This document shows positions 1-40,993 of a stretch of DNA of 40,993 nt, in pieces (the stretch's first letter is position 1; every line of letters begins with the position of its first letter). A program made the position numbers and the translations under genes. A model generated the notes under the pieces. It was not told the DNA's origin, searched no databases, and was given only the letters and a program-made list of their open reading frames with translations. Origin of the DNA: Lachnospiraceae bacterium (GTDB lineage: Bacteria > Bacillota > Clostridia > Lachnospirales > Lachnospiraceae); the NCBI GenBank assembly GCA_017411305.1, contig JAFQQI010000039.1:1-40993 (forward strand). Reading direction: 5' to 3'.

Positions 1-82
1 AGGATTCTTTTTCTTTTTTCAAAGTTGCTAACAATTGTTGCGCTTCTATGGCGTCGTCTTTTTCAAGTAAGGCGATGGCTTA

Positions 83-517
83 ATGGAACAGGCACAGGAG
101 CTCAAGGATAAGATTGCAACCGGAATGGAAAATGATACACCGGTGACAAACATCGCAGACCTGGTAGGGGAAGAGGAAAATGTTGCTGCATTTATGATTG
201 ACGATAGCGGAAGCTTGGTTGATGAAAACGGCAAAGCAGTGACAGGAAATAATGCGCCAAAGGTGGAAGTCGATTCTGTTTCCAATGTAAGTGTAGAGTT
301 TCAGGCAGAACAGCAGGAACTGCGGGAAGAGATGAAGCAGCAGGAAGAAAGAGAACGTCTGGAAGAAATATGGCGTCTGCCAGAAATAAGATGTGAAACA
401 TTTGAAGAATGGTTTGCTGCTGAACAAGCGAGATTGGAGGCAGAAATGCAGGATCCTTTAGTAATTGTACCGCCCGCATCAGATGAACCGACAGAGCTAT
501 CGACAGGTAGTTCATAA
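83..517 (+). CDS. Small acidic hypothetical protein, possibly a remnant
   Basis: I do not recognise this 144-residue product. It is strongly acidic and Glu/Gln-rich, with a likely coiled-coil stretch around residues 75-98 and a Pro/Ser/Thr-rich tail. It has no signal peptide, membrane segment or known motif. The same frame is closed upstream by a stop at 68-70, and the site before the ATG (AAGTAAGGCG) is only a weak ribosome site. After the stop at 515-517 the frame still reads like a Gly/Pro/Ser-rich linker, interrupted by a TAG and then a TAA. This may therefore be the decayed end of a longer protein. It is followed by a hairpin at 590-626. Reality as an expressed gene is uncertain. Confidence 0.4.
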   Translation: MEQAQELKDKIATGMENDTPVTNIADLVGEEENVAAFMIDDSGSLVDENGKAVTGNNAPKVEVDSVSNVSVEFQAEQQELREEMKQQEERERLEEIWRLPEIRCETFEEWFAAEQARLEAEMQDPLVIVPPASDEPTELSTGSS

Positions 518-589
518 GGTAATCCGTCACCCGATCCGTCATAGGGGATCCCCAATATGCCGGCCGATTAAATTGGAATAACAATTTTG

Positions 590-626
590 CACTCCTAAGT
601 GATTGATTTATGATGACTTAGGAGTG
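590..626 (+). terminator. Perfect 11-bp stem-loop, possible terminator
   Basis: CACTCCTAAGT (590-600) pairs perfectly with ACTTAGGAGTG (616-626) around a 15-nt loop. No strong T-tract follows, only TATTAGGTTTTA. Terminator function for the upstream ORF is plausible but a regulatory hairpin is also possible. Confidence 0.4.
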
Positions 627-652
627 TATTAGGTTTTAGGGAGTATTTTAGG

Positions 653-820
653 ATGATTTCAGTTTTTTGTGTAATTGCAATTGCATACGGTATTTTCTGG
701 GGGATTTTTTTGCTGTGCAATCAGAAGAAAAAAGTAGATACTTATGTGGAAAAATGCCATGGCGGAAGCGGTTGCATTCGGAATGTTAATCCAATATGTA
801 AAGAGGAACGTTTGGGATAA
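653..820 (+). CDS. Short membrane-anchored ORF, overlaps next gene
   Basis: This 55-codon ORF starts at an ATG preceded by GGGAG with about 9-nt spacing, a better ribosome site than that of the overlapping ORF at 744. Residues 4-22 form one hydrophobic segment (MISVFCVIAIAYGIF...), followed by Lys-rich residues. It overlaps the 744-1199 membrane ORF in another frame. A single frame change near 752-756 would join the hydrophobic N-terminus to that ORF. Either two overlapping small membrane proteins or one frame-disrupted gene is possible. Function unknown. Confidence 0.35.
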   Translation: MISVFCVIAIAYGIFWGIFLLCNQKKKVDTYVEKCHGGSGCIRNVNPICKEERLG

Positions 821-1199
821 GGAGAAGCAGAACCAAATTTATGCCATGTATTTGTTTCAACCATGGATGATTCTGTCAATTCTGTATGGCAATTTGCAGG
901 AAACCTTGCTGATTTTCGTTTTCCTGGGTCTTATGGTTTTGCTGCATCAGTTTGTGAAAAGAAGAGGGGGAAGTCTTTCAGCGTTTTATCCCGAGTATAT
1001 AACAGGCTGCATAGCCGGATTTCTATGGTATGCATCTGATGAGATTTATAGACAAGAACTCTCTGATATTACAAATGCAGAGGAGATTCCGGTGATTCTT
1101 ATTTTGTCTTTGGTTTTACTGTTTGGTGCGACATTTTCCTGTATTTACCGTATGGCAGCAGGGAAATATAAAACCTCTAACGCAAAAAAAATGATATAA
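744..1199 (+). CDS. Hypothetical multi-pass membrane protein
   Basis: The 151-residue product has about three hydrophobic segments (roughly residues 36-62, 85-105 and 117-138) separated by charged loops. This suggests an integral membrane protein of unknown family. No ribosome site is evident before the ATG, and the ORF overlaps the better-initiated ORF at 653. Translation may depend on coupling, or the gene may be frame-disrupted. It ends directly before the tandem repeats at 1201-1240 that precede the symporter operon. No function can be assigned. Confidence 0.5.
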   Translation: MWKNAMAEAVAFGMLIQYVKRNVWDKEKQNQIYAMYLFQPWMILSILYGNLQETLLIFVFLGLMVLLHQFVKRRGGSLSAFYPEYITGCIAGFLWYASDEIYRQELSDITNAEEIPVILILSLVLLFGATFSCIYRMAAGKYKTSNAKKMI

Positions 1200-1200
1200 A

Positions 1201-1240
1201 TTTGCGGATTATGTCAAAAATCTGCGCATTATGCAGAGAA
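1201..1240 (+). promoter_or_regulatory. Tandem 20-bp repeat upstream of symporter operon
   Basis: Two consecutive 20-bp units begin TTTGCGGATTATGTC and TCTGCGCATTATGCA. The same tandem unit occurs at 5681-5720. Each copy starts about 116-120 bp before a start codon, and each is followed 64-65 bp from its first base by a possible -10 element (TAAAGT at 1265-1270 here). Two direct repeats one helical-phase period apart suggest an activator site. The TTnTnCA core resembles LytTR/VirR boxes, but that identity is inference. Confidence 0.55.
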
Positions 1241-1316
1241 TATTGTAAATCACAGGGGTTTTAGTAAAGTATTAAAAGTATGTAAAGTTGAAAGCAAATT
1301 AAAACCGCAGTAAGTA

Positions 1317-2945
1317 ATGGAGAAATATGCAATGAAAGAAGCAAGTATACAGGCAACAGATAAATTCAGCCTTACCAATCAGGCAATCGAAACAGCGGTT
1401 GAAACCCTTTCGGATTTTTTGCGAAGTTATCAAATAGAGCAAAAGGAAATCTTGCGGACAACGCTTACCCTTGAAGATGCATTGCTCAATTATCAGGAAG
1501 CTTTTGGAAAAAAGGCGGTATGCAGTTTAAAATGCATACGGCGTGTTGGAAGAATCCGCATAGAAATAGCAATCACAGGAGAAAGCTACAATCCTTATGC
1601 AAGGGAGGATGAGGAGGATTTTTCCGGAATTCTTCTGTCCCGCATCGGTATGGTTCCGGTATGGAGTTACCGGAATGGACAAAACATTATTATTCTTACG
1701 CCAAAGAAAAAACAACCCTCGCAAATGGTTTATATTGCGGCGGCTGTAGGGATGGCACTCTCCTTAGGAATGCTGTCGAAGTTGCTGCCACAGAGCGTGC
1801 AGGATTTGATATGCAGCGGAATTTTAATTCCGGTATTTGATACTTTTTTGGGGCTTCTGAATGCAGTTGCAGGGATGATGATATTTTGCTCTGTTGTGTG
1901 GGGAATATGCGGCATTGGTGATATGGCAACCCTTTCTAACCTGGGTAAAAAAATGATAGGGCGTATGCTTTTTATGATGACCTTTCTGCCTACGGTATTT
2001 GCATTATGTATCCTGCCCCTGTTTCAGTTCCGGTATGGCAGCGCGCAAGAAACAGTTGACTTGTCAGGACCTTTTTCCATGATACTTGGTATCATTCCGG
2101 ACAATATGCTTACACCCTTTACGGAGGGAAATTTTCTGCAAATCATATTTATTGCAGCAATGATGGGAGTTGCCCTTTTGGTACTGGGTAATAAGACAAG
2201 TCTGGTGGTAGCTTTCGTTGAACAGGCAAACAGTGTTGTCCAGTTAATACTGGAAGTTATATGTTCAGCGATTTCTGTCATCATATTTGTAAGTCTTTAC
2301 AGCATGGTAATGAATGGCAGTTTTTTTATCTTGCTAAAAGCATATAAGGCACCTGTATTAATATTAATAGGTTGCCTTTTTGCAATCATGGTATATCTGT
2401 GTATTATTTGCATTACCACCAATGTAAAGCCCAATGTGTTTATCAATAAAGTAATGCCTTCCTTTTTGATAGGACTAACAACAGCTTCCTCATCGGCAGC
2501 GATGACAACTACTATGGAAACCTGTGAAAAGCAGCTGGGTATCGATAAAAAGATAGTGAACTTTGGGATTCCTTTGGGACAGATTCTGTTTGGCACCAAT
2601 TCGGTTATGGAGTTTGTTGTCATTGCTTTTTGCATGGCTGAAATATATTCTGTACAGGTTACGCCTGTATGGATTGTAATGGCGATATTTACATCTGTTA
2701 TTTTAACGGTTGCGACGCCGCCGATACCCGGCGGCAGTGTAGCGCTTTGTACAATACTTTTTACGCAGCTCGGTCTGCCTCTTGACGGAATTGCTGTTGC
2801 GGTTGCCATCGATGTAATCGCAGACTTTTTCATAACGGCAGCAGAAATTTTCTGTCTGCAAGCGGAGCTTGTCATCACTTCCGGCAAATTAAAAAGGTTA
2901 GATACGGAAAAACTTTGCAAAGCAAGTTTTACTTTGCACAAGTAA
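1317..2945 (+). CDS. Dicarboxylate/amino acid:cation symporter with N-terminal RsbW-like domain
   Basis: The 542-residue protein has two parts. Residues 1-130 are soluble and resemble a degenerate RsbW-type HATPase: LTLEDALLNYQ (50-60) sits where the N-box belongs, GESYNPY (88-94) where the DxGxxYNP motif belongs, and SYRNGQNIIILTPKK (117-131) matches the last strand. Residues 138-522 are a DAACS/SLC1-type symporter, expected to import glutamate, aspartate or dicarboxylates with cations. It shows the Ser-rich hairpin-1 loop TTASSSAAM (388-396), NFGIPLGQ (415-422) and hairpin-2 PPIPGGSVAL (468-477). Family members are usually about 400-440 residues, so the N-terminal 130 are extra. The second ATG at 1332 has a better ribosome site (GGAG, 9 nt) and may be the true start. 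First gene of an uptake operon with the next two. Confidence 0.85.
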   Translation: MEKYAMKEASIQATDKFSLTNQAIETAVETLSDFLRSYQIEQKEILRTTLTLEDALLNYQEAFGKKAVCSLKCIRRVGRIRIEIAITGESYNPYAREDEEDFSGILLSRIGMVPVWSYRNGQNIIILTPKKKQPSQMVYIAAAVGMALSLGMLSKLLPQSVQDLICSGILIPVFDTFLGLLNAVAGMMIFCSVVWGICGIGDMATLSNLGKKMIGRMLFMMTFLPTVFALCILPLFQFRYGSAQETVDLSGPFSMILGIIPDNMLTPFTEGNFLQIIFIAAMMGVALLVLGNKTSLVVAFVEQANSVVQLILEVICSAISVIIFVSLYSMVMNGSFFILLKAYKAPVLILIGCLFAIMVYLCIICITTNVKPNVFINKVMPSFLIGLTTASSSAAMTTTMETCEKQLGIDKKIVNFGIPLGQILFGTNSVMEFVVIAFCMAEIYSVQVTPVWIVMAIFTSVILTVATPPIPGGSVALCTILFTQLGLPLDGIAVAVAIDVIADFFITAAEIFCLQAELVITSGKLKRLDTEKLCKASFTLHK

Positions 2946-2989
2946 GGAATGCAGAATGAACAGAGGATATCATGCGGAGGTTGTTTTTT

Positions 2990-4537
2990 ATGGGACAGAT
3001 AAGAAAAAAGTTAATCATATTCATGGTTTGCATGTTGGCAATGACAATTGCCGCCTGCAGTAAGAATGAACAGGATGTCACGGCGCAAACGGAAAGCGAA
3101 AAGGTTTATTTATCAGATTTGGAACATGGCACCATCGGTGTGGTTGAAGGAAATGCAACCTCTGTTTTAGTTTCACAGCAGCTGCCAGATGCTACAAAGC
3201 TTTCCTTTAACAGTCCTACGGATATGTCAATGGCATTACTTCAGGGGAAGATAGATGCATTTGCAACGGATGAGTCTTACCTGGTAGGTATGAAGTGGGA
3301 AGGCTATGAAGTGACACGTGTGGAGGAGCCGCTTGGCATCACGGAATATGGAATTGTATTTCCAAAAGGGGAAAGAAGTCAAAAATACCGGAAGGAAATC
3401 AATTCCTTCCTTATCAAAAGTCGTGAGGATGGAAGCTTAGAAAAACTGGAGGAAAAATGGTTTTCGGGCAAGGAACCGACGGAATTTCTTGATGCTTCAG
3501 CTTTGCAGCCTGAGAACGGAACATTGATTGTAGGAACCTGTTCAGCAGCCAAACCCTTTGTGTATATCAAGAACGGAAAACTTGCCGGCTTTGATATTGA
3601 ATTTCTCATTTTGTTTGCTCGGGAATACGGATATGCATTGGATTTCCGTGATTCGGATTTTACAGGAGCAATCAGTGGTGTGCAACAGAAGTATGATATG
3701 GCAACAGCCGGCTTTACAATTACGGAGGAGAGAAAGGAAAGCGTGGATTTCTCTGATGTATATACGGCTGCAGATTTGATTTATATTGTAAATAGCACTC
3801 GGGAAAATGAAGGGGTATGGAATTCACTCATTACCGGCTTTGATAAGACCTTTATCAGAGAGAATAGATGGAAGTTGATTGCAGAGGGGGTTGGTATCAC
3901 ATTACTGATTAGCATATGCGCCACTGTGCTGGGAACGGCAATCGGATTTGGATTATATATGTTAAGGCGTTCACAGATAGGTCTTGTAGTTAAGATTACC
4001 GGTTTGGCAGCAGGCATTTATTCAAGAATTATAGCAGGGACACCCACAGTCGTTATTCTTATGATTTTGTTCTATGTTGTGTTCGGCAAGGTGGATATCA
4101 GTGGTGTGATTGTGGCAATTATTACCTTTGCCCTAACCTTTGGAGCTTCAGTATATGAAAATATGGTAGTAAGTGTGGAAGGTGTTGATAAGGGACAGAG
4201 CGAGGCGGCCTATGCGCTTGGTTATAGCAGAAACCGTACCTTTTTCCGTATTGTGCTTCCTCAGTCCATGAGAGCGTTTATGCCGGTTTATTCAGGAGAA
4301 GTCGTTTCACTCATAAAAGGGACAGCAGTGGTAGGCTATATTGCAGTCAATGATTTGACGAAAATGGGTGATATTATCAGAAGCAATACCTATGAGGCTT
4401 TTTTTCCATTGATAGCAACAGCCGTGATTTATTTCATGATTACATGGCTGATGGCTCTGACTCTTGATATAGTAAGGAAAAGGACAGAGCCTAAGCGTCG
4501 CAAAAGAGAACACATATTGAAGGGAGTGGATGTATAA
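2990..4537 (+). CDS. Amino acid ABC transporter: solute-binding lipoprotein fused to permease
   Basis: The product (515 residues from this ATG, which has CGGAGG 9 nt upstream; an ATG at 2972 is an alternative) starts with a lipoprotein-type signal ending IAAC (Cys23). Residues 40-160 match the middle and last part of an SBP_bac_3 domain ([32 protein letters not shown]). Residues 176-268 match its beginning ([34 protein letters not shown]). The order is therefore circularly permuted. Residues 295-495 are a HisM/GlnP-type permease with the EAA loop [21 protein letters not shown]-like segment at 405-425. Function: capture and import of a polar amino acid, powered by the ATPase encoded next (stop and start overlap as TAATG). 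Confidence 0.85.
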
Positions 4538-5634
4538 TGATTGCCGTAAAGAATTTGAGAAAAGAATATCCGAACATTACTCCCCTTAAGGATGTAACGG
4601 TTACCATTAACGGCGGAGATGTGATTTCAATTATCGGTCCATCGGGAACCGGTAAATCGACCTTAATCCGTTGCCTGAATATGTTAGAGCAGCCTACATC
4701 CGGGCAGATATTTTGGGGTGATGTTTGTATTACGGATAAAAAGTGCAATATCAATAAAATCCGGGAAAAAATGGGAATGGTATTCCAATCCTTTAATCTG
4801 TTTAATCATATGACAGTAATTGAGAATCTGATGGCAGCACCCATGGAGCTTCGAGGTGTTGGGAAACAGGAGGCTTATGATAAGGCAATGGAATTGCTTA
4901 GGACAGTGGGGCTGGCAGATAAGGCACTGAATTACCCGGACGAGCTTTCCGGTGGGCAAAAGCAACGTGTTGCCATTGCAAGGGCATTGGCAATGGAACC
5001 GGAAGTGATTCTTTTTGATGAGCCTACAAGCGCATTAGACCCTACGATGGTGGGAGAGGTCGAAGCGGTAATTCGTGATTTGGCAAGAAGAGGTATGACC
5101 ATGATGATTGTAACCCACGAGATGAGGTTTGCCAGGGAAGTTGCCAACAGGGTGTTTTATATGGATGAAGGAGGAATCTATGAGGAGGGAACTCCGGAAG
5201 AGATTTTTGAACATCCGCAAAAAGAAAGGACTATACGCTTTATACGTCAGCTGAAGGTGTTTGAAGAAACAATTACATCAAAGGATTATGATTTTCTTGG
5301 ATTTATTTCCCGGATGGAAGAATTCGGGAGAAAAAGCCGGATGTCACAGAAGATGATTTATCGGTTTCAGGCGTTAATGGAAGAGTTGTGCATCCAAATT
5401 TTGCTGCCGGATCTTGATGATTCGTTTCAGCTTAAGGTGGCAGTGGAATATGCAGATGAACAGGAGGAAAGCTCCATGCAACTGAAGTATACGGGCCGTG
5501 AATATAATCCGCTGGATTCTTCAAAGGAACTATCTCTAAAAATTGCCCGGAATGCGTCCAAAATTATGGAGTATAGCCGGATAGAAGAAGATTTATATAC
5601 CAATTACCTGCGGGTAACGGTATGTGATAAATGA
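4537..5634 (+). CDS. Amino acid ABC transporter ATPase with C-terminal RsbW-like domain
   Basis: Residues 1-240 are a complete GlnQ/HisP-type ATPase: Walker [10 protein letters not shown] (34-42), signature LSGGQ (137-141), Walker B VILFDE (157-162), H-loop His194. It should energise the permease encoded immediately upstream. GlnQ proteins normally end near residue 240; here 125 residues follow. In that tail MEELCIQIL (281-289) lies where the HATPase N-box (E..xN) belongs, but Asn is missing. TGREYNPLD (319-327) matches the DxGxxYNP region without its Asp, and the end (TNYLRVTV) matches the terminal strand. I read it as a degenerate anti-sigma-kinase-like module, shared with the ATPase at 27625-28725. 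Whether it binds ATP is doubtful. Confidence 0.9.
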
Positions 5635-5680
5635 AAAATGTGCGGTATGGGCACTTAATCAGCGTTCTTTTTTTATGAAA

Positions 5681-5720
5681 TTTGCGGATTGTGCAAAAAA
5701 TTTGCGGATTGTGCAGAAGC
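5681..5720 (+). promoter_or_regulatory. Tandem 20-bp repeat upstream of acyltransferase gene
   Basis: Two 20-bp units, each starting with the identical 15-mer TTTGCGGATTGTGCA, lie head to tail. A matching but less perfect pair lies at 1201-1240. A possible -10 (TATGTT, 5746-5751, with TGC before it) lies 65 bp from the first base. The arrangement suggests a dimeric direct-repeat activator, possibly LytTR-like. No such regulator is encoded in the window. Confidence 0.6.
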
Positions 5721-5800
5721 TATTGGAAAAAATATTAATAATTGCTATGTTTGGGAAAGGTATTGCCACAGATGAAAAATAATGTGAAAGAGGAAATGCA

Positions 5801-6898
5801 ATGAAACGATTATCCGTTGTGTCAGAGTTTTTTTCAAAAGAAGAGATCAATACCGAAAGGCAGGAAGAGTTTGATTATCTCAAGGGGCTTTTCATGGTAT
5901 TTATTTTTGGTATTCATGCGTTTCAGGCAACATTAACGGAACCGGATTTATGCATGAAGATACTGTACGGATTTGCGACCATGATGGGGGCGGCTCTTTT
6001 TATGTTTGTTATGGGCATGGGAACTGTTTACAGCAAAAACGCAAATGCCGGTTCTTTGACGAAAAGCGGAGTCAAAATGATAGCATATCAGTATCTTAAT
6101 AATCTCCTGTATCTGATTGCACTGGCCATTCCATATCCTTTTGTGAAGAATATGCTTAGAGCGGAAGAATCAGAAATGTTCCGGTGCCTGATGGGAATAT
6201 ACATTCAGTATACGAATATATTTTTTATGACAGGTGTCATATATTTACTGCTGGCATTGCTTAAGAAACTAAAGTTGCCGACTGCCGGTTATGCAGTGAT
6301 TGCTTTTATGAGTGCCTTCGCTGCACCGTTGATAGCAGGAAGACCGGTGGACATTCCTGTCTTGGGGTATATATGTAAACTGCTGATTGGTCGGGATTTA
6401 TTTACGTCATTTATACCGCTTTATTTTGTCTCTTATGTTCTGATTGGAGTTGTTTTCGGAAAAGTGCTTCGGCATGTAAAGGATAAGACAATATTTTATA
6501 AGGTTATTATTGTAGTGAGTGGTATTTGTGTTGTGGGAACCTGGATGTATCTTTTTAGTGCGTATGGTTTCAGTAAGGAATTGTATGACTTTCTTACCCT
6601 GACTTATTCTGAGCCCGGATTTTTACATGTAGTAGCAAGTGTTGCGCATATATTGTTTTTTGCAGGGGTGTTCTATTTAGGAAGAAGCTATTTGAGAAAA
6701 GAAAATATAATCTGTAAGCAAATACTATATTACAGCAAACATATTTCCAAATATTATGCGTTTCATATAGTACCGTATTTTATAGCACTGGGTTTTCATA
6801 AGTATTTGCCGTTTGCAGCATGGCAGTGCTGGATTTTAGCACTGGTAAGTATGATATTCACAGAATTAGTGGTACACTTATTTGTGCATAAAGTATAA
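5801..6898 (+). CDS. Membrane acyltransferase-like protein (acyltransferase 3 / DUF1624 type)
   Basis: The 365-residue protein has about ten hydrophobic segments and opens with FDYLKGLFMVFIFGIHAF (residues 25-42). This resembles the first helix of acyltransferase-3 family proteins, which carry a histidine needed to move acyl groups across or at the membrane. Near the C-terminus, SKHISKYYAFHIVPYF resembles the family's last conserved helix. Likely role: O- or N-acylation of a lipid, glycan or small molecule; the substrate is unknown. The start has GAGGA 8 nt upstream. The gene has its own regulatory region with tandem repeats at 5681-5720, shared with the symporter operon. Assignment to the exact family is moderate. 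Confidence 0.65.
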   Translation: MKRLSVVSEFFSKEEINTERQEEFDYLKGLFMVFIFGIHAFQATLTEPDLCMKILYGFATMMGAALFMFVMGMGTVYSKNANAGSLTKSGVKMIAYQYLNNLLYLIALAIPYPFVKNMLRAEESEMFRCLMGIYIQYTNIFFMTGVIYLLLALLKKLKLPTAGYAVIAFMSAFAAPLIAGRPVDIPVLGYICKLLIGRDLFTSFIPLYFVSYVLIGVVFGKVLRHVKDKTIFYKVIIVVSGICVVGTWMYLFSAYGFSKELYDFLTLTYSEPGFLHVVASVAHILFFAGVFYLGRSYLRKENIICKQILYYSKHISKYYAFHIVPYFIALGFHKYLPFAAWQCWILALVSMIFTELVVHLFVHKV

Positions 6899-6960
6899 TA
6901 AATTATAATCTTTGCAGTAAATTATTATAGATTAAAAAATAATTTGGAGGAATTTAAAGA

Positions 6961-7839
6961 ATGAAAAAAATGCTTAGTGTTTGTTTGATTTTCTGCCTTG
7001 TAATGGGTATGACATGCGGTTGTGCAAAAGCGCCGGAAAAAAACGGAGGAAAATCTGCACAAGGTGTGTTACCGCTTAAGACAGGGATATTAGCAAGAAG
7101 TGCTGTTAGTGAGGAAGAAAGCGAAAAAGCGATAGGCGAGCACACCAGGTCCCATGTGAAAGGGGATATGACTTTTGAGCTTACCTTCTACGATAATATG
7201 TCGTCCATGCTTATGGCACTTCAGGCAAAAGATATTTATGTAATGATTTTGGCAGACAGTGTTGCACAATACATAGTAGCTCAGAATGACGCTTTGATGA
7301 TTGCACCGGAAAGAGAAGGAGAAGGCCTGAATCAGAATATTGCATCCTATCAGATGATGATGAAAGAGGAAGATACGGATATTCAACAGAAGTTTAATGA
7401 TGCCATTGTAGAACTAAAGGCAGAAGGCGTCATTGATGAACTGGCTGAGACACATATCAAGGGGCATACAGATGGTTCTAATCCCCAGCCCGTAGAGATT
7501 CCGGTAACAGATGGAGCTGATACCATTAAAGTAGCGGTTACGGGAGACCTTCCCCCTCTTGATTTTGTGGCAGCAGACGGAACTCCTGCCGGATTCAATA
7601 TGGCATTACTTGCAGAAATCGCAAAAAAAGCTAACATTAATATTGAAGTAGTACAGGTAGACACCGGCGCAAGGGCTGCCGCTTTAACTTCGGGCCGTGC
7701 GGATGTCATTTTCTGGGTGAATACCAACTCCTGTTCTGTACACGGAGAGATTGAAAAAGGAGCTGATATTCCGGAAGGAACTGTTACAACAGAACCGTAT
7801 TTTTCAGAGGCGATGAGTTTTGTAACATTTAAGCAGTAA
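6961..7839 (+). CDS. Solute-binding lipoprotein with circularly permuted SBP_bac_3 domain
   Basis: A lipoprotein signal (charged MKK, hydrophobic core, TCGC with Cys21 as likely lipidation site) leads a 292-residue extracytoplasmic protein. Residues 38-168 correspond to the second lobe and the C-terminal return of a type-3 amino acid binding protein. Residues 186-292 correspond to its beginning: IKVAVTGDLPPLDF, GTPAGFNMALLAEIAKKA, TSGRADVIF, EPYFSEAMSFV. The fold order is thus permuted at the same hinge as in the fused protein at 2990-4537. It has no permease next to it. It could serve the permease/ATPase pair at 27625-29390, which lacks a binding protein, or it could act as a sensor (inference). 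Strong GGAGG ribosome site; a terminator follows. Confidence 0.8.
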   Translation: MKKMLSVCLIFCLVMGMTCGCAKAPEKNGGKSAQGVLPLKTGILARSAVSEEESEKAIGEHTRSHVKGDMTFELTFYDNMSSMLMALQAKDIYVMILADSVAQYIVAQNDALMIAPEREGEGLNQNIASYQMMMKEEDTDIQQKFNDAIVELKAEGVIDELAETHIKGHTDGSNPQPVEIPVTDGADTIKVAVTGDLPPLDFVAADGTPAGFNMALLAEIAKKANINIEVVQVDTGARAAALTSGRADVIFWVNTNSCSVHGEIEKGADIPEGTVTTEPYFSEAMSFVTFKQ

Positions 7840-7851
7840 TATGGTTATAAC

Positions 7852-7885
7852 AAAAACACACGGTACATTTGTACGGTGTGTTTTT
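7852..7885 (+). terminator. Intrinsic terminator after solute-binding protein
   Basis: A 10-bp perfect stem AAAAACACAC (7852-7861) / GTGTGTTTTT (7876-7885), plus inner GTAC/GTAC pairing around an ATTT loop, ends in a T-run. It separates the lipoprotein gene from the alarmone genes. It also argues against a start codon at 7869 for the next gene. Confidence 0.8.
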
Positions 7886-7928
7886 GAAGATTATAAGCAA
7901 AAAACGAAAGAGGCAGAGGAAAGTAATT

Positions 7929-9023
7929 ATGAGTATGGTAGGGAAAATGATTTTGGAGGAATTCGCAGAAAACCGTTCTGCTTACCTGGAATTGGGGGAT
8001 GTGGTTCATAACCGGCTAGAAGAGCTGGTTAAGGAAGCAGGATTATCTATTCTTGGTATTGAACACCGGATTAAAACGATAAAAAGTCTTGCGGGAAAGC
8101 TGGAGAGAAAGGGAGATGATTACTATCGGAAGCTGGAAGACTTAACAGATTTGGTGGGAGCCAGAATTATTTGTTTTTTTGCGGATGAAGTAGATGTTTT
8201 GGGTAAATTGGTAGAAAAAAGTTTTCAAATTGACCGGGAAAACTCATCTGATAAGAGGGCACTGATGAAAGCGGACTCTTTTGGGTATTTATCTCTGCAT
8301 TATATTTGCTATCTGACACCGGAAATGGGATATTCGGAGAGTATTTGCTATAAAAAATTTGAAATACAAATCCGTACCAATCTGCAGCATACATGGTCGG
8401 CTATAGAGCATGATTTGGGATATAAAAGTGAATTCGGTGTTCCCAGAGTGGTGGTGCGTCAGTTTGCAAGGCTTGCAGGGCTTTTAGAGCTGGCAGATGA
8501 TGAATTTGTCCGTATACGCAGCAGGATGCAGGATTATACAGAGGAAATCAGAAAAAAGATTGCCCTGGGATGTGCAGATGATGTGCTGATTGATATAATT
8601 TCTCTTGAAGAGTATGTAAAAAACAACCGGGATATGCGAAACTTCCTGGATGAATTGGCTGCAATATGTGATTGGGGGAACGGACCGGCAGAAATCAGCG
8701 AAGTTAGTGTGGATGCTTACATTCCACAGCTGCAGTGGCTTGGCATTACCACAATTGGCGACCTCCAACGGATGTTAAGTGAAAACCGGAAGGATGCCTT
8801 AAAACTGGCGCGAAGAGCCTTGGAAAGCACAGATTTTGATATCCTTTCCTCCAGCATAGGTCTTAGGTATTTGTGCAGGGCATTGCTGCTTAGCAAAGGG
8901 TACACAACGGAGCAGCTGGTAACATTTTTTGAAATCTCCGCAGGAAATAAAAAAAGAGCGCAGCGTATGGCAACAGAGCTTTCAAACAGTGTCCACCTGC
9001 TTACTGACGGAGGTGAGAAATGA
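7929..9023 (+). CDS. (p)ppGpp synthetase, RelA/SpoT synthetase-domain protein
   Basis: The protein (364 residues from this ATG, preceded by AGAGGAAAG) carries a RelA/SpoT nucleotidyltransferase domain. It transfers pyrophosphate from ATP to GDP/GTP to make alarmone. Motifs: RIKTIKSLAGK (47-57, ATP binding), DLVGARI (74-80), ADSFGYLSLHY (115-125), EIQIRT (145-150) and HTWSAIEHDLGYK (154-166). No HD hydrolase, TGS or ACT domain is present. Residues about 210-364 are a helical tail unlike the short tails of RelP/RelQ; it contains a Leu-rich stretch but no motif I recognise. The gene overlaps by 4 bp with an HD hydrolase gene, so synthesis and breakdown are split over a two-gene unit. An upstream ATG at 7869 lies inside a terminator and was rejected. 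Confidence 0.88.
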   Translation: MSMVGKMILEEFAENRSAYLELGDVVHNRLEELVKEAGLSILGIEHRIKTIKSLAGKLERKGDDYYRKLEDLTDLVGARIICFFADEVDVLGKLVEKSFQIDRENSSDKRALMKADSFGYLSLHYICYLTPEMGYSESICYKKFEIQIRTNLQHTWSAIEHDLGYKSEFGVPRVVVRQFARLAGLLELADDEFVRIRSRMQDYTEEIRKKIALGCADDVLIDIISLEEYVKNNRDMRNFLDELAAICDWGNGPAEISEVSVDAYIPQLQWLGITTIGDLQRMLSENRKDALKLARRALESTDFDILSSSIGLRYLCRALLLSKGYTTEQLVTFFEISAGNKKRAQRMATELSNSVHLLTDGGEK

Positions 9024-9526
9024 TGCCTTCAAAAAGACTGGACGCAGCCCTGCAATTTGCCACAGAAAAACATGCAGGACAAACAAGGATAGGCGGAGCA
9101 CCTTATATCTCTCATCCGGTGGCGGTGGCAAAACTGCTTGGGGAAGCGGGATATGATGAGGAATATCAGATTGCGGGGCTTTTTCATGATTTGCTGGAGG
9201 ATACTGATGCGACTTGTGAAGAAATTGCTGTTTACGGAAGCCCGGAAATTTTGGAGGCGGTGAAGCTTCTGACTAAGAAAAAGTGCTATGTTATGTCGGA
9301 ATATATTGCCGGAATTAAAAACAACAAAATGGCATTTGCGGTAAAGGGAGCGGATCGTCTTCATAATCTGCAGAGTGCATTTTACGCAGATGAAAAATTT
9401 AAACGTAAATATATTAGGGAATCTTTGGAGTGGTACACAGCTTTTGATGAGAGGATTCCTGATGCAATCAAGCAGTTAAAAGCTACTTTGGAAGAGCCTT
9501 TAACAGAGAGTATGGAGGAGTCATAA
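9020..9526 (+). CDS. HD-domain (p)ppGpp hydrolase-like protein
   Basis: The 168-residue protein matches the hydrolase half of SpoT and the small alarmone hydrolases (MESH1 type): AGQTRIGGAPYISHP (19-33), FHDLLEDT (55-62, the HD pair binding Mn) and KGADRLHNL (109-117). It is expected to cleave the 3'-pyrophosphate of (p)ppGpp in the cytosol. ATGA overlap with the synthetase gene implies translational coupling and balanced expression. The next gene begins directly after its stop. The C-terminus is short and acidic. Closely related HD enzymes can act on other nucleotides, so the substrate is inferred from the neighbour. Confidence 0.82.
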   Translation: MMPSKRLDAALQFATEKHAGQTRIGGAPYISHPVAVAKLLGEAGYDEEYQIAGLFHDLLEDTDATCEEIAVYGSPEILEAVKLLTKKKCYVMSEYIAGIKNNKMAFAVKGADRLHNLQSAFYADEKFKRKYIRESLEWYTAFDERIPDAIKQLKATLEEPLTESMEES

Positions 9527-10606
9527 ATGGACGAACAAAAGAAAGAAAAGAAACATAAACGGATTGGTTCCATCGATGTGGTAAAGGGGATTACCATTTT
9601 TCTTGTAATTATAGGGCATGCGGCAGGAAATACTGAGGCACCTTTTTATAGGGTTGTACTGTATGCCTTTCATATGCCCTTGTTTTTTATGGTATCAGGT
9701 ATGGTGCTGAAACCGGCCGCAAAATATGATGTTACTCACTGGAAGAACTTTTTGGCAAAGAACTTTTTGGCACTGATGGTACCTTATTTTATCTGGGGTG
9801 CAATTTACTCGCAGTTCTCATACAAAAATTTAGGGTGGATTGCCTACGGTTCCTGGCAGGCACTGGGAAAAGCAGGCACGCTGACTTCCCTGTGGTTTCT
9901 CCCTGCATTATTTGTGGCAAGAGTGCTGATGGAATTGGTATTTATGCTGTTTAGCAAGATAAAAGCAAATACAAGGATGCTGGCGGCAGTGGCATCGGTT
10001 GCGGCATTTGCAATCGGATTGTCCATTCCTAAAATGGAAATCGGTTATCCCTGGTGTGCAGATGCTGCGGTCGTGGCATTAGGATTTATTGCCTTTGGAT
10101 ACGCCATGCAGGATTTACTTAAGAAATTTTATACAAGTGTTCCTAATTTTGTTTATTGGATAGCGATGATAGTGAGCTTGTCCATGTTTGTTTTTGGCAT
10201 ATATATGCAGAAAGACAACCCGGAGCTGATGCTGATATGTGCAAGTACTTACGGCAATTTATTCTATTTCTTCTGGAATTCCATATCAGGAAGTGCGGCA
10301 GCCCTATTCTTTTCCATGATTATTTCAGATAGTGGTAAAAAATCAAAGTTTATGGGTGGTGTAAAGAAAAAAGTTACATATGTGGGAACGCTTACCTTTG
10401 GAATTTTTATTTTACATAAACCGTTCCTGCAGGAGGTGTGCATGGGAATGCTGGGAAAATTCGGTATTACTGCATTTGAATTTTGGCCTGTGCTTGGTGC
10501 ATCTTTTATCACACTGATTTTGTGCTGTCTGGCAATTAAAGTGATAAACAGATTCGTTCCCCAGCTGATGGGAAGATTCCCTGATCTGGACGGACACAAC
10601 AATTAG
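9527..10606 (+). CDS. Acyltransferase family 3 membrane protein
   Basis: The 359-residue protein has about ten membrane helices. The N-terminal signature RIGSIDVVKGITIFLVIIGH (residues 13-32), followed by FHMPLFFMVSGM, is typical of acyltransferase-3 proteins. The histidine at the end of helix 1 and the FHMPLFFF-like helix are conserved. These enzymes acylate sugars, lipids or small molecules at the cytoplasmic membrane. Translation starts immediately after the HD hydrolase stop, with GGAGG supplied from within the upstream gene, so the three genes form a unit. It is the second such acyltransferase in the cluster (compare 5801-6898). The acceptor is unknown. Confidence 0.82.
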   Translation: MDEQKKEKKHKRIGSIDVVKGITIFLVIIGHAAGNTEAPFYRVVLYAFHMPLFFMVSGMVLKPAAKYDVTHWKNFLAKNFLALMVPYFIWGAIYSQFSYKNLGWIAYGSWQALGKAGTLTSLWFLPALFVARVLMELVFMLFSKIKANTRMLAAVASVAAFAIGLSIPKMEIGYPWCADAAVVALGFIAFGYAMQDLLKKFYTSVPNFVYWIAMIVSLSMFVFGIYMQKDNPELMLICASTYGNLFYFFWNSISGSAAALFFSMIISDSGKKSKFMGGVKKKVTYVGTLTFGIFILHKPFLQEVCMGMLGKFGITAFEFWPVLGASFITLILCCLAIKVINRFVPQLMGRFPDLDGHNN

Positions 10607-10712
10607 GAAGAAAAATCGACAATTAGGTTGAAATGATTGCATGAAATGCTGAAATGTTAGATGATAGAAGAGAAGATAATGAATCAAAACATAAATAAAG
10701 GAGACAGAAACA

Positions 10713-11009
10713 ATGACAATTGAAAAGACTCGAAACAACGATGAACTGATAATTACACTGGAAGGACGTCTTGACACCATGACAGCTCCTTCTTTGGAAG
10801 AAGAATTAAAAGCAAGCTTTGATGGCGTTCAGAAACTGATATTGGATTTTAAGGCTCTTGAATATATTTCTTCTGCAGGCCTGCGCGTTCTTCTCATGGC
10901 ACAGAAAACCATGAATAAGCAGGGTGTTATGGTAATCAGAAATGTGAATGAGACTATTGCAGAGGTGTTTGAAATTACAGGATTTGCAGATATGCTTACG
11001 ATTGAATAA
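10713..11009 (+). CDS. STAS-domain anti-sigma-factor antagonist
   Basis: This 98-residue single-domain protein matches the SpoIIAA/RsbV family over its whole length. The conserved loop LDFKALEYISSAGLRVLL (residues 44-61) contains Ser54 at the position of the serine phosphorylated by SpoIIAB/RsbW-type kinases. In known systems the unphosphorylated form binds the kinase, and a PP2C phosphatase reactivates it. Such a phosphatase is encoded next, 25 bp downstream. It is the only STAS gene in the window, while seven HATPase-like modules surround it, so it is the natural shared partner (inference). Strong AAAGGAG ribosome site. Confidence 0.92.
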   Translation: MTIEKTRNNDELIITLEGRLDTMTAPSLEEELKASFDGVQKLILDFKALEYISSAGLRVLLMAQKTMNKQGVMVIRNVNETIAEVFEITGFADMLTIE

Positions 11010-11034
11010 GTGCGAAAAAGAGGAAAAACCAGAT

Positions 11035-13287
11035 ATGAAAAAGAAAAAGAAAATATCCCAATCTTTTCAAAAGTGGTTATCCGTGGTGATTATAATTGCT
11101 TTTTTAGTAACCACGGCATGCCTTTGGGTGATTCAGACAAAGCTCTCTGAGAATAACGCAATTAATCTGCTGGCACTTAATATTTCTGATGTACGTGAGG
11201 ATATCATTGATGCATCAGATGAAAATCTTTTAAAACTGACTTATGAAATTGCAGAGGAAATAAACCAGACGGATAAGGTTACATCAGAATTTCTTGAGCG
11301 ATTGACGGAAAAGTATGATGTGACGGAAATTAATCACATTAATTCTGATGGAATTATAGATGCCAGTACTTATCCGGATTTCCTTGATTATGATATGCGC
11401 TCAGGCGCACAGTCGGGTGAGTTTATGGTGCTGCTTTCAGGAGATAAGGAGTATGTACAGAGTTATCAGCCGGTTTCCTACGACACTTCCATTTCCCGCA
11501 AATATGCTGGTGTGGTTTTAAATGACGGAGGATTTGTGCAGGTAGGATACGGCTCCGAGCGGTTTCAGAAGGATATTGACGAATTTGTAGTAGGGGTTAC
11601 CAGAAACCGTCATGTTGGAGAAGGCGGCAGTGTCATTATTGTAAATGAAGCGTGGAATATTGTCAGTGACAGGCAGGGAAATGAGGGAAAGAATCTGGAA
11701 ACGGTAGGAGTATGGATAGATAAGGACAAAACTCCTGCCGGAGAAGTATTTATCGAAGCAGTATACGGAGAACCCTGCTATTGTATGTATCAGATTTCGG
11801 AAGGGTATCTGGTACTTGCTGTTATGCCTACCGGTGAGGCGGCACTTTCCAGAAATGTTTCAGTAGGTGTGACAACAGCAATGCAGATTCTGGTGTTTGC
11901 CGCATTGTTTGCACTTATTTTCTTTTTAGTAAGACGACTGGTAGTAGATAATATTTATAAGGTAAATGAGTCCCTTTCAGCGATTTCGGAAGGAAGATTG
12001 GATACCACGGTTAATGTCCGCTCTCATGAAGAGTTCAATGCCCTTTCTGATGATATTAATGCTACGGTAAATACTTTAAAACGTTATATTTCCGAGGCGG
12101 AGGCGAGAATTGATGCGGAACTGGCATTTGCAAAGGCAATACAGCATTCTGCACTTCCGTCCGTATTTCCACCTTATCCGAACCGTAAGGAATTTGATAT
12201 CTGGGCAGGAATGTATACTGCCAAAGAAGTGGGCGGCGACTTCTATGATTTCTATTTTGTAGATGAAGATACTTTGGCTTTTCTGGTTGCAGATGTTTCC
12301 GGAAAAGGAATTCCGGCGGCAATGTTTATGATGACAGCCAAAACCTTTATCAAGAGCTTTGCAGAATCGGGAATGAGTGTAGAAGAAGTATTATCCCATG
12401 CCAATGAGAAATTGTGTGAGGGCAATGATGCCAATATGTTTGTAACAGCATGGATGGGACTTTTAAATACAAAAACGGGAGTAGTTTCTTATGCAAATGC
12501 AGGACATAATCCCCCTTTGGTAAAGCATGGGAATGGAACCTTTGCTTACCTAAAATCCAGACCCGGTTTTGTTTTGGCGGGAATGGAAGGTGTCCGCTAC
12601 CGCAAAAATGAAATACAGCTGCTACCGGGTGATACCATCTATCTCTATACGGATGGTGTTACAGAAGCTACGAATCAGGACAATGAACTCTATGGGGAAG
12701 AACGTCTGCTTCATATTATGAATCAAAAAGCAAATCTGTCTTCGAAGGAGCTTTGTGAAGCGGTAAAAGCAGATGTGGATGCTTTTGTCGGTGAAGCACC
12801 CCAGTTTGATGATATTACTATGCTGTGCCTGAATTACTTTTCAACGGATGAAAAAGGAGTAAAGAACAGGGAAGTGAAAAAACTGACCGTAAAGGCTACC
12901 GTGGATAATATTAATGCGGTTACGGATTTTGTCAATGAACAGTTGGAAAGCATGGATTGCCCTATGAAAGTACAGATGCAGATAGATGTGGCAGTTGATG
13001 AAATCTTTGGAAATATTTGTCATTATGCTTACCCTTTAGGAGAGGGAGCGGCAACAATCTGCATGGAAATACAGGAAGAAACGCAGGCGGTTGTAATGAC
13101 CTTTATGGATAACGGAATCCCATACAATCCTTTAGAAAAGGAAGAGCCGGATACCACACTTTCTGCAGAAGAAAGAGAGATAGGAGGCCTTGGCATCTTT
13201 ATTGTAAAAAAGACCATGGATGAGATTTCATATCGGTATGAGAATGAGAAAAATATTCTTACCGTGAAAAAATATATGAAATGCTAA
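11035..13287 (+). CDS. Membrane SpoIIE/RsbU-type phosphatase with HAMP and C-terminal HATPase domain
   Basis: The protein is 750 residues from this ATG; an in-frame ATG at 10948 lies within the STAS gene. In order: membrane helix 13-35; extracytoplasmic sensor region 36-278; helix 280-300; HAMP-like linker about 300-355; PP2C/SpoIIE phosphatase about 385-602 with metal-binding motifs GGDFYD (400-405), DVSGKG (420-425), YTDGVTE (538-544) and FDD (591-593); HATPase 615-750. The HATPase keeps an intact N-box DEIFGNICHYAY (655-666), DNGIPYNP (692-699) and GGLGIF (717-722). It can thus contain both the phosphatase that dephosphorylates a STAS protein and a kinase of the type that phosphorylates it. 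The external domain suggests the balance is set by an extracellular signal. Confidence 0.9.
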   Translation: MKKKKKISQSFQKWLSVVIIIAFLVTTACLWVIQTKLSENNAINLLALNISDVREDIIDASDENLLKLTYEIAEEINQTDKVTSEFLERLTEKYDVTEINHINSDGIIDASTYPDFLDYDMRSGAQSGEFMVLLSGDKEYVQSYQPVSYDTSISRKYAGVVLNDGGFVQVGYGSERFQKDIDEFVVGVTRNRHVGEGGSVIIVNEAWNIVSDRQGNEGKNLETVGVWIDKDKTPAGEVFIEAVYGEPCYCMYQISEGYLVLAVMPTGEAALSRNVSVGVTTAMQILVFAALFALIFFLVRRLVVDNIYKVNESLSAISEGRLDTTVNVRSHEEFNALSDDINATVNTLKRYISEAEARIDAELAFAKAIQHSALPSVFPPYPNRKEFDIWAGMYTAKEVGGDFYDFYFVDEDTLAFLVADVSGKGIPAAMFMMTAKTFIKSFAESGMSVEEVLSHANEKLCEGNDANMFVTAWMGLLNTKTGVVSYANAGHNPPLVKHGNGTFAYLKSRPGFVLAGMEGVRYRKNEIQLLPGDTIYLYTDGVTEATNQDNELYGEERLLHIMNQKANLSSKELCEAVKADVDAFVGEAPQFDDITMLCLNYFSTDEKGVKNREVKKLTVKATVDNINAVTDFVNEQLESMDCPMKVQMQIDVAVDEIFGNICHYAYPLGEGAATICMEIQEETQAVVMTFMDNGIPYNPLEKEEPDTTLSAEEREIGGLGIFIVKKTMDEISYRYENEKNILTVKKYMKC

Positions 13288-13330
13288 TGAACCGATAGGT
13301 AATTGCAACTTGTTTAGAAGGGAGATTATT

Positions 13331-14449
13331 ATGACGGCTAGAGAAAAACTACTACAAATTGAGGATGTATATGACCGGGAAAGCACTTCGGAAATATTTT
13401 TGGAATCTATGAGAGATTGTTTGACTCATCATATGTCAGGCAACGCTTTTTTTAAGAATTATATGGAGAAAGCAGGAGTAAAGCCGGAGGATATAAAAAC
13501 AGAGGACGACCTGGAAAAAATTCCTCCCATTCACGCCAACTTTTTCAAAAAATACGAGGTGCTCAGTGTGCCATACGAAGACATCGTGGAGCATGCAACC
13601 AGCTCCGGAACTACCGGACAGAAGAGCCAGATGTTTTTTGATCAGGACAGCTTTGACTTTGGAAACGCCATGGTAAAAAATGAGTTCCGTCATTTTGGAT
13701 TTCTTTCGGAGGAACTGACCAATTATCTTCTCTTTACCTATGAGCCGGCACAGGTCAGCAAGGATTTGGGAACCGCCAAAACGGATGTGGGATTACTCAG
13801 CTACGCACCGGTGAATGAGACTTTTTTTGCTCTTCGTTATAACGGGGAGGGACATGATTTTGATGTATATGGAACCATTAAGACGTTAGAGGAATATGAA
13901 AAGCAAGGATTACCGGTACGCATTTTCGGTTTTCCTTCCTTTCTCTATTTTACAGTAAGACAAATGAAGGAAACCGGACACCGGCCGCTTCATTTAAACA
14001 CCAAATCCATGACCATGCTGGGAGGCGGCTGGAAAGGGTATGCAGATAAACAGATACAAAAGAGTGAGCTGTACGCGATGGTAGAGGAAATGCTGGGAAT
14101 TCCGGCAGAAAATTGCAGAGACGGATATGGTTCCACAGAGCATTCTGTTCCCTATTTTGAATGCAAAAATCACCATTTTCATATTCCGGTATACAGCAGA
14201 ATGCTGATTCGCGATGTTAAGACCTTAAAGCCGTTACCTTACGGAGAAGCGGGATTTGCCAATTTTATTACACCTCATTTATTAAGTGTACCTGCCGTGT
14301 CGGTTTTGATGGGGGATATGGCGGTTCTGCATGATGCAAAAGAGTGCGGTTGTGGTATCAAGACACCGTTTATGGAAATTATCGGACGTGCGGGAACCAG
14401 TAAAGGAAAAAGCTGTGCAATTACCGCAAGTGAGCTGTTGAAGCGTTAG
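13331..14449 (+). CDS. LuxE-like acyl-protein synthetase (AMP-forming)
   Basis: The 372-residue protein resembles LuxE, which activates a fatty acid with ATP and passes it to the reductase LuxC. Features are the phosphate-binding loop SSGTTGQKS (91-99), the downstream DGYGSTEHSVPYF adenylation-type motif, and a C-terminal cysteine-bearing CGCGIKTPF followed by the IIGR hinge. The length matches the LuxE family. The start was placed at 13331 because GGGAG lies 7 nt upstream; an ATG at 13310 lacks a site. The LuxC-like gene follows within 15 bp, as in lux operons, but no luciferase (LuxAB) or thioesterase (LuxD) gene is present. The acyl substrate is unknown. Confidence 0.82.
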   Translation: MTAREKLLQIEDVYDRESTSEIFLESMRDCLTHHMSGNAFFKNYMEKAGVKPEDIKTEDDLEKIPPIHANFFKKYEVLSVPYEDIVEHATSSGTTGQKSQMFFDQDSFDFGNAMVKNEFRHFGFLSEELTNYLLFTYEPAQVSKDLGTAKTDVGLLSYAPVNETFFALRYNGEGHDFDVYGTIKTLEEYEKQGLPVRIFGFPSFLYFTVRQMKETGHRPLHLNTKSMTMLGGGWKGYADKQIQKSELYAMVEEMLGIPAENCRDGYGSTEHSVPYFECKNHHFHIPVYSRMLIRDVKTLKPLPYGEAGFANFITPHLLSVPAVSVLMGDMAVLHDAKECGCGIKTPFMEIIGRAGTSKGKSCAITASELLKR

Positions 14450-14463
14450 TGGGGGGACTTGGT

Positions 14464-16929
14464 ATGGAATTTATTATCAGAGGGAAAAGAGTTGAATTAG
14501 GAAAAGAGAATTGTTTCCAAGGGATTGAAGAACAGATAACGTCTGATTTGGCGGCAGGTATTCCTGATATCCGAAGGGTAATTGCGGCTCTGGATAAACT
14601 GGGACAGTTTTTGATCGAAAAGGAAGCATTTTTACTTCCGGAGCTTATGGAGCTTGGTCTTTCCAAAGAAGAGGCACTGCAGGTCAAAAAGGAATCTCTT
14701 GCTGTTTTGTCTGCAGAGGAATTGTTTAAAAAGGTAAAGCGGGAGCTTGGGGAGCTTCCTTTCGAAATGACCCGATTAAGTACACGTGAGGATGAATTTG
14801 AGGGATGGATGCCGGTTGGCGTTTTGGGTCACGTAACCAGCTCCAATGATGCCATGCTTCCATTCTTTAGTTCGGTGGAAGGAATCCTGACAGGAAATAT
14901 TAATGTGATTAAGACAGCAAGCGGTGCTCACAAGGTAGCCATGACACTGGTAGAGAAGCTTTGTGAGATAGATGCATCTCTTTGCCCTTATTTTTATGTA
15001 TTTCCTTTATCCTCTAAGGATGAGAAGTTACTGCAAACCATGTTTTCCTTATGTAACACCATTGCCGTATGGGGCTCCGATGCAGCGACAGAAGGAGTCA
15101 GAAAGCTGGCACCTTCAGGGGTTAAGATTGTGGAATGGGGAAATCGTATCAGCTTTGCTTATATAACCAAGAAGGGCAGAACAAAGGAAAGCCTCAGAGG
15201 ACTTGCAGAGGATGTCTGTGTCAATGACCAGCAGGCCTGCAGCGCACCCCAGCTTGTTTTTTATGAAGCAGATAACAGAGAAGATTTAGAGCAGTTTGCG
15301 CAGGAATTAATGACGGTACTGCAGGAGGTTTCCGATACCTATCCCATTCACGAAATCTCACAGGCAGAGCAGGCGGAGCTGACCACTCAAACCCGGTTAT
15401 GTTACTTGGATGAAGTGATGGGAGAAGCCAGACTGCTTGAGGGAGAGGGCTGCCGTATTTTTGTGAAGTATGACAATGAGCTTTGTGCTTCGCCGTTATA
15501 TCGTACGTTGATTGTAAAGGCAATTAAGAGAGAGGATATCATATCTGTGCTGCGACCGTTCCGTTCCTACTTGCAGAGTGTGGGACTTTCCTGCGGCAGA
15601 GATGAAATAGCTTTGCTTACCCGCATTTTACTTGCCGGCGGTGTTAACAGAATCACACAGCCGGGTCTTATGATGGGTGGATATACGGGTGAACCCCATG
15701 ACGGAGTCTATGCACTCTCTCACTACCTGAAAAGAGTCAGCTTAATTTCCGGCAATCTGCCAAAGGGAAGTATGTCGTTAAGTGAAATGGCGCAGGTGGG
15801 AGAGGCTCCTTTTGAGGAGGGAACCCCGTTATTAAAGAAAGATGATTTCCCTTCCCAAAGAGAGATAAAGGATAAAGGATATCTATTGCTAAAAAGCGGC
15901 GGAAGTTCAGGAAAAGCAAAGTACGCACCACATGCCTATGATGATGCGCAGACTACCTATGATGAGGGAGCACGGTTTATTATTGCGGCAGGGGTGGATC
16001 CCCAAAAGGATGTATGTATGAATCTCTTTTACTCCGGAGATTTGTACGGTGGATTTATCAGTATTTACGAGGCATTAAAAAAGGCTGACATCATTCAGCT
16101 GCCAATGACTGCTGAAATGGATATGAAGCATGTGGCGGAAGAGATTATTGTAAACCGTGTAAATGTACTTCTTGGAATGCCTACCTATTTGCAGCGTCTT
16201 TTCAGGGAACAGAAGGAAGCCTTACAGGCATATGCAGGCGTGGAAACAGTACTTTATGGCGGAGAACATTTTGACCCTGCCCAGATAAGATATTTAAAGG
16301 AAACATTCGGCATTAAGAGAATCGGCTCGCTGGCATACGGCTGTAACGAAATTGGCTCTATGGGATATGCCTGTGAATATTGCGAGGGAAGTATCCATCA
16401 TGTGGTGGCAAGTAAATATCTTGAGATATTAAAGCCGGATAAGGATGAGCCGGTGGAAGAGGGAGAAATCGGAAGGCTGGTCTGGACTCCTGTTGACCAG
16501 GAAAATATCAGTATCAAGAGATATGAAATCGGAGATATGGGACGTTTTGTCAAAGAACCTTGTAAATGCGGACGTATTGCTCCCCGCTTTGAACTGCTTG
16601 GAAGATTCGGAGATACCTTTAAATTTGCAACCAACTACGTGAACTACACCAGGATTAAATCTGTATTTGCCGAAAAGATGGGATATACCGGCTGGCTTCA
16701 GATTCTTTTGGATTATGATACGGTCAGCTGCATGACAATTTGCGTAGAGAAGGATTTTGCATATAGCGCATGTGATGCCTTGACGATTTTAAAGGAGCAG
16801 TATCCTGAAATAGAAGAGAGCATGCGGGACAAAACAGGAAATGTCCGGATTGTTTTGCAGGAAAGAGATGCCTTTTTGTTAAGCACAGGTGGCGGAAAGG
16901 TAAGAAGTGTGGTAGACAGAAGAATTTAA
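14464..16929 (+). CDS. LuxC-like acyl reductase fused to PaaK-like AMP-forming ligase
   Basis: The protein has 821 residues from ATG 14464 (GGGGGG 7 nt upstream). Residues about 1-440 match LuxC acyl-CoA/acyl-enzyme reductase: GVLGHVTSSNDAMLPFFS (119-136) and VNDQQACSAPQ (253-263), with Cys259 as the likely acyl-accepting nucleophile. Residues about 465-821 match the phenylacetate-CoA-ligase superfamily: KSGGSSGKAKYAPH (477-490), VLYGGEHFDP (596-605), YGCNEIGS (625-632), YEIGDMGRF (687-695) and LLGRFGD (711-717). LuxC proteins usually end near 480 residues, so this is a two-enzyme fusion that could activate one carboxylate and reduce another or the same. Expected product: an aldehyde. Lies between LuxE-like and a second PaaK-like gene. 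Confidence 0.85.
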   Translation: MEFIIRGKRVELGKENCFQGIEEQITSDLAAGIPDIRRVIAALDKLGQFLIEKEAFLLPELMELGLSKEEALQVKKESLAVLSAEELFKKVKRELGELPFEMTRLSTREDEFEGWMPVGVLGHVTSSNDAMLPFFSSVEGILTGNINVIKTASGAHKVAMTLVEKLCEIDASLCPYFYVFPLSSKDEKLLQTMFSLCNTIAVWGSDAATEGVRKLAPSGVKIVEWGNRISFAYITKKGRTKESLRGLAEDVCVNDQQACSAPQLVFYEADNREDLEQFAQELMTVLQEVSDTYPIHEISQAEQAELTTQTRLCYLDEVMGEARLLEGEGCRIFVKYDNELCASPLYRTLIVKAIKREDIISVLRPFRSYLQSVGLSCGRDEIALLTRILLAGGVNRITQPGLMMGGYTGEPHDGVYALSHYLKRVSLISGNLPKGSMSLSEMAQVGEAPFEEGTPLLKKDDFPSQREIKDKGYLLLKSGGSSGKAKYAPHAYDDAQTTYDEGARFIIAAGVDPQKDVCMNLFYSGDLYGGFISIYEALKKADIIQLPMTAEMDMKHVAEEIIVNRVNVLLGMPTYLQRLFREQKEALQAYAGVETVLYGGEHFDPAQIRYLKETFGIKRIGSLAYGCNEIGSMGYACEYCEGSIHHVVASKYLEILKPDKDEPVEEGEIGRLVWTPVDQENISIKRYEIGDMGRFVKEPCKCGRIAPRFELLGRFGDTFKFATNYVNYTRIKSVFAEKMGYTGWLQILLDYDTVSCMTICVEKDFAYSACDALTILKEQYPEIEESMRDKTGNVRIVLQERDAFLLSTGGGKVRSVVDRRI

Positions 16930-16947
16930 GATAGGGAGAGGGTAATT

Positions 16948-18201
16948 ATGAGCATTAAAACATATTCATTGGATGAAATCATCCGTTATGCCAGAACACA
17001 TTCAAAATATTATGCCGATTTATACAAAGACATTCCAGAGGATGCGTCCTTTGAGGAGCTGCCCTTGATTAATCAGGACGATTTTTGGGCTCATTGCGAC
17101 CAGGACGGAGGAACGGTGGCAACCGGAAAACAGGCGGACGGACAGATATTCAAAAGCGGCGGAACCACGGGAGATCCGAAGTACTCTTTATATACTGCGC
17201 AGGAGTGGGAAACGCTGTGTGAAGGCTGCGCATCGGTAATGGTCAAAGGAGGACTGCAAAACGGCACTAAAATTGCCAATCTTTTCTATGCAGGCGGTAT
17301 GTATGCCAGCTTCTTATATACCTATAGCATGTTATATTTTGCACCGGCAAAAACAATTATGTACAATCTTTCCGGAAATGTGTCGGTAGAAGAGATTGTA
17401 TCCACAATTTTGAAGCATCAGGTCACCTGCCTTGCCGGGGTACCGTCTATTTTGACCAAAATTGTTTCTTACATTGATGAACATCAGATGACGGGTTTTG
17501 CAGTAGATACCGTCTATTTTGCAGGGGAAACCCTGTATATGGACCAAAGAGAAAAAATCTCCAGGACCTTTGGAAGAGAGATTTCCTTCCGTTCCTGTTT
17601 TTATGCATCCAATGACGGAGGTCCTATCGGATATTTTACAAAGGATTGCGGGTTTAACGAGCACAGAGTGATGTCAGAGTTATGTAAACTGGAGCTGATT
17701 GATGCTGATACCGGTGAGATTATCACAGAGCCGAACAGACCCGGCGTGATTTATATTACATCACTTTTTAAAACCTTAATCCCCATGATCCGTTACCCTG
17801 CCGGTGATATGGGAGAATATGTGGAGCCGGAAGGGAATGTGGACCGTAAATTCAGAATTTTGGGAAGAAGCAATGTAGCTGCCAGAGCCGGTTATGTGAC
17901 CTTATATCCCCAGGATGTGGGAGAAATTTTGAACAAGTGCGGTATTGAATATTATGCCTATCAGATTATCGTAACACATAACGTGCGGGATAAATTTACA
18001 TTTAAAATTGCGGCAAAACAGGAAAACGGTCAGAATACAGAAAAGTTTTTGGAGATGCTGTATCGGGAACGCAGCCTGATGCAGGATGCCCTAAACGACG
18101 GTACACTGGATGAACCTGAAGTGGAGTGGTGTAAGGCAACAGACCTTGAATACAATGAAAGAACGGGTAAGCTGAAGATTATTATTGATAAGAGAAAGTA
18201 A
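16948..18201 (+). CDS. PaaK-like AMP-forming carboxylate ligase
   Basis: The 417-residue protein is an adenylate-forming enzyme of the phenylacetate-CoA ligase type. Motifs: KSGGTTGDPKYS (69-80, phosphate loop), a YFAGETLYM segment corresponding to the GE motif, FYASNDGGPIGY for the aromatic/adenine site, YPAGDMGEYV for the ribose-binding Asp, and ILGRSN at the hinge. It resembles the C-terminal half of the upstream LuxC fusion, so the operon holds two ligases plus LuxE. It would activate a carboxylic acid as acyl-adenylate for CoA, a protein thiol or an amine. No carrier protein is encoded nearby. Spacing to neighbours is 17-18 bp, with a GGGAGAGGG ribosome site. Confidence 0.82.
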   Translation: MSIKTYSLDEIIRYARTHSKYYADLYKDIPEDASFEELPLINQDDFWAHCDQDGGTVATGKQADGQIFKSGGTTGDPKYSLYTAQEWETLCEGCASVMVKGGLQNGTKIANLFYAGGMYASFLYTYSMLYFAPAKTIMYNLSGNVSVEEIVSTILKHQVTCLAGVPSILTKIVSYIDEHQMTGFAVDTVYFAGETLYMDQREKISRTFGREISFRSCFYASNDGGPIGYFTKDCGFNEHRVMSELCKLELIDADTGEIITEPNRPGVIYITSLFKTLIPMIRYPAGDMGEYVEPEGNVDRKFRILGRSNVAARAGYVTLYPQDVGEILNKCGIEYYAYQIIVTHNVRDKFTFKIAAKQENGQNTEKFLEMLYRERSLMQDALNDGTLDEPEVEWCKATDLEYNERTGKLKIIIDKRK

Positions 18202-18218
18202 AACAGGAGAGTAAGCGG

Positions 18219-19640
18219 ATGGATACAAAGAAAATTGCAACCCTTGAGATATGGAACAATAAGCTTTATGCAGATGCCACACTTGATTTTTTGGATGTGA
18301 TGATAGGAAGACTGGATATTCCCCACTATCAGGCATTTCGATTTGTTGTGGGAGAAATTTTGACTAAAAGAATGGAAAGCGCTTATCCGGACAATAGGGG
18401 ACTAATGTATGTGGATATCTTTTTGAAGGATACTTTTTTTGAGGTTTCCATCAGAGATAAAGGAGTTCCCGGATGGCAGGACTTTTCCTACGATATGGAA
18501 AGTATTGCCAAAAGCAAAAAGGACCTTCGCAATTACATGCTGAACCTTTGCGCAGACGGAGTGGGGATTGAAAAGCTTGGAAAAGACGGCCAAAGAATTT
18601 TTATCCGGTTAAGAACAGTAAATTCCATACAGTTTAAGCGTCCCCAGCCTTATAAAGAAATAGAGGTTCTTGATACCAATATCAGTATCCGTCCCGTTGA
18701 GACCCAGGAGGATATTATTGAAGCCATCCGTTGTATTTACAGCGAATACGGCTATTCTTACAGCTATGAGAAATTGTATTATGTGGATTCCTTTAAGCGT
18801 GCACTGGAAAATGGAGAGTTGATGTCATTTCTGGCTGTTAACGACCACGGACAGACTGCCGGACATTTTGCCCTTTCCTTCTCAGAACAATTCCGTAACA
18901 TGCCGGAAATTGCATCTACGGTAATACGAAGAGAGTTTCGTGGACTTGGTCTTATTGACAGGTTTATTGAGTACTGTCTGGAAGTAGCAAAGAAACATAA
19001 TTTCAGGGCAGTGATGTCTCAACCGGTTGCATTTCATCCCAAGGCGCAGAAGGCCGTGTTAAAAGCAGGATTTACAGCAAGCTCTTTATTACTTTCTTAT
19101 ATCAGCTCCGGTTTGGAGAGTGAATACAATGAAAACAAAGAAAGACTGGATGTATGTGCCTGTGTGAAAATAATTGATGCAACAGCATACAGCAAAATCT
19201 ATCCGCCTAAGGAACTGACAGGGCTTTTGAAAAAAATCTATGACAAACTGGACTGGAACTATGAATTCAGTGATGAGAAGAAATTAAGCGACAGTACGCA
19301 AATCAGTGTGGAAAATCAGGAACAGCTCAAGGCTACCAAAATGGTTCTTCATGAAGCTGCAGAGGACTTTGAAGAGGTGCTGCGGGAAGCTGTTCAAAAT
19401 ACAATCAAAAACAAAAATGAAATGATTGAGCTGGTCATTTGTTTGAATTCTCCAAGTGCCGAGTATGGATATCAGGTAGCAAGAAGAAACGGCTTGGCAG
19501 TTTCGGGAGTGATTCCGGGCAGTGAAAGCGGCGACTACCTGATTATGCAGATGCTGGTTGGAGATAAACTGAAATACGATAAGCTGGTGCTTGCCGGTGA
19601 ATTCGAAGAATTAAAAGAAGATATCCTTAAATTATCATAA
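18219..19640 (+). CDS. GNAT acetyltransferase with N-terminal RsbW-like domain
   Basis: The 473-residue protein has three parts. Residues 1-135 resemble an RsbW-type HATPase: VVGEILTKRMESAYP (43-57) aligns with the N-box but has Lys where Asn is needed. VSIRDKGVPGW (76-86) matches the D-x-G motif and ends in strand RIFIRLR (126-132). Residues 155-300 are a GNAT domain with the acetyl-CoA motif RREFRGLGLIDRF (237-249) and the family's VAFHPKAQKAVLKAGF tail. Residues 325-473 may be a second GNAT-like half. It may acetylate or acylate a product of the operon, and the N-terminal module may tether it to the STAS regulator (inference). Spacing to neighbours is 10-17 bp. Confidence 0.75.
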   Translation: MDTKKIATLEIWNNKLYADATLDFLDVMIGRLDIPHYQAFRFVVGEILTKRMESAYPDNRGLMYVDIFLKDTFFEVSIRDKGVPGWQDFSYDMESIAKSKKDLRNYMLNLCADGVGIEKLGKDGQRIFIRLRTVNSIQFKRPQPYKEIEVLDTNISIRPVETQEDIIEAIRCIYSEYGYSYSYEKLYYVDSFKRALENGELMSFLAVNDHGQTAGHFALSFSEQFRNMPEIASTVIRREFRGLGLIDRFIEYCLEVAKKHNFRAVMSQPVAFHPKAQKAVLKAGFTASSLLLSYISSGLESEYNENKERLDVCACVKIIDATAYSKIYPPKELTGLLKKIYDKLDWNYEFSDEKKLSDSTQISVENQEQLKATKMVLHEAAEDFEEVLREAVQNTIKNKNEMIELVICLNSPSAEYGYQVARRNGLAVSGVIPGSESGDYLIMQMLVGDKLKYDKLVLAGEFEELKEDILKLS

Positions 19641-19650
19641 AAATATAGAA

Positions 19651-20946
19651 ATGGTGGACAAAACAAGAATGCTCTTTGATGAATTGGGACGGATGCAGAT
19701 ACTGGACGGTATGCGTTATTATAAGAAAACGCAGGAAGAGAATAATATGCCCCGTTTTGTGATTACCATGACAGAGAAAATTGACAGGGAATGTCTGCAG
19801 TCTGCAGCCATAACTGCTATGCAGAGATTCTGCGTACAACGTTTGGTAGTAGAACCGAATGAGAGCCGTTTCTATTTAAAACAGAATTTGCAGGAGCCGG
19901 TGGTTCATTTGGACAACGGAGAGAGACATGTCGTGTGTAATGAGAAAAACAGAGGACATATGACATGGATAGGGTATCATGAATGCGATATTATTGTTGA
20001 TTTTTTTCATGGTGTTTCGGATGGTATTGGTATGATACCCTTTTTGATGCTACTGTTAACTTCTTATTGCCAAAAAAAGTACAGTAGTCAAACATGCGAA
20101 AAGGCAAATCTGCAGTCCGGTTGGAATGAAAATGAATATACTGAGGCTATCCGCTTCTTACCGGAAGAGCTTGTTGTTACAGAGCATTCTTACCGGTGGA
20201 AAAGTGCTTTGCAGTTAAAAGGCAGGCAGATGGAGCTAAAGAGCGGTTGTCACCATTATGTATTATCTGTGGATGGAGATGCCTTTGATGATTATGTAAC
20301 AAGAAATGGTTCCTGCCGTTCGGCAGTATTTGCCATGTTTATGAATCAGGCAATAGCAGGCATACATAAAGTGGATACAAAACCCATAGTAGCAGCTATG
20401 GCAGTCAACGCAAGGAAGGCTTACGGAGCAGAAGAGACCCTACAGAGTTGTGTGGCCACGATACCGCTATGGTATGACAGGGAAATAGCAGAACTTTCCG
20501 TATCAGAAAGATTAAAAAAGGGCAGAGCAATGGTGTCGGAAGGCATAAAGAAGGAATGTGTTCTTTGGGGAGCACAAAAAAACCGGCTGCTCAATCAGAA
20601 TTTGGAAGCAAATTATCCTACTCTTGAAGAAAAGAGGGCGCATTGCAGAAGGCTCACGGATAGCAGTAGCGGCAGATACACTTATGGACTAAGTTATTTG
20701 GGAAATATCAGTTTTGGGGAGTTTGCAGATGCTTACGTGAGAGATGTAAGAGTGATGCTCTGTGCAAATACCGTTCCGCTTATTTTGGAAATTTTAAAAT
20801 GGAAGGGAAAGTATACGATTAGTTATAACACCCATCTGGAAGAGGATAGATATTTGAAGGAATTGATAGCAATGTTTCAGGAGGCGGGCATTACCTGCAA
20901 TTGCATAAAGCATGAGATGTTTGAAGAGGCATTGGCAGATTTTTGA
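19651..20946 (+). CDS. Condensation-type acyltransferase (HxxxDG superfamily)
   Basis: The 431-residue protein carries FFHGVSDGIGMIPF (118-131). This is the HxxxDG catalytic motif (His120, Asp124, Gly125) of the CoA-dependent acyltransferase superfamily, which includes NRPS condensation domains, alcohol acetyltransferases and PapA5. It has two-lobed length and no carrier or adenylation domain. It could join an acyl-CoA or acyl thioester to an alcohol or amine produced by the LuxCE-like steps. The ATG at 19651 has a poor ribosome site; ATG 19669 has GGTGG 10 nt upstream and is a possible start. The gap to the preceding gene is 10 bp. Confidence 0.68.
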   Translation: MVDKTRMLFDELGRMQILDGMRYYKKTQEENNMPRFVITMTEKIDRECLQSAAITAMQRFCVQRLVVEPNESRFYLKQNLQEPVVHLDNGERHVVCNEKNRGHMTWIGYHECDIIVDFFHGVSDGIGMIPFLMLLLTSYCQKKYSSQTCEKANLQSGWNENEYTEAIRFLPEELVVTEHSYRWKSALQLKGRQMELKSGCHHYVLSVDGDAFDDYVTRNGSCRSAVFAMFMNQAIAGIHKVDTKPIVAAMAVNARKAYGAEETLQSCVATIPLWYDREIAELSVSERLKKGRAMVSEGIKKECVLWGAQKNRLLNQNLEANYPTLEEKRAHCRRLTDSSSGRYTYGLSYLGNISFGEFADAYVRDVRVMLCANTVPLILEILKWKGKYTISYNTHLEEDRYLKELIAMFQEAGITCNCIKHEMFEEALADF

Positions 20947-20994
20947 TGGAATGTGAAGCAGAATAGATGATAGAAAGTAAGAGGATAAATTGAT

Positions 20995-21981
20995 ATGAAT
21001 GAAGAATCTGCAAAAATCCGCGAAATGCTGCTAAAATGTTACGGAGTTGATATAGAAGAGGCGAAATGCCATTTTTCTACACAGAATTATGCCTATATAT
21101 TTCCAAATCATCCGTATATGATCCGTGTCAGTAAGATGCCCAAAAAGACAAGAAAAGAGATACTCAGTGAGTTAATGTGGGTAGATGATTTGAAACAATT
21201 CAAACAGACAATTTGTGAACCCAGCGTTTCCATTGGCGGGAAAATTTTGGAAGAATTTGAGATTGACGGTGTGACATATCGGGCAAGTATGTTCCGAACG
21301 GCACGGGGGAACGTACAGGCATCAACGGAAATGACGCCGATGTTTTTTATTTGCGTGGGAGAATTGCTGGGTATTATTCATCATGTCAGTACGGATGAAC
21401 GCGAAAACGGGATGAAATTCCAGAGAAAAGAGCTGAAGGATATTTTTTCACATCAGAAAGAAAAGGTGTGGGAAAAATTGAAACCGGAGATTCAAGGCAG
21501 GATTACAGCCATTGAAACGCAGGTCAATTCATTGCCACAAGATATTGGAATTTATGGCCTTTGCCACGGGGATTTCCAGGCCAATAATTTTTTTGTAGAG
21601 GCCAATAATGTCTGGCTGTTTGACTTTGACGGATGTTGCTATGCCAATTATCTGTATGATGTGGCAAGCTTTATTTTATCCTGTTTTCTTGGGGGATTCG
21701 GTGGCGGTAAGGAGTGCAGTAAGGTCATAGAGGAGATTTTGCACTATTTAAAAATAGGCTATGAATTAAATCATAAATGTACAGATGAGTACTGGGAACA
21801 ATTACCGTTATTCATAAGCTATCGTGCGGCATATACGGCACTGATGCTGGCAGAAATAGATACCTGTGGTGTGGTTTCCAGCCTGGATGAGATTAAAGAA
21901 TTCTTTTCCTTTATTCTTCTTCAGGATAGCATTTATGAGGGGATTACAAAAGTAATCAGTGAGGGAAAGAGCCGACTATGA
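20995..21981 (+). CDS. APH/choline-kinase-like phosphotransferase
   Basis: The 328-residue protein has the aminoglycoside-phosphotransferase fold signature: LCHGDFQANNFFV (189-201, catalytic loop with Asp193 and Asn198) and VWLFDFDGCCY (206-216, metal-binding Asp). The N-lobe includes YMIRVSK with the ATP-binding Lys. Family members phosphorylate aminoglycosides, choline, homoserine or protein serines; SrkA-type and CotS-type relatives are equally possible. In this operon it may phosphorylate a pathway intermediate or act in self-protection. It overlaps the following MATE gene by 4 bp (ATGA). Confidence 0.75.
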   Translation: MNEESAKIREMLLKCYGVDIEEAKCHFSTQNYAYIFPNHPYMIRVSKMPKKTRKEILSELMWVDDLKQFKQTICEPSVSIGGKILEEFEIDGVTYRASMFRTARGNVQASTEMTPMFFICVGELLGIIHHVSTDERENGMKFQRKELKDIFSHQKEKVWEKLKPEIQGRITAIETQVNSLPQDIGIYGLCHGDFQANNFFVEANNVWLFDFDGCCYANYLYDVASFILSCFLGGFGGGKECSKVIEEILHYLKIGYELNHKCTDEYWEQLPLFISYRAAYTALMLAEIDTCGVVSSLDEIKEFFSFILLQDSIYEGITKVISEGKSRL

Positions 21982-23732
21982 GAAACAGTTATCTGATAAG
22001 AAAACTCTATTTATCATTTTTAATTGTGTCAATTCTTTCCTCTCTTACTGCTACGGTAGGAATACTGATTGATAACATTATAGTAGGAATGTATTTAGGT
22101 GATGTTTCATTAGGAGCTATGGGGATTGTGGGACCTATCAGTCTTATTTTTTCCGCAATCGGAAATATATGTTCCGGAGGCGGAACGGCCAGAGCAGCGC
22201 AGGCATTGGGAAAAGGTGATGGGGAAGGCTTGTACCGGATTTTTACGGTTACTGTGCTGTTTGCTGCAGTAGGGGGATTTCTCATTACTATTTTGGGACT
22301 ACTGTTCACTCCGCAGCTGGCGGAGCTTCTTGGGGCAAAAGGAGAATTACTTGAACCATCCATTCAGTATTTGCGGGGCTACTTTCTGGGGGCTGTTCCC
22401 ACAATTATGCTTACGGCACTTTCCGGCTTTGTAAAGATAGACGGTTCGCCAAGATTGCCGCTTATATGCATTATAGTAATGTCTTCGACAAATATTATTC
22501 TGGATTTTTTGATGATTCATGCATTTCATCTCGGAATGTTCGGTATGGCACTTGCAACTACCATCAGTTATTTGTTGGCAGTATTGATTGCCTGCACACA
22601 TTTTTTAAAGAAACATTCTACGCTTCGATTGGTAGTGCCAAAGCAAATGCTTGGTGAGTGGATACAGATGGTCACGACAGGTGCACCCACAGCAATCAGC
22701 AGGGTTTGTGATACCGTAAAGGTCATGGTGCTGAATCATATGCTGGTGCTGTTTGTGGGAGTAGGTGCTGTTACCGCGTTAAGCATAAGGACACAGGCAT
22801 ATAGCTTTTTTGGTGCATTTATGATAGGAATTGCCCAGGCGTCTGTGCCGTTAACCGGATTATTCTACGGAGAAGAAGATATAACAGCGTTAAAGGATAC
22901 CTTAAAAAATACATTAAAAATCGGACTTTTTATCAATGTAATATTGGCAGTGCTGCTGTTTCTGACAGCACCGCTTTTCGTGGGACTTATGGGCGTTTCC
23001 GAGCCGGAAACAAAAAAGATGGCAGTAAATGCGGTCAGGCTGTTTGCAATCGGCGTGCCTTTTGCACTGATTAATTACATATTTATGAGCTTTTATCAGA
23101 GTACCAAAAGAATAGCCATGGCAACCATGATTTGTGTGTTACAGTCTTTAGCATATGTGCTATTTGTTGCGGTGCTTTTAATTGGAACACTTAAGGAAAA
23201 TGGGGTATGGATTGCATTTTTGGCAGCAGAAATATTAACAATTATCACGACAATAGCAGTAATAGCTTATCACTGCAGAAAAATTCCGGAAAAGATTACA
23301 GATATTATGTTGCTAAAAGAAGACTTTGGAAGCAGAGAAGAAGATCGATTGGAAATTTCCGTAGGAAATGATATGGAGGAACTGGTGAATATCTCTGCAG
23401 GTATTCATAAGTTCGGTGAAGGGCGCAACATCAGTCAAAAGCTTCTTAAGGAGTTGGCGCTGTGCATTGAAGAAATCGGTGGTAATGTGATACATCATGC
23501 TTTCCGCCCGGGTGAGAAAAAGTGGTTTGATATCATGATTCTGGATAAAAAGGATTTACTTATTGTACGTCTTCGTGATAATGGAGCCGCTTTTAATCCG
23601 GTTAATTACTGCGATGACTATGATATGAAGAAAGAAAAATATGGACTACAGTTAATCCGCAGTATGGCAGACGACATGAAGTATAAGAGAGCTCTGGAAA
23701 TGAATAATATCATGATTACTTTTAAGAAATAA
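21978..23732 (+). CDS. MATE efflux transporter with intact C-terminal HATPase domain
   Basis: Residues 1-435 are a 12-helix MATE exporter (early IDNIIVGMYLG at 31-41; second-half repeat from about 230). MATE proteins usually end near 450 residues. Residues 455-584 are an RsbW/SpoIIAB-type HATPase with well-kept motifs: N-box ALCIEEIGGNVIHHAF (494-509), RDNGAAFNP (533-541), YGLQLIRSMADDM (555-567) and last strand NNIMITFKK. The domain should be cytosolic and ATP-binding. It could phosphorylate or bind the STAS protein encoded at 10713, linking export to the partner switch (inference). It probably exports the operon's product or a toxic by-product. Start and stop overlap with the kinase gene upstream. 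Confidence 0.88.
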   Translation: MRNSYLIRKLYLSFLIVSILSSLTATVGILIDNIIVGMYLGDVSLGAMGIVGPISLIFSAIGNICSGGGTARAAQALGKGDGEGLYRIFTVTVLFAAVGGFLITILGLLFTPQLAELLGAKGELLEPSIQYLRGYFLGAVPTIMLTALSGFVKIDGSPRLPLICIIVMSSTNIILDFLMIHAFHLGMFGMALATTISYLLAVLIACTHFLKKHSTLRLVVPKQMLGEWIQMVTTGAPTAISRVCDTVKVMVLNHMLVLFVGVGAVTALSIRTQAYSFFGAFMIGIAQASVPLTGLFYGEEDITALKDTLKNTLKIGLFINVILAVLLFLTAPLFVGLMGVSEPETKKMAVNAVRLFAIGVPFALINYIFMSFYQSTKRIAMATMICVLQSLAYVLFVAVLLIGTLKENGVWIAFLAAEILTIITTIAVIAYHCRKIPEKITDIMLLKEDFGSREEDRLEISVGNDMEELVNISAGIHKFGEGRNISQKLLKELALCIEEIGGNVIHHAFRPGEKKWFDIMILDKKDLLIVRLRDNGAAFNPVNYCDDYDMKKEKYGLQLIRSMADDMKYKRALEMNNIMITFKK

Positions 23733-23742
23733 AGGAGAAGAC

Positions 23743-25464
23743 ATGGACAATAGATATAAGTATAGGCATAATCCAATTGTAAAGAAAATCTTTATGACAA
23801 TGTTAATTCCAACTATTTTTATGAATTTGACAACAGCGATTGCTTCCATGGCGGATGCAATTATTATTGGACAGTATCTGGATGATGCCTCCTTATCGGT
23901 AGTAACTTTTGCAATGCCTATTTTTTTGATTATTAATGTTTTTTCTGCTCTGTTTGCAGTGGGCGGATGTATATCCATGAGTATAGATGCAGGAAAGGGC
24001 GATAAAGAGGAAGCCAATAAAGCATTCAGCATTTCAATAGAACTGCTTTTAACTATGGGGGTACTGTTATTACTTGCCGGTTTATTTTTCAGTCGTACCA
24101 TTACAGGTTGGCTGGGGGCAGAAGAAGATATATTTGAATCCGTGGAACTGTACTCCCGGATTATTCTGATGGGCGGACCATTTTTTGTACTGAATACAGG
24201 ACTTGCATTTTTTGTGAGAAATGACGGAAGACCAACACTGTCCATGGTGGGAATGTTTGCTTCTATTTTTGTAGATATCACTTTGAATTTTGTGTTTGTG
24301 GGAGTGATGAAAATCGGAGTGGCCGGTGCGGCTTATTCCACAGTAATAGGAAGCATTGTTAGTGTATTCATTGTATGTACTCATTTCTTTCATGCGAAAA
24401 ACACATTGAAATTCTGTTTTGCTTTTGACAGCATGGCAATAAGGATTATGAAAAACGGCGGAAGTACAGCACTTCAGTTTATTTACCAGTTTGTTACGGT
24501 ACTTATTATGAATCATTTCCTCGCAAATTTGTCAGGAACAGGTGGTGTAGTAATTTATACAGTGGTAATTAACCTTTCTACAGTAGCCCTTTCGTTGTTC
24601 GAAGGAATCAGCCAGACCATACAGCCGATGGTCAGCAATTATTTTGGAGAAAAAAGTTATCGGAAAATGAAGGAAGTGCTGCGACTTGCATTTATTACTA
24701 CTCTTGTGATATGCGGAAGTATTATGATACTTCTTGAGGCAATGCCGCAGTGGATTCCCATGATTTTTGGAATTGACGATGCAGCATTGATGGCAAATTC
24801 TGTGATTGCAGTACGCATTTATACGGCAGGTATGATTATCACAACTGTAAATGTAGTGATTAGCTATTATCTGCAGTCTATTGAGCAGACCTTAATGTCA
24901 GCTGTCATAGTCAGCCTACGCAATTTTGTATTGCTGTTATGTGCAGTGTTTGTTCTCGGTAAACTGTTCGGAATGAATGGGATATGGGCAGCTTATCCGG
25001 TAGCAGAGGTTCTTACATTTTTGGTTGGCATTGGAATGATTTGTGCTAAGCAGAAGAAACTGGAAAAGACCGGAAAGCATATAGATATTTTTTTGTTGGA
25101 TGAAACGGTTGAAGGGAACACGGAATGTTATACTTATGATAGCATGAACGATACTTTCCCTGATTTTTGTGATATCGTACTTCAATCTTTGGCAAAGAGA
25201 GGGGATTGCTGCGGAGAAATGGCACAGGATGCTGAAAACTATCTGTTACAGCTTGGAAAGGGAATCAAAAAGAAAAAGGGAAATTATATTGAAATGGAAG
25301 TAAATGGTCTTGAAAAAACCATCATTATCAGAGATAATTTGAATCATGCAGATATTCCTGTAAATATTCAGGATACGATAAAAAGTGATAGTAATTCGGA
25401 TTATGGTCCTGTGCTTGGATGGAACAGATTGATCCGTAAGGGAATAAAAAGCGAAGAGGTGTAA
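23743..25464 (+). CDS. MATE efflux transporter with degenerate, shortened HATPase-like tail
   Basis: Residues 1-435 form a second MATE exporter, a distant paralogue of the preceding gene (MADAIIIGQYLDD at 36-48; two six-helix halves). Residues 455-573 follow the HATPase layout of its neighbour but are eroded: the N-box region reads AQDAENYLLQLGKG without the Asn/His set, IIIRDNLNHADIPV (527-540) replaces DxG, and LGWNRLIRKGI (558-568) replaces the G2 box. The protein stops about 17 residues earlier than the neighbour's domain would. The missing last strand may be recognisable in another frame at 25484-25558. Gap to the upstream gene is 10 bp, with an AAAGGAG ribosome site. The two exporters may work as a pair. 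Confidence 0.85.
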   Translation: MDNRYKYRHNPIVKKIFMTMLIPTIFMNLTTAIASMADAIIIGQYLDDASLSVVTFAMPIFLIINVFSALFAVGGCISMSIDAGKGDKEEANKAFSISIELLLTMGVLLLLAGLFFSRTITGWLGAEEDIFESVELYSRIILMGGPFFVLNTGLAFFVRNDGRPTLSMVGMFASIFVDITLNFVFVGVMKIGVAGAAYSTVIGSIVSVFIVCTHFFHAKNTLKFCFAFDSMAIRIMKNGGSTALQFIYQFVTVLIMNHFLANLSGTGGVVIYTVVINLSTVALSLFEGISQTIQPMVSNYFGEKSYRKMKEVLRLAFITTLVICGSIMILLEAMPQWIPMIFGIDDAALMANSVIAVRIYTAGMIITTVNVVISYYLQSIEQTLMSAVIVSLRNFVLLLCAVFVLGKLFGMNGIWAAYPVAEVLTFLVGIGMICAKQKKLEKTGKHIDIFLLDETVEGNTECYTYDSMNDTFPDFCDIVLQSLAKRGDCCGEMAQDAENYLLQLGKGIKKKKGNYIEMEVNGLEKTIIIRDNLNHADIPVNIQDTIKSDSNSDYGPVLGWNRLIRKGIKSEEV

Positions 25465-25483
25465 AGGCTGAGGGATTTTGTAT

Positions 25484-25558
25484 ATGCATGATGGGGAACG
25501 GTATTATATTGAAGATGAAGTAAATAATTTGCTGACGATATCAGATTCAATAAAATAA
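25484..25558 (+). pseudogene. Possible displaced C-terminal strand of the MATE-HATPase gene
   Basis: A 24-codon reading begins 19 bp after the MATE stop, in the +1 frame. It contains YYIEDEVNNLLTISDSIK, which aligns in length and pattern with the last strand YKRALEMNNIMITFKK of the neighbouring MATE-HATPase protein. I infer a frame disruption that cut off the end of the 23743 gene. No ribosome site is seen, so independent expression is unlikely. Confidence 0.4.
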
Positions 25559-25585
25559 ATAAAAGAGACAAGAAAGGGAAAAAGG

Positions 25586-27487
25586 ATGAAAAAGCACAAA
25601 AGAATTTTATTATCGTTTCTTGCCGGTATGTTGGTAATGTTATCACTTACAGGTTGCGGTAATGCGGATGCAGGAGTAGCAGAGACGGCAGGAACAGCAG
25701 AAGTGGCAGAAACAGCTGACGCCACAAAGGTGGAAGAAACAGCAGGAGAGACAGATACAGATGCGAAAGTACAGGAGAATACCACTGATGGCGATATTGT
25801 CATTTTGTATACCAATGATGTACATACCTATGTGGACGGTCCCATCAGCTATGATGTGATTGCTGCCGTTAAAGAGGAGCTTTTGACAAAATATGGGTAT
25901 GTCTATCTGGTGGATGCAGGTGACCATATCCAGGGAACTGCGTACGGATCCATGGATAATGGAGAAACCATTATCAAAATGATGAACGCAGCAGGCTATG
26001 ATGTGGCGACATTGGGAAATCATGAGTTTGATTATGGTATGTTCGGATGTATGAAGGCAATTGATATGGCGCAATACCCTTATGTATCCTGTAATTTCCA
26101 TCATGAAGAAGAGGGCGTATGCGGTGATAATGTATTAGACAGTTACAAGCTTTTCTCTGCAGGAGAAGAAACCATTGCACTTATCGGTATTACTACACCG
26201 GAGACCATTACCAAGACCACCCCTGCTTATTTTCAAGATGAAATGGGAAATTTCATTTATGGAATAGCGGGCGGAGAAGATGGCAGCGAGCTATATTCAT
26301 CTGTGCAGAAGGCAATTGATGATGCGAAGGCAACAGGTGCAACAAAGGTGATTGCATTAGGACATCTTGGGGATGATCCGGCTTCCGTACCTTGGACCAG
26401 CGAGGAAACCATTGCAAACGTAACCGGACTTCATGCCTTTATAGACGGACACTCTCACAGTACGGTAGAAGGTAAGGAAGTTGCTGACAAGAATGGTAAT
26501 AAGGTGGTATTAACCCAGACAGGACAGTATTTTGACAGAATCGGTATGATGATAATTGATGCCGAAAGCGGTGATATCACTACAGACTTCATTGAATACA
26601 AAGAAATTCTGGCAGCAGATGGTGAAACGGTGGAAGGCTATGAATTATGCTCTGACATGTATGAAAGAACAGAAATGATATATGATCCAGATGTACAGAC
26701 AATCAAGGACGCATGGATTGCAGAAATTGATGCCAAACTGGGACAAAAGGTAGGAGAAGCTGCAGTAATTCTGGACAATTATGATGCGGAAGGAAACCGT
26801 ATGGTGCGAGGACAGGAAACCAATACCGGCGATTTCTGTGCGGATGCATTGTATTATTTGTTTGATGATTTGGAAATGGATGTGGATATCAGCGTAATGA
26901 ATGGTGGCGGTATCCGTAATAAGGCAATAACAGGAGAAATTACCTACAAGACCTGTAAGGACATCCATACCTTTGGAAATGTGGCATGCTTGCAGACTGT
27001 TACCGGACAGCAGATGCTGGATGCACTGGAATGGGGAAGCAGACAGCTGGGCTCCGGAGAAGAGAGCGGCGGATTTTTGCAGGTTTCCGGGTTGACTTAT
27101 CACATTGATACTACCAAGCCATGTACGGTACAGCAGGATGAAAACGGAATTTGGACCGGTGGACCTACCGGCGAATACCGGGTACATGAAGTGAAGGTTT
27201 ATAACAAAGAAACCAATGAGTGGGAAGACCTGCAGCTTGATGCTGAGTATAATTTGGCAGGCTATAATTATACACTTAGGGATTTAGGTGACGGATATGC
27301 CATGTTTGAAGGCGCAGTCAATGTTCTTGACTATGTCATGGAGGATTATATGGTTCTGGCAAACTACGTGCAGGGATTTGAAGGCGGTATAGTAGCTGCA
27401 GATAATTCTCCTCTTTTAGAAAAACATCCCGGATTTGTGACAAACTACAGTGAAGCAACGGGAAGTGGCAGAATTACGGTAGAATAA
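25586..27487 (+). CDS. 5'-nucleotidase/UshA-family metallophosphatase lipoprotein
   Basis: The 633-residue protein has a lipoprotein signal ending LTGC (21-24) and an Ala/Glu/Thr-rich linker to about residue 68. The catalytic domain has the dimetal motifs TNDVH (76-80), DAGDHIQG (110-117), GNHEFDYG (144-151) and GHSHS. A C-terminal 5'-nucleotidase domain follows (NGGGIRNKAITG, GRQ-type GSRQLGSGEESGG). It is anchored outside the membrane and should release phosphate from nucleotides or similar esters. The length suits UshA-like enzymes. It ends the + strand cluster and faces the ABC genes on the other strand across a shared palindromic terminator. A role in processing an exported phosphorylated compound or extracellular nucleotides is inference. 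Confidence 0.9.
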   Translation: MKKHKRILLSFLAGMLVMLSLTGCGNADAGVAETAGTAEVAETADATKVEETAGETDTDAKVQENTTDGDIVILYTNDVHTYVDGPISYDVIAAVKEELLTKYGYVYLVDAGDHIQGTAYGSMDNGETIIKMMNAAGYDVATLGNHEFDYGMFGCMKAIDMAQYPYVSCNFHHEEEGVCGDNVLDSYKLFSAGEETIALIGITTPETITKTTPAYFQDEMGNFIYGIAGGEDGSELYSSVQKAIDDAKATGATKVIALGHLGDDPASVPWTSEETIANVTGLHAFIDGHSHSTVEGKEVADKNGNKVVLTQTGQYFDRIGMMIIDAESGDITTDFIEYKEILAADGETVEGYELCSDMYERTEMIYDPDVQTIKDAWIAEIDAKLGQKVGEAAVILDNYDAEGNRMVRGQETNTGDFCADALYYLFDDLEMDVDISVMNGGGIRNKAITGEITYKTCKDIHTFGNVACLQTVTGQQMLDALEWGSRQLGSGEESGGFLQVSGLTYHIDTTKPCTVQQDENGIWTGGPTGEYRVHEVKVYNKETNEWEDLQLDAEYNLAGYNYTLRDLGDGYAMFEGAVNVLDYVMEDYMVLANYVQGFEGGIVAADNSPLLEKHPGFVTNYSEATGSGRITVE

Positions 27488-27584
27488 GGGTAAGGAAATT
27501 GCACGATGAAAGAAGCCTACAATCGGAGCTTGTTATAACCTCATATAAATTGAATATGTTGGATAAGGACAGACTCCATAAAAC

Positions 27585-27626
27585 AACAATAAAAGTGTAG
27601 TTGCATGCAACTACACTTTTATTGTT
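27585..27626. terminator. 42-bp perfect palindrome, bidirectional terminator
   Basis: The sequence AACAATAAAAGTGTAGTTGCA and its exact reverse complement meet at the centre (GCATGC), giving a 21-bp arm with no mismatch. A-runs on one side and T-runs on the other suit termination in both directions between the convergent nucleotidase and ABC ATPase genes. Its right end overlaps the ATPase stop codon (27625-27627). Confidence 0.85.
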
Positions 27627-28725
27627 ACATTTCTATATGAAGCATATTTTTGCCGTTCATGTAAGTATGCGTATAGTGTTTTGTCATGTTTTTTAGAATA
27701 GCAATACTCAAATTATCCTCAATGGAATCGTTTGTTTCGGATTCAAAAGGATTAAATGGAGCATCGGCGCTGGTACAAATGAGGTGAATGCTTTTGTCTG
27801 CTTCGGAGTATTCAATGGAAAGTTCAATATCTACAGTATCAGCATGTTGTTCCATTATTTGATAAATTAGCTCTTCCGTACAAAGCTGCAGACGGTTAGC
27901 AGTTTTATGACCAAGCCCATAGCGGTTTGCAAAATCATAAATACCACCCTGGATGGCCATTAAGTCGAAAATCTTATCTGTTATATGATAGTTGAAAAAC
28001 TTCAGTTTCTTAATAAAGGAAATTGTCTTTTCTCTTTGGGGATTTTCAAAAATCTGTTTCGGTGTACCCTGTTCGTAGATGCCTTTGTCTGCAAAAAACA
28101 GAACCCGGTCTGCAATTTCCTTCGCAAAATTCATTTCATGGGTCACAATTAACATAGTCATTTTCTTTTTGGCAAGGCCACGCATGGTTGCTAAAACCTC
28201 GCCAACCATAGTTGGATCAAGGGCAGATGTGGGTTCGTCAAAAAGCATGATTTTTGGATCCATCATCAGACATCTGGCAATAGCAATTCGTTGCTTTTGT
28301 CCACCGGAAAGATTTGCAGGCATTGCATTTTCTTTTTCCGGTAATCCGACCTGATGTAACAAATTACGAGCTTTTTTCTCAGCATCTTCGCGACTCATTT
28401 TGCGAAGATGTACCGGAGCAAGACACAAATTATCCATTACATTCATGTGGGTAAAAAGATTGAAATTCTGGTATACCATTCCCATGCTGCAACGGATTTT
28501 ATCAATATCAGCATTTTTGGCAGTAATTTCCATTCCATCAATGATAATCTGACCGGCATCAGGAGTTTCTAACAGTTCCATACAGCGTAAGGACACGCTT
28601 TTGCCACATCCGGACCCACCGATAATAGCGATGACTTCGCCTTCTTCTACAGTTAAATTAATATCCTTAAGTACTTCAAGAGAACCGAAGGATTTGCATA
28701 ATCCTTTAATTTCAATTAAACTCAT
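27625..28725 (-). CDS. Amino acid ABC transporter ATPase with C-terminal RsbW-like domain
   Basis: Residues 1-243 are a GlnQ-type ATPase: Walker A GGSGCGKS (36-43, followed by Val rather than Thr), signature LSGGQ (139-143), Walker B IMLFDE (159-164) and H-loop His196. Residues 245-366 are an extra RsbW-like module. TEELIYQIMEQHAD (283-296) keeps the Glu and His of the N-box but has Gln for the ATP-contacting Asn. DAPFNPFE (321-328) stands for the DxGxxYNP motif, and KNMLHIEM is the final strand. The layout equals the ATPase at 4537-5634, so the cluster has two such ATPases. It overlaps its permease gene by 4 bp (ATGA) with an AGGAGG site. Confidence 0.9.
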   Translation of the reverse strand: MSLIEIKGLCKSFGSLEVLKDINLTVEEGEVIAIIGGSGCGKSVSLRCMELLETPDAGQIIIDGMEITAKNADIDKIRCSMGMVYQNFNLFTHMNVMDNLCLAPVHLRKMSREDAEKKARNLLHQVGLPEKENAMPANLSGGQKQRIAIARCLMMDPKIMLFDEPTSALDPTMVGEVLATMRGLAKKKMTMLIVTHEMNFAKEIADRVLFFADKGIYEQGTPKQIFENPQREKTISFIKKLKFFNYHITDKIFDLMAIQGGIYDFANRYGLGHKTANRLQLCTEELIYQIMEQHADTVDIELSIEYSEADKSIHLICTSADAPFNPFESETNDSIEDNLSIAILKNMTKHYTHTYMNGKNMLHIEM

Positions 28726-29390
28726 GCTTTTCTCCTCCTATGTTCCGTATAGAATCCGTGTAAAGCGAATATCCCATTTACAAGGTATGCAACCGCAAGA
28801 TAAAGTAGGACACCTACAATAAGCATAAAAATCGGTTTCATGGTGCGAGCAGAGAAATTATTGATGACACGGGTAAGGTCTGTAATGGAAACATATCCTA
28901 GGACACTGGTCCACTGAATTAGGTTAATAATGGTAGATTGGTATACCGGTTTGGCAATTGTAAGAGCCTGTGGAAGTGTAATTAGTTTAAACGCCTGCCA
29001 TTTGGAAAAGCCTAAAGTGCGTGCAGCTTCCACCTGTCCCTTGTCGGTTGCGTCTAAGGCGGCACGCATAAGCTCCGCAACATATGCAGCGGTATTTAGT
29101 CCAAATGCAAGGATTGCGACTGTTGAAGAATCTAAGGGACTTTTGGCAAAGATTCCGTAATAAAAAAGTAGTAGCAGCATAGAAACAGGTGAACCCCGTA
29201 AAACAGCAATATATATCTTGGAAAAATAGCGCAATATGGCAGATTTGCTTCTTCTCATAAAGCAGATAAGAGCACCTGCTAAGGTCCCTAAAATCAGGGA
29301 GAAAAAAGAAATTTTTATGGTAATTCCAAGTCCTTTTAAAATGCTTAACCAGGCATCATCCTTGATAAGCATATTGTAAATTGCTTCCAA
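28722..29390 (-). CDS. Amino acid ABC transporter permease (HisM/GlnP type)
   Basis: The 222-residue protein has about five membrane helices and the cytoplasmic EAA loop GQVEAARTLGFSKWQAFKL, ending in LPQ, which couples to the ATPase encoded next. The length is normal for the family. The predicted start is TTG with GGAG 9 nt upstream; a later ATG at codon 7 lacks a site. Unlike the permease at 2990-4537 it carries no fused binding domain, and no binding-protein gene adjoins it. The orphan lipoprotein at 6961-7839 may supply one (inference). First gene of a two-gene minus-strand operon. Confidence 0.87.
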   Translation of the reverse strand: MEAIYNMLIKDDAWLSILKGLGITIKISFFSLILGTLAGALICFMRRSKSAILRYFSKIYIAVLRGSPVSMLLLLFYYGIFAKSPLDSSTVAILAFGLNTAAYVAELMRAALDATDKGQVEAARTLGFSKWQAFKLITLPQALTIAKPVYQSTIINLIQWTSVLGYVSITDLTRVINNFSARTMKPIFMLIVGVLLYLAVAYLVNGIFALHGFYTEHRRRKA

Positions 29391-29546
29391 ATTTATTCAC
29401 TCCTTTTTTATTATATTTAAAATAACATGGTTCGTCATTTCAGAGGTAGTGTGATTCCGCCCAGAATATTGTACCTTTCGTATAAATATTTAAGCTGTCG
29501 TGTTTAAGTCCTATTTTTCAAAATTGAAGGAGAAATCTTACTATGA

Positions 29547-29732
29547 TTACCATTTGCTTTTCAGAACTTTTGCGGCATATCGGAGAGTGAGTTGTTCGGT
29601 GGCTACGTCTGGCAGGTGGCCTGCGGCAGTAGGTTTTTTCAGATTAATTTGGCTATATAATTCAAAGCGACTGGTTAATTCTTCATAGGCTTCAATGCTC
29701 ATAACAGCAAGAGCGCCTTTCCCATTACTCCC
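29547..29732 (-). pseudogene. Remnant of a Phd/YefM-type antitoxin gene
   Basis: The minus strand encodes NGKGALAVMSIEAYEELTSR, then FELYSQINL and a short tail to a TAA at 29547-29549. The NGKG-VMS-IEAYEEL pattern is characteristic of the middle of Phd/YefM antitoxins. The N-terminal DNA-binding part is absent, and the frame is closed by a TGA at 29733-29735. No ribosome site serves the internal ATG, and no RelE/Doc toxin gene lies beside it. It is most likely a dead fragment of a toxin-antitoxin locus left between the ABC operon and the riboswitch. Confidence 0.55.
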
Positions 29733-29810
29733 TCATTTAATAACAAAATCATACACAAATTTTGTTATGCGGTCAATGGGAATATTGTATTCGAAGCATA
29801 TAAATAACAC

Positions 29811-29839
29811 TTGCAGAAACTCTGATATCGGGTTATAAT
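29811..29839 (+). promoter_or_regulatory. Promoter of the FMN riboswitch transcript
   Basis: TTGCAG (29811-29816), a 17-bp spacer and TATAAT (29834-29839) lie about 20 bp before the first riboswitch stem. Confidence 0.7.
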
Positions 29840-29857
29840 AACATTCGAAAATAGAAA

Positions 29858-30016
29858 AGTTCTTCGGGGCAGGGTGTAATTCCCTACCGGCGGTATAGTC
29901 CGCGACCCGTACATATGAACAGATGCGGCAAGCAATGTGCATAAGCGGCATCACATGTGACGGCTGATTTGGCGAAATTCCAAAACCGACAGTATAGTCT
30001 GGATGAGAGAAGAAAG
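29858..30016 (+). promoter_or_regulatory. FMN riboswitch (RFN element)
   Basis: The conserved RFN segments are present in order: TCTTCGGGGCAGGGTG, AATTCCCTACCGGCGGTATAG-type, CCGCGACCC, then GACGGCTGATTTGGCGAAA-type, CCGACAGTATAGTC and GGATGAGAGAAGA. The closing stem pairs TCTTC (29861-29865) with GAAGA (30009-30013). It senses FMN and controls the riboflavin transporter gene that follows. A terminator at 30060-30089 supports transcriptional attenuation: high FMN is expected to stop transcription. Confidence 0.95.
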
Positions 30017-30059
30017 TAATCCGTCTATTCCTATAGCCGGATACGTTTAGGTATCGTAC

Positions 30060-30089
30060 CCCGAATACACGATGTATTCGGGTTTTTTT
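30060..30089 (+). terminator. Riboswitch-controlled intrinsic terminator
   Basis: CCCGAATACA / TGTATTCGGG forms a 10-bp perfect stem with a CGA loop, followed by seven T. It lies between the FMN aptamer and ribU, the usual place of an attenuator. Confidence 0.9.
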
Positions 30090-30150
30090 ATACCTTATGA
30101 AGAACCTTTCTGAAAAACAGGCCAAGAGCCGTATTTTAGGAGGATAAAAA

Positions 30151-30900
30151 ATGAATAACACATTATGGAAAAGTCTTGCGGAAAATGCAGCATTTGCTCT
30201 TCAGGTATTAGGAATTGCACTGGCGATTACCCTGGTAGCGTATGGGGCGGAAAAAATCATTTACAAGAAGAATCAAGTGACCGAACGAATTTTAAGTACC
30301 CGTAAAATTGCAATGATAGGTGTTTTTTCAGCCATAGCGGCTGCACTGCACATTTTAGATTTCCCGATTTTCTTTGCACCGGAGTTTTATAAACTGGACT
30401 TCAGCGAAATTCCGGCACTTATCGGTGCCTTTGCCTTTGGCCCGGTAGCAGGCGTGATGATTGAATTTTGTAAGATTCTGTTAAAGCTTATGATAAAAGG
30501 AACATCTACTGCGTTTGTAGGAGATTTGGCAAACTTTGTAATCGGTTGCAGCTTTGTGTTACCGGCGTCCATTATTTATATGTACCGCAAGAGTAAGAAA
30601 AATGCGATAATTGCCTGTGTGATAGGAACCTTATGCATGACTACATTCGGTTCGGCATTTAATGCCATTTATCTGCTTCCCGCATTTTCCAAGCTGTACG
30701 GAATGCCTATCGATGTGATTGTGGGAATGGGAACGGCAGTGAACCCTTCCATTACCAGCATAAATACCCTGGTGCTTTGGGCGGTAGTACCTATGAACCT
30801 GCTCAAGGGAAGTATTGTTTCCATAGTTACCATGCTTGTTTATAAGAGAATCAGCCCCATTCTAAAAAGTAATGCAGTTAAAATGGGAAAGAAAAAATAA
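30151..30900 (+). CDS. ribU: ECF transporter riboflavin-binding S component RibU
   Basis: The 249-residue membrane protein has about six helices. RKIAMIGVFSAIAAALHIL (residues 51-69) is the S-component first helix with its Ala-rich motif for docking to EcfT. YKLDFSEIPALIGAFAFGP (80-98) is typical of RibU. It captures riboflavin and imports it together with the shared ECF module (EcfA, EcfA', EcfT), which is not encoded here. The upstream FMN riboswitch supports the substrate directly. An N-terminal extension of about 45 residues adds one further helix. AGGAGG ribosome site; an intrinsic terminator follows. Confidence 0.93.
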   Translation: MNNTLWKSLAENAAFALQVLGIALAITLVAYGAEKIIYKKNQVTERILSTRKIAMIGVFSAIAAALHILDFPIFFAPEFYKLDFSEIPALIGAFAFGPVAGVMIEFCKILLKLMIKGTSTAFVGDLANFVIGCSFVLPASIIYMYRKSKKNAIIACVIGTLCMTTFGSAFNAIYLLPAFSKLYGMPIDVIVGMGTAVNPSITSINTLVLWAVVPMNLLKGSIVSIVTMLVYKRISPILKSNAVKMGKKK

Positions 30901-30910
30901 AAGAAAAAGA

Positions 30911-30944
30911 GGGTTTTCACATAAGGTGTGAGAATCCTTTTTTT
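30911..30944 (+). terminator. Intrinsic terminator after ribU
   Basis: GGGTTTTCACA and TGTGAGAATCC pair over 11 bp (with two G-U pairs) around a 5-nt loop, followed by a T-run. The next 190 bp up to the efflux operon hold its promoter. Confidence 0.85.
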
Positions 30945-31067
30945 GTCTTAACCATATTTTAAGAAAAACTTTAGAAAAAAAAGGAAGATTCCGGTGCGTA
31001 TATTACGTTATAATAGGTGTGTGTCTATAGAAAATTAAAATTATTTTGTAAAATTTGTAAATAAGTA

Positions 31068-31099
31068 TTGACAATTATTGTATTAGCAATATAATACAA
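31068..31099 (+). promoter_or_regulatory. Promoter with overlapping operator-like palindrome
   Basis: TTGACA (31068-31073), a 16-bp spacer and TATAAT (31090-31095) form a near-consensus promoter for the efflux operon. TTGTATTA (31078-31085) and TAATACAA (31092-31099) form an 8-bp inverted repeat spaced by 6 bp across the -10 box. That is where a TetR- or MarR-type repressor would sit; no regulator gene adjoins it. Confidence 0.7.
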
Positions 31100-31135
31100 T
31101 AGTACAGTGATACAAAAAGAAAAGGGAGAACGTAA

Positions 31136-31831
31136 ATGGAGGAATTGGTAGTAATCCGGGATATGTGTAAGGTTTATAATCCCGGTGAAAATGAAGTGCG
31201 CGCACTGGATCATGTGAATCTGAAAATTGACCGGAATGAGTTTGTGGCAATTATCGGACAGTCCGGCTCCGGAAAATCTACCCTGATGAATATGCTGGGA
31301 TGCCTGGATGTGCCCACATCGGGAAGCTATGTATTAAACGGACAGGATGTGTCGCATTTGACCGATGATGAGCTTTCGGATATCAGAAACAGGGAAATCG
31401 GCTTTATCTTTCAAGGCTTTAATCTGATACCGGGCTTAACGGCACTTGAAAATGTAGAGCTCCCGCTGATTTATCGGGGAGTATCCAAAAAGGAGAGAAT
31501 CAGACTTTCGGAAATCGCCCTAAAAAAGGTAGGACTTGAAAAACGTATGACCCATAAGCCTTCCGAGATGTCAGGCGGCCAGCAGCAAAGAGTTGCAATT
31601 GCAAGAGCCATTGCCCAGGCACCGCCGGTTATTTTGGCAGATGAGCCTACCGGTAATCTGGATTCCGGCTCCACGGCAGAAATTATGGAAATTTTAAAGG
31701 AACTGCATAGAGAAGGAAGAACGGTAATATTGATTACTCATGACAATGAAATTGCTGCCCGGGCTAAACGGATGATTCGTATTATGGATGGCAGAATTGT
31801 GGCAGATATTGTGAATGATGCAGTTTTATAG
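31136..31831 (+). CDS. MacB/LolD-type ABC transporter ATPase
   Basis: The 231-residue ATPase has Walker [10 protein letters not shown] (41-49), Q-loop [21 protein letters not shown], signature MSGGQQQR and Walker [14 protein letters not shown]. The [10 protein letters not shown] and DEPTGNLDS forms are typical of the LolD/MacB/FtsE branch, which powers mechanotransmission rather than classical import. Together with the adaptor and FtsX-type permease encoded next it forms a tripartite-like efflux or export system. Strong promoter and possible operator lie upstream; the ribosome site is GGGAG. Confidence 0.92.
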
Positions 31832-31861
31832 CATCAAGCGGAAGGGAAAAGGAGAATGATG

Positions 31862-33286
31862 ATGGAAAAGAAAGAGAAGAAACCGTTAGATGCGGCAGCA
31901 AAGAAAAAACGCAGAAGAAGAATTATCCTGATAGCGGTAGCGGTTATTGTGGTACTTGTAATCGCTTCCGGATTTATGGGTGGCGATGCGGTTATGCCGG
32001 TAACTACAGTGACAGCGTCAAAAGGGGAAATTGCCCAGACCATTAGTACCAGCGGAACAGTAACTACAGATAACGCCAAAAGTTATTTTTCTGAAGTAGA
32101 TGTGAAAATCGGCACAGTAAATGTCAGCTCGGGAGATGCAGTGAAAGCAGGTGATGTGCTGATTGCTTATGATGAAACACAGTTACAGACGAAAACGGAG
32201 CTGGCACAGCTAAAACAGCAGTCCGGTGAAGGCAGTTATAAGGATGCGGTACAGAGTAATAATGAAAAGATAGGGGATTTAAGCGAGGCTAATATTAACC
32301 TTGAGGTATTAGAACAGCAGATTGCCGATACGGAAGCTTACATAGCAGGACTGGAAGCCAAAATCGAGAAAAAGAAGAGTGAGCTGGCACTGTTTGGTGC
32401 CCAGCTGCAAATCTCATTACTGGATTGGAAGGATGAACCTGATTCTGATGAATATATGAATCTGCAAAAGCTGGTACAGGAAAACAATTATGAACAGAAT
32501 TATCATGAGGACATTCTGGGATGGCAGGCAGAGCTTGATGTCTATAACAAGATGCTGGCCGATTATGAAGAATACCGTTCGGAAATGAAGTCCCAGAAGA
32601 GTAGTGCGGATGCCGGCAAAATGACTGCAGGTGCCAAAGAACAGCTGGAAGCTGACAGCCAGACCAAGGCCATTGAGGCGAATGAAGAACTGACTGCCCT
32701 TCAGAATGTGGAAACCGGAATTACGGCAGCATTTGACGGTGTTGTTACAGAAATCAGTGCGGTAGAAGGTGCTGCAGTGGCAGAGGGCACAAAACTGCTT
32801 GAGCTGCAAAGTACACAGGATGTTTCCGTGAAAATTTCCGTAACCAAATATGACCTGGATAAAATTGCATTGGGACAGAAGGCAGTAGTTACCATTGCAG
32901 GAAAAGAATATGAGGGTGAAGTTTCCAAAATCAATAAGATGGCAGAGAAGAATGAAAGCGGTGCGGCTGTAGTCGGTACTGAAATCAAAATTCTGAATCC
33001 TGACAGTGATGTATATCTCGGTGTGGAAGCTAAGGTGGTAATTACCACTGCCGAGGAAGCAGATGTGCTTCTTGCACCCGTTACGGCTGTGAACGTAGAC
33101 ATGGACGGTGAATTTGTATATGTGGCAGAAGAAGGCATTTTGGTAAAGAAGCCCGTAGAAACCGGTATTTCTTCCGATACGATGATACAGATTATTTCGG
33201 GGATTGACGAAGGTGCGCAGCTGGTAACGGAAGTAACCGGTGACCTGACGGAAGGTATGGCAGTTATGGCAATGCCGGAGGAATAG
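31862..33286 (+). CDS. Efflux system adaptor subunit (HlyD/MacA-like)
   Basis: The protein (474 residues from the third of three consecutive ATGs, which is best spaced from AAAAGGAG) has a basic N-terminus and one membrane helix (about 20-38). A split biotinyl-lipoyl-like domain follows (SGTVTTDNAKSYFSEVDVKIG ... ENVETGITAAFDGVVTEI-type), with a coiled-coil hairpin in between (about residues 125-275) rich in Glu/Lys/Gln. Beta-barrel and membrane-proximal domains form the C-terminal part. In Gram-positives MacA-like adaptors work with a MacB-like permease to extrude peptides, lipids or drugs. Substrate unknown. Between ATPase and permease genes of the same operon. Confidence 0.88.
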   Translation: MEKKEKKPLDAAAKKKRRRRIILIAVAVIVVLVIASGFMGGDAVMPVTTVTASKGEIAQTISTSGTVTTDNAKSYFSEVDVKIGTVNVSSGDAVKAGDVLIAYDETQLQTKTELAQLKQQSGEGSYKDAVQSNNEKIGDLSEANINLEVLEQQIADTEAYIAGLEAKIEKKKSELALFGAQLQISLLDWKDEPDSDEYMNLQKLVQENNYEQNYHEDILGWQAELDVYNKMLADYEEYRSEMKSQKSSADAGKMTAGAKEQLEADSQTKAIEANEELTALQNVETGITAAFDGVVTEISAVEGAAVAEGTKLLELQSTQDVSVKISVTKYDLDKIALGQKAVVTIAGKEYEGEVSKINKMAEKNESGAAVVGTEIKILNPDSDVYLGVEAKVVITTAEEADVLLAPVTAVNVDMDGEFVYVAEEGILVKKPVETGISSDTMIQIISGIDEGAQLVTEVTGDLTEGMAVMAMPEE

Positions 33287-33295
33287 GAGGGGCAA

Positions 33296-34513
33296 ATGGC
33301 ACAGATTTGGGAATACATAAAAATAGCCCTGATGAATATTCTGAGTAACAAAGGACGTTCCGTGCTTACCATGCTGGGTATCATTATCGGTATCTCATCG
33401 GTGATTATGGTAATATCCATTGGTAATGGCGTAAGAGGAAAGGTAAATTCCGAGCTGGAAGGTATTGCAGGAGGACAGATTGCTTTCTATGTGGATAATA
33501 CCAGAAAGGACACAACAGTTACCTTTAATCAGGAAGATTATGATGCGATTTTAGAGCAGGTGGACCATGTCAAAGGGGTAACTCCCCAAATCAGTACTTG
33601 GGGAACGGCAGAAGGCCCTAAAGGGGATTTTGATATCAATATGATGGCCGGTACGGTGGGGCTGTTATATGCATCCGGTGACCCTATCGTAAAGGGGAAA
33701 TATTTTTCCCAGAATGATTATGATGCAGGAAGCAACGCCTGTGTGATTACGGAGTCAAGTGCGGTGGCACTGTTCGGAACCACAGATGTAATCGGTATGA
33801 GCTTTGATGCCACCATTTGGGGAGTGACTCAGGAACTTCGAATTGTAGGTATCCGCAAGGACAATGCGTCCGCATTGATAACCATGAGTTACGGAACGAC
33901 TACCATTCAGGCAGAGGTGCCCATGACTTTTATGGCAAATAAACTGGGATATTATGTGGATGAAATGAGCCAGTTTTATGTAATTGCAGAAAGTCCGGAA
34001 TATTCCACGGAGGTTGCTAAAAAAACAATGGCTCTTTTGGAGAGCAGACATGACGTAAGAGGCGAAGAGCAGATTATGATGGAAAGCTTTTCAGATTATA
34101 CTGCGCAGTTTGACACGATTTTAGGGTTTATCACCGTGTTTATTTCTTTTGTGGCAGCGATTTCATTATTGGTAGGCGGTATCGGAGTTATGAATATTAT
34201 GCTGGTATCCGTTACGGAACGTACCAGGGAAATCGGTATCCGTAAAGCGCTGGGGGCAAGAACCCGCTCCGTTCTTTGGCAGTTTTTGGCGGAAGCAGGC
34301 ATCATCACGCTTCTTGGCGGTATTATCGGAATTCTGCTTGGCGTATTCGGCGCAAAGGGTGTGGGAGCGTTGGCGAATATTACCACCAGCATTGATGCGA
34401 TGACAGTAGTTATGGCCTCCGTATTTTCCTGCGGAGTGGGTATTTTCTTTGGAATTTATCCTGCAAGAAAGGCGGCGAAATTAAGTCCGATTGAAGCACT
34501 CAGGCATGAATAA
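33296..34513 (+). CDS. MacB/FtsX-type ABC transporter permease
   Basis: The 405-residue protein has the MacB layout. A first helix with LLTMLGIIIGISSVIMV-type sequence (about 20-42) is followed by a large extracytoplasmic MacB_PCD domain (about 45-275). Three helices of the FtsX domain come last, containing GGIGVMNIMLVSVTERTREIGIRKALGA-type motif and ending GIYPARKAAKLSPIEALRHE. The TERTREIGIRKALGA segment is the family hallmark. It acts with the ATPase and adaptor upstream; GGAGG ribosome site 9 bp after the adaptor stop. Terminator and a new promoter follow. Confidence 0.93.
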   Translation: MAQIWEYIKIALMNILSNKGRSVLTMLGIIIGISSVIMVISIGNGVRGKVNSELEGIAGGQIAFYVDNTRKDTTVTFNQEDYDAILEQVDHVKGVTPQISTWGTAEGPKGDFDINMMAGTVGLLYASGDPIVKGKYFSQNDYDAGSNACVITESSAVALFGTTDVIGMSFDATIWGVTQELRIVGIRKDNASALITMSYGTTTIQAEVPMTFMANKLGYYVDEMSQFYVIAESPEYSTEVAKKTMALLESRHDVRGEEQIMMESFSDYTAQFDTILGFITVFISFVAAISLLVGGIGVMNIMLVSVTERTREIGIRKALGARTRSVLWQFLAEAGIITLLGGIIGILLGVFGAKGVGALANITTSIDAMTVVMASVFSCGVGIFFGIYPARKAAKLSPIEALRHE

Positions 34514-34516
34514 GTA

Positions 34517-34544
34517 TTGCACTTTGCCAGTTTTTTAGTATAAT
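34517..34544 (+). promoter_or_regulatory. Promoter for the core-gene operon
   Basis: TTGCAC (34517-34522), a 16-bp spacer and TATAAT (34539-34544). Transcription would begin just before the hairpin at 34557-34580. Confidence 0.6.
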
Positions 34545-34556
34545 AGAGAAGAGTAG

Positions 34557-34582
34557 AAGCACCTGCTTTTGTAGGTGCTTTC
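34557..34582 (+). terminator. Hairpin after efflux operon
   Basis: AAGCACCTGC and GTAGGTGCTT pair over 10 bp (one G-U) with a TTTT loop and a TCTT tail. It ends the efflux operon and lies inside the 5' leader of the next transcript, where it may also attenuate. Confidence 0.65.
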
Positions 34583-34604
34583 TTACTTCAAAAGGAGAAT
34601 GTGT

Positions 34605-35084
34605 ATGGAAATCGAATTTGATGTGAAAATGACATCCGGAGATTTATTTGATTATATGCTGCATCATACTTATACCAGCCCTTCCGGCTTAATCGGCGGA
34701 GTGGCGGGAGCACTTATGGTGGTGGCAGGCGGCTACGGTGCCGGCATACTATGTTTGATAGCAGGACTGGTAATCCTTTTCTATTTACCGGTTACATTAT
34801 ATTTGAAATCCAAGCAGCAGTTTTTGACAAATCCGGCTTTTATGAAGCCGTTACATTATAAACTGACCGAAGAGGGAATTGAGGTTTCCCAGGGAGAAGA
34901 AGTTCAAAGCGGAAAGTGGGAGGATATGCACAAAGCAATATCTACTGCCAAAAGCCTGATTGTGTACACAAGCCCTGTAAATGCCACCATTTTCCCCAAA
35001 AGAGATTTGGGAGAGCAGGCAGCTGCCGTTATCGGTATGATTTCCACACATATGCCGGCCAAAAAAGTAAAAATACGTTATTAA
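34605..35084 (+). CDS. YcxB-like membrane protein
   Basis: The 159-residue protein is placed from ATG 34605, which has AAAGGAG 8 nt upstream; an upstream ATG at 34575 lies in the hairpin. It begins with a short amphipathic segment, has two hydrophobic helices (about 33-72) and a C-terminal beta-rich part (HYKLTEEGIEVSQGEE ... GKWEDMHKAIST ... YTSPVNATIFPKRDL). That pattern fits the YcxB-like family, whose function is unknown. It precedes tsaE and may be co-transcribed with it. Confidence 0.7.
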   Translation: MEIEFDVKMTSGDLFDYMLHHTYTSPSGLIGGVAGALMVVAGGYGAGILCLIAGLVILFYLPVTLYLKSKQQFLTNPAFMKPLHYKLTEEGIEVSQGEEVQSGKWEDMHKAISTAKSLIVYTSPVNATIFPKRDLGEQAAAVIGMISTHMPAKKVKIRY

Positions 35085-35135
35085 ACCGGTGACATATGAC
35101 TTGTGTGCTTGCAGAAAAACAGTGGGAGATGGATT

Positions 35136-35585
35136 GTGAGAATAGTAGAAAGCTTTAGCCCGGAGGATACCTATGCTCTGGGACAGATAATAGGAAAAGA
35201 AGCCATTGCCGGAAGCGTTTATACGCTGGTAGGAGATTTGGGTGTAGGGAAAACCGTGTTTACCCAGGGACTTGCAGAGGGACTTGGAATTACCGAGCCG
35301 GTAAACAGCCCTACCTTTACGATAGTGCAGGTGTATGAAGAGGGTCGTCTTCCTTTTTATCATTTTGATGTGTATCGTATCGGTGATGTGTCCGAAATGG
35401 ACGAAGTGGGATATGAGGAGTATGTGTACGGTGACGGTGTCAGCCTGATTGAATGGGCCAATCTGATTGAAGAAATTCTCCCTGTCCGGTATACACAAAT
35501 TACGATTGAAAAGGATTTGGAAAAAGGTTTTGATTATCGTAAGATAACCATATGTGAAGTAGCAAACGGAAAAGAGGAAGTGTGA
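35136..35585 (+). CDS. tsaE: tRNA t6A37 biosynthesis ATPase TsaE
   Basis: The 149-residue ATPase (from GTG 35136, with GGGAG 7 nt upstream; an in-frame ATG at 35103 lacks a site) has the TsaE P-loop GDLGVGKT (33-40) followed by FTQGLAEGLGI, NSPTFTIVQVYE, FYHFDVYRI and SLIEWANLI. TsaE acts with TsaB and TsaD in transferring the threonylcarbamoyl group to adenosine 37 of ANN-decoding tRNAs. tsaB follows after 4 bp and tsaD lies 3 kb downstream, so the pathway genes are together. Confidence 0.96.
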   Translation: MRIVESFSPEDTYALGQIIGKEAIAGSVYTLVGDLGVGKTVFTQGLAEGLGITEPVNSPTFTIVQVYEEGRLPFYHFDVYRIGDVSEMDEVGYEEYVYGDGVSLIEWANLIEEILPVRYTQITIEKDLEKGFDYRKITICEVANGKEEV

Positions 35586-35589
35586 AAAC

Positions 35590-36336
35590 ATGAAAATTAT
35601 AGCGCTTGACAGTTCGGGGCTGGTTGCCTCCGTGGCAGTTGTGGAAGAGGGTACTTTAATTGGTGAATACAATATCCAGTATAAAAAGACTCATTCCCAA
35701 ACATTGCTTCCCATGCTGGACGAACTGCGCAGAATGATAGAGCTTGACTTAGACACAGTCGATGCCATAGCTTTGGCAGCAGGACCGGGTTCCTTTACCG
35801 GTCTTCGTATCGGTTCCGCAACAGCCAAGGGACTTGGTTTTGCCATGAATAAACCGATTGTTGAAATTCCTACTCTGGACGGACTTGCCTGTAATTTGTA
35901 CGGAAGTGATAAAATCATCTGCCCCATTATGGATGCAAGAAGAAATCAGGTTTATACGGGAATTTATGAATTTGTGCGTAAGGATGAACGGGATGAATCC
36001 TGTGAGAGCCTGTCACTTTCATATCGGCTGAGTATTCTTTTAAAGCAGTGTGCTGTTTCCATAGAAGAAATTGCAGCGAAGTGTAATGAGCTTGGACGGG
36101 AAGTGATTTTCTTGGGAGACGGGGTTCCCGTATTTGCAGATAAGCTTTCAGAGCTGATGACGGTTCCTTACAGCTTTGCCCCTGTCCACATGAACAGACA
36201 GAGAGCATCTGCCTTCGCTGTTCTTGCTTTCGATTACCTCAAAGATGGAAAGGCTATTGATGCGGCAGAGCATGCTCCGGAGTATTTGAGATTGTCTCAG
36301 GCAGAGCGGGAGCGTAATGAGAGGGCAGAGAAATGA
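35590..36336 (+). CDS. tsaB: tRNA t6A37 biosynthesis protein TsaB
   Basis: The 248-residue protein shows the ASKHA-fold N-terminus IALDSSGLVASVAVVEEG and the TsaB hallmark AAGPGSFTGLRIGSATAKGL. It lacks the metal-binding histidines of its paralogue TsaD. It scaffolds the TsaD-TsaB-TsaE complex. The ATG of rimI overlaps its stop by 4 bp, a common arrangement in Firmicutes. Confidence 0.96.
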   Translation: MKIIALDSSGLVASVAVVEEGTLIGEYNIQYKKTHSQTLLPMLDELRRMIELDLDTVDAIALAAGPGSFTGLRIGSATAKGLGFAMNKPIVEIPTLDGLACNLYGSDKIICPIMDARRNQVYTGIYEFVRKDERDESCESLSLSYRLSILLKQCAVSIEEIAAKCNELGREVIFLGDGVPVFADKLSELMTVPYSFAPVHMNRQRASAFAVLAFDYLKDGKAIDAAEHAPEYLRLSQAERERNERAEK

Positions 36337-36764
36337 CAATCAGAGCATTGACGGCAGCAGACGTAGAAGAAGTCAGCCGCATTGAGCAGGAGACCTTTTC
36401 CATGCCGTGGCAACCACAGGATTTTTTGGAAATGGTAGAAGCTGATTACGCGTATTATTATGTGGCTGAGGAAGACGGAGAAATCGCAGGTTGCTGCGGA
36501 ATTCGGAATATGGCCGGTGAAGGCGAGATTACCAATGTAGCGGTTGCAAAAAAATTCCGTCGCAGAGGTATCGGCAGAGCGCTGATGGAATATATGTTAA
36601 AAGAAGCAGAGCTTCTGGGTATGGAGAGTGCCACTTTGGAGGTGCGTATCAGCAATACCCCTGCCATCCGATTATATGAGAGCCTGGGCTTTCAAGGAGA
36701 AGGGGTGCGACCCAATTTCTATGAAAAGCCCAAAGAAGATGCACTTATTATGTGGAAAAGATAG
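36333..36764 (+). CDS. rimI: Ribosomal protein bS18 alanine N-acetyltransferase RimI
   Basis: The 143-residue GNAT protein has the acetyl-CoA loop RRRGIGRALMEYML, preceded by ITNVAVAKKF, and the conserved LEVRISNTPAIRLYESLGF near the end, the usual RimI pattern. RimI acetylates the N-terminus of ribosomal protein bS18 and possibly other proteins. The family and the tsaB neighbour make the call secure. It is translationally coupled to tsaB. Confidence 0.94.
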   Translation: MTIRALTAADVEEVSRIEQETFSMPWQPQDFLEMVEADYAYYYVAEEDGEIAGCCGIRNMAGEGEITNVAVAKKFRRRGIGRALMEYMLKEAELLGMESATLEVRISNTPAIRLYESLGFQGEGVRPNFYEKPKEDALIMWKR

Positions 36765-36771
36765 GAAGAGC

Positions 36772-36840
36772 ATGGAACAATTACCACTGTTTCCTGAAAA
36801 TAAATCATGTATAATGGAAGCAGAAACAAAGGAGGAGTAA
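36772..36840 (+). CDS. Possible 22-residue small ORF
   Basis: ATG 36772 is preceded by AGGAAG and encodes a 22-residue acidic peptide (MEQLPLFPEN...). It ends with TAA exactly at the ribosome site of the next gene (AAAGGAGG lies in its last codons). It could be a coupling or leader ORF. Chance is possible at this length. Confidence 0.25.
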   Translation: MEQLPLFPENKSCIMEAETKEE

Positions 36841-36842
36841 CC

Positions 36843-37091
36843 ATGCGCATTTATATGGATGATAATAGACAGGAACTGGTTTCTGTAATTTGTAACCGGT
36901 GCAAAAAAGAGTTAAAGGTTGAAAACGGAATTGTGAAGGAAGGCTGTTTTCATGCAGAAGCACAGTTTGGCTATTTCAGTAAAAAAGACGGAATCAAACA
37001 TTTTTTTGACCTATGTGAAGAATGTTATGATAAAATGGTAACAGGGCTTGCGATTCCTGTTGAGGCAGAAGAAGTAAAGGAAATGCTTTAA
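36843..37091 (+). CDS. Small CxxC-containing hypothetical protein
   Basis: The 82-residue protein (ATG 36843 with AAAGGAGG 6 nt upstream) has two CxxC pairs: ICNRCKKEL (18-26) and DLCEECYDKM near residue 60. A further Cys-His lies between them (GCFHAEAQFGYF). The four cysteines suggest a treble-clef or ribbon-type zinc site. Relatives seem widespread in clostridia but without known function. It lies between rimI and an RNase Z-like gene in the core operon. Confidence 0.75.
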   Translation: MRIYMDDNRQELVSVICNRCKKELKVENGIVKEGCFHAEAQFGYFSKKDGIKHFFDLCEECYDKMVTGLAIPVEAEEVKEML

Positions 37092-37132
37092 ATAGGTAAT
37101 AACGCAGAAAAGACCTGCTAAATGGAGGAATT

Positions 37133-38044
37133 ATGTTGGATATTTGTTTGCTGGGAACAGGAGGAATGATGCCGCTGCCTTATAGATGGCTGACTTCCAT
37201 GATGGCCCGGTATAACGGACAAAGCATATTGATAGACTGCGGGGAAGGTACACAGATTGCCATGAAGGAGAAGGGATGGAGTCCCAAACCCATTGATGTA
37301 ATCTGTTTTACCCATTTCCATGCAGATCATATCAGCGGACTGCCCGGAATGCTTCTCACCATGGGGAATGCAGAACGGACAGAGCCGCTTCTTTTGGTGG
37401 GACCCAAAGGATTGTCAAAGGTTGTGGCATCATTGCGGATTATTGCGCCGGAATTACCGTTTGTGATAGACTGTCTGGAGCTTACGGAAAGCGAGCAGAC
37501 AATCCGGTTTGACGGATTTAAGATTCAGGCATTTAAAGTGAACCATAATGTACCTTGTTACGGCTACAGTATTGTGATTGACCGAATTGGTAAATTTCAA
37601 ATGGATAAAGCAATTTCGCTTGGTATTGATAAAAAATACTGGAACCGCCTTCAGCACGGAGAAACCATTGAAACGGAAGAAATGACACTTGTGCCGGAAA
37701 TGGTTTTGGGTGAGTCGAGACGTGGCTTGCGTGTCACTTATTGTACTGACACCAGACCCACAGAGACAATTGTGCGTTATGCAACGGATGCGGATTTGTT
37801 TATTTGTGAGGGCATGTACGGAGAGCCGGACAAGCTGCCTAAGGCAAAAGAAAATAAGCATATGACGTTTTATGAAGCTGCAGAGCTGGCAAGAAAGGCA
37901 AAGCCCAGAAGATTGTGGTTGACTCATTATAGTCCGTCGCTGAACAGACCGGATGAATTTTTGCCGGCAGTACGGAAGATTTTTCCTGAGGCTGAGACCT
38001 GCCGTGACGGAAAAACAATAGAAATTACATTTGATGAGGAATAA
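37133..38044 (+). CDS. rnz: RNase Z-like metallo-beta-lactamase-fold nuclease
   Basis: The 303-residue protein opens LLGTGGMMPLPYRWLTSM, contains ILIDCGEGTQIAM and the dizinc motif FTHFHADHISGLPG, and later CTDTRPTETIVRYATDADLFICEG and WLTHYSP. This is the ribonuclease Z layout, in which the enzyme trims the 3' end of tRNA precursors. The cysteine and histidine positions fit the family. Some RNase Z paralogues act on other RNAs, so the exact substrate is not certain. GGAGG ribosome site. Confidence 0.88.
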   Translation: MLDICLLGTGGMMPLPYRWLTSMMARYNGQSILIDCGEGTQIAMKEKGWSPKPIDVICFTHFHADHISGLPGMLLTMGNAERTEPLLLVGPKGLSKVVASLRIIAPELPFVIDCLELTESEQTIRFDGFKIQAFKVNHNVPCYGYSIVIDRIGKFQMDKAISLGIDKKYWNRLQHGETIETEEMTLVPEMVLGESRRGLRVTYCTDTRPTETIVRYATDADLFICEGMYGEPDKLPKAKENKHMTFYEAAELARKAKPRRLWLTHYSPSLNRPDEFLPAVRKIFPEAETCRDGKTIEITFDEE

Positions 38045-38107
38045 CAGATAAAAGTGTAGTATAATAGAATATATTATGATGTATTATTTATGGAAAGGAG
38101 GGGAACT

Positions 38108-38710
38108 GTGAAGAACAAGAATGAAAGCAGCAACGGATTTAAAATATTGATAGTAGGATTTGTTTTGGTTTGCCTGATAATTGGCTATTATTATTACCTT
38201 TCCAACAAAAAGGCTGAATCGTCGGAAGAAACTCCGGTTGAAATTACGGCTGTACAGGAAGTGCTTTTGTATGATTTTGAACGCAGTTATCCTCCCAGCC
38301 CCAAAGAGGTAGTAAAACGCTTTGGGGATATTACCATGTGCTTTTATAATGAATCATACACGGAAGAGGAATTTTTAGCACTTGCCATGAAGATTCAGGA
38401 ACTGTATGATGATGCACTGATTGCCAATAAGACAGAGAATCAATATATTGAGGATTTACGCTGGGATGTGAATCAGATGAAAGAACAGAAATTGCAGGTG
38501 TCAAGCTATGCAACATCTGCAAGTACGGATGTGGATTTCTTTAATAAGGATGGCCGTGAATGTGCGAGACTTTACTGTTCTTTTACCATAAGAAAGGGAA
38601 CAGCAATTACATCTATAAATGAAGTGTTCATTTTGCGTAAAGATGAAGACGGGCATTGGAAAATTTTGGGCTGGAAGCCGGTAGAGGATGAAAAGCAGAC
38701 AGGCATTTAG
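38108..38710 (+). CDS. Membrane-anchored hypothetical protein (DUF6715-like)
   Basis: Placed from GTG 38108, which has AAAGGAGG 6 nt upstream; an ATG at 38090 overlaps that site. The 200-residue product has a basic start, one membrane helix (about 12-32) and a soluble outer domain of about 165 residues. That domain has alpha-beta content (YPPSPKEVVKRFGDITMCFYNE, LAMKIQELYDDALI, EVFILRKDEDGHWKILGWKPV). The WKILGWKPV ending resembles NTF2/DUF4878-type lumenal domains. It sits between the RNase Z-like gene and tsaD and is probably a lachnospiral core gene of unknown function. Confidence 0.7.
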   Translation: MKNKNESSNGFKILIVGFVLVCLIIGYYYYLSNKKAESSEETPVEITAVQEVLLYDFERSYPPSPKEVVKRFGDITMCFYNESYTEEEFLALAMKIQELYDDALIANKTENQYIEDLRWDVNQMKEQKLQVSSYATSASTDVDFFNKDGRECARLYCSFTIRKGTAITSINEVFILRKDEDGHWKILGWKPVEDEKQTGI

Positions 38711-38742
38711 GAATGCTGAAGCTTTGAGTAAGAGGAATAGAA

Positions 38743-39771
38743 ATGGAACAGAAAGATATTTACATATTAGCAATAGAGAGCTCCTGTGATGAAACCGCAG
38801 CGGCAGTAGTAAAGAACGGCAGGGAAGTTCTTTCCAATGTGATTTACTCGCAGATTGCACTTCACACGGAGTATGGCGGTGTGGTTCCCGAAATTGCATC
38901 CCGTAAGCATATCGAAAAAATTAATCAGGTAATTGCACAGGCACTTTCCGAAGCAGACAAAAAGCTGGAGGAAATTACCGCCATCGCAGTGACTTACGGC
39001 CCCGGACTTGTAGGGGCTTTGCTTGTGGGTGTTTCTGCAGCTAAGGCAATCAGCTTTGCAACAGGAATTCCGCTTATCGGTGTGCATCATATTGAAGGCC
39101 ATATCAGTGCCAACTTTATTGAGAATAAGGAATTAGAACCTCCGTTTATTTGTTTGGTGGTATCCGGCGGCCATTCTCATTTGGTAACGGTTAAGGATTA
39201 CGGCGAGTATGAAATTCTGGGAAGAACCAGAGATGATGCGGCAGGAGAAGCTTTCGATAAGGTGGCAAGAGCCATTGGGCTGGGGTATCCCGGCGGACCG
39301 AAAATTGATAAGGTTTCTAAAGAGGGAAATCCGGAGGCAATTCGTTTTCCCCGTGCCAAGGTGGCAGAAAGCGAGTATGATTTTAGCTTCAGCGGATTAA
39401 AGTCGGCTGTTTTGAATTATCTTAATGGCTGCCAAATGAAAGGTGAGGAAATCAATCAGGCAGATGTGGCAGCTTCTTTTCAAAAGGCTGTTGTTGATGT
39501 GTTGACGGAGCACTCCATAGATGCTGTTAAAAAGCATAACTATCGGAAATTTGCGATAGCGGGAGGAGTGGCATCCAATTCTTCCCTGCGTAATGCCTTA
39601 AGGGATGCATGTGAAAAGGAAGGAATTGCTTTTTATCATCCTTCACCTGTTTACTGTACGGATAATGCAGCCATGATTGGTGTAGCAGGTTATTATGAGT
39701 ATTTAAAGGGTGTCAGACACGGATTTGATTTAAACGCAGTCCCCAATCTGAAACTGGGGGAGCGTATTTAG
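38743..39771 (+). CDS. tsaD: tRNA N6-adenosine threonylcarbamoyltransferase TsaD
   Basis: The 342-residue enzyme begins [16 protein letters not shown] and carries the HxxxH metal motif in [13 protein letters not shown]. It also has [10 protein letters not shown] and [12 protein letters not shown], and the length is normal. TsaD catalyses transfer of threonylcarbamoyl from threonylcarbamoyl-AMP to A37 of tRNA, with TsaB and TsaE encoded upstream. AGAGGAA ribosome site. Confidence 0.97.
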
Positions 39772-39790
39772 GAATAAGAAAGGACAGGCT

Positions 39791-40510
39791 ATGGAAAAAA
39801 GAGAATGCAAATGCGCGGCAATAGTACTGGCTGCCGGTGCAGGCAAGCGGATGCAGAGCGAAGTAAAAAAGCAGTTTCTACTGATAAAAGATAAGCCTGT
39901 TGTGTATTATTCACTGAAAGCCTTCGAAGAGAGCTTTGTGGATGAGATTGTTTTGGTGACTTCGGAAGATGATATTGAGCTATGCAGACAGGATATCGTT
40001 GAACAATATGGTTTTACCAAAGTGAAACAGATTGTTGCAGGAGGCAAGGAACGGTATCATTCCGTAGCAGCAGGACTGGAGCAAATAGAAAACGCTGACT
40101 ATGTTTTCATTCATGATGCTGCAAGACCCATGCTGACTTTGGAAATATTAAAACGAGCTTATGACTGCGTGAAAGAAACAGAAGCCTGTGTTGTAGGAAT
40201 GCCGGTGAAGGATACCATCAAAATTGCAAATGCCGAAGGATATATTGCACAGACACCGGACCGAAACCTGGTTTGGATGATTCAGACACCTCAAGTTTTT
40301 AAATATGAATTGATTCAAGATGCGTATCAAAAACTGATGGTGCAGGAAAAAGAACTGAAAAACAGAGGGATTAATATTACGGATGATGCTATGGTGGTTG
40401 AGACTCTGACAAAGCATTCCGTAAAACTGGTAGAAGGTTCCTATGAGAATATAAAAATTACAACTCCGGAAGATTTAGGCATAGCAGAACGGTTTTTGGG
40501 AAATATTTGA
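39791..40510 (+). CDS. ispD: 2-C-methyl-D-erythritol 4-phosphate cytidylyltransferase
   Basis: The 239-residue enzyme shows the nucleotidyltransferase start AAIVLAAGAGKRMQSEVKKQF, with the CTP-binding Gly-rich loop and Lys. It also shows AGGKERYHSVAAGL, VFIHDAARPMLT and the C-terminal GSYENIKITTPEDLGIAE typical of IspD. It makes CDP-methylerythritol in the MEP isoprenoid pathway. The teichoic-acid enzyme TarI is similar, but no TarJ gene adjoins it. Last protein gene before two tRNA genes. Confidence 0.93.
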   Translation: MEKRECKCAAIVLAAGAGKRMQSEVKKQFLLIKDKPVVYYSLKAFEESFVDEIVLVTSEDDIELCRQDIVEQYGFTKVKQIVAGGKERYHSVAAGLEQIENADYVFIHDAARPMLTLEILKRAYDCVKETEACVVGMPVKDTIKIANAEGYIAQTPDRNLVWMIQTPQVFKYELIQDAYQKLMVQEKELKNRGINITDDAMVVETLTKHSVKLVEGSYENIKITTPEDLGIAERFLGNI

Positions 40511-40577
40511 AAAATAGCTGAAAAAAACACCGACTTTTCACTTTAAATTTTTCGCTAAAATTTTCTGAAAAAAGTTG

Positions 40578-40606
40578 TTGACATTACAAATCTTATTTGT
40601 TAGAAT
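40578..40606 (+). promoter_or_regulatory. Promoter of the tRNA-Ser pair
   Basis: TTGACA (40578-40583), a 17-bp spacer and TAGAAT (40601-40606) lie about 30 bp before the first tRNA. Confidence 0.75.
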
Positions 40607-40636
40607 AATCTTTGCGCTGACAAAAGCGTGCGACAT

Positions 40637-40722
40637 GGAGAGGTATCGAAGTGGTCATAACGAGGCGGTCTTGAAAACCGTTTGTCCGCAAGGGCGCGTG
40701 GGTTCGAATCCCACCCTCTCCG
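40637..40722 (+). tRNA. tRNA-Ser (anticodon UGA)
   Basis: Acceptor GGAGAGG (40637-40643) pairs with CCTCTCC (40715-40721), with discriminator G. The anticodon arm reads GGTCTTGAAAACC with TGA. There is a long variable arm, and the T-arm is GTGGG-TTCGAAT-CCCAC. CCA is not encoded. The long extra arm is typical of class II serine tRNA. Confidence 0.96.
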
Positions 40723-40775
40723 CTGGAGATACCTTCTCCGCGAAGACTATATTTTAAAATGAGTCAGTTTAGTTT

Positions 40776-40864
40776 GGAGAAGTACCCAAGAGGCTGAAGG
40801 GGCTCCCCTGGAAAGGGAGTAGGTCGTTAATAGCGGCGCGAGGGTTCAAATCCCTCCTTCTCCG
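40776..40864 (+). tRNA. tRNA-Ser (anticodon GGA)
   Basis: Acceptor GGAGAAG (40776-40782) pairs with CTTCTCC (40857-40863). The anticodon arm is CTCCC-CTGGAAA-GGGAG, giving GGA. A long variable arm and the T-arm with GGTTCAAATCC follow. CCA is not encoded. It lies 53 bp after the first tRNA-Ser and is probably co-transcribed. Confidence 0.96.
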
Positions 40865-40993
40865 TTTGATGGGTGACCATCATAATGCAAAGCTAAGTCA
40901 ATGAAGAATTGCTTTGCTTGAACCTTGACAAATAAACAGCAATGCAACCCTGAAAATTCTAAAGAGTAAAAACGCATCTAAAGATGCAGCATC
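40865..40993 (+). other. Non-coding tail, possibly an rRNA operon leader
   Basis: No ORF is supported. The stretch has a small hairpin (TGATGG/CCATCA, 40867-40882) and then AACCTTGACAAATAAACAGC. This resembles the CTTGAAAACTGAATAG-like spacer motif that precedes rRNA genes in Firmicutes. The window ends before anything diagnostic. Confidence 0.3.

Follow-up and report, generated by a model that had tools for sequence, protein, structure and literature searches.

The RsbW-like modules carried by transporters in a group of clostridial gene clusters appear, from their ATP-site residues, to be dead kinases; this is what is new here, since partner switching itself is known. An earlier note on the 40,993-nucleotide stretch of Lachnospiraceae DNA analysed here (the window) had described a partner-switching set aimed at transporters, built around one STAS protein and one PP2C phosphatase. 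The association stood: STAS proteins, PP2C phosphatases and RsbW-like domains occur together across many genera, far beyond chance. The part that did not stand is that the transporter tails act as kinases. Comparative genomics strengthens the case for a switch of this kind acting on membrane traffic, and we favour, with moderate confidence, a partner-switching circuit that has transporters and enzymes as its outputs.

The genes of the window that bear on this reading are listed below, with the evidence for each assignment.

1317..2945, + strand: SDF symporter (Na+:dicarboxylate-type) carrying a pseudo-HATPase domain at its N-terminus (about 1317-1721)
2972..4537, + strand: amino-acid-type ABC importer, solute-binding protein and permease in one fusion; partner of ABC1 (Pfam SBP_bac_3, BPD_transp_1)
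4537..5634, + strand: ABC1, an ABC importer ATPase with a C-terminal pseudo-HATPase tail (about 5254-5631) (Pfam ABC_tran; active-kinase profile p 3e-6)
10713..11009, + strand: STAS protein, the presumed switch (Pfam STAS 1.1e-18; alignment to SpoIIAA)
11035..13287, + strand: predicted SpoIIE-type PP2C phosphatase whose C-terminal HATPase (12871-13284), the presumed kinase, is intact (Pfam SpoIIE, PF07228, 1.5e-54; HATPase_c_2 4.8e-20)
13310..14449, + strand: LuxE-type acyl-protein synthetase (Pfam LuxE 5.2e-33)
14449..16929, + strand: LuxC-type acyl-CoA reductase and adenylating domain in one fusion (Pfam LuxC 9.1e-79, AMP-binding 7.9e-10)
16948..18201, + strand: adenylating enzyme, presumably PaaK-like (Pfam AMP-binding 2.5e-7; AMP-binding_C_2 slightly below cut-off)
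18219..19640, + strand: GNAT acetyltransferase with a probable N-terminal pseudo-HATPase (about 18219-18623) (Pfam Acetyltransf_1 1.9e-6, HATPase_c_2 0.003; profile p 2e-4)
19651..20946, + strand: protein without a Pfam family (no match in the Pfam scan), which we label AATase-like for a presumed resemblance to acyltransferase/condensation-type sequences
20995..21981, + strand: APH-type phosphotransferase, an enzyme type joined to STAS at other loci (Pfam APH 1.7e-10)
21978..23732, + strand: MATE1, an exporter with a C-terminal HATPase tail (23340-23729) in which the ATP site is partly retained (Pfam MatE, HATPase_c_2 3.7e-11)
23743..25464, + strand: MATE2, an exporter with a degenerate, shortened tail (about 25063-25461) (Pfam MatE; tail-bearing relatives align over the tail)
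27625..28725, - strand: ABC2, a second ABC importer ATPase with a C-terminal pseudo-HATPase tail (about 27625-28005) (Pfam ABC_tran, HATPase_c_2 5.6e-4; profile p 9e-9)
28722..29390, - strand: permease, partner of the second ABC importer (Pfam BPD_transp_1)

All genes between 1317 and 25464 lie on one strand, with intergenic gaps of at most 166 bases. The run also holds two membrane proteins of the Acyl_transf_3 type, at 5801-6898 (below the Pfam cut-off) and 9527-10606; genes of this type are likewise present at loci L047, L071 and L085. Shortly before the STAS gene, Pfam places a RelA_SpoT-type synthetase (7869-9023) and a separate HD_4 hydrolase (9020-9526). RelA-like or HD4-like genes are also found near STAS or PP2C genes at L049/L050, L074, L140, L157 and L159, and this recurrence makes an alarmone link to the STAS/PP2C switch possible. 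A 5'-nucleotidase family protein is encoded at 25586-27487 and recurs near such clusters at L054, L075, L088, L112 and L129. Further downstream, at 31136-34513, is a MacB/HlyD-type export set with no Pfam HATPase_c_2 match.

The earlier note had counted seven RsbW-like modules, and most of these stand: the extra domains of SpoIIE, MATE1, ABC1, ABC2 and SDF, five of the seven, are SpoIIAB/RsbW-like HATPase modules. The SpoIIE and MATE1 tails exceed the Pfam HATPase_c_2 cut-off. Single-sequence Pfam searches did not detect the ABC1, SDF or MATE2 domains, so profiles were needed; by profile we assigned the ABC1, ABC2 and SDF domains, with one of 2800 decoys outscoring ABC1. Comparison of folds, a check that the earlier note had proposed, identified the SDF domain specifically as a SpoIIAB/RsbW fold. 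A probable sixth module is the domain at the N-terminus of the GNAT protein. The seventh did not hold up: the MATE2 tail itself has no significant profile score and its structural model is poor, and it appears to be degenerate to a point at which HATPase identity is beyond proof from the window sequence.

These modules had also been read as equivalent kinases, each phosphorylating the STAS protein while holding or releasing its carrier. We scored six ATP-site residues (the E and N of the N-box, the D and G of G1, and the G2 glycines) in one alignment of 128 related domains from other loci, with SpoIIAB of the window's own genome as reference. All six are present in 56 of 57 stand-alone, PP2C-fused or STAS-APH-fused copies, as against none of 71 transporter-fused copies (69 distinct, since L048/L089 and L051/L134 are each two copies of one contig with identical tails). 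By class, the site is intact in 37 of 38 stand-alone, 15 of 15 PP2C-fused and 4 of 4 STAS-APH-fused domains, the sole stand-alone exception having gaps at the G1 box. Not one of the 43 MATE, 19 ABC and 9 SDF domains has it intact. The G1 Asp is absent from every ABC and SDF domain in the set (0/19 and 0/9). The stretch between G1 and G2 is also short in these two classes, with a median of 12 residues in ABC and 16 in SDF domains versus 25 in kinase-type copies; for MATE tails the median is 21. Membership of the HATPase_c_2 family and retention of the N-box Glu in 70 of the 71 transporter-fused copies fit a kinase role for every tail, but as none of the 71 has the whole site we regard that role as most improbable. 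Two other residues also persist in the same 71 copies, taken together: 96% have a C-terminal Asn and 82% the Pro that follows G1.

Within the window, the full six-residue site is confined to the SpoIIE tail. MATE1 is intermediate, with N, D, G and one G2 Gly present and the other G2 Gly lost, and the remaining five domains (ABC1, ABC2, SDF, GNAT and MATE2) each lack several of the residues; in ABC1, for example, N is replaced by Q and D by Y. The description of seven equivalent kinases must therefore be abandoned. On this residue pattern, most of the window modules are likely to be incapable of kinase activity, and the transporter tails are better read as dead-kinase receptors. A dead reader suits such a role, since it can hold STAS without phosphorylating it. 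Active HATPase copies thus seem to do the catalysis, and dead ones the reading. The MATE class is less uniform: N, D, G and also the second G2 Gly are retained in 8 of the 43 MATE tails from other loci, and some of these may therefore bind ATP.

Features of the STAS protein and the phosphatase fit a switch of the classical type. Ser54 of the STAS protein aligns with the first Ser of the DSSG loop in SpoIIAA of the same genome; S53 and S54 are invariant in 10 of 10 STAS sequences, and the acceptor motif SS is present in all 15 STAS domains within frames of at least 300 aa. Canonical systems of this kind end on sigma factors, and elsewhere in the genome (C31) there is an apparent SpoIIAA-SpoIIAB-sigma operon, recognized by a HATPase match with the three genes named by eye. 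Hence, the STAS protein could instead feed SpoIIAB/SigF or another sigma factor, the fusions being incidental. The C31 operon, however, has its own SpoIIAA. The earlier note had seen no sigma factor in the window, and Pfam agrees: no sigma family was found among the 30 window proteins scanned, with partial coverage after 35103. In addition, the dead HATPase domains sit on carriers with no known role in transcription. We consider an ordinary sigma-factor circuit very unlikely. A plasmid search with 10713-13287 in 'near' mode gave no match.

Natural fusions tie STAS to HATPase domains and to enzymes. STAS and HATPase share one frame at five loci: a single STAS-APH-HATPase frame is found at L067 and L068 (by Pfam) and at L118 and L135 (by profile), and at L069 the part between the two domains resembles L067 by eye. 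The STAS-APH-HATPase proteins would fit, indirectly, a STAS protein that binds a cognate HATPase and is phosphorylated by it. STAS is fused to APH alone at L052 and, by Pfam, to adenylating enzymes at L071 and L072, to a condensation domain at L073 and to an ABC ATPase at L070. Altogether, 28 of 120 STAS matches lie in frames of at least 300 aa. Parts of an importer can likewise be joined, as at L054 and L055, where binding-protein, permease, ATPase and tail parts occur within single proteins. A MATE-HATPase-HD-CE protein is encoded at L053:10012-12666 (- strand).

We also built a tree of 134 tails, which has few columns and many weak forks and is relied on for the ABC and SDF groupings only. 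All 21 ABC tails form one supported group, and nine of ten SDF domains form another, which the tenth (L110) joins with less support. These groupings fit few acquisitions of the domain by these carriers, followed by retention. Among the tails listed, those of MATE proteins are scattered over several groups, and three of them cluster with kinases on a weak branch.

To see whether the parts go together, we surveyed 200 genomes of the window's family, listed as 200 different genera, and found matches to the tail profile in 55. The STAS subfamily is present in 60 of the 200, comprising 54 of the 55 tail genomes and 6 of the 145 others (Fisher p 9e-41), at a cut (E 5.3e-15) placed at a gap in the list after inspection; at a looser cut of 1e-8 it is found in all 55 tail genomes and in 21 of the 145 without tails. 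Because the sequences used for the STAS profile came from the neighbourhood of tails, the profile describes a tail-associated subfamily rather than STAS proteins in general. PP2C phosphatases at E <= 1e-40, a cut likewise chosen after a first look, are present in 64 genomes (54/55 tail genomes versus 10/145 others; p 3e-37). One tail genome (G014) has neither STAS nor PP2C at these cuts. Across the phylum, 5 of 198 other genomes gave matches at E <= 1e-8; four of these genomes belong to other families. A contig titled Fibrobacter sp. (L109) encodes a STAS protein of the tail-linked subfamily and a PP2C-HATPase; it is perhaps a mislabelled or mixed bin.

Association is looser at the scale of individual loci. 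Among the 76 domain-bearing frames of at least 300 aa, which include PP2C and STAS-APH carriers, a STAS gene is found within 10 kb of 31 and within 20 kb of 37; for the other 39, the contig shows none up to that distance. Many carriers would thus need to be acted on in trans, although contig ends blur this count. Shorter domain-bearing frames (<300 aa) are within 10 kb of STAS in 30 of 40 cases. The earlier note had held that fusions occurring widely with no STAS or PP2C gene nearby would speak against the circuit. The fusions are indeed common and, as counted above, often lack a STAS gene within 20 kb, but 54 of the 55 carrier genomes hold both genes. Moreover, tailed frames of 500-700 aa, selected by length and not each confirmed as MATE, lie within 10 kb of STAS in 17 of 45 cases, compared with 1 of 144 tail-less MATE genes (p 2.5e-11; 22 genomes), the controls being the best-scoring matches listed, a choice that favours strong, typical MATE proteins. 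At the 80 named STAS loci we found a HATPase at 54, a PP2C at 38 and a HATPase fused beyond PP2C alone at 26; the fetched DNA of 23 contains neither HATPase nor PP2C, some of the contigs being short. The ORF caller discards overlapping short genes, and some STAS genes are therefore missing from the architecture lists.

The distances and the tree bear on another explanation, that the tails serve dimerisation or protein stability, or sense small molecules in the manner of other regulatory tails of ABC importers, and that the adjoining STAS circuit controls something else. Half of the carrier frames are distant from STAS, the ABC tails and nearly all SDF domains travel with their own carriers, and the eight MATE tails noted above keep most of the ATP site, all of which would fit such a role. 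It does not account for the near-perfect co-occurrence with one STAS subfamily and PP2C across 200 genomes each listed as a different genus, for use of the domain on three transporter families, or for the joining of HATPase and STAS in one protein. We therefore regard dimerisation or sensor tails as rather unlikely, and return to the partner-switching circuit.

At several loci the neighbours of tailed exporters are genes of adenylate-forming biosynthesis. Four Pfam-scanned loci (L047/L048, L065, L083 and L085) have NRPS genes with a terminal reductase domain in this position, and L047, L051 and L062 have GH3 enzymes, by Pfam. GH3 is enriched in tail genomes, which make up 13 of the 15 genomes that have it among the 200 (p 1e-6). 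In the window, the corresponding position is taken by LuxE, the LuxC-adenylation fusion and the PaaK-like enzyme. Both terminal-reductase NRPS and LuxC reactions yield aldehydes in known cases. We rejected LuxC as a general companion of the tails, as 7 of 22 LuxC genomes are tail genomes, compared with 55 of 200 overall (p 0.62); the LuxE/LuxC pathway thus does not belong to the system in general. The three best LuxC matches (the window, G098:C3 and G125:C5) are in long frames of 831-891 aa, and G098 is a non-tail genome.

From what was computed, namely domain identity, loss or retention of the ATP site, genomic co-occurrence and the natural STAS-HATPase and STAS-enzyme fusions, we infer phosphorylation, binding, the direction of the effect and the coupling of uptake to product synthesis and export. 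In the circuit that we propose, the SpoIIE protein would sense a signal; its PP2C domain would dephosphorylate the STAS protein, and its own kinase domain would phosphorylate it at S54. The receptors, which would bind unphosphorylated STAS only, would be the dead RsbW-like modules of the SDF symporter and the ABC ATPases and the less degenerate ones of the MATE exporters. Docked STAS might raise or lower transport, or gather the carriers at one place; alternatively, it might bring STAS-tagged enzymes to them. The aim would be to couple amino-acid uptake with the making and export of an acyl- or amino-acid-derived product. More tentatively, the modules could form a phosphorylation-gated docking code, in which STAS modules on APH kinases, adenylating enzymes and condensation domains pair with dead RsbW-like modules on exporters and importers. 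One sensor phosphatase-kinase would then assemble or disperse a membrane production line (amino acid in, reactive aldehyde or amide made, product exported). We hold this wider scheme to be possible but doubtful.

Our analysis suggests direct control of membrane traffic and small-molecule production by the switch in gut and rumen bacteria. If so, the best-studied bacterial partner switch would control membrane traffic and natural-product assembly post-translationally, with dead kinases as readers, and would help to tell when clostridia of the gut and rumen produce reactive products and export them. A simple motif distinguishes the active kinase family from the inactive reader copies, and does so in isolates obtainable for experiments. 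Near STAS, Blautia schinkii DSM 10518 (L097) has SDF, ABC and MATE carriers, a PP2C and a stand-alone HATPase; Pseudoflavonifractor capillosus An827 (L099) has a MATE carrier, a PP2C and a HATPase; and Oscillibacter valericigenes An411 (L101) has two ABC carriers and a MATE carrier, with no PP2C in the fetched DNA. We know of no transporter with a dead RsbW copy. A search of the literature, covering titles and abstracts and few subscription papers, found no description of RsbW-like tails on transporters.

The window resembles the SpoIIAA/SpoIIAB/SpoIIE and RsbV/RsbW/RsbU systems in its acceptor-Ser STAS protein, its PP2C, its intact HATPase_c_2 domain and the fold of its SDF domain. It differs from them in its partner domains, dead copies joined to transporters and to one enzyme, and in that no adjoining sigma factor was found. 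Rv1364c of M. tuberculosis belongs to a sigma-F circuit, and the outputs of SiaABCD, HsbRAD, SypAE and BtrUVW are cyclase, anti-sigma, biofilm or secretion proteins. These four systems, like the window, place STAS, PP2C and an RsbW-like kinase outside classic sigma control, and Rv1364c joins RsbU and RsbW domains in one protein (PDB 3ke6), as 11035-13287 joins PP2C and RsbW-type domains. A structure of SiaB-SiaC is available (6kko), and a review that treats BtrUVW gives type III secretion among the outputs of partner switches (PMC8256260). In MlaB/MlaF, the STAS protein MlaB contacts the ABC ATPase domain itself (PMC7367683). The likeness is a STAS protein acting on an ABC transporter, as proposed for the window, whereas the presumed docking site here is an added RsbW-like tail, with kinase and phosphatase adjoining.
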